Below, one piece after another: positions 1 to 64,000 of a stretch of DNA of 64,000 nucleotides (positions are counted from its first letter, which is position 1; each line of letters starts with the position of its first letter). The notes under the pieces were generated by a model. The model did no database searches and was not told the DNA's origin. It saw nothing but the letters and a program-made list of their open reading frames with translations. The stretch spans positions 620,001-684,000 of the forward strand of contig JAYJMM010000025.1 in NCBI GenBank assembly GCA_037349105.1, given 5' to 3'. This stretch comes from Limnomonas spitsbergensis. Its lineage: Eukaryota; Chlorophyta; Chlorophyceae; Chlamydomonadales. The position numbers and the translations under genes were made by a program.

Positions 1-175
1 GGCAGCCTGCAAAGGCTGCAGTGCCATGCAAAAACACAGGCAGGCCAGCAATCGCGCTGAAACAGAACCACAAGCAGTGCAATCGTGCAGACACTCATCG
101 AGCAACGCGTTCTACTGTGAAATGCTGACTGCGTCCAGCTGAAAGAGCATCACTGCTAACCTACCCATGGTCCCA

Positions 176-436
176 CGGTACATGTCAATGACGTTACACC
201 TCTGGGCCATGCACAAGAAGGATCGGCCGCGTGGGCGCCCAACTGTGTCCCACGGCACATGTGTATACCTCTCAAGCATGCATGCACATGGTAGTCTACT
301 TTACCTTTCCTTTCCAGCCTTATGTCTGTCCCTTCACTTTTTTTACCCCTTTTTGTTTCTGCCCCTTTAACTTAGGCGCCCACGCGGCCGAGCTTTTTTG
401 AGCAGGGCCCAGAGGTGTAACGTCATTGGCACATGG
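176..436. mobile_element. Short element with about 60-bp inverted ends (MITE-like)
   Basis: Bases 183-243 and 370-434 are inverted copies of each other. The ends begin TGTCAATGACGTTACACCTC and reach the core GGCCGCGTGGGCGCC. The interior is a pyrimidine-rich spacer without a reading frame. The same terminal sequence recurs at 38642-38703 (same orientation as the left end) and in part at 38298-38325. Its inner part also ends the LINE at 20390-20425. It could be a non-autonomous DNA element, or two LINE 3' tails facing each other. Confidence 0.6.
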
Positions 437-785
437 CAGCCTTCCAAGGCCAGAGCGGCTCCATGCAGCACCTGAGGCAGGTGTGCACTATCCTATGGGG
501 GCCAGGCCTTGAAGAGTGAAGGCCAGTGTCCCAATCAGCAGAGAATGCTGCGCTACTCCCTCCTCGTGGCCGTGCAGCGATATTCAGCTGAATTGTAGCT
601 GAAGCACTTGAAAGAATTACCTTTGACTCAGTCCATGGCTAGTTGCCCTCATAGGGACCTCATGGCCACGTCTGAAACGAAATCAGAATGACGCTGCATG
701 CAGTACGTACGCATTGGCACAGGCGCACAGCAGCAATCCAGCATGCGGGACGAACCATGCGGTCAATGACTGAAGGCCCGAAGCC
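437..785. other. No gene seen; short dispersed repeat
   Basis: No convincing coding sequence. A 22-base stretch at about 581-604 (core GAATTGTAGCTGAAGCAC) occurs again at about 35147-35168, so this is probably a decayed dispersed repeat. Confidence 0.4.
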
Positions 786-1250
786 ATGGCTCGGCATCAA
801 GTTCATTTTGACTGGAAGCATGGCGGAATGTTGCTGAGTGCTCTTAGTGCTGAGAAAAATCTGATCAGCGTCATTGATGTTGATGGTGTGGGTCTAATCG
901 AACCGGGTATCAAGCGCAGGCATGCGCTGCTCGTCAGCTTTGCCAAGCGGTTGCAGGGTGCGCCGTACAGTTGCCCGGAAATAACCGAACATGCACCTGA
1001 AGTGCTATGCCGTCCGCCCCCCTCCGAATGCCCGAGTGTATCTGAGACCGGTAACCCACCTCAACAACTAAAAAATCGACTTTCGACTCTGCCCATACCC
1101 CTGGCACACCTCAGAGCAACCGACTGGCGTGCGCTGACTGTAGCGAGCCTCCTGCTGCCCCCACCTGTTGCCACTGTCGGTTATTATTTCCCAGAAAACT
1201 CTTGCGTGCCGAACCACGGCACCACTGCAAGAGGACATCAACATCGTTAG
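786..1250 (+). CDS. Unrecognised reading frame of 154 codons, doubtful
   Basis: An open frame from ATG at 786. The first half has a protein-like composition (for example residues 29-40, ISVIDVDGVGLI). The second half is Pro/Leu rich and looks random. I do not recognise a domain. There is no clear splice site or neighbour that supports it. It may be part of a decayed mobile element together with the open stretch at 1960-2199. Chance opening is quite possible. Confidence 0.2.
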   Translation: MARHQVHFDWKHGGMLLSALSAEKNLISVIDVDGVGLIEPGIKRRHALLVSFAKRLQGAPYSCPEITEHAPEVLCRPPPSECPSVSETGNPPQQLKNRLSTLPIPLAHLRATDWRALTVASLLLPPPVATVGYYFPENSCVPNHGTTARGHQHR

Positions 1251-2429
1251 AATCCCGTGTAATTCCTATCTCCGTGCTACTTTACTCCAAACTTGGACCT
1301 GCCACGTCGGTTAGAGTAACATTCGCCCTCGACGACGACCCCAAGGCCGGCAACCTGGATCGACACTGCCGGCTCTCTGGCACTCGAAGCCTGACGTAGA
1401 CATGACGCCATCAGCGGTGCGTAGACCATGCCTGGTGGAGTGGTGGTGAACCGCTGACTGATGGGGCCTTGCATGACTGGGGGCCTGGGGGGTCATTCGA
1501 TTGATGGCTTGCCATGCCGGTCTCGCTGCTGTTACAGCGTCACCGCATATCCCTAGAAGCCTATTCCGACAGGTCTGGACAGGCGTTGAACGGCTCCTGT
1601 AACAAAGTTGACATCGCCAGGCTTGGCTACTGCCCACTGTTTACTTCAGGGCCCTTCAGCTACACTTCAGCTACAACCTGGCCAACTGCTTGCAGGAACC
1701 TCTGCGCAGCCAGGCCCGTTGCTTAGACCGCTGACCTGAAGCCTCTCAAGGCTTGCCCCCTATCAGTCTTGCCGGATACGCCCGGCCTCCCCCATGAGGT
1801 GGTCTGGTTCGCACTGAAATACACTGCTGGCGCAACATCCCATGCAAAATTGCAAACAACTGCATCAATTATTGCTAACACTTCGACATAAGCGTTGAAT
1901 GACGGCTCATCCTGACTGGAAGATCCTCACAGCGATCCCAGCCCCCAGTCCCTACATCGCCATGCACCCCCCCCTACACGTCACGCTTTAGTCAAGGCCT
2001 GTCCTTCACGGCCAGATACGCACTCATTCGGGCTAATCCTGATTGTTTTAAATACCACCAAACATCACAAGCTGATATCCTCACTGCCCGAACCACCATC
2101 TGTCCACATTGGTTCATTCCAGGTTCAGTGCCAATACAGCTGAATCCCGCCGCCCTCCGTCCTCTACTTTTTACTCCTTTGTCCCACAAATTTCACTGAA
2201 AATGACAAAACAAATGAAATTTGAAATGCCGCAGGCTGCCTCGTCCTTGCCAACATCAGGGCAGGGCTACGGGCTGCTAGAAGAATGCAAGGCCATGTTT
2301 GGCAGGCTGGGCTTTTACCGAGAAAGTGGTAGGATGGCCTCGCCGCTGAGGGGAGCGAGAAGCTCGCGGAAGGTCCGGCCAACAAGCGATGATGATGCAT
2401 CAAAGGTAGGCGTTGCCTAGAGAAGGAGA
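1251..2429 (+). other. Degenerate region with one open stretch (about 1960-2199)
   Basis: Mostly uninformative. From 1978 to a TGA at 2197-2199 one + frame reads without interruption and looks protein-like (motifs ARYALIRANPDCFKYH and TICPHWFIPGSVPI). It has no initiating ATG and no recognised domain. It may be the last exon of an unknown gene or a transposon relic. Confidence 0.25.
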
Positions 2430-3290
2430 GCTGTAGAGGTGCATGGCAGTCCATGCATTGCGCCATTGCCTAGAGGTGCATGGGAGGCAATATATCGTCT
2501 AGAGGTGCATGGAAGTCCAGGATCGTCTGGAGGTGCATGGGAATCCATGCGTTGCTTAGAGGTGCATGGGAATCCATGCGTTGCTTAGAGGTGCATGGGA
2601 GTCCATGCGTTGCTTAGAGGTGCATGGGAATCCATGCGTTGCTTAGAGGTGCATGGGAATCTATGTGTGGCTTAGAGGTGCATGGAAATCCATGCCTTGC
2701 TTAGAGATGTATGGGAGTCCATGCGTTGCTTATAGGTGCATGGGAATCCATGCGTTGCTTAGAGGTGCATGGGAGTCCATGCATCGTCTGGAGGTGCAAG
2801 GAATCCATGCGTTGCTTAGAGGTGCACGGAAATCCATGCATTGCTTAGAGGTGCATGGGAGTCCATGCGTTGCTTATAGGTGCATGTGAGTCCATGCGTT
2901 GCTTAGAGGTGCATGGGAGTCCATGCGTTGCTTAGAGGTGCATGGGAATCCATGCGTTGCTTAGAGGTGCATGGGAATCCATGCGTTGCTAAGAGGTGCA
3001 TGGGAGTCCATGCATCGTCTGGAGGTGCATGTGAGTCCATGCGTTGCTTAGAGGTGCATGGAAATCCATGCATTACATTAACGTGCATGGGAGTCCATGC
3101 GTTGTCGTAAGATGCATGGGAGTCCATGCCTTGCCCATAGGTACATGGGAGTCCAGGCATCGTCTAGCGGTGCATGAGAGTCCATGCGATGTCTAAAGCC
3201 GCATGGTAGCCAATGTGTTGTCTTAAGGTGCATCCGTACGTAGGAGTCCATGCCTTGTTTAAAGGTGCATGGGAGTCCATGCATTTTTCA
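2430..3290. repeat. 29-bp palindromic minisatellite, about 29 copies
   Basis: The unit is TTGCTTAGAGGTGCATGG followed by GAATCCATGCG; starts at 2581, 2610 and 2639 give a 29-bp period. Every unit contains GCATGG-GA(A/G)T-CCATGC, a near-perfect palindrome, so each can fold as a hairpin. Copies diverge towards both edges, and a few carry a CATCGTCTGG variant. Open frames across it on both strands are by-products of the repeat. Confidence 0.9.
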
Positions 3291-3413
3291 TGCAAACCCT
3301 TGCATGATTGACTTGTACAGCATGGCCTTTCTGTGTCATTCCTTCTTTGGGGAACCTTTTCTCCACTCTGAACACATTTATCATTTATGTACACCGGTAA
3401 TTGATGCATTTCA

Positions 3414-4484
3414 ATGCCTCATGTTGTCCAGATGGCCTACTCACCTTTGAGCCTCCGCAAGCCTGGCAGCCGAGGAGACAGTGGCTCATCTGGACCCCTC
3501 CCTCAAAACACCGGATCCCAGAGCCCGGAAGACCAGCATGACAGCCGATCATTCGACCAGCAACAGCACCAGCAGCAACACCTGCAACAACTCCAGCAAC
3601 AACACCTGCAGCAGCACGAGCAACAACACATGCAACAGCACGAGCAACAACACATGCAACAGCACGAGCAACAACACCTGCAACAGCACGAGCAACAACA
3701 CCTGCAACAACACCAGCAACAACACCAGCAACAACACCAGCAACAACAGCTAATTCCAGCGGATTACCTGTTCGGGCTCTCTGCGAAAGAGGAGCAACCC
3801 CGAGCCAGCTGCCCACCAGGCAATGCCGCACGCCCTCCGCTGGGTGGTAAGCCGGTGGGAAGCTGGGATGAAGTCCATCACGGCGAGTCAGATCTACATC
3901 ACGGATCTAGCGGCACGCGGCGCGTGATGAGCACTTTCGCCCCAACCACGCTGCAGCGCCCTAACCGATACTCCCGGGGTGGATCCTGCAGCCACAGCGC
4001 CGGCGGCAGCAGCTGCGGCGGAGGGTGGGGCAGTGGCGTCAGTGGGGGAGGAGCGGCTGGGGCAGCCAACGAGGCCTATTGGATGGAAGGGGAGCCAGCA
4101 AGGGGCTCGGACGCGTTCATCGAGCGCTACAGGATGCAGGAGTGCTCCGCGCAGCGGCTGCTTCCCGCGCCTCGCGGCCGCCCGGCGTGCGTGCCGCGCC
4201 TGCGCCTTGCCATGTCACCTGAGCCGCCTCCTGCCAGCGACGTGCATCACCAGCAGCAGCTCAGGCTGATGCGTATGGCGGCCCGCAAGGCCAGCGGGAC
4301 TTCAGGCCGGAGATACGCTGCAGCTCCCGCAGGGGCAGAAGGAGGGGGAGCTAGCAGGATAGCTGCTGCTGCTGGTAGTGGTAGCGGTGACGGCTGCAGC
4401 AGTGGCAACCTGATGGATTTCTGTGGCTGGGACGAGACAGGGGCAAGCGACAGCGAGTGGGAAGAAAGTGCGGAGGAGCTGGAG
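3414..4484 (+). CDS. P1 first recognised exon, Gln/His-rich
   Basis: An uninterrupted 357-codon exon ending in a good donor (GAG|GTGAGG). Residues 49-113 are a Gln/His/Glu tract, residues about 180-215 are Ser/Gly-rich, and the end is acidic (DSEWEESAEELE). The antisense Leu/Val frame over the tract is a shadow. Composition suggests a disordered region; no catalytic domain is seen. Confidence 0.6.
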
Positions 4485-7400
4485 GTGAGGAGCGGGCAGG
4501 GTGGGTGAATGGGTGGGGCTTACACATCAATGCCTTGAGGCAGTATAACCATGATTGATCACTTTTCCGGCCACGGGTGTGGAAGAGCGGGCAGGGTGGA
4601 TGGGCATGCAGGGTGGGTGGGTGGGTGGGTCACCCAACCATTGATGTACTGGTGCAAGACTGCAAGACCCACCCACCCAACTTGGGTGAGTGGGTCTTGC
4701 ACCTGTACATCATTACATCAACGCCTTCAGGCAGTGAAACCATCATTTATTTAATTGGCACTTTTCTGGCCACGGATGCAGAGATTCAGAGGGGGGGGGG
4801 GGATGGGTGGGCCTTACGCCTGCAATACCTTGAGGCAATTCAACCATTATTGATCACTTTTCTGGCCACAGGCGCAGACCTCGAAACATCTCTCTGCTAA
4901 CACTTCGGGCCCGGAATTCCCGGGCATTGCGCTGGTAGAGGGACTTCAGGAGCTCTGTCAGGAACCGTGATAGCTCTTATGACATTCATATCCCTCAAAC
5001 TTTTACGGACCTGTCCTCCTTTAAGATCTGGAGCCACCACTTGGGGTAACATCTAGCGCCTCCAATTTGGGGTTAAGATCTGCGGGTAAGATCTGGCGGT
5101 ACCTCGGTTAGATCTAGCATTCTAGCGCCACCACTTGGGGTGAGCTAGTGATTCCCCCCCGTAACTCTCAAGCCTTAAGATCACAAAGGTCCGAGACGGC
5201 GTCGTATCCCGCATGCCTCTCATGTCTACTGACCACCGAGGCGGACCGTGTCACGTGCGTCTCATGCCTCTTCGTGCCTCCCATGCCTCTCAGGTCTGCG
5301 GTCCACAGCGGAGATTACCACGTGCGTCTTATGCCTCTTATACCTCTCATACCTTGTCATTGCGTACTTCTCATGCCTCTCATGCTTTGTGATCACGTAG
5401 GCGGAGATGGCAATATGCCTCTCATACCTTGTGATCACGTACTTCTCATACCTCTCATACCTTGTGATCACGTAGGCGGAGATGGCAACCTACCTCCAGA
5501 CTCCCAAGTGGGTCCCCAAGAGTGAAGGCCGCTGGTATGTCTACAAGCCGGTGAACAGCAAGGTGCGACTTGAATTCAGAATTTCAGGGTTTAGGGTCAA
5601 CGCCCACTGCCGGTGAGGGGTGAGGGTTAAACCCACTGTCGATGAGGGTTTAGGGTTAAAGCCCACTGTCAATTAGAATATAGGGTTACACCCACTGTCA
5701 ATGAGGGTTTAGGATTTAAACCTGCTGGTATGTCTCCAGTCATTCACCAGCAAGCTGCGACATGCATGCACAATTGCAAATATCCAGGGTTGAGGGTTAG
5801 AGCCCGGTGCCAATGAGGGTTAAGGGTTTGGGGACCGCTTGCATGTCTGCAAGCCAGTTACCAGCAAGGTGCGACATGCATGCCAAGGTCCAGGGTTAAG
5901 GGCCTGCTGTCAATGGTCATTTGCGTGGGCCCGCTGCCGCTGCTGCTGATCATGCTGGTGCTGCTGCTGATGATGATGACAATGACTCAGAACACTCAGA
6001 AAGTGTTAACGAGCTCTTGATTCCATCTTGGCCCCAGCCATGCACAAAGCCATACCGCCTGTCACTCTCTGTTGCACATTGCATCGTTTGGTCCGCTGTT
6101 CACTCTTCGGCCAGGGCTCAACCAGCCTGTTGCAGTCATTCCAAACCTCATTTGTGGCCTCGCATGGGGCCTCTAGCCGACGGCCAGGACTGAGCTGAAA
6201 GGCAGCTGAAATGTAGGCGTCTAGCCGGCGCACGAAAAGCACAGTTGTCCCGTGCTTTTACATTATTGTTGCCCATGCTTGAAATTCCCCATCTTCGCCC
6301 TGGTATTCAGCAGAAGCTTACGCGAGACTACCTTGTCTCGTATTCTGTACTGCATCATACACATAGGAGGTACGGAGATTTGAGAAGCTGCTCCAGGACC
6401 TGCCACCGCTCCAGGCCCAGGAAGTGGCCGAGCTGCTTGACGAGATGACGCAGGTGAGCTGTCCTGTTGTCAATGCATGGACTTTGTGCTGCCACTTAGA
6501 CCTGCTTCCGCACCAAGGCCAGGAAGTGGCCAAGCTGCTTGACAAGAAGACGCGGGTGATACCACATAGAGGTGGTATCCATTGACCTGATGCTGCCTCT
6601 TGGACCAGCCAAGAGAGGTGGGCAAGCTGCTGATGAGATTGATTCAGGTTATAACTTTGACCTCCTGGTCACTGAATGCCTCTTATTTTTCAATATCACA
6701 TGGACTTTTTAGTTCGGCTGCCCCTGCTTTCAAAACTGCGTATGTTGCTTTCCTTGTGAATTGGATGACCCAGGTTGTATGCTCGTTACATCTGTGAGCT
6801 ACAGGCCACTGAATGCCACTAATTAGCCAGCATCAAATGGCATCTTTAGTGCGGCTGCCCCTGCTCTGGAAACTGCATAGTTTGCTTTCCCTGTGGATTG
6901 GGTGCCCGGTGCCCCTGGCTGCCAAACCCTGAACGAATTTTCGTTTTCCACATTTGTCATGCCCTGCGGATTTTAATTAATTGCAGAATTCTGAATCAAT
7001 AAGTAAATATTTACTGGGTGCCCCCTTGCCTGCAGGCACGATACAGCTGTGAGCTCATGGCTTCTCGCGGCATCCGTATTGCCCGCGACATCACCAACGA
7101 ATGGACGCGGCTGACAGGCGGCCTTCTGGAGAGGATCCAGTCCTACGAGACTGCCATGCAGAAGCAGGTGAGGGAGGGGAAATGCAGCGTAGCGCCTTCT
7201 AAACTGGTGTAGGGATCCAATCCTTTGAGGTCGCCATGCAAAAGCAGGTGAGAAGATTGAATCTGATCTGGCTGCCATGCAGAAGCAGGTGAGAAGGTTG
7301 AATCTGATCTGGCTGTCATACAAAAGCAGGTGAGAAGATTGAATCTGATCTGGCTGCCATGCAGAAGCAGGTGAGAAGATTGAATCTGATCTGGCTGCCA

Positions 7401-10400
7401 TGCAGAAGCAGGTGAGAAGATTGAATCTGATCTGACTGCCATGCAGAAGCAGGTGAGAATATCCAGTCTTATGAGGCCGCCATGCAGAAACAGGTGAGAA
7501 GATTGAATCTGATCTGGCTGCCATGCAGAAGCAGGTGAGAAGATCCAGTCCTATGAGGCCGCCATGCAGAAACAGGTGAGAGGACTTCACCCTGCTGCTC
7601 ACAGAAGGCAGCCGCCAGCCGCTGCAGCTACGTAGACCCTTGCCTAGCGGCGCCAGTTCTTCATGCTACACCCTCACCTCACACTTCTCACACCATCTTC
7701 ACACTTCCCACATTGATTCTTCTCTCCGAATCTCCCTGCTGCTGGGTACTGGTGACTGCAGCAGCTCTGCAGCTGCACCAGCCCCTGCCGGTTTCTGTCC
7801 ACAATTTTCTCACTCAGTCACACCTTTTCACACACCTGGCTCCAGAAAAGGAAATCACAATGTATGAAAAGGACAATACTGCTTCTGTAGCTGCGCCAGC
7901 CCCTGCCGGGCACTGCCTGTGCCTGTTGGTCTTGCTGACCCTTGCCTTATTTCACACTATCTTCACACTTCCTACACCTACCCTCTCTTTTCTCTTTCCC
8001 TGCTGCTCACAGGGGGCGGCCGCTAGCCTCTGTGTCAGCCCCTGCCAGGTGCTGCCTGTACTCCTCACTGCACCCTTGGTCTGCCAATTTAAAATCTTCC
8101 TGCGTGCACCCTCTCTCTCCCTGCTACTTACAGAGGGACATGACAACTGCGTGCACCCTCTCTCTCCCTGCTACTTACAGAGGGACATGACAACTGCGTG
8201 CACCCTCTCTCTCCCTGCTACTTACAGAGGGACATGACAACTGCGTGCACCCTCTCTCTCCCTGCTACTTACAGAGGGACATGACAACTGCGTGCACCCT
8301 CTCTCTCCCTGCTACTTACAGAGGGACATGACAACTGCGTGCACCCTCTCTCTCCCTGCTACTTACAGAGGGACATGACAACTGCGTGCACCCTCTCTCT
8401 CCCTGCTACTTTCAGAGGGTACTGGCAACTGCGTGCACCCTCTCTCTCCCTGCTACTTACAGAGGGACATGACAACTGCGTGCACCCTCTCTCTCCCTGC
8501 TACTTTCAGAGGGACATGACAACTGCGTGCACCCTCTCTCTCCCTGCTACTTACAGAGGGACATGACAACTGCGTGCACCCTCTCTCTCCCTGCTACTTA
8601 CAGAGGGACATGACAACTGCGTGCACCCTCTCTCTCCCTGCTACTTACAGAGGGACATGACAACTGCGTGCACCCTCTCTCTCCCTGCTACTTACAGAGG
8701 GACATGACAACTGCGTGCACCCTCTCTCTCCCTGCTACTTACAGAGGGACATGACAACTGCGTGCACCCTCTCTCTCCCTGCTACTTACAGAGGGACATG
8801 ACAACTGCGTGCACCCTCTCTCTCCCTGCTACTTACAGAGGGACATGACAACTGCGTGCACCCTCTCTCTCCCTGCTACTTACAGAGGGACATGACAACT
8901 GCGTGCACCCTCTCTCTCCCTGCTACTTTCAGAGGGACATGACAACTGCGTGCACCCTCTCTCTCCCTGCTACTTACAGAGGGACATGACAACTGCGTGC
9001 ACCCTCTCTCTCCCTGCTACTTACAGAGGGACATGACAACTGCGTGCACCCTCTCTCTCCCTGCTACTTACAGAGGGACATGACAACTGCGTGCACCCTC
9101 TCTCTCCCTGCTACTTACAGAGGGACATGACAACTGCGTGCACCCTCTCTCTCCCTGCTACTTACAGAGGGACATGACAACTGCGTGCACCCTCTCTCTC
9201 CCTGCTACTTTCAGAGGGACATGACAACTGCGTGCACCCTCTCTCTCCCTGCTACTTTCAGAGGGACATGACAACTGCGTGCACCCTCTCTCTCCCTGCT
9301 ACTTACAGAGGGACATGACAACTGCGTGCACCCTCTCTCTCCCTGCTACTTACAGAGGGACATGACAACTGCGTGCACCCTCTCTCTCCCTGCTACTTAC
9401 AGAGGGACATGACAACTGCGTGCACCCTCTCTCTCCCTGCTACTTACAGAGGGACATGACAACTGCGTGCACCCTCTCTCTCCCTGCTACTTACAGAGGG
9501 ACATGACAACTGCGTGCACCCTCTCTCTCCCTGCTACTTACAGAGGGACATGACAACTGCGTGCACCCTCTCTCTCCCTGCTACTTACAGAGGGACATGA
9601 CAACTGCGTGCACCCTCTCTCTCCCTGCTACTTACAGAGGGACATGACAACTGCGTGCACCCTCTCTCTCCCTGCTACTTACAGAGGGACATGACAACTG
9701 CGTGCACCCTCTCTCTCCCTGCTACTTACAGAGGGACATGACAACTGCGTGCACCCTCTCTCTCCCTGCTACTTACAGAGGGACATGACAACTGCGTGCA
9801 CCCTCTCTCTCCCTGCTACTTACAGAGGGACATGACAACTGCGTGCACCCTCTCTCTCCCTGCTACTTTCAGAGGGACATGACAACTGCGTGCACCCTCT
9901 CTCTCCCTGCTACTTACAGAGGGACATGACAACTGCGTGCACCCTCTCTCTCCCTGCTACTTACAGAGGGACATGACAACTGCGTGCACCCTCTCTCTCC
10001 CTGCTACTTACAGAGGGACATGACAACTGCGTGCACCCTCTCTCTCCCTGCTACTTACAGAGGGACATGACAACTGCGTGCACCCTCTCTCTCCCTGCTA
10101 CTTACAGAGGGACATGACAACTGCGTGCACCCTCTCTCTCCCTGCTACTTACAGAGGGACATGACAACTGCGTGCACCCTCTCTCTCCCTGCTACTTACA
10201 GAGGGACATGACAACTGCGTGCACCCTCTCTCTCCCTGCTACTTACAGAGGGACATGACAACTGCGTGCACCCTCTCTCTCCCTGCTACTTACAGAGGGA
10301 CATGACAACTGCGTGCACCCTCTCTCTCCCTGCTACTTACAGAGGGACATGACAACTGCGTGCACCCTCTCTCTCCCTGCTACTTTCAGAGGGACATGAC

Positions 10401-13400
10401 AACTGCGTGCACCCTCTCTCTCCCTGCTACTTTCAGAGGGACATGACAACTGCGTGCACCCTCTCTCTCCCTGCTACTTTCAGAGGGACATGACAACTGC
10501 GTGCACCCTCTCTCTCCCTGCTACTTACAGAGGGACATGACAACTGCGTGCACCCTCTCTCTCCCTGCTACTTACAGAGGGACATGACAACTGCGTGCAC
10601 CCTCTCTCTCCCTGCTACTTACAGAGGGACATGACAACTGCGTGCACCCTCTCTCTCCCTGCTACTTACAGAGGGACATGACAACTGCGTGCACCCTCTC
10701 TCTCCCTGCTACTTACAGAGGGACATGACAACTGCGTGCACCCTCTCTCTCCCTGCTACTTACAGAGGGACATGACAACTGCGTGCACCCTCTCTCTCCC
10801 TGCTACTTACAGAGGGACATGACAACTGCGTGCACCCTCTCTCTCCCTGCTACTTACAGAGGGACATGACAACTGCGTGCACCCTCTCTCTCCCTGCTAC
10901 TTACAGAGGGACATGACAACTGCGTGCACCCTCTCTCTCCCTGCTACTTACAGAGGGACATGACAACTGCGTGCACCCTCTCTCTCCCTGCTACTTTCAG
11001 AGGGTACTGGCAACTGCGTGCACCCTCTCTCTCCCTGCTACTTACAGAGGGACATGACAACTGCGTGCACCCTCTCTCTCCCTGCTACTTTCAGAGGGTA
11101 CTGGCAACTGCAGCACCTGTGACAGCCTCTGCAAGTCTCTTCACTATCTTCCTACATGTGCCTTCTCGAGTTCTCTCTTCATGCCACTTATAGGGGGTGC
11201 CCGGTCTCCTGCACGTAGGGTCAGGTCCAAGAACGCACTTGGAAAAACTAGGCATCGATGACATCGATGCGCCGAAACCACACGTTGCTTGAGGCTGGGA
11301 CATTGCCTCTTTATTTCTCTCTTCCTGCCACTCATAGGAGGCAGCGGCCTGCTGCTACACCTGTATTAGCCCCTGCCAGGCAGCGGCCTGCTGCTACACC
11401 TGCATTAGCCCCTGCCAGGCAGCGGCCTGCTGCTACACCTGTATTAGCCCCTGCCAGGCAGCGGCCTGCTGCTACACCTGTATTAGCCCCTGCCAGGCAG
11501 CGGCCTGCTGCTACACCTGTATTAGCCCCTGCCAGGCAGCGGCCTGCTGCTACACCTGTATTAGCCCCTGCCAGGCAGCGGCCTGCTGCTACACCTGCAT
11601 TAGCCCCTGCCAGGCAGCGGCCTGCTGCTACACCTGTATTAGCCCCTGCCAGGCAGCGGCCTGCTGCTACACCTGTATTAGCCCCTGCCAGGCAGCGGCC
11701 TGCTGCTACACCTGTATTAGCCCCTGCCAGGCGCTGCCTGTTGTTCATGCTGCACCCTTGCCTCATACCATCTCAACACTTCATGCATGTGCCATCTCTC
11801 TCTCCCCACCACCCATAGAGGGTGCTGGCGGCTGCAGCAGTTGCGGCAGCCCCCATCAGATGCTGCCCGCCTACCTTATCGCTGCACCCCTGCCCTGCCT
11901 CGCACCGTTTGCACTCCTAACATGCACCTCCCTTTCCCTGCTGCTCACAGAGGGTGCTGGCGGCTGCAGCAGCTGCGTCAGCCCCTCTCAGATGCTGCAC
12001 CTGCGGAGGGCGGTCGTCTTTTCGACCGCAGCCGGGGGCTAGAAGCTGCAGCCGGGGAGCGGGACCGCCTCCAGCACCAAGACATGGCAGAGGTGCCTCG
12101 ATAAGCAGCACCAGCAGCACAGAGGGAACGTCAGGTGAGCAGCAGTCTACTGGCCTAGGGGCTGGAGGAAATAAACTCGTTATGTGCAGTGGGAGATCTA
12201 CCACCAGGCCGTGGGAGCTGCAGCCGGGGGCTAGAAGCTGCAGCATGGGAGCAGCATCGCTACTGAGACATCGCAGAGGTGCCTCGATTAGCAGCACCAG
12301 CAGAGAGGGATCGTCAGGTGAGCAGCAGTCTTAAGTCCCACTGTGCAGGGGGGGCATACATAGTGGGCAGCTACCTACGGAAGAATTGCAAAGTACAGTA
12401 GCTTGGGTGAGCTGCAGTCTTATGTAATTATGTCCCACGGTGCAGGGGGGCAAACATAGTGGGTAGCTGCCTTCAATAGAGGTCAAAACTGCAGTACCTT
12501 TGACACATTTATCTGACCATAAATAGGCCCCCCCTATCACCCTCGCTTTTTTGTAGAGCCTTTCCCGTATGGTGAAGTGGCAGAAGGTATGCTGTGGGTG
12601 CTTCCCAGCCGGCTGATGGGGGTGCGGCCACCTCCCCAAGCACGCCAACTCCCTCGAACCCTCCCCTCAACCCTCCCCTCAACCTCACTTTTCTGTCCCG
12701 CCTTCCTCGTATTATCAGGATGGTGTGGGAGGTATGCTGTGGGCGCCTCCCACCCAGCTGAGGGGGGTGCAGCAGAGCCAGCAAGCTGCGGCCAACGCCC
12801 TAACCACAGCAACTCAATCGGACCCATGCACCGTTCCCTGCCATCATGGCAGCAAGAGGAAGACGAGGAGGAAGAGGAGGAGGAGGAGGAGGCACAGCAG
12901 CAGCCCTCAGTGGCAGAGTATCAAGAGGTGTGAAACAGTTGTTTCATTATGTTGTGCATTAGACCTTCTTAAGCAGTCACTGCTGGATTATTTGGGACCC
13001 ATCCTACATACGCATATGGCCGGAAGAGGAAGCAGCACGGCAGGCTTCTTGTACTAGCACGCGCAAGCTAATGTTTCTTTTACCGATAGCCGTATTTTGT
13101 TGATTATTAATGCGCATTGTGCCACAGGCCAAGATGTAAATGATGTGTAGCTGCCCTTGACTCTTCTGACCCTATCTACAAAGGCGTTAAATTCGAACCC
13201 TGACCTTGTTGTCCCTATCGACCAAGGTGTGCCTTGTTGCGGAGGATTATAATGTTGATCCAAGCTACGGCCCTTGACTTGGACTCAAGCAGTTTCCTCC
13301 CCAACAGGGGTCCTAACCCCGTCCTAATCTCTTACCATTGCCCCAACCAATAGGTGTGCCATGTTGCTGAGCATCTGAGCGTCGATCCAAGCTACGGCCC

Positions 13401-14381
13401 TTGCCTTGGACTCAAGCAGTTTCTTCCCCAACAAGGGTCCTTACCCCGTCCTAATATCTCACCATTGCCCCAACCAATAGGTGTGCTATGTTGCAGAGCA
13501 TCTGAACGTTGATCCAAGCTACGGCCCTTGCCTTGGACTCCACCCAGTTTCTCCCCCAACAGGGGTCCTAACCCCGTCCTAATCCCTCACCATTGCTCCA
13601 TCCAATAGGTGTGCCATGTTGCGGAGCATCTGAACGTTGAGAACTCTGAGCTCGTGGATGAGCTTGAGACCCTGAGGCATAAGTACCATAAGGTGAGGGG
13701 AATGCCAGCCAGCCAACTGTTCAACATAAATCAGCCGGGGTTATGCCAGCCAGCCAGCTGGAAATCAGCCGGGGTTATACCAGCCAGCCAGCTGGAAATC
13801 AGCTGGGAGCATGCCAGCAAGATAGAGGGCTCGAGACCCTGAGGCACAAGTACCATAAGGTGAGGGACACGCCAGCCAACTGAAAACCAACTGGGGCGTG
13901 CCAGTCAACAAACAGAAAACCAACTGTGGCCAACCAGCCAACTGGAGGCCCTGAGGCACAAGTACCGTAAGGTGAGGGAAACACCAGCCAACTGAAAACC
14001 AACTGGGGCAGGCCAGCCAACCATCAGAAAACCAACTGTGGCCATCCAGCCGACTGGAGGCCCTGAGGCACAAATATCACAAGGTGAGGGACACCAGCCA
14101 ACTAAAAATCAACTGTGGCATGCCAGTCAACCAACAGAAAACCAACGGTGACCAGTCAGCCAACTGACACCAACTGTAGCATGCCAGCCAGCCAAATCTG
14201 AAACCCCGCTCCTATTGTTTTGGACCCTGCTCTTATGAAATCTGAAACCTGATTCCTCACATTTTAACCCCCGCTCTTATGAAATCCGAAACCCCGCTCT
14301 ACCTGTTTGCATCAGGCCTGTGAGGCCAACATGCGCATGCGGTGTGCCCTGGACGATCGAGCCGGCCAATCACCCCCCTGA
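3414..14381 (+). CDS. Gene P1: multi-exon Gln/His-rich and helical protein, function unknown
   Basis: Exons I can support: 3414-4484, 5500-5562, 6367-6453, 7036-7167, 12853-12927, 13609-13692 and 14316-14381 (TGA). All borders are AG/GT and all are phase 0, which is strong internal support. They encode 357, 21, 29, 44, 25, 28 and 21 residues. After a low-complexity N-terminal exon come short segments that look helical (LLQDLPPLQAQEVAELLDEM; NVENSELVDELETLRHKYHK) and an acidic Glu run (QEEDEEEEEEEEEAQQQ). Exons between 7.2 and 12.85 kb are probably missing from this model, because that intron is filled with satellite. I do not recognise the family; a coiled-coil scaffold is only a guess. The start may be Met1 (3414) or Met7 (3432), and 3432 also follows a possible AG acceptor. 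Confidence 0.6.
3559..3752 (+). repeat. 24-bp CAG/CAA-rich coding minisatellite
   Basis: Imperfect 24-bp units such as ATGCAACAGCACGAGCAACA code for Q/H/E octads inside the first P1 exon. Mixed CAG and CAA codons show it is not a pure trinucleotide run. Confidence 0.85.
4485..5499. repeat. P1 intron 1: decayed copies of both flanking splice borders
   Basis: The donor-side text GAG(C)GGGCAGGGTGG(G/A)TG just after exon 1 recurs at about 4578-4605. The block GAGGCA..ACCAT..TTGATCACTTTTCTGGCCAC recurs near 4535, 4728 and 4832. Upstream of the exon 2 acceptor, TTGTGATCACGTAGGCGGAG and its neighbours repeat at about 5387-5490 among CTCATGCCTCT repeats. No other gene is visible. Confidence 0.6.
5563..6366. 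repeat. P1 intron 2: two decayed copies of the exon 2 end plus TTTAGGG-like text
   Basis: The exon 2 end (TGGTATGTCTACAAGCCGGT...AGCAAG|GTGCGAC) recurs in degraded form at about 5726-5765 and 5838-5885, with GGGTTTAGGGTTA-type stretches between. The telomere-like words are isolated and interrupted, so this is not a telomere. Confidence 0.65.
6454..7035. repeat. P1 intron 3: copies of the exon 3 end
   Basis: CAGGAAGTGGCCGAGCTGCT from exon 3 recurs at about 6519 (AGGAAGTGGCCAAGCTGCTT) and more weakly at about 6608-6650 (AGAGAGGTGGGCAAGCTGCT). A duplicated block (GTGCGGCTGCCCCTGCT; TTTGCTTTCC) lies at about 6710-6910. Confidence 0.65.
7205..7580 (+). repeat. 41-bp array made from the end of P1 exon 4 plus its donor
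   Basis: About nine units of 41 bp. Each contains GCCATGCAGAAGCAG|GTGAG, the last five codons of the preceding exon with the 5' splice site, plus GAATCTGATCTGGCT. Two units keep a longer piece of the exon (ATCCAGTC(C/T)TATGAG). All are in the sense orientation of P1. Confidence 0.85.
8098..11110 (+). repeat. 47-bp satellite carrying a polypyrimidine tract and 3' splice site, about 64 copies
   Basis: The unit is CACCCTCTCTCTCCCTGCTACTTACAG|AGGGACATGACAACTGCGTG (period 47, from starts at 8104 and 8151), almost uniform over 3 kb. Variants with TTTCAG instead of TTACAG recur at intervals. A unit with GGGTACTGGCAACTG sits near both ends (about 8415, 11000, 11095), so larger blocks were also copied. 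The last unit runs into AGGGTACTGGCAACTGCAGC, which resembles the exon-like sequence at 11951. There is no variable spacer, so it is not a CRISPR array. Confidence 0.95.
11340..11735. repeat. 39-bp minisatellite, about 10 copies
   Basis: The unit GGCAGCGGCCTGCTGCTACA + CCTGTATTAGCCCCTGCCA is a multiple of three, so it stays open in both directions without being a gene. It starts directly after CACTCATAG and resembles CAG|AGGGTGCTGGCGGCTGCAGC at 11951, so it is probably another expansion of the same exon edge. Confidence 0.9.
11736..12340 (+). pseudogene. Tandem decayed copies of a P1 exon
   Basis: Three acceptor-like starts (about 11819, 11951 and, upstream, 8014) lead into AGGGTGCTGGCGGCTGCAGC-type text. 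Two further blocks, about 12030-12134 and 12220-12317, end in CGTCAG|GTGAGC. In the frame that looks helical (LEAAAGERDRLQHQDMAEV) the first copy has TAA and the second has TGA. I see no intact copy, so the working exon may differ or lie in an alternative splice form. Confidence 0.45.
12341..13608. repeat. P1 introns with 3' splice-site copies (127-bp unit)
   Basis: Upstream of the exon at 13609 its acceptor and first about 35 bases (CAATAG|GTGTGCCATGTTGC) are present three more times, at about 13227, 13354 and 13481, a period of 127-128 bp. The copies share CAAGCTACGGCCCTTG and CCCCGTCCTAAT. They diverge after about 12 codons, and only the last copy continues as a phase-0 exon. The 12341-12852 part holds GC-rich duplications around GGTATGCTGTGGG. 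Confidence 0.85.
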
Positions 14382-14790
14382 GGTGTGCCCTGGACGATCG
14401 AGCCGGCCAATCACCCCCCTGAAGAGACCGGCTGAGGTGTGCCATGGACGACCAAGCCAGCACATCACCCACCTGCTGAGGAGATTGGCAGCATGGACTT
14501 TCTATGACATGAAATGTATGAGGAAGTGTAGCCAGGTTTGATTGTCACATACCATCTGAAGGAGCTGACAGCGTGGACTTTCTAGGCCAATAAAAGCATA
14601 AGGAAGTGTGACCCAGCCAGCTTCTCACCCCCTCCCCTGCCATGCTGTAGAAGCTGGCAGCGTGAACTTTCTCAGCCGACCAAAGCATTACAACGTGTGA
14701 TCAGGCCAGCTTGTCACACCCCTGGTGAAGGGACTGGCAGCTTGGACATTCTAGGCCAGCGAATGCATGAGGTGGTGTGACCATGCCAGC
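13693..14790. repeat. Copies of P1 exon ends, before and after the last exon
   Basis: CTGAGGCACAAGTACCATAAG|GTGAGG, the end of the 13609 exon, recurs at about 13838, 13953 and 14063, separated by CCAGCCAACTGAAAACCAAC repeats. After the last exon, GTGTGCCCTGGACGATCGAG recurs at about 14382 and more weakly at 14435. About 90-bp degenerate units (GCAGC(G/A)TGGACTTTCTA) follow to about 14770. Confidence 0.75.
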
Positions 14791-14797
14791 ACAGTAC

Positions 14798-15115
14798 AAC
14801 CGAACTTTTTGCACCCACGTCATATGTTATAGCTGGGGCTAATCTCCTGCACTATGAGGTGTATAACAACGTTACTGCTCGGTGGTTGTGTTGGTTGCTT
14901 GCCCAGGGGAGTCACTGTTTTTTCGCTCACTGTCCTCGTTTATTTTGTGTTTGTACCGGCTTGCACCTGTCCCATGCAACAAATGTGATGCTCCGCTGGG
15001 CTGTACAAACTTAACATTTTATTCATTGCCCGAACTGATTCCCGGGCAGCTGTCACAGGCATGAAATGTGAATATGTGATGCCCTGCTGGACTGTAAAGA
15101 CTTCGCACCCCTTCA
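14798..15115 (+). mobile_element. Dispersed repeat family A, copy 1 (SINE-like)
   Basis: It starts ACCGAACTTTTTGCACCCAC and runs through GGGGCTAATCT, GTTGCTTGCCCAGGGG and CATGCAACAAATGTGATG to GGGCTGTACAAACTT. It is about 80% similar by eye to the copy at 16560-16794. The 3' part is partly duplicated (GATGCCCTGCTGGACTGTAA at about 15080). Confidence 0.65.
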
Positions 15116-15444
15116 CAGCGTTTTCTACTTGGCCGGCGTGGCCAGGCAAAAATTGTGTGCTGCTATTTGGAGCTTGGCTTGACTCAGGCATCGATCCTGT
15201 GAGGTATTTCAGTGTAAACATAAAACACGTAAGGAGGTGACTCATGTGCAGAGCTGCAGACTCAGGAAGAAAATTACGACCAGTGTGGCAAGTGGCTTAT
15301 GTCCCATTCCTCTTTTATCGTCAGCCCCCGGGCGTATGGTCCTCAGATGCATCTCGTGTGGTCCATCTGAATACACTTTGCCCAAATAACGTTATCTACT
15401 GTGCTGGGAAAGAAAATAAGCTCTCCCCTACTGGGACGTGAGGG

Positions 15445-15605
15445 TTAAGAAGACAGCGTAGCTCAGGAGCTGGGCCAAAACAATCTGGTGTGTATGAAAC
15501 TGTACCTCATGTCAAAAGAATGAAAGAAAGCTACGCCCCGGGCGTGTTAGTTAAGGAATCAGCGCAGCCTGGGCCTAAGCCACATCCGTGCCGTTACCAT
15601 TGACC
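15445..15605 (+). repeat. Dispersed repeat family B, copy 1
   Basis: GAAAGAAAGCTACGCCC, AGCGCAGCCTGGG and AGCCACATCC..GCCGTTACC match 28268-28360 (same strand) and, inverted, 28035-28135 and 29800-29880. No coding potential is seen. Confidence 0.5.
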
Positions 15606-15634
15606 TCCTAAGCCACATCCCTGCCGTTACCATT

Positions 15635-15763
15635 GACCTCCTTTTACAGTCCATCAGAGCATCACATTTGATGCATGGGACATGTGCCCGTACACCGGTA
15701 CATACACTCCTGTCATGTATAGGCTCCGCTAGCCTCTCCGCTAGCCTATAGGCTCCGCTAGCC
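15635..15763 (-). repeat. Family A 3' end followed by a short GCTAGC-rich duplication
   Basis: 15650-15710 is the inverted 3' end of family A (CATCAGAGCATCACATTTGA...GGGACATGTGCCCGTA). 15718-15760 repeats GGCTCCGCTAGCC/CTCCGCTAGCC and abuts the LINE fragment. Confidence 0.55.
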
Positions 15764-16162
15764 ATGCATGACAGCAGGGATTCCAGCTTCGTGATATCTG
15801 GCCTGCCAGAGGGTGGTCTGGGGGAGGACTGTGCGGCTCTGGTGTGTGAGACAGTGTGCAAGCTCATGGGTATCACTATCAATGTCATCAGCGCCTTCCG
15901 CATGGGCAAGCCGGATCCCAACAACAAGTTCATGCGGAAGATCAAGTTCCGCGTGGGCAATCGCAGCGAGGCCGAGAGCATAGTGTATGGGAGGATTCAG
16001 TTGGCAGGCAAGGGTGTCACCATCTGGGATGATATGTCCCCTGCAGAGTTGTCGGCACGGCATGAGCTCTGGCCCAAGTTCCAGTTTGCCAAGGAGATGA
16101 AGTTGAGGGTGTTTTTCACGCGTGCGCCGCTCTTTGTCGATGGGGTGGAGGTGGCCGCATGA
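15764..16162 (+). mobile_element. L1-type LINE ORF1 fragment (C-terminal part)
   Basis: A 132-codon frame reads like the RNA-recognition plus C-terminal domain of L1-type ORF1 proteins (transposase_22-like): SSFVISGLPEG near residue 7, a GITINVISAFRMGKP segment at 36-50, KIKFRVGNRSEAESI at 59-73, and GVTIWDDMSPAELSARHELW followed by the VFF..APLFVDGVEV end. In-frame stops just upstream and the missing N-terminal region mark it as a 5'-truncated piece. The domain match is from memory of the family. Confidence 0.7.
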
Positions 16163-16559
16163 GTTTTTGCTTTCATATGTCAGGTTAAGGGGGAGTCTTG
16201 ACTTGGGATGACTATCACCTTGATTATCACAATTCCTATCTCTGGTCCATGTGTTTGTATCATCGTTCTTGAATCACTAATTTAACATTGAAATGGCTCA
16301 CTTACAGAAGTTTCACACACTCATCTTAATAATTTATACACACAGGTCACACTTTGTAAACATTTAACTCACTTAAGTTATGTGTCACACAGTTTCATAC
16401 ATATTTCACACATTTTAAAACACTTAAACACACTGAAGTTTCGCTTACACATCACACAGTTTTTACACAGACTCATAAAATTTCACTAAAACTTTCTTGT
16501 TTCCTTCTCAATCGCTGTCCCTTACGACACTCACCTGTCTTTCCTAGTAGGAGGCGTCC
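16163..16559. other. AT-rich tract with CACAC(A/T)TTT-type simple repeats
   Basis: It follows the LINE fragment. Imperfect CACACATTTT, CACACAGTTT and ACACACTTAA words cover about 16305-16480. No gene is seen. It may be the LINE 3' tail region. Confidence 0.5.
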
Positions 16560-16794
16560 AACCGAACTTTTTTGCACCCACGTCATGTTTTTTGGCTGGG
16601 GCTAATCTGCTGCACTATGGGGTTCATTCCCACGCTACTGCTCGGTGGTTGAGTGTTGGTTGCTTGCCCAGGGGGGTCATTGGTTTTCGCTCGCTGTCCT
16701 AGCATATTTAGTGCCTGTACCGGTTTACGGGCACAAGTCCCATGCATCAAATGTGATGCCCCGTTGGACTGTAAAAACTTCACAAACTTCACAG
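16560..16794 (+). mobile_element. Dispersed repeat family A, copy 2 (full length, SINE-like)
   Basis: The fullest copy. It runs from ACCGAACTTTTTTGCACCCA through GGCTGGGGCTAATCTGC and GGGGTTCATTCCC, to GGACTGTAAAAACTTCACAA ACTTCACA. The first two internal motifs resemble pol III A and B boxes about 30 bases apart. The 3' end is a short repeating AACTTCACA tail that varies between copies. Confidence 0.7.
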
Positions 16795-16879
16795 GCGTGC
16801 TTCTTGATCTCTCTGTGCTCATTCTGCTGCAGCCAGACCCTTATGGCCTGCATGTACGAAGAACTCTCTCAAGCGACCC

Positions 16880-17070
16880 TGCACTGTGGGGTTCATTCCC
16901 ACGCTACTGCTTGGTGGTTATGTGTTGGTTAGTTGCGTGCCCAGGGGGGTTATTGGTGTTTGCTCGCTGTCCTAGCGTATTTAGTGCCTGTGCCGGTTTA
17001 CGGGCACATGTCCAATGCATGAAATGTGATGATCTGTTGGACTGTAAAAACTTCACAAAAACTTCACATC
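16880..17070 (+). mobile_element. Dispersed repeat family A, copy 3 (5'-truncated)
   Basis: It starts inside the family at CTGTGGGGTTCATTCCCACG and ends GGACTGTAAAAACTTCACAA. It shares the 3' end but lacks the first about 50 bases, a pattern expected of retroposed copies. Confidence 0.65.
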
Positions 17071-17170
17071 CTGGCGGGGAGCGTCCGCTATGCCTACGCC
17101 GGACCTGGGACCATGATCAAGATGAGCTGAGCAGGCCCGATACACTGCTTCATAATATTAGCCATTATGA

Positions 17171-17335
17171 TGCCCGGGCTTGATGTCCGTCTAGAGCATC
17201 AGGCAACCTTGGCTTGCCCGAGCTTGATGTACGTCTAGAGCATCAGGCAACCTTTGCTTGACCGGGCTGGATGTACGTCCAGAGCATCAGGCAACTGTTG
17301 CCTGCCCGGGCTTCATGACAGAAGCCTTTTCTTTC
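17171..17335. repeat. 44-bp tandem repeat, about 3.5 copies
   Basis: GATGTCCGTCTAGAGCATCA / GGCAACCTTGGCTTGCCCGA units start at 17182, 17226 and 17270. No gene. Confidence 0.75.
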
Positions 17336-17639
17336 CCGGGCTCAACGTACGCACAGAGCGTCAGGGAGAGAGTTGTCTGGCCGAGCGCCGGTGTCGGAGG
17401 CCGCTGCAAACTTCTTTCTAGCCGCCTGCAGAACTGTGAATTGTGGAGCAGGTTCAGATTTAAGCGACATTTGTTGACTGACAACAAGACAGATCAAAAT
17501 ACCTGAGAGGACTGATAGTAGTCAAAACTCTTTTGAAACGTAAAACAAGAACAAGCAAGGCAAGCCCCCCCCCCCCTCCTGGCCCTGAGTGGTAGGCATA
17601 GTTGAGGCCTTAACCAAACTAACAAGCATGACCAGTGCA

Positions 17640-17733
17640 TGCATATCTGCTCCCAGGGACTTTCGAACCTGACTGCTCTTGCCAGACCACTCACCTGCCA
17701 CCCTTTCCACCCTGACTCATCTTGCCATACCAC
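17640..17733 (-). repeat. Copies of the M1 last-exon end
   Basis: AAGATGAG(C/T)CAGG.TGGAAAGGGTGGCAGGTGAGTGG at the M1 stop codon is repeated once completely (about 17693-17735) and once in part (about 17660-17692). In M1 itself GGCAGGTGA carries the stop; the copies lie in the 3' UTR. Confidence 0.6.
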
Positions 17734-20046
17734 TCACCTGCCACCCTTTCCATCCTGGCTCATCTTGCCACTCGACTTCTGTTTCTTGTACCCCTTGGCG
17801 CTGTTGCGCTTATCCTTCCTCGCCTTCGTGGGAAACAGGACCTCGGGGTAATATGTCTGCAGGGGACATGAGGAGGAAAGGGGCCTCAAGGGAGATGCAG
17901 TCTTTGATTACATGTTGACGTTCGTATCCCTAGCTGAAGACAATGTCTCTTGGGGGTAGATGGAAGGAAAGGGTCAAGGGTCAAGGTGTGAAGGTTCCTT
18001 CTTTATTCCAGCGGCTTGACATGCCTCTCTTTGGCTTGAGATAGTATATCTAGGTAGTAAGTTAGAGGGATTCAAGGTTCAGGATTATCACTCCCATCCC
18101 GAGTTACATGCAGGTAGCAGATGCAGCTGCCAGAATGAGGAGAACGACCAGCATGCGAGCAAAGAGGGCCATGCTTGTAAACATTATGGTTTTGGGACTC
18201 CGTGGGATGCCCCCCCCCCCTTAGCTTACATGCAAGAAGTAGATGCGAGATGCCGCCGCCAGGATGAAGAGCACCACTGGTAAGGTGACCACAAGGGCCA
18301 TGGAGGTGAGGCTCTGGGGGGTCTCCAAGGTAGTGATGATTGCTTCATCCGTCAGATTGATCTTGAACTGAAGCGGCTCGGGGGCTGCATTGGAGGAAAT
18401 GGAAAGCTGATTCAAAATCGGTTCAATCACAGATCCTGTCGCCCAGCATCCCACACCTCAACCGCTGATGGCCGCCCCAGATTCTCCCACACCTCAACCG
18501 CTGATGGCCGCCCCAGATCCTCCCACACCTCAACCGCTGATGGCCGCCCCAGATTCTCCCACACCTCAACCGCTGATGGCCGCCCCAGATTCTCCCACAC
18601 CTCAATCACTAATGGCCGCCCCAGATTCTCCCACACCTCAAATGCTGATGGCCGTCCCAGATTCTCCCACACCTCAACAGCTGGTGGCCGCCCCAGATTC
18701 TCCCACACGTCAACCGCTGATGGCCGCCCCAGATTCTCCCACACCTCAACAGCTGGTGGCCGCCCCAGATTCTCCCACACCTCAACCGCTAATGGCCGCC
18801 CCAGATTCTCCCACACCTCAACCGCTGATGGCCGCCCCAGATTCACCCACACCTCAACCGCTGATGGCCGCCCCAGATTCACCCACACCTCAACCGCTGA
18901 TGGCCGCCCCAGATTCTCCCACACCCCAACAGCTGGTGGCCGCCCCAGATTCTCCCACACCTCAACCGCTGGTGGCCGCCCCAGATTCTCCCACACCTCA
19001 ACCGCTGATGGCCGCCCCAGATTCTCCCACACCTCAACCGCTAATGGCCGCCCCAGATTCTCCCAAACCTCAACTGCTAATGGCCGCCCCAGATTCTCCC
19101 ACACCTCAACCGCTGATGGCCGCCCCAGATTCTCCCCTACCCTACCAGCTTTGCGGGGGTCTCTCCACTGCTTCTCCATGGTGACAGGGTTTTGGTAAAA
19201 GTACTTGTCCGTCTTTTTGTCCAGGTACACATTCCAGCGAACATCTGATGGATAAGGGCGGAGGGAAGCAGTCCTGAGTGAAGGGCGGCGGGGCACAAAA
19301 AGGATGCTAGCCGAGGTACCTGTGCCAAAGGGGCATCTGGAGGGGTGCTTGGCAGGAGGGACATCCTATCAGGCTATCACGCATTCGCAAAATGCGTGAT
19401 GGACTGATGACTTTGTCCCCCAGTTAAGACAGGCACACATGGAGATCTGGGAAAGCTGTTTTCAAAGTGTCCTATCACACATGCATTGGGTACGAAAAGG
19501 TTTCAGTGCATGACTACAAGCATGCATTGTTTACGCGTGAATGCATGATTACACGATTGCACGAATGCTAGCATGGTCCCCAATATGGCATCAGAGGCAG
19601 CTCTTCAGTACCCATGCATTGCGACGCTCTGTGCCACCCATGCACGCTCTCTCATGCCTCTCAATATTTCATGCAGCCATGAATGAGCCGAGCTGCTGGC
19701 CCTGCATAGCTGCGTTAGCTATATGCGAGCATGCAGGTTCTGCAGCCATGCAGGAAAACATCTGTAAGCAGCGTGTGGTCGTGTACTTGAGAAGCTGTGT
19801 GTCACTGTCGCAATTATTACGGCAAAACACGTGATGGACAGCAAAAATGAAGCCTCGTCAGTGCTGCTCACTCTTGTCCGTGATGATGTAGGCGCGGCCT
19901 TGCTCGTCTGTCTCGACGCGATCTACGTCGCTATCTGCTGCCACCCTCTGGTACTGTCCGCATAAGGAGCAGGTCAGAAGTAGACATGCCAACACGATCA
20001 GCGAGAAATTCGCATCGACAGCCTGTGCGCTACGAGGGCGAAGCAT
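17734..20046 (-). CDS. Gene M1: signal peptide + WW domain + transmembrane protein, 183 aa
   Basis: Four exons on the minus strand: 19872-20046, 19146-19244, 18230-18384 and 17734-17856 (stop TGA). Lengths 175+99+155+123 = 552 nt give 184 codons; phases 1, 1, 0 fit at every junction and all borders are GT/AG. Residues 14-29 are a hydrophobic signal peptide core (FSLIVLACLLLTCSLC). Residues 62-88 form a WW domain: W62, Y73-F74-Y75, N77, T80, W85, P88. Residues about 119-137 are a single transmembrane helix (MALVVTLPVVLFILAAAS). The tail (144-183) is Lys/Arg-rich. Known: WW domains bind Pro-rich or phospho-Ser/Pro ligands, usually in cytosol or nucleus. Inferred: a small type I membrane protein with a lumenal or extracellular WW domain. 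I do not recognise an ortholog. The start is the only ATG before the signal peptide. Confidence 0.75.
18100..18182 (-). pseudogene. Decayed copy of the M1 transmembrane exon
   Basis: On the minus strand 18182-18108 reads MALFARMLVVLLILAAASAT, followed by Cys-Met and a stop. It clearly derives from the exon 3 text TSMALVVTLPVVLFILAAAS. It lies in intron 3 and would end the protein early if used, so a minor splice form is conceivable. Confidence 0.65.
18440..19145. repeat. 36-bp array, about 19-20 copies, inside M1 intron 2
   Basis: On the minus strand each unit is GTGTGGGAGAATCTGGGGCG + GCCATCAGCGGTTGAG, and it begins with a donor-like GAG|GTGTGGG. It starts right after the real donor (GCTG|GTAGGG). 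The 36-bp length keeps it open on both strands (a WENLGRPSAVEV repeat on minus). I treat it as intron because exon 2 joins exon 3 in correct phase across it. A coding role cannot be excluded without cDNA. Confidence 0.85.
19245..19871. other. M1 intron 1 with CATGCATT-rich sequence
   Basis: No gene. Many CATGCA and ATGCATG words at 19470-19760. A long open stretch on the minus strand just upstream of exon 2 is extension of the exon frame into intron. Confidence 0.5.
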
Positions 20047-20389
20047 GGCTAAGATATGCTATGGAATTGGCTAGGGCGAAGCGAGGATGAGGCGTCGCGA
20101 CAGACGGGATTGCGATTGCACTGGATGATCGGTCTAGTCCTTCCGTTCCTTGGCTGGGCTGCGTGGGGAGCTGTAGCAGGGTGCACAACGCTCCAAATGG
20201 GGTTCTTGCGATGTATGAGGGATCACGGGTCGAGAGTGAGGAGCAGGGTGAGGAGTGATCATCTGACGACCATCGAGGTAAATGCGGGTAATGGCATACG
20301 GCGGTCAGTATGTGCAGACAACATTCAAACTTATTCGGGGTGGGATCCGGGGCGGGATCGGTCTCTGAACCTCTGGTGGGCGGCGTGAG

Positions 20390-22823
20390 ATGCTCAAAGC
20401 TCGGCCGCGTGGGCGCCCAACTGTTCAGAGGGGAGTAAATAAAGAAGGAACTAAAAAGAAGAGAGGGGGAAAGGAACAAAAGGAGAGCTTGAAAGAAAGA
20501 AAAGAAAAGAGAACGCCGATGCGGCGTGGATTTTGGGAAGTACAGGTTGACGAGACGCCCAAGCCCCGGTCTGTATACCCTTAAAGGGAGAAAGGGGCTA
20601 TGGCGGGTCAGTGAGAACAGGGGGAGATGCTGGACGGCAGTCGGGTGGACTGTTTTCAAGGTAACGGCGAAGTCGAAGAATGGAATAGGCAGATTGGACA
20701 GTGTGAACTGCTAGGTGTTTGAGCAGTGGGGGGACGTTGAAGGGTGTGATACCAAGGACTGGAAAGAGGTGCATGATATCTTTATAGAAAATGCCAGAGC
20801 AACCAATGATGATGAGGTGAACATAGGGGTAGAGGATGTCTGTAGCAGGGGGGGGTAACGGATATGTAAGAGGGTGGGGGGCAGGAGTGTGGAGAGGGTC
20901 TATAACAGGTGTAGTGAGGTTCCATCCTGCGGAGCGAAGCAATTGTACCAACTGTGCATGTTGTGTGGATTTGTGGGACAGGCAGAATTGTAGATTGGAG
21001 GTAAATCCGAGCTCAATAACATGGATGGTACAACGGTGTTGGAGGTCAAGAAGGAAGGCATGGTCGGCAAGCCGGGCGGGAGGATAACTGTGGAGATCGG
21101 CAATGGTAAGGCCTTCAATTAAGAGGAGATCTGGACGAAGGCGGCAGAGTGTGGCAGGGGGGACAGCGGGAAGCATCCATTGCGGGATACGGGTGTCATA
21201 GACGCCTGGTGGGAGGGATGTAGCGGGTGTGGCATCCATAATTGTGAACATTCCACTCTTTGTGCCTCTGTGGAGGGAACGTTGGATGAGGCAGAGGGCC
21301 TTGTTGTGTCGGGAGATATAAGAGGCCTGCATACGGGGATGCCTGCATCTTCCAAACATGTGTCCCTGTGTGTCAGAAGTAGCGTCAGGTGGGCCAGTAG
21401 GAGGTGGTGTACATATGGGGCAAAGGCCATCGGTAAACGAGCGCACTGTTGTTTTGTAGGGAATACGGAAGAGAAGTGCCCGTGTAGCTGTCCATAAGAG
21501 GTTGGCTCGCATACGGAGGATGCAGCGCTTCAGAGAAAAGTGGCAAGCAGAAGACTGCCACATGTGATTGTTATACAAGGGTAAAGAGTGGGCATTTTCT
21601 TCGATTATGCGGGTATATGTAGCACAGGATATGGTGGTATCACCGTCCGTAACGTGAGGGCAAGAAGAGTGAAGGTGTGCCTTGATAGAGGAGGTGAGGT
21701 CAGAAGTGAACCAAGGGGTGTCGTTTGTATCCGTTTGAGTATCGTCTTGGGGTAGGCAAGGCCAAGCTGGGAGGGAAGCCATGTACTGGTTGTTGATATG
21801 GGAAAGGTTAAATGTACATGTGCTGGGTGCGTCCAAGGCTCGTGATGCCCCAATGTCAGCAAGTTCATTGCCGATAATACCAATATGTGATTTCACCTTC
21901 TGGATGAGCGTTGGTAGGCCTATGTTGGCCCGTGAAAGGAGTAGGCGGCGGATGGCCAGGAGAAGCGGTGCATGCTTGTCCTCAAGGAGATCATGCGGGT
22001 AAAAGACAGCTTTCTGTATGAGGTACATGCTGCAGAGACTGTCAGTGAAGATAGTAAGGGAAGGGGCAATGGTCAAGGCGGGGCCAGAAGGTGTATGGGC
22101 ATGATCGAGGGCTGCATGAATGCCTCCAAGTTCAGCCCTGGTGATAGTGTTTGTTTCATATTTTCCAGTAGGGTTGACTGTATGGGTGGAGCCATCGACA
22201 GTGAAGTAAAAGGCAGCCCCTATCAAGTTATTGCCGGCGTCATCCTGTATACAAGCTCCGTCTGTGTAGTATGCCGGAAGCAACCGCCAAGCAAGTGGAT
22301 AGGTAGGGGGGTAGAGAGATCGGAGTTCATCGAAAAGGATAAGGGGGGAAGTGAGTGGGGCAAGTGGGAGAGGGGTAGGCGGGGTAGTGTGCGTGTGTAA
22401 GTGGGAGGCTACAGAGAATCCAGCGGGGTGTTGCCATTTGGCATGCGGACCGGGAAGTTGGGATTGGCGCCGGGTGGGTGGATGTGGACGGTGGGCAGGT
22501 GAGGTGCCAGGTGGGTGTCCATGTCCAGATAGTGTGTGCACATTTGAATCGACTGGAGCAGTGGGAGGTGGGTCAGGGTAGAAGCGAGCGAGGCCCTCTG
22601 TGTTACCAATGACAAGAAGTTGTAGTGGCCATTTGGGAGTGCCGTATGTTGGTTGGGTGGCTGTGTAGATGTGTGCCATGTGGTCCGGGGCTGAAAAGCG
22701 AAAGTTGGGGTCGGTATGAAGAGTCAGAACATGAACCATATTGGCATGGGAGGTCCAATTCATGAAAGATGAGTTCTTCCAAACTGGGGCCAGGATGTGT
22801 GTGTGCCAGCCAGCGATGCACAT
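20390..22823 (-). mobile_element. LINE remnant: RNase H domain and 3' end
   Basis: A 741-codon frame on the minus strand (22823-20598). Residues about 184-332 are an RNase H domain: D188 in YYTDGA, E231 in RAELGG, D261 in TDSLCS, and H313/D323 in KSHIGIIGNELAD, i.e. the complete DEDD set. Near residue 475 CPIC...GHMFGRCRHPRM looks like the C-terminal Cys/His motif of LINE pol proteins. Endonuclease and reverse transcriptase are absent, so the copy is 5'-truncated, although this ORF itself is intact. The pyrimidine-rich 3' region ends near 20390 in GGGCGCCCACGCGGCCGAGC, shared with 370-400. The RNase H call is firm; the LINE clade is not determined. Confidence 0.8.
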
Positions 22824-23999
22824 TATTTCACGCCTATGGTTCCGCGTATGAATCGATCACGTGTGTACCGGCATTGGCATTTCCAGCTCAATACCGCATG
22901 CATGCCTGTCAAATGCCTGTCATGAGTAACAGCTGAGTGGTCTGATGGCTCTGATCCCACATGACCGTGCACGGTGCGTTAGAAGGTCATTTCTGGATAG
23001 GATCATGTCGCAGCGTCACAGGTTCATAGTTGTCCGGGCCACTGGGGAGTGGGGACCAACTGGGCTGAGCAGGCATGATTGGAATTGTGATCCAACGTAC
23101 GTAATAATTCCAAATAATTTAGAAAACATGTCAATACCAGCAAGGTACCGGTACCACGATATGGATATGATATGGATATGATATGATATGATATGAATAT
23201 GAAATGATGTTTTGACCATACGGTATCATATTTTGCAGTCAAAAATGAATTTAGCCTAAAAACGGCAGAATTTACAAAGGACAAGCCCATGCATTCGGCA
23301 GGTGCACTACCCTTGACCCCATTCACATACATACTGACATGGCAGCATGCAGCAAGCGAGCAGTCCCACTGACCCCTACGGCCCAAGGGTCACCAAGCGT
23401 CTATGCATCCACATTTTCCATGGTATATGCTTTATGTGTCGCAAAATCTTGCAACAGCTAGGCCCATTCTGGCGTAGAACGGTTGGAATGGCAGAAGAGC
23501 CCTTTCCCCAACTCAATACCAATTCACCGTTCTCATGCCCATGCATGGATAAGTTGACACCATATCATATCATATTTTACTATATCACATCATATTGCCG
23601 ATACGTTATTATATGATGGCCCCAAAGACTATATCGTGCTACCTTGAATACCAGCATGGTAGGCAACTAGGCAAGCAAGCTGGCTAGTGACTAGACGCAC
23701 CAAAGCCAAACGTATGTTAAGAGGTTTTCTTCAGTCCTTTGTGGAAAGCACGAGCATCTGCGCGCAAAGAAAATATCCAAACCCTACAACACGAACAAAA
23801 TCTCGAACCATGCAACCATGCATGCACCCGCATGAGTCACAAACTAACCCTGGCCATGGAAATTCGAGAGTAAGTGAAAACCCATACAACATGCGAATGA
23901 ACGGAGGGACCCTCACGTTCTGAACGCCATCAGCAGGCTCCTCATACGCGGCACAAGTAAAACCAATACGTATGCCTCCCGACATGATATATCCCTGGT
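22824..23999. other. No gene; ATATG microsatellites in opposite orientation
   Basis: GATATGGATATGATATG at 23157-23205 and its inverted counterpart CATATCATATCATA at 23561-23590 bracket about 400 bp. This may be a small inverted-repeat element or chance simple sequence. No reading frame convinces me. Confidence 0.4.
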
Positions 24000-25292
24000 T
24001 CAGGAAGCTCCTGCTCCCGAAAAATGCATCCCTGGCCCATGCTGTTCCTGGCTAACTCCCAAACAAATGCATCCCTGGCCCATGCTCCTGCTGGCTAGCT
24101 CCCGACAGATGCATCCCTGGCCCATGCTGTTCTTGGCTAGCTCCCAACAAATGCATCCCTGGCCCATGCTCCTGCTGGCTAGCTCCCGACAGATGCATCC
24201 CTGGCCCATGCTCTTGCTGGCTAGCTCCCGACGGATGCATCCCTGGCCCATGCTGTTCCTGGCTAGCTCCCAACAAATGCATCCCTGGCCCATGCTCCTG
24301 CTGGCTAGCTCCCAACAGAAGCATCCCTGGCCCATGCTCCTGAGTGCTGGCTAGCTCCCGACAGATGCATCCCTGGCCTATGCTCCTGCTGGCTAGCTCC
24401 CAACAAATGCATCCCTGGCCCATGCTGCTGCTGGCTAGCTCCCAACAAATGCATCCCTGGCCCATGCCCCTGCTGGCTAGCTCCCGACAGATGCATCCCT
24501 GGCCTATGCTCCTGCTGGATAGCTCCTGACAGATGCATCCCTGGCCCATGCTCCTGCTGGCTAGCTCCCGACAGATGCATCCTTGGCCCATGCTGCTGCT
24601 GAGTGGCTAGCTCCCGACAGATGCATCCCTGGCCCATGCTCCTGTCGGCTAGCTCCCGACAAATGCATCCCTGGCCCATGCTCCTGCTGGCTAGCTCCCG
24701 ACAGATGCATCCTAGGCCTATGCCCCTGCTGGCTAGCTCCCGACAGATGCATCCCAGACCTTTGCTGATGCTGCCTAGCTCCCGACAGATGCATCCCTCG
24801 CACATGCTGCTGCTGAGTGGCTAGCTCCCGACAGAGGCATGCTAGGCCCGTGCTGCTGCTGGCTTACTCCCAACAAATGCATACGTGGCCCGTGCTGCTG
24901 CTGGCTAGCTCCCAACAAATTCATCCCTGGCCCATGCAGATGCTTCCTAGCTCCTATCAGATGTGACCCTGAACCATGAAGCTGCATGCTAGCTCCCAAA
25001 AGATGCATCCCTGGCCTACGCAGCTGCTGGCTAGCTCCCGATAGATACACACCTGGCCTACGCAGCTGCTGGTTAGCTCCCGACAGATGCATCCCTGGTC
25101 CATGCTGCTACTGGCTAGCCTCGACAGATGCACACCTGACCCCAGTAGCTGCTGCTGGCTACCTCCCGACAGGTGCACCCCTGGTCCATGCTGCTGCTGG
25201 CTAGCTGCTGGCAAATGTACACATGGGCCAAGCAGCTGCTTCATAGCTCCAATGAGATGCCCATCTGACCCAGGCAGCTGCAGCCTAGCTCA
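24000..25292. repeat. 42-bp minisatellite, about 30 copies
   Basis: The unit is GCTCCTGCTGGCTAGCTCCC + GACAGATGCATCCCTGGCCCAT, 42 bp or 14 codons. It is therefore open in several frames on both strands, and none of those frames is a gene. Copies decay strongly after 24830. Confidence 0.95.
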
Positions 25293-25882
25293 AGTGTGAT
25301 GCTCTGCTGGACTGTAAAAACTTCACAAAACTTCACAGCTCCCGATACTTCATTTGTGAGTCATATGTTTCAATAATGGCAAGGTGCCGTATATATTTCG
25401 GATATATGTTGCAAACGCGCCAAATTGTATCTCCTAAGAGCGAGCCATGCAGACCCTCCTTGGCAGCTTCTTTAATTATCCATCCACATGCTTTCAAAAC
25501 TACCGCGGTGCCTGATGTGCACACATGCATCGCTCCGCACCCTGTGTTGTGCCCTTATCAGGCCCTTCCTGTTAACATGTCTCCCATACGGACCGTGCAC
25601 ATCCTGGCTGCGGCTATCTTGCCACACTTCACATTGCCGTAACTCTTCCACCACTACAACCTACACCAGCCAGCTATCACGTTTGGGGTTCATTGTCGCC
25701 TGGCCACTGGTCAGTGGTTTTGTGTCGGTTTCTACCACACACAGGTTTTGGCCCCGGTCTTTTTAATCGCTACCATTATTTATTTGTTGGTATTTATGAC
25801 GGTCCTACGCATACATTTTAAGGCTACATTGTAAATCCCTCGATGTCATTGCGTGAACAATTTGTAAATGAAAGGAACTTTC
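25293..25882. other. Family A 3' tail, then no gene seen
   Basis: 25293-25340 is the family A end (GATGCTCTGCTGGACTGTAA and AACTTCACAAAACTTCACAG). The remaining 540 bases up to the M2 stop show nothing I can name and would include the M2 3' UTR. Confidence 0.5.
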
Positions 25883-28800
25883 TCAAAGTTCGTCCTTGTC
25901 GCTCGGATCCGCATACTCGTCCTCCTCTTCCTCCTCCTCAATGTCATCTGGGTCCATGTACTCATCGTCCCCGTCATCCTCCTCTTGCAGTGCCTTGGGA
26001 ACCCTAGGGTCATCCCATTGAGCTGCCTTGGTCTTGTCATTGACGTAGTACTGCACGAGTGTCAACATGTGATGTGAAGTTTCTACAGTCCATCTGAGCA
26101 TCACATTTGATGCATGGGACATGTGCCCGTAAACGGGTACATGCCCTTGAAACACGATCACACATTCATAGGAGTACAAGGGCAGTGGGAAGTGGAGTTT
26201 AGGCACCTTGGGGGCATCGACCCCACTGAGCTGGCTGCCTTGGTCTGATCACCAACATATTTCTAAATAAAAAGTCAGAGATCAGGGGGGTGAGCGATGC
26301 AGCCAAGGTAGATAATACACCACCGGAACCAACCTACGATTTTTACGGTTGAGGGTGAAAGTTGTACGCTTGTTCTCATTTCGCATTGTCTTGCTATCAT
26401 CGGTTTCGTAGATCCTCCAATTGATATTTGGGGCACACAGTATAATTCAGCAACCTCCACTAGCTACCAGTCACGCTCCAACTCGCCGTTCCAATTCGCA
26501 TACCACCACCGGGCAATATCCTCGGTTTAGGATTCAGTGTTGACCCCCTAGATGTAAATAAACAATACGCCATGATGCGTGGATAAATAAGGCCACCTCT
26601 TCGGCTAAATTACTCGGTTTGCTGACCCAGCACCTAAGCAACGGCACTCACCGTCTTGCCATCATCCTCTGTGATCCACCACCGGGCACCTTCATCCTTA
26701 ACCCTCAACCCTAAAACCTCACCGTCTTGCCATCATCATCTTGGTAGATCCACCACCGGGCACCATCGTCGGTTTTAAACTCTTCCGCCTCCCACTCCTC
26801 AGCAGCAGGCGAGGCCTCCTCTTCAGCCGCGGGATCATCACGTGGGTCATTCCATTGTGAAACATTGGTCTCTGGAGCAGTTCACACATTCACACAATGC
26901 ATTAAATAAAGGGGAAACTGAGGATGCATTTTAGGCTCATTGGGGTTAGTTGCCAATCCCACAACTGCAGACCATGGTATACCGTGTATTTGATTTGCTT
27001 TCCCTCGGATATGAAAACAACGTTTTCTTTTAATGCTGCCCTCAGGGCAAATTATCGACCAAACTCTTAATTTCGGACTGAAACTAAACTGGCGTTGACA
27101 ACCGATAATTAGTTACTAAATGCATGGATCCCCAGACAATGTTAATAATGAGCCAGGGATGACAAGGCAAATATACAGTACACCCTGCTGTACGTTTCCA
27201 CTCTCCCGCATGTAACTAGTTGACAATCAAGGGCTTCCTCCCCACTGGTTGTTCATAGATTCAATGCTTCTTCAGCAGGTTCACCTACGGAAACCTTGTT
27301 ACGCTTCTCCTTCCTCTAGGTGGTTGGGACACCCTTGGCTGAGATCCAACACGACACCCTTACTACTGCTCAGCCTGCTGTAACCCATTTTGAACGTCCT
27401 GCTGTAAATTGTGTTGTACAACCTGCTGTCATAAACTACGGAGTACGACCTGCTGGTTTTTTGCTGTACGACACCCTGAGAACCGGTTTCAGTCCGTGTT
27501 GTATTAATTATTTTCGGTATGTTTGATTTACCTGCGCAGATGATTTGCTAAAATTTGAAATCCAGGGTGCGCGAACTGTAACCGGTCCTACAGTACAGTC
27601 CCCCTTTTAACTGTGCTACCTCACAAGGGCCTGTTTTACCTTGCCCATGCCTACAATCCATAGCAGCATCCCCACTGCTGAACCTGATGGCTGATGCACA
27701 CCCTGATGTTCACCCAACTATACATCATGACGTTGAACCTGCACTGTCACGCAGCTTTACCTGCGTCAACACGTCTCCACGTTCCAAGCCACAACCCATC
27801 ATCACACCTCGACTACTGCACAACTAATGAACACACCACTGCACAACATGCTGTACAATCAATAGAATGCCCGATACCAAGCTGGTGCACAATCCCACAT
27901 CTTACTGCTGTTACCTGCATTCACAAAGAATGGCTGTTTGTCCGCATCCCTGGCTACGATCCACTTCTCGCCTGCCTCAGTCAGGATGTGAACGAGACCC
28001 TGAACATGAGATGCCAGTGAGGACAGTGAACATGACAGGACCGTAACAGCGCGGATGTGGCTTTGGCCCAGGCTGCACTATTTCCTAAACCCTCACGCCC
28101 CTGCGGGACGTATTTTTCTTTATTTCTTTCTGTCAGGGCAGTGGAAATGTCAGGGTGTCAAAGGGGGAGTAGAAAAGGGTGTAAAACAAGTCCAATGATG
28201 GAACAGTGAAGGAGACCCTGAACAAGTGGTGCCAGGGCAGTGAAAATGTCAGGATGTCAAAGGGGGATTAGAAAGAAAGAAAGCTACGCCCTATTAGGGT
28301 GTGGAAGTTAGGGAAACAGCGCAGCTTGGGGCTGCAGCCACATCCTCTCCGTTACCAACTTGAAAGGGTGTAATGCAAGTCTGATGGCGGAACTGTGAAG
28401 GGTGATCTTAGCAGGTCTAAAAGGAGCTGACAGACTCTCAGCGCTCCAATGAGGAGCTGGTAAGGGTGCCAGTACTTTTTTACAACAGCTACACATCCAC
28501 CTGACTTACTTTCCTCAAAGGAGGCCATGAAATGGCAGTATGAACTGTATGTAGGGATTTGAGAACATGAGTTGTAGCTGCAGCGGAGTACAGCCACTGT
28601 CAGGTGAATCATGCATGGACACAATATGTTTACAATAGCTACACATCCTCCTTCCTCGAAGAAGGACCAGGAAATGGTGGTATGAACGGTATGTAGGGCT
28701 TCTATTTGAGAACAAGAGTTGTAGCTACAGCCGCTGCCAGGTGAATCATGGACATGGTATTCACGTCGCCTCCCACCTCAAAAGCCCCATCCGTCTTGCA

Positions 28801-30890
28801 TTTATCTATCCATGGACAACAAGACGCTCTGATTATCCGGGGAAGGAAACTAAGGAAAGGACTACGAGGTTGCCAGAAGGTCATGAAGATAGTTATTCTC
28901 TGCACATCTCGAAGCAACTTACAACTCGAGCTCCCCCCGCGTCATCACGCCTCCCACGTGGTGTAGCTTTCTTTCTTGTGAGGATTCTCTGCATCCCTTG
29001 ACACATCTACTAAAGCCAAGTATTCTCTGCATCTCTCGAAGCAACTTACCACCCCGGCTCCCCCCAAGTCATCATGTCTGGGGACACAGACGCTCAGTGG
29101 TACCTCTTATCCCTGCTAAGTGCCTCATCGACAGGCTAAGGCAGACATCACCCAGAGATTTTAACTGTCGATAAAGTGTCCCATTCAGGAAGTGTTCCAT
29201 GGCTGATTATCCATCGAAATTATGAGAACCATGCCCCCTGTGCAATGCCACACTTCACCTAATCACCTGTAGAGCCTCTCACATCTTTGAGTCCATCTTG
29301 ACACCCTCCACTGTATAGTAGCCTACCCAGGGCTACGGTTGCAAAGTTGCTTCCTTAATCCCGACTCCCTATGAAGATATCATGATTCACATATTCCGCC
29401 TGGTAAACCCTCTCACTTCTGAGTCCACCTTGACGCCTTCTACGTAAGGGGGCAAGGCCTCTGCATGCAACACACAGAAATAGGTCAGTAACCGACTAAC
29501 CGCGACATGGTGGCTGACAAACTGCCTGATGGCCACACTCGGGCTGTAGTGCACATTTGGTACATGTCTGGGTTCAGCGGTTGCCTGCCATCTGAGTGAA
29601 TGCAACTCCTTTGTTGTAATTGAATCGGTTTAGTAATGATGTGAGATACAGCTGGCACAAACTTGTTGGATGCCCACCCTTCTCGCAGCCATGTCTGATG
29701 GCAAGTGCAAGCTTTTCACCCTGGCATATCGATTTCGTGAAAATAAATGGGGCGGTATCAATGCAGCCGGGTTCCTATGAGATATCCCAGGGTAACGGTG
29801 CTGATGCGGCCTCAGCCCATGCTGCACTGTTCCCATGACCTTCACGCCGCCAGGTGCGGCGTAGTTTTCTTTCTATCTTCCCTGGCATCTGGTTTTGACA
29901 GAGATATCCATACCGCCATGGGGCACTTCTTAATTAACTGTGATCACGCTATACCGTTATCGAATTAAAGCTTAGCATTCAGCTGTTGGGGCTAGGTGCA
30001 GCACGTTGTGTTGTTTGGGCCACCGGCTAAAGCACACTGGGCCAGGAGAGGTTTGGCGACAACAGCCCAGTGGAGTGGGGGCGCCGAGCAGCAGCCACCG
30101 AAAAGTAGTCTGGTGTGCACTAAATAAACACTGCTGTCATCTGGCCATGCATGATGTTGCATCTGTCAAATGCAGGCATGCAGATTTGTGCATGCAATGG
30201 GTGCATGCAGATCTGTGCATGCTATGGTGTGCATGCAGATCTGGGCATGCATATCAGAGATGCCTCTGATGCGCCTCTATTGACGACACCCAGCTCAGAA
30301 TTCCCCTTGCAGGAGAAGCAGTTTGTCCACACCAGCCCACACCAGCCGGGGTGCCAAGCCCACACCAGCCGGGGTGCCAAGGTGCTCCTGACTGCATTCC
30401 TATGCACGGCAAATGACAGAATAATCGACAATGACGATCTACCGTACTCTACATGTGCCGGGTCCAGAGGGCAGATCGCTGTTGTTGCAGGCACGATTGA
30501 TGCGATCTCACTGTCCAAGCAATCCAAGGGATCTGACATGACCGAGGATTATCGTACGCCCTATTTATACCACATAAGAGACGTGATTGATGCGATCTCA
30601 CCTGCCCGAGGGTCTTCGTACGCTAGCGCAAACGACTTCGTGTTCATGAAGAAGGGTGCATCTCGCTCCTTATCCTCCAACACTGCCCACTTGGTACCGT
30701 CCGCAGTCCAGATGTGGCCAAAGCCCATGCCATCCAGTTCGACATTCTCGATTCCCAGAAACGTATCAAGCTTCTTGACCCCTCCGTTGGATTCAGCGGA
30801 TGCATCACTTGCTGAACAAATGTTGCTACAAAGAAAGCAGATCACGGACACTGTCATAAACAGTGCGACAGCTGTCACCCGCTTCTCCAT
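25883..30890 (-). CDS. Gene M2: secretory WW-domain protein with acidic tail and C-terminal KDEL
   Basis: Minus-strand exons 30602-30890, 26723-26871 and 25883-26050 (289+149+168 = 606 nt, 201 aa) join in phases 1 and 0 with GT/AG borders. Residues 5-22 (VTAVALFMTVSVICFLCS) form a signal peptide. Residues 68-94 are WW-like, with W68 and the second Trp replaced by Tyr91, then EDPR. Residues 136-161 are a complete WW domain split by intron 2: W136, W137, Y147-Y148, N150, W158, P161. Residues 167-197 are very acidic, and the protein ends SDKDEL. Known: KDEL retrieves soluble proteins to the ER. Inferred: a soluble ER-lumenal protein. Residues 97-107 (ETNVSQWNDPR) look like the second half of another WW domain, so an exon may be missing from the 3.7-kb intron 1. 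No ortholog recognised. Confidence 0.7.
26051..26722 (-). repeat. M2 intron 2: decayed copies of both flanking WW half-exons plus a family A tail
   Basis: Copies of the exon 2 end (GCCCGGTGGTGGAT...GATGATGGCAAGACG|GTGAG) lie at about 26643-26690 and, more decayed, at 26480-26530 (GCCCGGTGGTGGTATGCG). A frameshifted copy of the exon 3 start (TATGTTGGTGATCAGACCAA) is at 26215-26275. 26078-26150 is an inverted family A 3' end. Confidence 0.75.
27228..27322 (-). pseudogene. 18S rRNA 3' end / ITS1 junction fragment
   Basis: On the minus strand it contains GTAACAAGGTTTCCGTAGGT followed by GAACCTGC, the highly conserved 3' end of 18S rRNA. Then comes a slightly altered GGATCATTG equivalent and CATTGAATCTATGAACAACC, typical of the first ITS1 bases in chlorophycean algae. 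Only about 50 bases of 18S and about 40 of ITS1 are present, with at least one deletion (CGTAAC preceded by AAG instead of AAGT), so it is a dead rDNA fragment inside M2 intron 1. Confidence 0.75.
27323..30601. other. M2 intron 1: dispersed repeats, no gene
   Basis: Family B pieces lie at 28035-28135 (inverted), 28268-28360 (direct) and 29800-29880 (inverted). A direct repeat GTCAGG(G/A)TGTCAAAGGGGGA occurs at about 28149 and 28247. A roughly 130-bp duplication at about 28488-28620 and 28630-28750 shares GAACTGTATGTAGGG and GAGTTGTAGCT. A further duplication lies around 28897 and 29018 (CTCGAAGCAACTTAC). GTGATTGATGCGATCTCAC next to the exon 1 donor is repeated at about 30497. I see no additional confident exon. 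Confidence 0.5.
30160..30252. repeat. GCATGCAGATCT palindromic repeat, three copies
   Basis: GCATGCAGATCTGTGCATGC-like units at about 30177, 30205 and 30232. Each is itself a near palindrome. They fall in M2 intron 1. Confidence 0.7.
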
Positions 30891-31079
30891 ATTTGGTCTG
30901 GTACCGATCCAAAAATAAGTATGGTAGTGATGTGTGTACTGTGGGCAATTGGATTGTTGACGCGCTGATGCTACACCGCTGCAGGTACCCGGCCGATGCT
31001 CAATATGTGCGCGTGCGGGCCAAACAAAGGGTTTCATGGTTTCACAGGCCAGGATCCACGTCTCAGATCTAATTTATTT

Positions 31080-31540
31080 TTAGTGTTCTGGATCTTTCTG
31101 GCCAGTGCCAGATTCCTCAGGCCGCGCTTCGGCCATCGCTTCGGCCCTGCCTTTATTCCTTAGTTCATCGGGGGCTGATTGCGATGATTCGATCAACCCA
31201 CCTTTCATCATCCCAAGCAGGGATCTGCCAGCAGACAGCCTTCATTCGAAGCAGAATGCTGCTACATCACATATCTCCTCCCGCATTCCCTTCTGCATCG
31301 CCTCCTCGATCATTTAAGGCACCGTCGTCGACAGCACACCAGATGGTGCCGACGAGTAAATTGGCGATGGGTGTTTTCAGCGGCCGGGGCCAGAGGCTCC
31401 ATGTGCCAATATCTGCAGCCAGCAGCAGCAGCACTACTAATGGAGGAGGAAATGCTGGGCAGCCAAAAGCAGCTGCAGGTGTGACATCGTTTTTCGGTTT
31501 CACATAAAGTGTGACCTGATCTCTCCCCTGCTGCATGCAA
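31080..31540 (-). pseudogene. Possible minus-strand exon(s) related to M2, doubtful
   Basis: Two open pieces. At 31270-31500 a frame contains LVVLLLLAADIGTW and GTIWCAVDDGA; the latter resembles GHIWTADGT in M2 exon 1 at both protein and DNA level. At 31080-31210 a frame ends AEARPEESGTGQKDPEH and TAA. No continuous gene can be assembled. It may be a decayed M2 paralog or the 3' exon of a gene upstream of M2. Confidence 0.25.
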
Positions 31541-31639
31541 GGTTGACCTATTCATTGGCTGCGCTGCAGACTCCAAAGAGCACAAGACGCCAATCCAGCA
31601 GAAAGTCCTAAATGGCATCCTGGGAATTTCCAATGTTCC

Positions 31640-32480
31640 GTACAGGCAAGTGCGCCATGCGGCCCCACGCACTCCTGTGCATGTCGAAGGTGCCACTCGG
31701 GCAAGTGCACCATGCACTCCAGGAATGTGCGCCACATGTTTGTAATTTACGCCAAACACTCATTCAATACACCATGCACTCCTGCGCATGCACCCTTGTG
31801 CTGTATGGGCATGTGCGCCATGCTCACCAGGAAAGTGCCCCATGCACACCTCAAATGCGCCATGTTCTCCAGATAAAAGCACCGTGCTTTCTTAAGTTGC
31901 ACCATGTACTCCATCACTTGCCTTCGTGTGCACCATACACACCAGGACAATAGACCATGCACTCATCAAGTGGGCCATGCACTCCATGCAAGTCGAACAC
32001 TGCACTGCATGCGCACCATGGTAAACATTTGAGCGCCATTCTCTTCATGTGGGGTTAGCACTCCATGCATGTTGACCATGCACTCCGCATGTGCACCATG
32101 CAGTGAACGTTTGAGCGCCATTCACTCCTCATGTGAGTATGCACTCCATGCAAGTCTGCCATGCACTCCGCATGTGCACCACGCAGTGAATGTAAGAGCG
32201 TCATTCACTCCTCGTCTGGGGTATGTACTCCATGCACGGCAACCATGCACTCCATGCATGTTGACCACTCCGCTTGTGCACCATGCTGTGAAGTAGCAGT
32301 GCCATTCACTCCTCGTGTATGGTATGCACTCCATGCAGGTCAACCATATTCTCCATGTATGCTGACCATGCACTCCATGTGCACCATGCTGTGAACATTA
32401 TAGATTCATTACAATTTACTCTACATCTGTAGCGTGCACTCCTGCTCCTGCGCACGCTGTAATATGTCATACGGACAAGG
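31640..32480. repeat. Degenerate GCGCCATGCACTCC-type repeats
   Basis: ATGCACTCC, usually preceded by CC or GC, recurs more than a dozen times. From about 32060 to 32400 larger 80-105-bp units appear, built from GTGCACCATGC.GTGAA, GCCATTCACTCCTC and TATGCACTCCATGCA. No gene. Confidence 0.7.
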
Positions 32481-32710
32481 GCGCCATGCATACATGCACA
32501 TGCTACCAAACACCAGGAATGTGCTCCAATCACTGTTCCTATGGGCCAATCGCTCATTCTCATAAAGAACACAAGTGTTTATCACGATCCTCTCATGTTA
32601 GCACAATCCTGCATAACCTGCACCGTATCGTGCCGTATCGTGCTACCTTGGTAGTGCAATCCGGCTAATCCTGCGCCGCATGACGCCGTATCGTGCCGTA
32701 TCGTGCGACC

Positions 32711-35700
32711 ATGGATCCTCTTAACCTGAACCCTGAACCCTGTTGCAGCTCGTATGTTCCCTCACCTGAGACCTTCCTGCACCGGGTGGATGCGCGCGTC
32801 AAACAGGTATGGAGCATCGGGAGGGGGGGGGGGGGGGCGTTGCAATTACGCCGCAAATCATAAATCTTGTAAGTAATAATGTCATCTGCTCCTTCTCTCA
32901 GCTGTGGATGGTGACCTGTCCTTCATGATAACTAGGTCAACGCTGCTGGTGCATGTCTGAGTCACAATATTTGCAGGGTTGGAACTTATGTTTTTTTAAT
33001 ACCCCCCTCCTTGCACCCGTCCCTTCCCTCTCTTCAGTTGTGGCTGGTGGCAGTGTACTTCATGATAGCCAGGTCCACGCCACTGGCCCATTTTTAAGTC
33101 ACAATGGTTGTGGCCTCGTTGCACTTATGCTGTTTTATTTTACAAAATAACGCGACCCCCGTCCCCTCCTTTTCAGCTATGGCTCATCGCAGTATGCGCC
33201 ATGATAGCACAGTCCACGCCGCTGGTGCATGTCTCAGCCATAATGGTCACAGCCTCTTGGCAATCACGCTTTCAACAAGAATGCCACCTCCCCTTGCCCC
33301 GCCCCGCCCTCTCTACAGCTGTGGCTGGTGTGTCCTTGATGATCCCAAGGACCACCGCGCTGGTGCATGTCTCAAAAACTACATTTCCAGGCTTGGAAAG
33401 TTGTTTTTAATGTCCACCCCTTGCACCCGTCTCTTCTCTCTCTACAGCCGTGGCTGGTTGCGGTGTACATCATGATCACAGGGTCAATGCCGCTGGTGCA
33501 TGCCTCAAGCACAATCAAATGTCCATGACTCATGTCTCTCAATATTCTAGCTACAAGTATCACCCCCCCTTGCACCCAGCCCCTCCCTCTCTTCAGCTGT
33601 GGCTCCAGGCACTCTGCACTTTATGATAGCCAGGTCCTCGCCACTGGCGCATTTCCAAATCACAAGGTTGTGGCCTCGTAGCACTAATACAAAACCAAAT
33701 ATCGCCACCCCTTGATACCACCGTCCACTCCTCTTCAGCTATGGCTGCTCGAACTCGTCGAAGCATGCGCAATGATAGCGCGATCCACGCCGCTGGTGTA
33801 TGTCTCAGTCACAATGGTCAAAGCCTCGTGACACTCACCCTTTAGCCTAAGAATATACCACCTACCCTTGCCCCGCCTGCCCTCTCTACAGCCGTGGCAC
33901 CTGGGAGTGTACTTCATGATCCCCAGGTCCACTGCACAGGTCCATGTCTTAAACACAATGTTTGCAGGTTTGGAAACTTTTTTCCCCTTCAAATATCACC
34001 CCCCCTTGCACCCGTCCCTTCTCTCTCTACAGCTGTGTCTGGTGGCGGTTTACTTCATGATAGCTAGGTCTAAGCCGCGGGTGCATGTGTCAAACGCATG
34101 TGTCAAACGCATTTTTTGCAGGCTTGGAAAGTTTTTTACCCCCCCTCCCCCCTTGCACCCATCCCTTCCCTCTGTTCAGCTGTGGCTAGTGGCGGTTTAC
34201 TTTATGATCGCACGGTCCTCGCCGCTGGTTCGTGTATCGATTGCCGCAGTCGTGGCGCTGGCGTCAGTGGCAGTACTCCCTCCGCGGCTGTGGAAGTCAC
34301 AGCTGGGGCGCTTAGGTCTTCTGTGTGCACTCCTGATGACCATGACAGGTGGGAGGATTGGGATAAAAACACATGGCCAGCCTGCGGCCAGTTGCAGCTG
34401 GGGCGCTTAGGCCTGCTGTTTTCCCGCCTGATGACCTTGACAGGTGGGGGGCAGTGTTTAATTAAATACGGGTGAGGTCGGTAAGGGGATAGCGTTATAA
34501 TTTAATGCGTCAGAGGGTTTGAGGGTTTGTTTAATTAAGGGTTTGTTTCAGTGCGTACCAGGCCACCTTGGAGGTGCCGGCGGGCGGCCATTTCAAGGTG
34601 GGTTGGGACCAAAACCACTCGACCGGCCTGTGTCCAGTCACAGCCGGGGCGGTCATGTCTGCTGTTTGCCATTTTGATGACCATGATGGGTGGCGGGGGG
34701 CTGCCCTGTGTTCGTTTTATTAATTTGCACCCCAGGTGACCTTGTTGCCGTGAGGCCGCCTTCGGGTGGATTGGGATCAGATTGGGACTGGATTTTGCGA
34801 CCATAATATTCCGGGGGGGTGACTCCTTATTTCTGCAATCCAGCACAATACGGTGCATGCCAAGGCGGATTGTACCTACAAAAAAGCAGGATATGGAACA
34901 ATACGAAAGCCGCATTGTGCTACCAGCCTACCATACATCCATAATAGACGCGGGTGACTCGTTGGTTCTGGACTTTGGGTTCCTTGACAGGTGCTTGCTG
35001 CCCAGGCTTTGTTACAGTGCGCACCTGGCTCCCTTAGGGGAGCCACCGGGCAGCCACCTCTAGGTGAATTGGGACGGAAATACTTGAATGGCCTACGGTC
35101 AGTGACCCAAGCAGCTGGCCCCCCTGGCTGTAGGCCGCTTGACGTAGCTGAATTGTAGCTGAAGCACGATGAATTAAGCTAGGGTGCTGCATCTGCCGTG
35201 CCTGGTTTGGGTTGTAGCAATGATCCACACCCCACAGGAAGCGTAGTTGTATTCATTCTTTCTGCTATAAGGCATGACGGCAGGGGGGACACAAGTGGCT
35301 GTACTGGGGAGGGTGAGGGAGCAGTAGGCCTTTGGTCGCAGGCTGCAATGTAGCTGAAGTGTTGTGAAGTGTAGGTGAAGTGAAGCTGAAGTAGACGTTG
35401 GTACTACATCTGCCATGATTAGGTAGGGACATAGGAAGGATATATGCCCCACGGGAGGCGTAGTATGATTTATTTTCTGAAATAAGACAGGACGGCAGAA
35501 TGAAGAAAAGCGGCCTTGCTGGGGAGAGTTGTCGTTACAGATGCAACGCACACACACCCGCCTTCACCTTTTTCGAAAGGGCATCGCAGAGCGAACCGGA
35601 AGAGAGCAGGGAACCAGAATTTGAACCCTACAAGAGGTACAGCACCAGGGAGGGCAGCTAAAATCTGAATACAAAAGGCACAAAAGGGGCAGGCGAGTGG

Positions 35701-38535
35701 ATCGATGTTTCTTCTTCTAGCACCCTCCGCCTGCAGCTGGAAGAAAGAAGGATCAAATAAATCACAGGTGTCGGAAAGTCCACGGCATCAGCATGGATGT
35801 AGCATCGGTCCAGGGTGCCATGTTTCCACAACTCTTACGCCGCCCCGTGGTAACCCACCTAGTGCTACGGCCGGGTGGCTTTCGCAATCCAAGTCCCAGG
35901 GTTGATTGATTGATTAATTTGTTTTTTAGCCCCCCCATGGGGTGTAGTAAAATTTATTTCTATACAAAACCCTCCCAGTGGCTTATTTTCCATCCACGCT
36001 TTCTTTGTTACAGTAAGGCTATTTCACACATTTATTTACTTTCCTCCCACACTTTGTACGTCCCACCCAGGCCTATTCTCAGATGGCATCCCTCCGCTAC
36101 TTCAGCTGCGTGAGCCGCCTCAATCCCTGGGCCTGCTGGGCCTGCCTCCACCGCCGCCAACAGGCTACAAGTAAGTGTGACTTTGGCCAGGTGTAATGTG
36201 TGACACTATTCATGTACACTTTTGCAAAGTTTGTCCATACCAATTTGCGGCTGTGTGAGTACTTGTTGGCCGTGTGCCTTTCTTGTTCCTGCTTGCCTCT
36301 GCTCAGCTGTCGACAAGGGCCCCTCGCGCAACCGGATTGTTTTCTTTGTGTCAGCGTCTCAGGTTTCTACAGTTGGGCGGCCGGTCTCACACCTTGTTTT
36401 GTCCTAGCAAAGGGAAAGAATACCAACCATCCCAGCCGGAAGACCCTATTTGATGTCAGTTAATCGTGACAATGATTATAAACTCCCTCCTGACTCCTGA
36501 CAGCTTTTGCAGTGCTTTACGGCTGCAAGCTAACTCCCCCCTTGATAATCCTGCACCCTCCAAGCCTTGTCTCGTGCTCCTGCACCTTGATGCTGCAGCC
36601 ACGCTGTGTGGTTCAACACGGTCACTAAACGCCCCCATGGCAAGCATAATCCCACCTTGACATCCATGCTTTCACCCAGCTAGTGCTCTTGCTACTGTTC
36701 CCTGATGCTGCAACCACGCTGTGTTATATGACTCATATCATGACTCATTTGTAGTTCATCCCGGACAAAAAGCGCAGCCTCAACCTCAACGTCAGTGCAG
36801 GGGAACTCTCCCCTTGACACCCCATCTCTCACTTGCTCCAGCCCCCTCATGCTTCAGCTACGTCGTATTCCACGTGTGGTTCATCACGGTCACCAAGCGT
36901 AGCCTCAACCTCGCCCTCACTGCGGGTGCGCTCACCTTCACTGCGCTACAGTCGGCCAGCTTGTGCCTGGTCACCACTCCCGGGGAGGAGATGGCGGAGG
37001 GTCTGCGCTGGTGGCTAGCTCCTCTGCGACCCCTAGGAGTTCCAGTACAGGTGGGCAGGGGGTTGCGTTGACTCTGTTGCTCTTGCCTGGTCTCTCTCTC
37101 TCTCTTGCTCTCTCTCTGTCTCTAGATGCTGCAGCGTGTGTGTCCTGAAAGGAAATGGCGAGTCTGTTGCTGCTGTGGCCTTGCTTGCATTTACATGAGG
37201 CCATTTACCTCTCCACTTCTGCTCGCTGCCGCCCAGCCTGCAGGAAATGGCATTGACGATGCTGTTGCCGCCCTTCCTTCTCATGCATCCGGCCATTCAT
37301 CTCTCTCTGTCTAACCACTGTCACCCCATATGCATGTATGCCTGCAGGAAATTGCATTGAAGTTTTCTGTTATTTTCGCCCTGCCTACTCACGCACCTAG
37401 CCATTCATCTCTCTTGTGTCTAACCACTGTCGCCCCATCTGCATGTGTTTTTGCAGGAAATTGCGTTGACGCTGCTGCTGTCGTTGCGATTCATGTCTCT
37501 GGTATTTGAAGAGGTAGGTTTCTCACTTCTGCATTTTAGGGATGACGTCATAGGGTTCGGTTTTAGGGTCAAGGGTTTCAGGGACGATGTTTTAGGGTCC
37601 AGTTAAAGGGTTAAGGGTTTCAGGGATGACGTCATAGAGTTCAGCTGTTAACAAGGCTGACCCCCCTGATGTCACTGCCTTAAGATTCAGGTCTCTGATG
37701 TTTGCTGAAATGAGCTGCTTAATATTTCGGGTGTGTGGTGAAGGCTCCGGGGTTAATGCCTTCGTTTTGGAGGCTTAACAATACGCTAGGCCGGCGCTCA
37801 TGCAACCACTCGTCTTTGAAAATGTGGGGCTGTATGGGGTCCAGGGTTTCGGAGCTGGGGTTCAGGATTGTAAGGCCAGCCCTGAACCCTGTCCCCTCAG
37901 GTGCGCAACCTGTGCCTGGGTCTGGCTGCTCGGGGCGTCGACTGGGCGGCTCACGGCAATGTCGGCAGCCTGGCACTGATGGGTCGCCTGGCATCGCGTC
38001 TGTTTGGCAACCTGTTCCACAGGTGGGGTCCGAGTCTCAACTGTATCCAAATTAGTTACAATTAGATCCAAGCAGATCCAACTGGACCCAAATTAGTTCC
38101 AATTAGATCCAGCTTGGTTAGGGTTCCCGAGGCACTCCCGGGGTGGCTGGCAAGTGCGCCTATTTTGAACTTTGTGTTATTTTTCTTGTTGTTTGGTGGG
38201 TGAACTTGCTATCCTTTCTTTCCTCTAGTGCCTTCTCCCTTGACTGTCCTAGCTGACTTTTTTATTGCTGACGTGGCTGAGCTTCTTTTCAGTATGGCCC
38301 AGAGGTGTAACATCATTAACTGCGCCTATTGACAGCTCGGGCTCACATGGCCTCGTCCTCCCCTGCTGCCTGCAGGAGTGAGAGCATCGCTCAGGCCATG
38401 GTGGCGCGGGGATTTCAAGGGCCGGAGGGCCATACCATGTACATGACCCGCATCAACCGGACGTCTTGGTTGGCCAGCGGCGCGGCATTGATGTCGTTGC
38501 TGGCCTTCCTAGTCGTGTCCATGTATTACAGATAA
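32711..38535 (+). CDS. ABCI12: Plastid ECF/CbiQ-type transporter transmembrane protein ABCI12
   Basis: Exons 32749-32806, 34180-34348, 36071-36170, 36858-37050, 37457-37513, 37901-38022 and 38376-38535 (TAA) splice in consistent phases to 285 visible residues. This is the CbiQ/EcfT fold: YVPSPETFLHRVDARVKQ at the start, several hydrophobic helices, the conserved EIALTLLLSLRFMSLVFEE helix, and two coupling motifs, LAARGVDW and MVARGFQG, with which EcfT proteins contact their ATPases. It matches the plant plastid protein ABCI12 (At3g21580 family), including the SDGIPP loop. Role in the family: membrane component of an ECF-like ABC importer of the plastid envelope; its substrate is not settled. 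The N-terminal transit peptide is not located. An in-frame ATG at 32711 could start a short form, but an upstream exon is more likely. Confidence 0.9.
32880..34179 (+). repeat. Nine decayed copies of the ABCI12 second-exon start with its 3' splice site
   Basis: Units of about 135-150 bp each have a pyrimidine tract, CAG, then CTGTGGCTGGTGGCGGTGTA-like text. They begin at about 32902, 33038, 33175, 33318, 33448, 33597, 33739, 33892 and 34031, and the intact exon follows at 34180. Copies code for variants of LWLVAVYFMIARSTPLVHVS. Some hit stops within 10-20 codons and some stay open. A non-coding GGCTTGGAAAGTT block is shared between them. Confidence 0.9.
34349..36070. repeat. ABCI12 intron: copies of the exon end, then dispersed repeats
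   Basis: The exon end (CAGCTGGGGCGCTTAGG...GATGACC.TGACAG|GTGGG) recurs at about 34395-34450 and, weaker, 34637-34695. Two related blocks lie at about 35147-35270 and 35345-35475; both contain TAGCTGAAG, CATCTGCC(G/A)TG and CCCCAC(A/G)GGA(A/G)GCGTAGT. A family B-like piece is at about 35790-35880. No exon is seen between 34349 and 36070. Confidence 0.65.
36171..36857. repeat. ABCI12 intron with copies of the next exon start
   Basis: The start of the 36858 exon (CACGTGTGGTTCATCACGGT CACCAAGCG) is echoed at about 36605-36635 (GTGTGGTTCAACACGGTCAC) and 36751-36785 (GTAGTTCATCCCGGACAAAA AGCGCAGCCTCAACCTC). Each follows GATGCTGCA(G/A)CCACGCTGTGT or a similar lead. An open piece at 36310-36366 (VDKGPSRNRIVFFVSASQ) has acceptor and donor-like edges but does not keep the phase. 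Confidence 0.65.
37215..37456 (+). repeat. Two copies of the ABCI12 37457 exon start, about 110-bp unit
   Basis: TGCAGGAAATGGCATTGACG (37237) and TGCAGGAAATTGCATTGAAG (37345) are earlier copies of the true TTGCAG|GAAATTGCGTTGAC at 37457. They are linked by GCC(A/T).CCATTCATCTCTCT and GTCTAACCACTGTC(A/G)CCCC. They diverge within 10 codons. A (TC)n tract precedes them at 37088-37125. Confidence 0.85.
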
Positions 38536-38703
38536 CATATCCTGTGCTTTCGGACCATGGAGACAGGCAACAATGCTGAACCCGCTGCTGCTGCTGCTGC
38601 TGCATCTGCTCTTTGTTATGAACCTTTTGTTGTTCCTGCTGATGTCAATGACGCTACACCTCTGAGCCCTGCTCAAAAAGGCTCGGCCGCATGGGCGCCT
38701 AAC
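38298..38703. mobile_element. Remnants of the inverted-end element around the ABCI12 last exon
   Basis: 38298-38325 (GGCCCAGAGGTGTAACATCA) and 38642-38703 (TGTCAATGACGCTACACCTC to GGCCGCATGGGCGCC) match the right and left ends of the 176-436 element. They point away from each other and flank the last exon, so they are either two separate remnants or a broken copy. Confidence 0.5.
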
Positions 38704-39339
38704 TAAGGGCGCCAGAAAACGGTTCCTGCTAATGGGGAGGATTTTGCTGATGAGGGGCTTTTTGCACACCGTGAAGGTTTCACGAGGCACGATCTCGCTG
38801 TTAGGGGTGATGGTTTATTTCTAATCTTGCTCTGCTGGACTGTTTAATTTTAACATAATGCCTGCCGGTTGCACCTAGCGTCGGCCTGCCGGTCCCTCTT
38901 AGACACTGCCTACCAAGAACTCGGGTTGGCCTGGGTCGCTGGCACCTGTTGCATGCATCAAATGTAGAGATCGGTGACCTTATATAAGTTTCACCTATGA
39001 CCCAAATTTAATTTATGGGGCATTATTGGGCGCCTCCCCCGTAGATGCGTAGATGAAGTCATGCAGTCCTTTGCCCAGCATTGATGCAGCCATGGTACTC
39101 GACTCATTATGCTAATGGTACCTGTAATGGTACTTGACTCATGCTACTGACCTTATGCGAATCCACTCAAATAGATTCGGCCACAGATTTTTGTTTTTAG
39201 CTCCGGTTCTCTTCCGGATTTGAGGGAATATAAATACAGTATCGAAGATACCCTAGGATTGTGTAGGGTTTGTATGGTCCCGCAGGCAGCACTTGAGTGT
39301 GCATGTTGCCTGGTAAAGAAGCGGTCTGTAAGAGTCCTC
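38704..39339. other. ABCI12 3' flank, no gene seen
   Basis: Contains TTGCTCTGCTGGACTGTTTA, a trace of the family A end, and direct ATGGTACCTGTAATGGTAC repeats near 39113-39135. The TGTAA there fits the polyadenylation signal used by chlorophytes, but it lies about 0.6 kb from the stop, so I do not assign it. Confidence 0.35.
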
Positions 39340-39765
39340 TCCCGGTGGGGTTTGCTGCAAAGCTTCCAGAACATGCGAAGAGGGTGCATGTATCATCTTT
39401 GAGCTAGTCACCAGTGATTTTTTAGTCGGTACCGGGTACGACTCGTACCGAAATTCGGTATCGAACAATTATTGCGCTTGAGATCAATGCACTCGCTCGG
39501 TACCGAAAATGTCCCGATATACACCGACTACGAGCGGAAACAGCTGAGAATCGAGACTTTTCGCGCCTGCGCCCGGTGCTCGTTCCGAACATTTTAGTAC
39601 CCAACAATTCATAGCGGATATCACTAAAAAAATCATTGGGGGCATGTATCTTTGAGCTAGTCACCCTTGTGCCAATACAAATCATTTTGGTTAGGCTTGC
39701 CAGGTCTAGGCATGACAACGGCTAGTAGGGTCGGGTGCAGTTTGGGTCCCCATTGATTGACTCAG
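39340..39765 (+). mobile_element. Dispersed repeat family C, interrupted by a second element
   Basis: 39340-39412 plus 39642-39765 is collinear with the uninterrupted inverted copy at 44925-45080 (CCAGAACATGCGA, GGTGCATGTATC, TTTGAGCTAG, GGCATGACAACGGC, CCCCATT). The shared text is split by the insertion listed next. Confidence 0.75.
39413..39641. mobile_element. 229-bp inserted element with short inverted ends and duplicated flanks
   Basis: It begins AGTGATTTTTTAGTCGG and ends ATCACTAAAAAAATCATT, giving a 14-bp inverted terminus. The flanks carry the same 24-27 bases (GCATGTATC, TTTGAGCTAGTCACC) at 39386-39412 and 39642-39665. The interior is rich in GGTACCGA/TCGGTACC words. The empty site exists in the family C copy at 44925-45080. 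Confidence 0.7.
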
Positions 39766-39894
39766 AGTCTCAGAGGTGGCTGTTACGCGGCCTGAAAGGG
39801 GTGGCCTGATGCACACTGATTCGCATTTCGCACACTGATATATACATCATACAAGAAAACCAAAACACGCACTTCAGATTTCAGTCACCTGCCC

Positions 39895-40024
39895 ATGATT
39901 TCGTACTCATGCAAGCAAGGTCTCACATGCATGCATGCATGCATGTATGCATTTACCCAGGGTGTCACAATAGTCTCATACATGCATGTACCCAGGATGC
40001 CCCATGCATGCATATGTACCCAGG
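39895..40024. repeat. GCAT microsatellite and ATGCATGTACCCAGG repeats
   Basis: ATGCATGCATGCATGCATG at 39926-39946, then four imperfect units of ATGCATGTACCCAGG(A/G)TG. The units resume at 40256-40325 beyond the family A insertion, which shows that family A inserted into this array. Confidence 0.75.
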
Positions 40025-40255
40025 GTGAAGTTTGTGAAGTTTTTACAGTACATCAGAGCATCACATTTGATGCATGGGACATGTGCCCGTAAACCGGTAC
40101 ATGCACTTGATACACTAGGACAGAAAGCGAAAACCAGTGACACCCCTGGGCAAGCAACTAGCACGACCACGACAGTGGCATGGGAATGAACCCCATAGTG
40201 CAGAGGATAAGCCCCAGTAATAAAACATGACGTGGGTGCAAAAGAGTTCGGTTCA
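40025..40255 (-). mobile_element. Dispersed repeat family A, copy 4 (full length)
   Basis: Inverted relative to 16560-16794. It runs from GTGAAGTTTTTACAGTACAT to GGTGCAAAAGAGTTCGGTT, with all internal blocks present. It sits inside the ATGCATGTACCCAGG repeat. Confidence 0.75.
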
Positions 40256-40325
40256 GGGTATCACATGCATGCATGCATACACCCAGGATGTACCATACAT
40301 GCATGTACCTAGGATGCCTCATGCA

Positions 40326-41280
40326 ACCCCATAAGGCCCCTGGCAAAGCGTTTAACCACTTAAAACAATGTATAGGCTAGCGTCTCATCACTCAGTATTC
40401 GAAGCGTGCTGACATCCAAGGGCATGCTGATCCTTTAAATTTGAACCATTGCAAGGACAAGAGCTAAACGTGTCTTAAAATCATGGATCCCGCCCGGTCA
40501 ATAGTGTAGACAAAAAAACATGAAATCGTCCTCGTTGGCAGCTGGGAAGCAAAAGTCTGGTATTCATAACGCCTGTCACGAAAATACCGCGAAAATACTA
40601 GAAGATTCCAGAGTATTTAGCCAGGGGCACCATTTTTATCATTTCAAAGCATCTCGTTTCACAAAAAAAATGTTAATCACCGTGATTTGCCATCCAAGGG
40701 ATATGCCCTGGCTGTCCATGTTCATACTATGTCATCGAGACCTGCTGCAAATCTTAAAGTGCCACAAAATATATCAGTTGAGGGCAGCTGCCTAGGTGTC
40801 ACACTCTGTCAGGACGGCATCCGTCCACAACCCTAAACCCTTAACCTTAAATCCTGCACTCTGTCATGACGGCACCCATCCACCGCCCATACGCTCAATG
40901 TTGGACTCTGACACCGTAAAGGGGACTCAGTCACTCAGGTGTACCGTAAGACCGTGAGTCATACACCTTTAACAGGTAATATTTCCTGAAATTTTACAGT
41001 TCAAAAGATTTCTGGCATCATTGAAAGGCTGGCTGTCGCGGCCGTAAATCGCCCAACCCTGCATACACTATCTGGCCAGTAAAAATTATATGGACAATGT
41101 AAAGGTTTCACCCCTTCGGGTCGTTCGGTAGTTAGCCTGCCTGTTAGAATAGCATGCCTGCTAGCTCTGCGGTAGTTCACTCGAGAGGGCTGTGTTTAGA
41201 TGTGGGGCCTCTGCTTGAGAGACAAATGAGTCAGCAATTGCAGAAGCAAACACGAAATCTGAACAACATGAAATCTGAAA
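40326..41280. other. No gene seen
   Basis: A small duplication CACTCTGTCA(G/T)GACGGCA(T/C)CC at about 40802 and 40857, with CCCTAAACCCTTAACC between. Otherwise there is nothing I can name in 950 bases. Confidence 0.4.
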
Positions 41281-41968
41281 TACTGTAGAACCACTTTAGC
41301 TCCGCTCGTAATTAAATAATTATTGGGGTGCGCGGACATGGCTGCGCGCTAATATTAATTCAAAAATTGCCGCTGCGCGACGTGTCAGTCAGGTGCCCAA
41401 ACAATTATTTTGGGGGTGCGCGGTATGAATTAAAAACAGCACTTATTAAAAAATTTGGCGCGCTGGCGCGCGACTGTTTGATTCGACATCCGTTCAGGCA
41501 TCCTTGTCAAGTGTGCCCAAATAGCCCTGCATGGTAACACTACTGATGACTCAGATGAGCACTATTGGCTGAAAGTGCTGAACATTGACAGGATTCGGAC
41601 TGCAGACCTCAGGGTGGACTGCTAGGTTACGTAGTACCACTGAGCCCCCCGGGCCCAAACAGCCACACATTTCCTGAGGCTAGGAATCGGCGGAGGAGGG
41701 GGATGACGACTACGGTATGCGGGTCCTGCAAACATCAAACGAAGTTGTAACTGAGCTTGTCTGTACTGGCTGAAAGTGCTGCGCGGACGAAAATTTTAAT
41801 TATTTCCAGTGATGCGCGATGTTTAATTAAATTTCGTGCTGTGCGGCGTTAAATTAAATTAAAATTTCGTCGCTGCGCGACCGTTTTTTATATTCTTTTT
41901 GGGGTGCGCGGCCGAAAATTAAATTCTTTTTTTTTGGGGTGCGCGGAGCTTAAGTGGTTTTACGGTAA
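41281..41968. mobile_element. AT-rich inverted-end element with GGGGTGCGCGG motifs
   Basis: The ends are TACTGTAGAACCACTTTAGC and the inverse of GCTTAAGTGGTTTTACGGTA, both followed inward by (A/T)GCTCCGC. GGGGTGCGCGG and CGCTGCGCGAC words recur inside at 41333, 41415, 41833, 41872, 41901 and 41937, embedded in AATTAAATT-type sequence. A related element lies at about 46027-46535. No reading frame, so a non-autonomous element is likely. Confidence 0.65.
41581..41766 (-). mobile_element. tRNA-like insertion with 15-bp target site duplication
   Basis: Flanked by TGGCTGAAAGTGCTG at 41566-41580 and 41767-41781. On the minus strand GGCTCAGTGGTAC (41634-41646) fits a pol III A box, and GTCCGAATCC (41591-41600) fits a B box about 35 bases on. 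The cloverleaf is not convincing, so it is a tRNA-derived SINE or tRNA relic rather than a working tRNA. It is nested in the 41281-41968 element. Confidence 0.6.
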
Positions 41969-42089
41969 TATGGGACTACATACAGACTGCATGTCAGCCT
42001 TGCATGCAAGACCGTGAAGGAAAGATAAAGTGAGACTAGACAACCAGTGTCATATGTTGCAAGACTGGTCTTCCCCCTCGCAAGTATGA

Positions 42090-42430
42090 CCAGGGTTCCC
42101 TCTATATCCACACAAGAAGACTTTTTCTGCAATTCTAAGGACGTCAGTGAAAGCTTGCACATCACCAGGCTGGTTCTACATCCACCCATCCTTCCCGTTG
42201 CATCCACACAAAAGCCTTTTTGAACCCTATTCCAAGGATGGGGATGCAGCTTGCACATTGTCAGGAGGTTAGTTCTACATCCACCCATCCTTCCCATTAC
42301 ATCCACCCAGTAGCCCAAGGGTAGCCAAGGGTAGCCCTAAACCTTAACCCTAAACACTTAAACCTAAGCCCTAAACCCACCCAGTAGCCCAAGGGTGGTC
42401 AAAAGTTTCCAACCCTATTCCGAGGATGCC
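42090..42430. repeat. About 95-bp degenerate tandem repeat and CCCTAAA words
   Basis: TCTACATCCACCCATCCTTC occurs at about 42175 and 42271. CCCATTACATCCAC / CCGTTGCATCCACAC and CCTATTCC(A/G)AGGATG blocks also repeat. CCCTAAACCTTAACCCTAAA at 42331-42375 is an interrupted telomere-like run. No gene. Confidence 0.6.
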
Positions 42431-42464
42431 AGTGTAAGCAGTAGGCACATCATATCAGGCCATT

Positions 42465-42710
42465 TCTACATTCCGGCCAGAGGCCCTCGCAGATGCCCAA
42501 GGCATGGACGGCTGCGGGCTGCCACCTCTGCTGCCCAGCCGGGAACGCAGTAACGCACTAGCTGCGCCCAGGCACAGTATGCACCCGGCACCGTCTGTGG
42601 GCCACCGCCACCGCCGCCGCTGCCCAACTCCGACTGGATGCGATGTGTCCGAGCGTAGTAAGCGCCTGGTGCCAGGTACCCAGTTGCTTCCGGAATGAAG
42701 GGAGCGTGAA
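42465..42710 (-). CDS. GC-rich possible exon, doubtful
   Basis: On the minus strand a frame reads through YLAPGAYYARTHRIQSELGS, a Gly run and VPGAYCAWAQLVRYCVPGWA. Base composition is much more GC-rich than the surroundings, which would fit an exon or a promoter island. There are no decisive splice borders and no recognised domain. Confidence 0.2.
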
Positions 42711-44924
42711 GGGAGCAGCATGCATGTGGAACGAAACACTCGTACGTCATCAACGCACGCTGAAGTAAATCGTCTAGGAATCACAGTATGTCTGGTTCAT
42801 GTCAGTCGGGACAGCTGCAAGGCGAACGTCGAGACGAACAATCATTCACCAGGATGCGTGGGAAATTGCGTGACCGACCCCAGCGCTCTCATGCACCCAA
42901 GCATGCGCGCATATAGCGTTGTGTCATTTGCTTCTGCACTCGCCTGCAAATGGCGTCGACCTTCAGCTTGGCGACTCGACGTCGTCTACAGTCCTTGTTT
43001 AAATCGTGGGGACTGTGGAGGGTGGGCTGAGGACGATGGCCGCAGCGCCTCGTGCCGTGCTTGTACGGCATCTTGCTTTCCAACTCGGATCGAAAATGTG
43101 ACCACCAGATCGAAAATGTGACAACCAGATCGAAATGTGACAACTCAGCTCCAAGTTCAGTTGGGAGAATCGCACTTACAATTCTCGCTTCAGGCTCACC
43201 TGCGACGCTGGTCAGTGGGTCCTTCGCAGCGCAGCTTCATTACTGAATTCATTGCCAAGCCGGACCCCTCACGTTCCATGGTATGAAGTGCGGCTTCATG
43301 CAACCTCGACTTCTCGTAGACCAGGCGTCTGCTGATCAGGCTAGGCAGCTATCTGGGTAGCATGGACACCTGGACACCCTTGGATTGACCCCCCATTCAA
43401 AACCTTGCATGTCATACATGTCACCCCATGCCTGTCCCTATTTCAGCCGACCCTTTTGACAAGTGGCCGGAACGTGATGTCAATGACGTTACTGTCAGGC
43501 AACGGATATCGGTACGAGCTGCTCTTCCACTAGGACAACTTGCGCGAGGTTTAGCCTAGCCTTGCATAGTGTAATATTGGGGCTGTTATGAGAAACTGCA
43601 GACACGGCACCGCACAGATTCCAAGTCAGACATGAGAGGAGGCAGGTCACAAAAGACAAGGAATAGTGGAAGCGGAAAAATGCAAACAGAGAAACATCAG
43701 CTAATGGGCAAAGGTATGTGGGCATACATGCATGCATGGAGACGGACTTGAAGGCAAGAGGCCATAATTTGTCACGACGTATGGGTGCACCGCACGTATG
43801 GGACTATGGGTGGCTTGTACCGCTTTTTGGTTTCGGATTTCATCTGTTTGTGGTACTTAGAAGATGCCTGGCTAATTCCAGGCATTCTTCTCTTCTTACT
43901 CAAGTAACATACCGAAGTTGAATCACCCTGCTATCTGTAAACTGTTCCGGGATTAACGTCCAACTGTGATATTTCGGCCTCTTATCAAGGCCAGGACACT
44001 GCACTAATAGGAGATCTCTAGTTTACACTACACTGATCCTATTTCTCCAAGACCACATCATTCAGTAATAGGCCCTGATCGTTACACTGATCGAATATCT
44101 CTAGTTAACCACTACACTTATTCGTGATCTCTAGCATCAGCTTCTCTACTCCATCCATCTCAGCTCTATCTCTCGATTATACCCTACACTGTGAGCTTCA
44201 ACAGTTCTATCTCTAGGTTATAATTCGACACTGTGAGCTGCTACCCAAGCCTTTCCTGGCTACCAAGTCGATTTACTGCACCAGCAGCCGATCCTCCTCA
44301 TCAGAGAGTCGCCTCTTCGGCTCCACCTTTCTCATCACTTCGGCTGGATCGACTCTCAAGTCCGTTCCACACCATTTCCTACTGTCAACAGTCGGCTTCA
44401 GTACAACTAGCCCCAGCAGGAACGAGTTCACTTCGCTACTTTTGTCAACAGTAAGAGAGGAATCATCAAAGGTTAGTGCAGTAACCCGAGGATTAGTCGA
44501 GGATAACCTGTCTGCCAGCAGTGTATCGCTCCTGCACACGCTAGTTAACCCCTATAAAGGGCACTTAGCACTCCAATAAGTGTCTTCTGTGCGCAGTGAA
44601 ACTTCATGTTCACTGCTGCCTCGTGACAAATTTTCAGCCTTTTGCTGGATACCACATATCCACAACAGGTGCCCTAGGAGCATGCCATGCATTTGAATCC
44701 TTGAGTACATGCATGTATGGGAAACCCAGAGAGTATGTATGCATGTGACCCTGGGTGTATGCCATGCATGGGAGACCTTCGGTGCATGCATGCATGGGTA
44801 AGGACGCATGGGCGAGTAGCTACAACCTGCAACGTATTGTTGTGTGCCTCGCTTCGATCCGTACTTGATTCAGTGTACATCAGACCAAATCTGTCAGGCT
44901 GCGTAACAGCCACCACTTGGTAGG
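42711..44924. other. No gene seen; short repeats
   Basis: GATCGAAAATGTGACNACCA is repeated three times at 43088-43140. TGTCAATGACGTTA at 43480-43493 matches the end of the 176-436 element. At 43980-44225 ATCTCTAGTTNACACTACAC-type units recur. At 44690-44800 CATGCATG words are dense. Nothing else supported. Confidence 0.4.
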
Positions 44925-45080
44925 CAATGGGGAATGGGGATCCAATCTGCACCCAGCCCTACTTGCCGTTGTCATGCCTAGACCTGTCAAGCCTAACCAG
45001 ATGTGTTTTTATGAACACAAGGGTGCCTAGCTCAAAGATACATGCACCCTGCTCGCATGTTCTGGAGGCTCTGCAGCAAA
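44925..45080 (-). mobile_element. Dispersed repeat family C, uninterrupted copy
   Basis: Inverted copy of 39340-39765 without the 229-bp insertion. GGTGCATGTATCTTTGAGCT is continuous here and defines the empty site. Confidence 0.7.
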
Positions 45081-46026
45081 TGGCTGCTCCTCCTTGATAA
45101 ATAAAGAAGTATCTGCGTACACTATGCTTCTATGATAGCGCTGTGCGTCGTGCGTAGTCGCTGCATTTTGAACAAGACAGCTGACAAAAGCATCAGACCT
45201 CACAGCAAGAAGGAGACCTATGCCTAGTGTTCCTCTTATTGCTACTCAGGATTCTTTTCTGTACACCAGAAGACTGCCGCCGCTGTAGATATATCCCGAT
45301 TCTCAGGATTTTTGCACCATATTTTCCATTACGGTACCGGTCCGCTTTGTTGATCGCAGAGTATCATTTCTTGGTGTCTACCGTATTGAACTTAAAGAGC
45401 CGTATCTTTTCCTGTGGACAACAATAAACCGTATACCGTACTGTCAGTCTCATTTCATTTTTCTTGCTTTTGGTGTCATTTGAAAAACGTAATTGAAGAT
45501 ATTGATTGTCACGAGCTGGCTTGCCCAGAATTTGTTTTAAACTAATTTTGGTTTCTCACTGAAAACCACTTAAACATTTGGTTTAAGTTAAAAAGGGCCG
45601 GAAGGAAGCACATGCCCTTCCCCTAGCAAACATAAACAACGTATTGTGTTATCTGAGCATCTGGAGCAGAAAATAACACCATGAAACAGCAGGAGGCGTA
45701 AGCAAAGACGCCGATGCTGCGCTAGTGCTTGCTAGAACTGATGGGAGGGACGGCACGCCTCCGCTCGGCGATAGTACCGATGGCGCTGGCAGCCAGATCG
45801 ATCACCTCATGGAAACGTGTGCAATATCACCCATAGCTATGGTTATAGACGATTTGCAAAGCCAAGCAAAGACAGGCTGCAAATGGCGCGAAACGCAAAT
45901 TTTCACACTTTTCCGTACAAATACGAATTTCTGTGATTATCACGAGTTGGTTCAGCCTGTTGAATGCTTAAATACGATTGTCAGCCGTGGTTTCAATTTC
46001 ACAAACCATAAGTGACACCAAATGAG

Positions 46027-46535
46027 ACTGACAGTACGGTAATCGGTTTCACTCGGCGTTTAATTAATTATTTATGGGGGTGCGCGAACACTATGCACAG
46101 TAAAAATAATTCAAGAATTCATGCTGCACGAACTTAGTTGTTACAGGCCAAAACACTATTTGAGGGGGTGCGCCGACTTATTTCGGTGCCAAATAAAGAA
46201 ATGTTGGCATAAGGCTACTGTCCATTATCTAGCAGCACTTTCTAGTAGGGCTGTTCAGTTCAGGGCAGTTGGCCTCTTCTTCTGTCGGAAAACACACGAC
46301 CAAGGCATGTAGTCGGCGCTCTTTGCAATACGCAAAGTTGGTTTGCTTGTACCTGCGCGGGTCTTTCTTAAGGAGATCGTAAGGGCTGCGCGCTCAGGAA
46401 GTAAAATTGCTTGCTGAAAATGGCTGATGCGCGTTAAATGCGCTGCGCGGACACATAGCTTATTTTGCTGCGTGGACGTTTTGCTAAAATATTCAAATCC
46501 GGGGTGCGTGAATCCTACCTGGTTCTACGGTACAT
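46027..46535. mobile_element. Second GGGGTGCGCG element, degraded
   Basis: It starts near TACGGTAATCGGTTTCACTC and ends near CCTGGTTCTACGGTA. Inside are TTAATTAATTATTTATGGGG + GTGCGCG, GGGGGTGCGCC and GCGCTGCGCGGAC. It is similar in style to 41281-41968, but the ends match less well. A further fragment (AAATCCAGGGTGCGCGAACT) is at about 27560. Confidence 0.45.
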
Positions 46536-47498
46536 GAAAACGCACGTGCACACATGCTAAGTGCATGGACTTCTTGACATGCCTAAACATCTTCATTTGA
46601 GGCTGGTGACCAACTGCACTTGCCACCATGGCTGCATGCTTGGTAAAGGACTGCACGACTTCATCTACGCATGGCTGTATGTATGGGCAAACTGCATGGA
46701 TCCCATGCAGCTTGCATGTCGTCATCAATCGGCATGCATGGGTTGCATGGAGGCAGGAGGAGGGCAGGAGGTAGCCATGCAATCTCATACATCTCCTCGA
46801 AGCATTCATAGATCTCCAAGGGCGCACACCTGTCTTTGTTTTTCATCTGATAAGGACACTGACGATGAGTGGTGTGGACTGAGGAAGTCCATCCTCCACG
46901 CCGGGGGAACATGCAAGGAAGCAGCCACTCGCAGGACCCACTCGTACATCCCGGATTGGTTAGGGGCATATCTGTTGCCCTGCCCTCTTGAAATAAACAT
47001 GAGAAAAGCCGTTGCTCTCATGAAATTGCTATTCATTTCTCAAACGCGATAGGGGTGCCCAACATGGTTGTGCATGATGATAAAAGGCACGTGTACCCTG
47101 TCGTCTTGGACCCTTGGCCTGTCTCTGCTGGCTCCCTCCATCACATGAGTACTTGTGTACGGCATACTTTTACGGGTCCTCGTTGTGGTCCCACAACCTA
47201 GCCCCCTACCAAGCAAGCATCACGACGCTAGCGCAATCCTATCCTTGAATTCGTAATCTCGTGTATACTACAGCCACGGTTCAAATTGGCCGGCGAGTAC
47301 CCACTTCTGCATTCATTTAGGAGAAAATTGACTAATGGACGACTGGCATCTGACTGACATGGACTGACACCGTCGACCCAGGCGCCACCGCTTAGCAGAT
47401 TTCAATTTGCATTATTTTTTAGTTATCATACGCCATCCCCGTCTAGCTTATCACCCATTGCTACTATCAGCCAGGCAGCAAATACCAGCACTGCAGCG
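46536..47498. other. Upstream region of gene P3, no gene seen
   Basis: Several ATG-started frames overlap on both strands at 46560-47050, but none has recognisable content. 47200-47498 would hold the P3 promoter and 5' UTR; I see no clear TATA box. Confidence 0.35.
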
Positions 47499-50400
47499 AT
47501 GCCGTTGACATCAACGTCGAGCCCATCGAAACCCGCAGCTGCTTTTGCTGCTTCCGCTTCATCTCAACGTCCACCAATCAGTTCGGGCGGCCCGCTAGGC
47601 GAGGCGATGAGGTCAGGGCCGTCTTCGTCGAGCATGTCAGCGTCTGCGCGGCAACGCAGTAGACGCGTTCCCTCAGGGGGCTCTTTTACCATGGCAGGGG
47701 GGCCTGGCAGCATTACCAGCCTACCCGACAATCATCGCGATGACTTGGAGGAGGCGTGGCATGCGCTGTGCGTCTCAAAAACGATTGCAGGTAGGATGCG
47801 AGCGGGGGGAGGTGCTATATGGCATGGCACATGGACATGCGCACATGGGCTCCATTCGAAGGATTCGGGACTGCCAGGTAGGTATGCATACAAAGTGCAT
47901 GTATAACAGGGGCAACACCACACTATGCAGGGCCATGCCATGCAAGAGGGCATGGTAGGTAGCTATGCATACAAAGTGCATGTATAACAGGGGCAACACC
48001 ACACTATGCAGGGCCATGCCATGCAAGAGGGCATGGTAGGTAGCTATGCATACAAAGTGCATGTATAACAGGGGCAACACCACACCATGCAGGGCCATGC
48101 CATGCAAGAGGGCATGACAGGTAGCTATGCATACAAAGTGCATGTATAACAGGGGCAACACCACACTATGCAGGGCCATGCCATGCAAGAGGGCATGGTA
48201 GGTAGCTATGCATACAAAGTGCATGTATAACAGGGGCAACACCACACTATGAAGGGCCATGCCATGCAAGAGGGCATGACAGGTAGCTATGCATACAAAG
48301 TGCATGTATAACAGGGGCAACACCACACTATGCAGGGCCATGCCATGCAAGAGGGCATGGTAGGTAGCTATGCATACAAAGTGCATGTATAACAGGGGCA
48401 ACACCACACCATGCAGGGCCATGCCATGCAAGAGGGCATGACAGGTAGCTATGCATACAAAGTGCATGTATAACAGGGGCAACACCACACTATGCAGGGC
48501 CATGCCATGCAAGAGGGCATGACAGGTAGCTATGCATACAAAGTGCATGTATAACAGGGGCAACACCACACTATGCAGGGCCATGCCATGCAAGAGGGCA
48601 TGGTAGGTAGCTATGCATACAAAGTGCATGTATAACAGGGACAACACCACACTATGCAGGGCCATGCCATGCAAGAGGGCATGGTAGGTAGCTATGCATA
48701 CAAAGTGCATGCGTAACAGGGGCAACACCACACTATGCAGGGCCATGCCATGCAAGAGGGCATGACAGGTAGCTATGCATACAAAGTGCATGTATAACAG
48801 GGGCAACACCACACCATGCAGGGCCATGCCATGCAAGAGGGCATGACAGGTAGCTATGCATACAAAGTGCATGTATAACAGGGGCAACACCACACTATGC
48901 AGGGCCATGCCATGCAAGAGGGCATGACAGGTAGCTATACATACAAAGTGCATGTATAACAGGGGCAACACCACACTATGCAGGGCCATGCCATGCAAGA
49001 GGGCATGACAGGTAGCTATGCATACAAAGTGCATGTATAACAGGGGCAACACCACACCATGCAGGGCCATGCCATGCAAGAGGGCATGACAGGTAGCTAT
49101 GCATACAAAGTGCATGTATAACAGGGGCAACACCACACCATGCAGGGCCATGCCATGCAAGAGGGCATGACAGGTAGCTATGCATACAAAGTGCATGTAT
49201 AACAGGGGCAACACCACACCATGCAGGGCCATGCCATGCAAGAGGGCATGACAGGTAGCTATGCATACAAAGTGCATGTATAACAGGGGCAACACCACAC
49301 TATGCAGGGCCATGCCATGCAAGAGGGCATGGTAGGTAGCTATGCATACAAAGTGCATGTGTAACAGGGGCAACACCACACTATGCAGGGCCATGCCATG
49401 CAAGAGGGCATGGTAGGTAGCTATGCATACAAAGTGCATGCGTAACAGGGGCAACACCTCACCATGCAGCGGGCTCTCCTGGTACACAAGTATCATGTGG
49501 TCAAACAGTAGTTGCGGGGGGAAATGGGGCAGCATGGTGGCGTGTGCAGTGACATGGCCTCCACTAACTAAAAGCCAGGTCGTTCTAAACACGGAAGTGT
49601 GGGGTAAACGGAATGGTGTGGACCCCAGGAAACAGTATGCTGGTTGACAGGTTTCCAGGGACATAGGACCGTAGGGCCATACAGGAGCATGGGTCCCACT
49701 AACTGACATCCAGGGAGTTCTAAACACAGAGCTGTATGGTAAACGGTGTGGTGCGGACAAAAGGGGCCAGTTTGATTGCTGGTGGACATGCTTCCAGGGA
49801 CATGGGCCTCTCTAACTGTTCACTACGCTGATCTGAACATGGAGCTGTATGGTAAACGGTACAGGATTCGGGACTAAACGGCTGTGTTTAAGGAAACCGT
49901 TAACCCTAAACTAGGCTGTACTAGGCAACCCTGCTGGGCATTGCAATGTCATGGGGGCACCCGGCGCCGTGCGATGGACATGCGTGATACATTTCGCAGC
50001 GATGAGCCTTTCGCATTCCAACACGATATTAGGCATGCAACGACGCGCCTTTGGTAGCCCGAAGCATGTTGGAGGCTTCAATGGCTTCCAAATGTGGGTC
50101 GTGCATGCGAGCTGCAAGCAGGGCTGTTTTCATTTTTTGCTAGCTGCAAGCATGCAACGACGTGCCTTTGGTAGCCCGAAGCATGTTGGAGGCTTCAATG
50201 GCTTCCAAATGTGGGTCGTGCATGCGAGCTGCAAGCAGGGCTGTTTTCATTTTTTGCTAGCTGCAAGCATGCAACGACGTGCCTTTGGTAGCCCGAAGCA
50301 TGTTGGAGGCTTCAATGGCTTCCAAATGTGGGTCGTGCATGCGAGCTGCAAGCAGGGCTGTTTTCATTTTTTGCTAGCTGCAAGCATGCAACGACGTGCC

Positions 50401-53400
50401 TTTGGTAGCCCGAAGCATGTTGGTGGCTTTAATGGTTTCCAAATGTGGGTCGTGCATGCCAGCTAAATTTCCAGTAGCGAAATTTTAGTAGCTGCAACCT
50501 TGCTGTTCTCATTATTGTTTGCGTTGCCCCGGTGTCGAATGACTCACTTTTTTGCATTGACCCGGTGTGTAAAGTATCGCAAATCAAGCATTTGGCAGCC
50601 TAAAGCATCTTGGAGGCTGTAATGGCTTCCAAATGTGCATCGTGCATGTCAGCTGCAAGCATGCAGTTCTCATTTTCTGCGAGCTGCAGGCATACTGCTC
50701 TTATTTTTTCTACCTGCAGGCATGCTGTTTCCATTTTTTTTGCATTGCCCCGGTGTGCAAATGATCATGTCTGCGAGTCATGGTTTTCGCCGGGGTGGGT
50801 TTTACATTCAACTTCACACAATTAACAGATGTGCCCGACAAACGCACTGGCATGTAACTGCCAACTGACAGCAGTGTAACTGCTGTTGATGGCCTGCCAA
50901 AAATAGATATCCCTTTTGTTCCCAACTGCCATAAGCTGCATAGTGCACAACGCATGCAGATATATAGGATGGGCTGCCACGGTGTAACTGCTTATCGGCA
51001 TTCAAAACATACTTGGCGGTTGAACTTCCTGATGTTGCTTGCGGAATGTGTGGCGTATGGGGATATGGTTTAGGGGATGTATGTGGTGTACGTACTAACT
51101 TCCATTTAAAACATACTTCACAGTTGAACGTTCCTGATGCCACATGCAAAATGTGTGACGCGTTTGGATCTGGTTAAGGCGGTCAATGCGGAGCAACTGC
51201 TAACTGACGCTCAAAGCATACTTAACTGTCCGAATTTTCTGATGCTGCACGCAGAATTTGATTCGTGACACATGCAACTCTGGGCAGGGCAGCTGATGCG
51301 GAGTAACTGTTAACTAACATTCAAAAACATACTGAAATAATGCACGTTCCTTTTATTACATGCAGTGTGTAACGTATGCGGATCTGGACATGGGGCTTAC
51401 GCAGTGTAACTTCTAACTTATATTCAAATTCATACTTAGCTGTTGGACATGTTGCTTCATGCAGAGTGTGTGACGTATGCGGATCTGGTCAAGGCGGCGG
51501 ATGCAGTGTTCGGGAGGTTTGGGAGATATAAGGATGCATACAAGTGAGTAATGGAAGGTGTGGGGGAGGTGTGGGAGATGTAAGGATGCATACAAGTGAG
51601 GAATGGAAGGTGTGGAATAGGGAAGTGTTCGGGAGGTTTGGAAGATATAAGGATGCATACAAGTGAGGAATGGAAGGTGTGGGGAGGTGTGGAAGAGGGA
51701 GGTGTTCGGGAGGTTTGGGAGATATAAGGATGCATACAAGTGAGGAATGGAAGGTGTGGGGGAGGTGTGGAAGAGGGAGGTGTTTGGGAGGTTTGGGAGA
51801 TATAAGGATGCATACAAGTGAGGAATGGAAGGTGTGGGGGAGGTGTGGAAGAGGGAGGTGTTTGGGAGGTTTGGGAGATATAAGGATGCATACAAGTGAG
51901 TAATGGAAGGTGTGGGGAGGTGTGGGAGAGGGAGGTGTTCGGGAGGTTTGGGAGATATAAGGATGCATACAAATGAGTAATGGAAGGTGTGGGGAGGTGT
52001 GGAAAAGGGAGGTGTTTAGTAGGTGTGGGAGATACAAGAATAACGAGGTGCACAACTGAGCCATTGGAGTGTAGGATGGGAAGGAATGGTATGTATGGAC
52101 TGTGAAGTGTGAAGGGAGTGTAGTGTTCAGGAGTTCAGGAACAGATGAGGATTTTGAAGAGTGACTTTGAGGAGTGTGAACGTGTAAGTGCCTAGGTGGG
52201 AGATGTGTGAATATTGGTGTAGATACCCACACGGTGTGTGTGGGTGTGGGTGGGGGGGGAATGCCTAGTGCCTAGTGGCCTACCTCCTCCTCTCTCGCTG
52301 TCCGGCATGACGCCGCCCCTCCGACCCCCAATTCCTCATCCTGTGCCCTCTACGCTATCCTCAACCCCCTCTACGCTATCCTCAACACCCTCTACGCTAT
52401 CCTCACCCCCCCCTGCTATCCTCAACCCCCTCTACGCTATCCTCAACCCCCATTACGCTACCCTCAACCCCCTCTACGCTATCCTCACCCCCCCCCCCCG
52501 TAATCTTGAACCCCCTCTACGCTATCCTCACCCCCCCCCACAATCTTGAACCCCCTCTGCGCTATCCCGACCCCCGTCTACGCTATCCTCACCCCCCCCC
52601 ACAATCTTGAACCCCCTCTGCGCTATCCCGACCCCCCTCTACGCTATCCTCACCCCCCCCTGCAATCTTGAACCCCCTCTGCGCTATCCTCAACCCCCTC
52701 TACGCTGTCATTACCCCCCCCCCGCAATCTTGACCCCCCTCTGCGCTATCCTCAACCCCTTCTACGCTATCCTCACCCCCCCCCGCAATCTCGAACCCCC
52801 TCTGCGCTATCCCGACCCCCCTCTACGCTATCCTCACCCCTCCCCGCAATCTTGAACCCCCTCTGCGCTATCCCGACCCCCCTCTACGCTGTCATTACCC
52901 CCCCCCGCTATCTTGAACCCTCTCTGCGCTATCATTAACCCCCTTGACCTTTCCTGTATGTTTCCAGGTTGTCTGACCTCAAGAGGGCAATGAGCCTTAT
53001 GGATCTCAACGCAGACGGCAGCCTTGGATAGTGAGTGAGAATAGTGTGGTGGGTAGTTTAAAAAGAGTAATGCACGTGTTCTTGCGGTGTGGCAGGGAGT
53101 GAATAGTTTGGTGAGGGGTTTGTTTAGAGGCGACATAAACAATGAGGATCATATGTGGGATGATAGTGGCATCAGGATCGGATTGGACGGCAGGATTGAC
53201 CCTGGGCAGAGTCGCTGGCAGTGTTGTTGCTGAGAGTGCTGGCTGAGTTGTACCTGGTTGGGCAGTCCCTAGCTGGGTCGCTGACTGTGCCCTTGGACAA
53301 GTTAGGGCGCCCCACAAAGCCGTCTTAGCCCTCTGTTCTGCTGCGTTTAGATATGGGGCTTCAACTTGATTACAGTAGGACCCCCTTGGATCTCAGGGTC

Positions 53401-56400
53401 CGACATAATCGATTTAGAAGATGTACATGTACAAACGTGTCGGCTTGCGGCCTAACGCCGACGCGTGGCCTAGAAAAACAGGCTGGCACTGGCCGGCGCC
53501 GATGCCAGGTTTCGGTGCCAATTTTTTCTGGCATCGGCGGCCGACTGGCGCCGAATTCCCTGATCCAGACCCCTCATTCTAACATTGGAATCCTTCCAGC
53601 TACTTCTCTGTTGCTCCTTACACGCCCACCCTCACTCGTCCCACTCTTTTCAGCTGTGAGTTCATCACCTTCATGACATCTCACATGATATGGGAGCTGC
53701 CAGATGGACCGTCAGCCGCAGCTCTGATCCAGGTATGAAGTTGTACCGTTTGGGTATGGATGGTGTGAGTAAAAGTATGAGGCATGCATTGGAGCCGCAT
53801 GCATTGGAGCCGCAAGATATTTTGTATGCCGGCTGCTGGTGTGATTAAGGTATGACTCAGTACCGTTAAGGGGAGGTGCAAGATAGTCAGGTGGCCGCAC
53901 AGCTGTGGTGACCAGGGTATATATTGTGGCAGTTGAGGTGTGAACAGTTGATGCATAAGTATGAAGGGTGGAGGTAAAGATCTGGGAGCGGTGAGATTAT
54001 CCAATTTTGGTTGCAGCTAAGGTTTAAATTGGGATTTTTTTGAACTGCGGGGCGGAGGTTCTGAACCCTGACGTGAGCACCGGAAGCCATGTACCCTGAA
54101 CCCTGAACCCTTCACCTTACACCCTAAACAAGAAACTCTGATCCTTGAACCCTTCACCTTACACCCCGAATCCAATGCATGTACTGCTTGCAGGGTTTAG
54201 GGTGAATCGCCGGTGAAGAAGGAACCCAACTCTTTTAAATTAGGGTGAAAGGTACCTCACCACCTTAAAAGCCCCTGGATGTGTATGATGGTTTTTCTTA
54301 CGTCGGATTTTCGTGCAGGGACGAGTTCTCCTCTGCTACAAACAGTCGAGCCTCTACACCTTGGCCACAAATCCTACACCCTGAAACCTGAACCAGAAGC
54401 TCTGAATTGTTTTGCCCGCAGAGCCGAAGCGCCCACCCCGGCCACAAACTAGTGGAGGAGAGGATCATGGTGAGTGAAGCGTTGGTAATTGAAGGGTGAC
54501 TATGGCGGGGGAGGAGCCCTGGTGCAGTAGGCCCTGCTACTGAGACATTGATCACAAACTAGTGGAGGAGAGGATCATGGTGAGTGAAGCGTTGGTTATT
54601 GAAGGGGTGACTATGGCGGGGGAGGGGCCCTGGTGCAGTACGCCCTGCTACTGAGACATTGATCACAAACTAGTGGAGGAGAGGATCATGGTGAGTGAAG
54701 CGTTGGTTATTGAAGGGGTGACTATGGCGGGGGAGGGGCCCTGGTGCAGTAGGCCCTGTTACTGAGACATTGATCACAAACTAGTGGAGGAGAGGATCAT
54801 GGTGAGTGAAGCGTTGGTTATTGAAGGGTGACTATGGCGGGGGAGGAGCCCTGGTGCAGTAGGCCCTGCTACTGAGACATTGATCACAAACTAGTGGAGG
54901 AGAGGATCATGGGGAGTGAAGCGTTGGTTATTGAAGGGGTGACTATGGCGGGGGAGGGGCCCTGGTGCAGTAGGCCCTGTTACTGAGACATTGATCACAA
55001 ACTAGTGGAGGAGAGGATCATGGTGAGTGAAGCGTTGGTTATTGAAGGGTGACTATGGCGGGGGAGGGGCCCTGGTGCAGTAGGCCCTGTTACTGAGACA
55101 TTGATCACAAACTAGTGGAGGAGAGGATCATGGGGAGTGAAGCGTTGGTTATTGAAGGGGTGACTACGGCGGGGGAGGGGCCCTGGTGCAGTAGGCCCTG
55201 CTACTGAGACATTGATCACAAACTAGTGGAGGAGAGGATCATGGTGAGTGAAGCGTTGGTTATTGAAGGGTGACTATGGCGGGGGAGGGGCCCTGGTGCA
55301 GTAGGCCCTGTTACTGAGACATTGATCACAAACTAGTGGAGGAGAGGATCATGGGGAGTGAAGCGTTGGTTATTGAAGGGTGACTATGGCGGGGGAGGGG
55401 CCCTGGTGCAGTAGGCCCTGTTACTGAGACATTGATCACAAACTAGTGGAGGAGAGGATCATGGGGAGTGAAGCGTTGGTTATTGAAGGGTGACTACGGC
55501 GGGGGAGGGGCCCTGGTGCAGTAGGCCCTGCTACTGAGACATTGATCACAAACTAGTGGAGGAGAGGATCATGGTGAGTGAAGCGTTGGTTATTGAAGGG
55601 TGACTATGGCGGGGGAGGGGCCCTGGTGCAGTACGCCCTGCTACTGAGACATTGATCACAAACTAGTGGAGGAGAGGATCATGGTGAGTGAAGCGTTGGT
55701 TATTGAAGGGGTGACTATGGCGGGGGCGGGGCCCTGGTGCAGTAGGCCCTGTTACTGAGACATTGATCACAAACTAGTGGAGGAGAGGATCATGGTGAGT
55801 GAAGCGTTGGTTATTGAAGGGTGACTATGGCGGGGGAGGAGCCCTGGTGCAGTAGGCCCTGCTACTGAGACATTGATCACAAACTAGTGGAGGAGAGGAT
55901 CATGGGGAGTGAAGCGTTGGTTATTGAAGGGGTGACTATGGCGGGGGAGGGGCCCTGGTGCAGTAGGCCCTGTTACTGAGACATTGATCACAAACCAGTG
56001 GAGGAGAGGATCATGGTGAGTGAAGCGTTGGTTATTGAAGGGTGACTATGGCGGGGGAGGGGCCCTGGTGCAGTAGGCCCTGTTACTGAGACATTGATCA
56101 CAAACTAGTGGAGGAGAGGATCATGGTGAGTGAAGCGTTGGTTATTGAAGGGTGACTATGGCGGGGGAGGGGCCCTGGTGCAGTAGGCCCTGTTACTGAG
56201 ACATTGATCACAAACTAGTGGAGGAGAGGATCATGGGGAGTGAAGCGTTGGTTATTGAAGGGGTGACTACGGCGGGGGAGGGGCCCTGGTGCAGTAGGCC
56301 CTGCTACTGAGACATTGATCACAAACTAGTGGAGGAGAGGATCATGGTGAGTGAAGCGTTGGTTATTGAAGGGTGACTATGGCGGGGGAGGGGCCCTGGT

Positions 56401-59400
56401 GCAGTAGGCCCTGTTACTGAGACATTGATCACAAACTAGTGGAGGAGAGGATCATGGGGAGTGAAGCGTTGGTTATTGAAGGGTGACTATGGCGGGGGAG
56501 GGGCCCTGGTGCAGTAGGCCCTGTTACTGAGACATTGATCACAAACTAGTGGAGGAGAGGATCATGGGGAGTGAAGCGTTGGTTATTGAAGGGTGACTAC
56601 GGCGGGGGAGGGGCCCTGGTGCAGTAGGCCCTGCTACTGAGACATTGATCACAAACTAGTGGAGGAGAGGATCATGGTGAGTGAAGCGTTGGTTATTGAA
56701 GGGTGACTATGGCGGGGGAGGGGCCCTGGTGCAGTACGCCCTGCTACTGAGACATTGATCACAAACTAGTGGAGGAGAGGATCATGGTGAGTGAAGCGTT
56801 GGTTATTGAAGGGGTGACTATGGCGGGGGAGGGGCCCTGGTGCAGTAGGCCCTGTTACTGAGACATTGATCACAAACTAGTGGAGGAGAGGATCATGGTG
56901 AGTGAAGCGTTGGTTATTGAAGGGTGACTATGGCGGGGGAGGAGCCCTGGTGCAGTAGGCCCTGCTACTGAGACATTGATCACAAACTAGTGGAGGAGAG
57001 GATCATGGGGAGTGAAGCGTTGGTTATTGAAGGGGTGACTATGGCGGGGGAGGGGCCCTGGTGCAGTAGGCCCTGTTACTGAGACATTGATCACAAACTA
57101 GTGGAGGAGAGGATCATGGTGAGTGAAGCGTTGGTTATTGAAGGGTGACTATGGCGGGGGAGGGGCCCTGGTGCAGTAGGCCCTGTTACTGAGACATTGA
57201 TCACAAACTAGTGGAGGAGAGGATCATGGGGAGTGAAGCGTTGGTTATTGAAGGGGTGACTACGGCGGGGGAGGGGCCCTGGTGCAGTAGGCCCTGCTAC
57301 TGAGACATTGATCACAAACTAGTGGAGGAGAGGATCATGGTGAGTGAAGCGTTGGTTATTGAAGGGTGACTATGGCGGGGGAGGGGCCCTGGTGCAGTAG
57401 GCCCTGTTACTGAGACATTGATCACAAACTAGTGGAGGAGAGGATCATGGGGAGTGAAGCGTTGGTTATTGAAGGGTGACTATGGCGGGGGAGGGGCCCT
57501 GGTGCAGTAGGCCCTGCTACTGAGACATTGATCACAAACTAGTGGAGGAGAGGATCATGGTGAGTGAAGCGTTGGTTATTGAAGGGTGACTATGGCGGGG
57601 GAGAGGCCCTGGTGCAGTAGGCCCTGTTACTGAGACATTGATCACAAACTAGTGGAGGAGAGGATCATGGGGAGTGAAGCGTTGGTTATTGAAGGGGTGA
57701 CTACGGCGGGGGAGGGGCCCTGGTGCAGTAGGCCCTGTTACTGAGACATTGATCACAAACTAGTGGAGGAGAGGATCATGGTGAGTGAAGCGTTGGTAAT
57801 TGAAGGGTGTCTATGGCGGGGGAGGAGCCCTGGTGCAGTAGGCCCTGTTACTGAGACATTGATCACAAACTAGTGGAGGAGAGGATCATGGGGAGTGAAG
57901 CATTGGTTATTGAAGGGGTGACTATGGCGGGGGAGGGGCCCTGGTGCAGTAGGCCCTGTTACTGAGACATTGATCACAAACTAGTGGAGGAGAGGATCAT
58001 GGGGAGTGAAGCGTTGGTTATTGAAGGGTGACTATGGCGGGGGAGGGGCCCTGGTGCAGTAGGCCCTGTTACTGAGACATTGATCACAAACTAGTGGAGG
58101 AAAGGATCATGGGGAGTGAAGCGTTGGTTATTGAAGGGTGACTATGGCGGGGGAGGGGCCCTGGTGCAGTAGGCCTTGTTACTGAGACATTGATCACAAA
58201 CTAGTGGAGGAGAGGATCATGGGGAGTGAAGCGTTGGTTATTGAAGGGTGACTATGGCGGGGGAGGGGCCCTGGTGCAGTAGGCCCTGCTACTGAGACAT
58301 TGATCACAAACTAGTGGAGGAGAGGATCATGGTGAGTGAAGCGTTGGTTATTATAAGGGGTGCTTCCAGTACAGGTCTGCGACAGTGCGGTCCCGGAGCA
58401 GTAGGCATCGCTTTAATTTTCAGAAAGAGTCATAAGCCTATCTTTTGTCAAAGAAAGGTGCAAGTTGTTTGCCGAGTTCACGGTTTCTATCCGGTAATAT
58501 TATCTGTTTTATACAAGTGAAAATAATTCTTTCATGTATTCACTATTTTTTCTTCTCCTTCAGCATTTACGAAAAAATAGTGGAGGAGAGGATCCTGGTA
58601 AATGAAGGATTGGTCATAAGAAGGGTACCTCCAGTACAGGTCAGGGACATTGCGGCCTATGGCAGGGGGGGGGGGGGCTAGTGCCGCAGGCCCCGCTGCT
58701 CAGGCAATCACGACAACCTTGTGTAGGAGAGGATCCTGGCAATTGAAAGATTAGTAGTTAAAAGGGTACCTTAAGTACAGGTCAACCCCAAATGCTGAAC
58801 CCTAACCCCTATTCCGCACCTTGCCTCACCAGGTGGGCAGTTTCCACTTAACCCTCAATTCTCAATCCCAAACCCTCAATTATGAGTGTCTGTACCCCTT
58901 TCCCTATTATATTTTTAGATCCTTTAAATTAAGTGGGCAGCATCCGCCTACCTCTCAATCCTGAACTCCCAATTATGAGTGTTTGTACCCCTTTGAGTGG
59001 CCTTTCCCCTATTTTATCTCCCTGTATTTATTTCCCTGTTTATCTCCCTTTCATCAGGTGGGCAGCATGCGCCTACCTGACCTCATCATGACTTATCGGG
59101 ACAAGGTCATGCTGGAGCGACAGCTAGCTGAGGTGAGCCATAAACCCTGAACCCTAAAAGGGTAGCTGAGTCATAAACACTCGCAAGACCCTCACCACTC
59201 CCTCACCACTCACCACCCACCTGCTCACCACTATACCAAGACTCACCACCCACTCACCACCCACCTGCTCACCACTATACCAAGACTCACCACCCACTCA
59301 CCTCCCACCTGCTCACCGCTATACCAAGACTCACCACCCACCTGCTCACCACTATACCAAGACTCACCACCCACTCACCACCCACTTGCTCACCACTATA

Positions 59401-59493
59401 CCAAGACTCACCACCCACTCACCACCCACTTGCTCACCACTATACCAAGACTCACCATCCACTCACCACCCACCTGTGCACCCCCCCCCCCCC

Positions 59494-59525
<32 letters not shown>

Positions 59526-61289
59526 CATATATATATATGCACAACTCCCTGCCACTCACCGCCCACATGCTTACCACGTACCACTCACCACCCACCTGTT
59601 CACCACTCACAATATCACATATGCGCACACACCCACTCACCTGCACATCACTCCCCCACCTATGCACCACTCCGTACCACTCACCACTCACCTGCACATC
59701 ACACCCCCACCACTCACGACCCACATAGCGATCACTCCCCCACCCCTCGCACCACTGATTAGGTGATGTCTAAGGATGAGGACTCGGATGATGAAGGCCC
59801 TCCCGATGAATCATCCGGCGCCATCAGTTCGATCAAAAACATGTTCAAGAGGTGTGCTCGCTGAACCCAAAGCGACTGAATAACTGATCGATAAAGTTTA
59901 CAAAGCCTGTGTAACGTCAGCTTAATTTGAAACCTGTTCAAAATGCACTCATGGCTAGGGTTTGCAAAAACAACGGCAGTTGTAACACTTTCCATCCTTC
60001 TTGACTAGGGTTTTCTAGATGCTTTCATTTCACCCATCAAAAACATGTACAAGGGGTGCATGCTTAAGCAGGGCTTGTAAAGCTAAATGTTGCTGAAATG
60101 TGGCTGAAGTGCAGCTGATGGGTAGCTGAAATGTGGCCAGAGCCCTGAATTATCTTGCCTAAGCCCTGAATGATTGAACCCTCCCGTCTGTCGTCTGATG
60201 CCAACACCCTACGCCCTAAACCAATATGTGCCCCCACCCCATGCCCCCTACCTGCGCGTCCCTTTACCCAATACCCCGCGCCCCTGTGCAGTGTCTTTGG
60301 GGGCTCCATTTCCGAAAAGAAGAAACCCAATCTTCCTATTGTGCGCGGCGCCAGCGAACCGTCCAGGAAGGCCACGAGCGACTGCGGTCAATCGGCGTTC
60401 GCCGTCGATAAGAGCGCCAACAGCGGCTTCTTTGCGACGAGGCGAAAGGCGGCCGCGGCGGCGGCCGCCGTCGCCGCCGCCGTCGGGCCGCAGAGCCCTG
60501 TCGCTGGCTCGATGTACGGCCTCGTGCGTGTGCGCGGTGCCTCCGGCGCTGGGAATTACATCCAGCCGCCCTCCTTCACAGGCGGAAGCCCCGGTCTGCT
60601 CCAGGTCAGTTGGGAGGGCGACCTCAAAAATACAAAAGGGGGGTAGGGTTTAGGTTCCTTGCACGTAAACCCTGGCTTCAAATCAACTCATCTGGAACTC
60701 TGCAGGTTAGTTATAAGCCGGGATAGCCAGGTTTCAAGGTAATTGTGCACTAGGAAACTGGAATCTCAAATTTGCAACCTTAAACCCGGTGACTGAGACC
60801 TGAAACCTGGGAACTGAAACCTGAAACGAGAAGCCTGAAACGAGAAACCTGTGATCTATAACCCGAAATCTGAAACCCGAAACCCTTCACCTGCAGGTCA
60901 GCCGAGACATGGACCTCCAGAGCACCTCGACTAACGCACCCGGCGCCTCATCAGCCCTTCAGCAGCAGCAGGCGCGCCGGCAGCAGCAGCTTGGCGTGCT
61001 GGCCGGTTATCACCCAACGAGCCCGCCGCCGGGCTCAGGGATCGGCACCGCCACCAGCTATGCGTCATCGGCCGACGTGATGCCAACGTCCCCCACTGCT
61101 GGGCCCTCAAGTCATCAACCCTCGCAGACGGGTGCAGCCGCTGCCGCGGTGGCGGCGGCGGCAGCGGCCGCAGCTGCAGCAGCGGTGGTTGCGAACTTGA
61201 TAGGTGGGGCAACAAGCCCGAAGCCGCCAGCGATGCCGCGATGCGTGGCGCTGCCGGGAGGCATTGCTGCTGCGCGGCCACGGCGGTAG
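47499..61289 (+). CDS. Gene P3: EF-hand protein with disordered, Ala/Gln-rich C-terminus, 476 aa
   Basis: Nine exons: 47499-47790, 51465-51543, 52968-53030, 53654-53732, 54422-54469, 59058-59132, 59763-59851, 60292-60604 and 60897-61289 (TAG). They sum to 1431 nt, exactly 477 codons, and every junction keeps phase with GT/AG borders. Residues 1-75 are Ser/Pro-rich. Residues 80-135 are helical. A canonical EF-hand loop lies at 136-147 (DLNADGSLGYCE: D136, N138, D140, G141, E147) and is split by intron 3 after G144. Residues 196-212 (LIMTYRDKVMLERQLAE) are helical, 215-230 are acidic, and the C-terminal 230 residues are low complexity with poly-Ala and poly-Gln. Calcium binding is inferred from the loop. 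No catalytic domain is visible and I do not recognise the family. Confidence 0.75.
47880..49470. repeat. 81-bp array, about 20 copies, in P3 intron 1
   Basis: The unit AGGTAGCTATGCATACAAAG + TGCATGTATAACAGGGGCAA + CACCACACTATGCAGGGCCA + TGCCATGCAAGAGGGCATG(AC/GT) has a period of 81 (starts 47967, 48048). As 27 codons it keeps a 661-codon minus-strand frame open, which I reject as a gene. Each unit starts with a donor-like AG|GTAGCT. The edge at 47872-47885 (CTGCCAG|GTAGGT) suggests origin near a splice donor. Confidence 0.95.
50030..50465 (+). repeat. 117-bp array, four copies, plus diverged copies to about 50760
   Basis: Units starting ATGCAACGACG(C/T)GCCTTTGG have a period of 117 (39 codons), so the frame stays open through the array. 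A worn copy is at 50590-50665 (GCCTAAAGCATCTTGGAGGC). It lies within P3 intron 1. No splice border fits P3 phase, so I treat it as non-coding. Confidence 0.9.
50800..51464 (+). repeat. About 105-bp decayed copies of the P3 exon 2 start
   Basis: The acceptor-side text of exon 2 (CATGCAG|AGTGTGTGACGTATGCGGA TCTGG) is preceded by earlier versions at about 51040, 51145, 51255 and 51365. For example, GCAAAATGTGTGACGCGTTT and GCAGTGTGTAACGTATGCGG. They are linked by GTAACTGCTAACT.ACATTCAAA.CATACTT. Confidence 0.75.
51510..52035 (+). repeat. About 60-90-bp copies of the P3 exon 2 end with its donor
   Basis: TTTGGGAGATATAAGGATGC ATACAA|GTGAG, the exon 2 end, recurs six to seven times (about 51566, 51640, 51715, 51793, 51871, 51948, then a worn copy at 52020). 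Units are separated by GGAATGGAAGGTGTGGGGAG-type text. Confidence 0.9.
52330..52960. repeat. C-rich minisatellite (CTCTACGCTATCCTCA-type units)
   Basis: Units of about 19-22 bp (CCCCCTCTACGCTATCCTCA; CCCCGCAATCTTGAA) combine into 60-65-bp units. Runs of 7-12 C are frequent (longest at about 52490-52499), so the other strand is G-rich with quadruplex potential. It ends at the exon 3 acceptor. Confidence 0.85.
53031..53653. other. P3 intron 3, with a GC-rich hairpin
   Basis: 53495-53545 contains GGCGCCGATGCCAG and its near inverse CTGGCATCGGCGGCC around an AT-rich loop. It may be a small transposon remnant. No exon. Confidence 0.5.
54443..58345 (+). repeat. 110/111-bp satellite of the P3 exon 5 end plus donor, about 36 copies
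   Basis: Each unit begins CACAAACTAGTGGAGGAGAG GATCATG|GTGAGTGAAG, i.e. the last nine codons of exon 5 and its 5' splice site, and ends TGTTACTGAGACATTGAT. Many units carry GGGGAGT in place of GGTGAGT, which destroys the donor. Shared rare variants (GTACGCC near 55632 and 56736; CTACGGCG near 55166/56268 and 55495/56598) show duplication of 10-unit blocks of about 1.1 kb. Confidence 0.95.
58346..59057. pseudogene. Diverged P3 exon 5 copies and exon 6 start copies
   Basis: 58564-58597 (TTCAG|...ATAGTGGAGGAGAGGATCCTG|GTAAAT) is a worn exon 5 with both borders, but it is 34 nt long and would shift the frame. A third trace is at 58723-58742. GTGGGCAGC, the exon 6 start, is echoed at about 58831 and 58941, with a pyrimidine-rich lead. 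Confidence 0.65.
59150..59760. repeat. CACC-rich minisatellite and (CA)n(TA)n microsatellite
   Basis: Units of ACTCACCACCCACCTGCTCA + CCACTATACCAAG (about 44-66 bp) run from 59185 to 59460. Then come a C run and (CA)n at 59478-59525 followed by TATATATATA. It lies inside P3 intron 6. Confidence 0.85.
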
Positions 61290-61400
61290 GCTAGGTGCTG
61301 ATTGGGGATGTTGCTGCTGGGCGGCCGCGGCGGTAGGCTAGGTGCTGCCGGGCAGCGTTGCTGCTGCGCGGCCGCGGCGGTAGGCTAGGTGCTGCTTGAG
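61255..61400 (+). repeat. Three copies of the P3 stop-codon region
   Basis: GTTGCTGCT(G/)(G/C)GCGGCC(G/A)CGGCGGTAGGCTAGGTGCTG is present at about 61263-61300, 61308-61345 and 61355-61393. The first contains the P3 stop (CGGTAG); the others are 3' UTR. Confidence 0.75.
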
Positions 61401-61559
61401 CGGTGGTGATGCCTTATAGCTTGAAGGCGCAGCCAGCCTACAGGGGATGTGCCAACAATTGTATCGGGTGCCAGATTTCAGGGGCGGAGGAGCGAATGGT
61501 TTTTTGAAAAGTATTATATCTGGGAGCTTCAGCTACAGTTCGGCTACATCACGGGGACA

Positions 61560-61697
61560 GAGGGGCCTGGTGCGGTAAGATCTGGTGCCGCAGGACCTGG
61601 TGCAGCAGGATCTAGTGCAGCAAGATCTGGTGCGGCAGGATCTGGTGTGGTAAGATTTGGTGCGGCAAGATCTGGTGCAGCAAGATCTGTTGATTGA
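61560..61697. repeat. 15-bp minisatellite
   Basis: GATCTGGTGCAGCAG/A units, about nine imperfect copies. The 15-bp length keeps frames open on both strands; not a gene. Confidence 0.85.
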
Positions 61698-63200
61698 GTG
61701 ACCGGCCGACACTTGAGTGACAGTAGTCAAGCTTGATCCCGATGGGCTTAGTACTAATGCATTGACTGCCCAGTGGCCTTCCATGGGTGGTCTGGTGAGC
61801 ACTGAAATAAACACAGGGGTCTGCGCCGCATGGCCACATGCTGCGGGAGACGACTGGGGATTCACTTAATGGGGACCTAAACTATGGGGGGAGACGATTG
61901 GGGATTCTCTAAACGCGGACCTGAAGTATGTGACTTAAACACCGTCTCGCTTTCTTGAGCGCCAAGGGACTGGGGGAGGGGAGGGGGCATGCTGGCGCCG
62001 AATTGCCCTGCAAATTGAACGGGGCTTGTCAACGGTTCAATATTTCGTACTAGTCTTTGGGGAAGCTCCCGGCGCAAATTACGGTCACCAGCTGCCTTGA
62101 TTATTGATTCTTGATTGTGAAGTGGGGTGGTTTGCGTATTGGATTACGAGCAAGGTGGGGGCTTTGGAAAGTCAGTTGGGGATTTGGAAAGTCGGTCGGG
62201 ATTTTGTTTTGTGCTTTTCGGCTCTTCAGTTCTCCTGAAACAAGGTGCTTAATATCTGTCTGGGTTGAGGGTCACTTACAGGGTTCGGGGCCCTATACGT
62301 TCTTCAGTTTCGATCAGGTTTGAAGACGTATGTACGACGAAGCTCCCAAGGGCAGGCCGCTGCAGTACATGCACTGTACTGCACTGTGCATGGCCATGGG
62401 TTGTATTGCAATTTACTGCAATAACGCAATGCACTCAGGGAGATGTCGCTTTGCAATGCACATGGCCGTACACTGTACTACAATGCACCGCACACGAGCA
62501 TGCGATGTGCTGTACTGCATCATACTGCACTGTATACAGTCATGCGCTAGTTTGTACCTGCCCCTCCGATCCACACTTAATCGTGGATATCAGTCATCAT
62601 GACTCAAAACTATTGGAGGACCATGTGTCGATTTTTGAACGGATGAGGGACACATTTCCTGCCTAAGAAACGTCGAACGAAATCATCCCCAAGCATCATA
62701 TTCGTCTGTATTTTGTTGGTTCATTCAACTGCCTGAAATGGAAAACCTCGTGACGCCCATTGTGACTTGGTGTTTTGTACTACAGCTCTTTGGCTGTTTT
62801 GCCAGGTCACTGGTTCGTTGTAGCCAGGCAAAGTGTTCGTGTTGAAATGTGAAGGGTGGGGTTTTGTTACAGGGCTGTGATCTTGTGCATGGACGTTTTT
62901 GAAGTCATGCACAGCATTAATTTCAGAAGTGTGATTGTGCTGTGATGGTCCAGCATTGATCATTAGAATATGTTTGATCGTGCATGGACGGATGGTAGGC
63001 TGGGCCCTCATGAGCTCCTGGCTCCGCATCCAGTGAGCCCCACTCAGGTGCGTCTCGACATTTTGTAATACTGAAAAGGTTTTTCCCGGGACCGGGAGAG
63101 ATTAAAGAGATCCTTTGAATAAACGAGGATTAAAACAGCACGGACAGATTTATATAACGCTCGGGCGTGCAAGCGTGATGGGGAGCCGCCACTATGTACA
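61698..63200. other. No gene seen
   Basis: Small duplications (GGGGAGACGATTGGGGATTC at about 61850 and 61889; GGAAAGTC near 62165-62195). TGCACTGTACTGCA-type words are dense at 62362-62535. Nothing else supported. Confidence 0.4.
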
Positions 63201-63204
63201 GGCA

Positions 63205-63560
63205 TTAGGCAAGCATGATATTTGAATTTGAAGGTAACTTGGCAGAGAGTGCATCCTCGATGTTGTGTTCGACATCGGACATGTATGGCACCCACGTCAA
63301 CACAATTGTGAGCTCTTCGGGCCATGCACAGCCGTAAATGTATCGTGTGAAAACGGACAAGCTGGTTGGGAGATATGATACTGACTTGTGTGGTGCGCTT
63401 CCTTCCCAACCCATCCATTAACAGCACCCAGACCGTTACCATTGAATTTTCCAATGCCCATGCCACTCAGACTTGAATACAGCTGAATGGCACTTGCTCG
63501 TTCGACAACAGCAGCAACAACAGCATGACAGAGCCAGAGAATAAACCCGAAGTGAACCAT
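63205..63560 (-). CDS. Possible secreted protein exon(s), weak
   Basis: On the minus strand a frame from 63560 starts with a signal-peptide-like sequence (MVHFGFILWLCHAVVAAVV). A second frame, 63380-63205, reads protein-like and ends DALSAKLPSNSNIMLA and stop. The two are in different frames, with no confirmed splice between them. Neither resembles a family I know. Confidence 0.25.
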
Positions 63561-64000
63561 AAACTAGGCTGTGATAATTCAAATGATTTTTGTGCAGAGA
63601 TTATCATTGAAGGGCCCTGTCAGCCTCGACAGCATTCCCAGAGCAATGACGTTGGCTGCTCGCCAATATGGCGCGCATTTGCAGTGATTTGTTTTGAGTC
63701 AACTGTTAGATCAGGGGTTAGATCTAAGCATGAGTGCCGTTCAGTGCCAACAGTACTGACAGCGCCAATAGGACTGACAGCTTGGTTTTAATTTGTTTTA
63801 CGATCCTCTAAATTTATTCAATCTGATCCTTCCCCTTCTTCATCAAGTACAGACAAATTCAAGTTCGTAATCAGGAAAAAAGGGCTGCCTACCACAAATC
63901 TGTTACTAGTGTGGAGCAATCCCCATCAGAAATCAAGTGGTAGCCAATGACGCAGGGAGTTTTAGATCCCGTCTGCAAGGCTGTATAGGCAGTGTGAAGC
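63561..64000. other. Right edge, no gene recognised
   Basis: An 88-codon + frame at 63525-63791 overlaps the minus-strand candidate and has no recognisable content. CAGTGCCAACAGTACTGACAG and its neighbours are short imperfect repeats. Confidence 0.3.

Follow-up and report, generated by a model that had tools for sequence, protein, structure and literature searches.

Tandem copies of splice borders recur within introns of a green alga

The arrays that we describe here, from a green alga that is probably an Arctic snow alga, resemble introners in placing repeated intron material in many genes. Introners, however, are scattered by insertion into many genes, whereas the units of these arrays are local, as judged from four tested units. 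A search of the 260-Mb genome, in which very common words were skipped, found no array of these four units elsewhere, and the single distant match was a paralogous exon; because none of the four forms an array elsewhere, an introner origin is disfavoured. Like intronic minisatellites, the arrays consist of direct copies, head to tail and restricted to a single locus, yet unlike them they reach the exon: of 22 array families in introns defined by homology, 13 hold at least 10 bp of it. Tandem exon duplication copies a whole exon with both splice sites, whereas the edges here lie 9–114 bp inside exons. A 2009 survey by Gao and Lynch reportedly found short internal duplications touching splice signals to be common in eukaryotic genes, and is said to have dealt with duplications and new introns rather than with arrays inside existing introns.

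Several published cases come closer in structure. One single tandem duplication carried intron–exon structure, comprising branch site, pyrimidine tract and 3' splice site, and in the passages that describe it a new intron and an inserted exon were made, whereas here the copies lie inside existing introns of many genes and number up to ~35. In fission yeast, 24-bp AGGT exonic repeats have introns across their copies (Zhu and Niu 2013, via PMC4974935); as excerpted there, they resemble our arrays as multi-copy tandem duplications in which every unit carries splice signals, but those units are exonic and create an intron, while ours combine exon and intron and lengthen one. The related core-Reinhardtinia/volvocine green algae have conspicuously long introns, whose driver is described, in the relevant part of that source, as likely ancient, unexplained and of unknown advantage (PMC8226300); that part of the source draws no connection between the length of introns and tandem duplication at borders. 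Among the titles listed by searches of the open-access literature, none reported border-spanning arrays at such prevalence, and this absence is weak evidence. Single related cases are already published.

The window is the whole stretch of 64,000 nt that was analysed, and its features lie on the plus strand unless stated otherwise. A preliminary description had cited nine places in it, and inspection of the sequence found that, at all nine, the neighbouring exon border is copied in sense. The copies hold both exon and intron bases, as had been claimed: donor-type copies comprise the exon end followed by GT, and acceptor-type copies comprise a pyrimidine tract, AG and the exon start. The exons of ABCI12 are supported by orthologue alignment, exon 4 weakly (E ~0.004). 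Before its exon 3 (34180..34348, placed by orthologue alignment) stands an acceptor-type array of nine diverged copies at a spacing of ~135–145 bp (32902..34040), whose copies hold part of the 169-bp exon and not the whole; CAG is invariant in all ten of its ten rows, mean column identity is 62%, and 20 columns are invariant throughout. After exon 3 come two decayed donor-type copies of its end (34395..34690, starting at 34395 and 34630), decayed acceptor-type copies recognised partly by eye precede exon 5 (36600..36854), and two acceptor-type copies starting at 37243 and 37346 precede exon 6 (37243..37456; exon at 37457–37513).

The exons of P1, P3 and the minus strand are predictions, except for P3 exons 51465–51543 and 59058–59132, which are supported by a paralogue on contig C90. 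The 3' end of a coiled-coil-like P1 exon predicted by exon scan (7036..7167), which has no genome match except itself, is copied downstream in a donor-type array of ~9 copies of a 41-bp unit, consisting of exon end and CAG joined to GTGAGA (7205..7581). A second predicted P1 exon (13609..13692) is flanked on both sides, upstream by three acceptor-type copies of a 127-bp unit without match elsewhere in the genome (13225..13608) and downstream by three donor-type copies of a 112-bp unit (13833..14166). The P1 peptide matched no Pfam family above cut-off, and against solved structures the P1 and P3 peptides gave no convincing match, with one chance-level match for P1. Between these exons, a 47-bp unit repeated 64 times (8100..11111) is acceptor-like (pyrimidine tract and CAG), but no exon could be demonstrated next to it, and it was excluded from the count of border arrays. 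The minus strand was tested as one WW-domain chain, with the M1 and M2 genes of the preliminary description taken together, and carries a 36-bp unit repeated 19 times (18449..19136) that does not span a border, with ~5 bp between its edge and the donor predicted for exon 19146–19244. In P3, which encodes an EF-hand-like protein, exon 51465..51543 (91% identical to an exon on contig C90) is preceded by four acceptor-type copies at a spacing of ~105 bp (50983..51404) and followed by seven donor-type copies (51564..52095). The end of a predicted exon at 54422..54469 is multiplied downstream into ~35 donor-type copies of a 110-bp unit (54443..58352), which are 95–99% identical to the first copy; of the 34 copies listed, 15 have GG in place of GT. 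Arrays of up to ~35 copies of one border offer natural tests of spliceosome choice among identical sites.

Using 80-bp border probes and counting scores above 30 as positive, we found a sense repeat (any probe match) at 25 of the 51 window borders, one of which, the acceptor of the 48-bp exon at 54422, matches on its downstream side. Antisense scores above 30 occurred at 0 of 154 borders, so the window repeats are not due to chance. Arrays with at least 8 exon bases were present at 17/51 window borders versus 11/103 other borders. Copies at "most exon borders", as first described, was thus an overstatement, the proportion being one third to one half of the tested window borders (17–25/51).

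Outside the window, 83 homology-defined borders of chaperonin genes yielded an intron-side copy scoring above 30 in 14 cases, with none on the exon side, in antisense or in the reversed control. The 49 exon hits behind this set have 98 possible borders, of which 15 were omitted because they lacked a confident or separate splice site, and at least two of its 14 positives (C37 exons 92–190 and 394–468) proved, among seven loci checked, to be intron bases reaching the border rather than exon bases. For a 53-border chaperonin set, 59 borders had been placed automatically, and 6 that were deemed unreliable were removed. In arbitrary loci, 7 of 50 predicted borders were positive; this set comprises 25 predicted exons, two of them from L001, which adjoins the window, and leaves out 8 of 33, namely seven in L008 that seem to be foreign or to lack introns, and one that lies within a repeat on the minus strand of L006. 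At such rates, the notion that nearly every border seeds an array fails. A recurrent process is supported, in that border duplication recurs in unrelated genes, on both strands and beyond the window, although at a lower rate elsewhere, the window being extreme relative to the sampled loci. Recurrent arrays in introns of the window, the chaperonin genes and the arbitrary loci do bear out the claim that introns are enlarged and supplied with decoy splice sites. Border arrays are also a hazard for gene annotation. Within the chaperonin set, acceptors carried copies in 12/43 cases versus 2/40 donors (Fisher P 0.007); the predicted genes of the window do not show this bias (7/19 acceptors versus 12/19 donors above 30), and we draw no conclusion from it.

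The repeats are direct and in sense, and recognisable tandem duplications occupy 16 of 41 homology-defined introns. Our best reading, which we judge somewhat probable, is a general process of short tandem duplication, with additional copies tolerated at any place where splicing is able to hide them. Short direct duplications, spaced mostly 40–200 bp, would recur by slippage or unequal exchange, starting anywhere in a gene. Selection would remove those inside exons, and intronic or border-straddling ones would survive because the first donor and the last acceptor, as the outermost borders still intact, are the ones joined in splicing. Extra copies would thereby turn into intron sequence and introns would grow, after which the copies may drift, presumably neutrally, or expand and homogenise locally. 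Border copies would then be mainly the exon-tagged, longest-recognisable share of a general intron expansion, and not proof of a border-specific seed. Many duplications include a border, which makes their origin and growth direction readable.

A rival reading, possible but rather unlikely, is that duplication is seeded at the borders, with splice junctions acting as hot spots through paused polymerase, R-loops or AG/GTGAG repeats serving as microhomology. Over 154 borders, sense repeats occurred at 25% of borders, at 26–32% of positions 20–440 bp into the intron and at 5–7% of those 80–100 bp into the exon, so that few lie in exon interiors (antisense at interior positions, 1 to 4 of ~153). 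With intron-interior rates similar to that of the border, seeding as originally stated is not upheld; the flat profile was nevertheless set aside as a refutation, since simulated border-anchored arrays give a flat profile too. In a simulation of array placement, uniform arrays gave a border-to-interior ratio of 0.39 and border-anchored ones a ratio of 1.00, and we observed 0.89 (0.68–1.09), with 0.74 (0.44–1.06) outside the window's genes and 1.00 (0.74–1.29) in them, a result that leans against a purely uniform process, in a simulation that handles far positions unlike the real count. The difference in exon-including arrays between window and other borders also speaks for seeding, as does a gradient of 28:20:10 in array edges: without de-duplication, 28 edges were exonic, 20 lay one intron period or less from the border, 10 lay in the second period, and 3 coincided with the border itself. 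De-duplication by smallest edge gave 28 exonic versus 13 intronic edges (P 0.014) but is skewed towards exon edges and was set aside.

Among the 22 array families of the 41 homology-defined introns, the 13 touching a border (at least 10 bp of exon) compare with 7.0 expected by chance placement (P 0.004); an earlier count that took profile-hit ends as borders (12/22 versus 8.1, P 0.044) was replaced when borders were refined. Overlap with borders is above random, but part of the excess reflects detection, since the exon half, being under selection, keeps old border copies detectable for longer. Simulated bias inflates border arrays 1.22-fold, which brings the excess to P 0.027, and about doubles detection of old arrays (75% at the border versus 36% otherwise); these estimates are approximate, coming from an ungapped scorer without indels in place of BLAST. 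Also telling against seeding, intron-only arrays are common (9/22), predicted exons were picked partly by splice motifs and could favour borders, and well-preserved arrays show no significant excess (6/11 versus 3.9, P 0.12). Decayed arrays do (7/11 versus 3.2, P 0.012), although simulated inflation is 1.10 for them versus 1.23 for well-preserved ones, and the excess sits mostly in this class, beyond the simulated bias, which counts against general duplication. Since the simulation gave decayed arrays no greater bias, a modest preference for borders is possible, at most about twofold and unproven.

The invariant CAG of the ABCI12 array is likewise hard to fit to the neutral drift that general duplication would entail, though 20 columns are invariant there. 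It would suit functional retention, whereby the additional splice sites either make the intron easier to recognise or have a regulatory role, for example as poison or alternative sites, as would the 29 of 33 copies below 90% identity that keep AG or GT versus 23.1 expected. Chaperonin paralogues C39 and C99 have one acceptor duplicate in common, which lies ~108 bp upstream; between this duplicate and the exon, the TAG of the true acceptor is in frame, which fits the same explanation. Over all 102 copies, however, the dinucleotide is kept in 79 versus 86.9 expected, because the 110-bp array of P3 lost GT in many copies, and border-anchored alignments bias retention upwards; we regard functional retention as quite unlikely. 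That splice borders are preferred duplication sites in this lineage, with decoy acceptors and donors kept working in the long term, so that introns are put together from duplicates of their own ends and the spliceosome routinely picks the outermost of many near-identical sites, seems to us possible but rather unlikely.

A 621-bp intron of the C106 chaperonin gene holds five copies of acceptor and exon start along nearly its full length, with similarity lowest towards the donor. An intron made almost wholly of copies recalls the Rogers model, in which an AGGT segment of an exon is duplicated in tandem and so gives rise to an intron, here multiplied later; that model invokes the same type of mutation. 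Units read by eye, however, consist of exon and adjacent intron and not of the end of exon 1 joined to the start of exon 2, and a search of the C106 intron at score 24 detected no duplicate of the end of the upstream exon; we consider this origin very improbable.

An artefact of assembling or polishing long noisy reads is more improbable still: some arrays are 95–99% identical, where copy number can be wrong, but 33 of 102 border-crossing copies are less than 90% identical, and border copies occur in paralogues on separate contigs. Paralogue pairs have arrays in common, which argues that border arrays are long-lived. For donor copies, a common origin between the P3 exon and C90 is unsupported (cross-alignment 50 versus a shuffled maximum of 48). 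In the P3 paralogues C25 and C90, an acceptor array stands at the same exon in both, and ~15–20 intron bases beside the exon part of the unit match as well.

Copies of the adjacent exon border were seen at all nine of the places cited in the preliminary description, as sense tandem repeats either of the acceptor with the exon start (upstream) or of the exon end with the donor (downstream). On the plus strand they include a donor-type array at 7205-7581, whose unit joins the terminal part of exon 7036-7167 to CAG|GTGAGA, and an acceptor-type array from 13225, in which the acceptor recurs together with the opening bases of exon 13609. Acceptor-type arrays precede ABCI12 exons 3 (nine copies) and 6 (two copies) on the same strand, and in the predicted plus-strand gene P3, exon 51465-51543 is preceded by four acceptor copies and followed by seven donor copies; a further plus-strand donor-type array of exon end plus donor occupies 54443-58352 (~35 copies). 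A 47-bp unit is repeated 64 times, nearly unchanged, at 8100-11111; the parts inspected contain a pyrimidine tract and CAG, so that the array would form a series of acceptor-like sites, for which no exon was found. The ABCI12 exons originally proposed are supported by orthologous proteins, with those of C. eustigma, UWO 241 and D. salina aligning one exon at a time (exon 4 weakly). Two P3 exons were found again, order kept, on contig C90, where the DNA match to exon 51465 ends about six bases beyond the donor. The P3 chain resembles an EF-hand pair (E 1.4e-5, scoring under the Pfam cut-off) and the minus-strand chain matches WW domains (over the cut-off). The remaining exons of P1, P3 and the minus-strand chain are predictions based on splice motifs and codon use. 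A minus-strand open frame of 752 aa at 20601-22856, located between predicted WW-chain exons, has an RNase H domain and probably belongs to a retroelement.

To gauge prevalence, an 80-bp probe (40 exon and 40 intron bases) was compared with ~1.4 kb on each side of a border, counting any probe match with a score >30. The claim that most borders in the window carry copies holds, at best, for 25 of 51 by any sense match (ABCI12, 6/13; P1, P3 and the minus-strand chain, 19/38), one of these being the acceptor of the 48-bp exon at 54422, which matches downstream via the multiplied exon end; the count falls to 17/51 when arrays with at least 8 exon bases are required, versus 11/103 at other borders. 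A repeat-blind sample of chaperonin (CCT/Cpn60) exons located by profile (72 exon matches, 49 within the 58.6 kb analysed) yielded an intron-side copy at 14 of 83 usable borders, and exon-side copies, antisense copies and reversed-control matches at none of the 83; at least two of the 14 positives, at seven loci checked, contain intron bases alone. Arbitrary loci (round-number positions L003-L007, plus L001 adjoining the window; L002 yielded no exon) gave a copy at 7 of 50 borders of predicted exons. These rates contradict the proposal that nearly every border seeds an array, and the window is richer than the rest (25/51 vs 21/133, Fisher P 8e-6). Arrays with a period >=15, as called by TRF, covered 27% of the window and 5% of the chaperonin segments; for L001-L008 the figures ranged over 2-50%, with 48% in L002, adjoining the window. 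Beyond the window, the homology sample is one conserved gene family with sequence taken only around its exons, which favours short introns (41 introns with a mean of 529 bp vs a published mean of 788 bp), and all P values are guides only, since several tests draw on common data and were adjusted after initial inspection. Chaperonin copies occurred at 12/43 acceptors vs 2/40 donors (Fisher P 0.007), and the predicted window genes showed the opposite tendency (7/19 acceptors, 12/19 donors).

Across 154 borders, the repeat rate was 25% at the border and 26-32% at 20-440 bp into the intron, but inside the exon it was 16% at a depth of 40 bp and 5-7% at 80-100 bp; antisense matches numbered 0/154 at the border and 1-4 of ~153 at interior positions. 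The reading that this flat profile refutes border seeding was dropped, as simulated border-anchored arrays are also flat (border/interior ratio 1.00), whereas uniform placement gives a dip (0.39); the observed ratio was 0.89 (0.68-1.09), or 0.74 (0.44-1.06) without the window genes. Because this placement model treats far positions unlike the real count, we instead used array families in 41 introns (34 chaperonin, 7 ABCI12) whose exons are defined by homology. Sixteen introns held 22 families, of which 13 took in 10 bp of exon or more, where random placement of same-length units would give 7.0 (P 0.004; with unrefined borders, 12 vs 8.1, P 0.044). The border was touched by 6/11 well-preserved families (3.9 expected, P 0.12) and 7/11 decayed ones (3.2 expected, P 0.012). 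Decay should do less to hide copies at a border, since their parental exon half is under selection, and in simulations at 20-30% divergence border arrays were detected in 75% and intronic ones in 36%, with an overall inflation of 1.22. When this bias is allowed for, P for the excess over random placement becomes 0.027 with the factor 1.22 and 0.14 with a factor of 1.5. By class, however, simulated inflation was 1.10 for decayed and 1.23 for well-preserved families, and being no greater in the decayed class, it fails to explain the excess there. Array edges, not de-duplicated, fell within one period into the exon (28), at the border (3), in the first intron period (20) and in the next (10). Borders are duplicated no less often than random placement predicts, and perhaps up to ~2-fold more often; the border is a possible seed of duplication.

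Chaperonin paralogues on contigs C39 and C99 are 84-89% identical over exon stretches and have in common, in alignable sequence, an acceptor duplicate ~108 bp upstream of the exon at profile 316-382; elsewhere in that intron one 142-bp stretch aligns (78%, other spacing) and the remainder does not. At the next chaperonin exon there are three copies on C99 and a single partial one on C39. In the P3 paralogue on C90, the same exon has its own acceptor array (four copies, spacing ~120 bp) as well as two decayed donor copies. The window and C90 acceptor units also match over some 15-20 intron bases beside the exon part (cross score 53 vs a shuffled maximum of 32, in a mostly exon-derived alignment); the donor sides match no better than chance (50 vs shuffled 48). 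Judged from sequence comparison, these acceptor arrays appear to predate the gene duplications, with later shifts in copy number. One 621-bp chaperonin intron on C106 consists almost entirely of five acceptor plus exon-start copies, 92 and 88% identical beside the exon and 77-80% farther off. Chaperonin and HSP70 exon matches were paired on C36/C119, C39/C99, C4/C123, C21/C124 and C104/C120, suggesting that segments or the whole genome were duplicated; such pairs could help to date the intron arrays.

In an exploratory count with alignments anchored on the border and the 41-bp P1 array left out, AG or GT was kept in 79 of 102 border-crossing copies vs 86.9 expected from identity, or in 59/66 vs 52.5 without the 110-bp P3 array. 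In the P3 array at 54443-58352, GG stands for GT in 15 of the 34 copies printed, the first four being intact, and GGTGAGT and GGGGAGT copies alternate in blocks, an interleaving suggestive of higher-order repeat units having spread inside the array. The ABCI12 exon 3 array keeps CAG constant in 10/10 rows at a mean column identity of 62% (20 invariant columns overall). These counts, too, are exploratory and use border-anchored alignments.

As the most likely mechanism, we propose that short direct duplication, through replication slippage or unequal exchange, would hit all parts of genes; exonic duplications, scarce as observed, would be purged by selection, and introns would absorb the remainder, border-straddling units included, if the outermost sites are used. 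The upstream position of acceptor copies and the downstream position of donor copies (except at the exon 54422 acceptor) follow from geometry, since after a border-crossing duplication the copy still attached to the remaining exon stays exon; copy direction is thus no independent support for any mechanism. Introners are disfavoured as a source, as four tested units formed no array elsewhere in 260 Mb, their sole distant match being the C90 exon. PMC4974935 describes one duplication in potato RdRp that carried intron-exon structure, and also refers to AGGT duplications present in multiple copies in fission yeast; the potato case, as presented there, is a single duplication, whereas here units lengthen existing introns in many genes. 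Among the titles listed by open-access literature searches, none reports border arrays at comparable prevalence. Border-tagged tandem duplication is a testable candidate for the long introns described across core-Reinhardtinia algae by Craig et al., who consider the driver of length likely ancient (PMC8226300).

The window corresponds to C25:620001-684000 in the genome analysed, which comprises 260,226,709 bases in 124 contigs; PMC11228838 gives 260,248,090 bp in 124 contigs for the published Limnomonas spitsbergensis assembly and places ICE-L, UWO 241 and C. eustigma in the same clade. For ABCI12, the best matches among named relatives come from Chlamydomonas eustigma, at 73% identity, and Chlamydomonas sp. 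UWO 241, at 66%. In contrast to the intron-rich genes elsewhere in the genome, L008 (C30:500001-510000) holds long minus-strand open frames without introns (749, 647 and 638 aa), one carrying a polysaccharide pyruvyl transferase domain, and is possibly foreign DNA.
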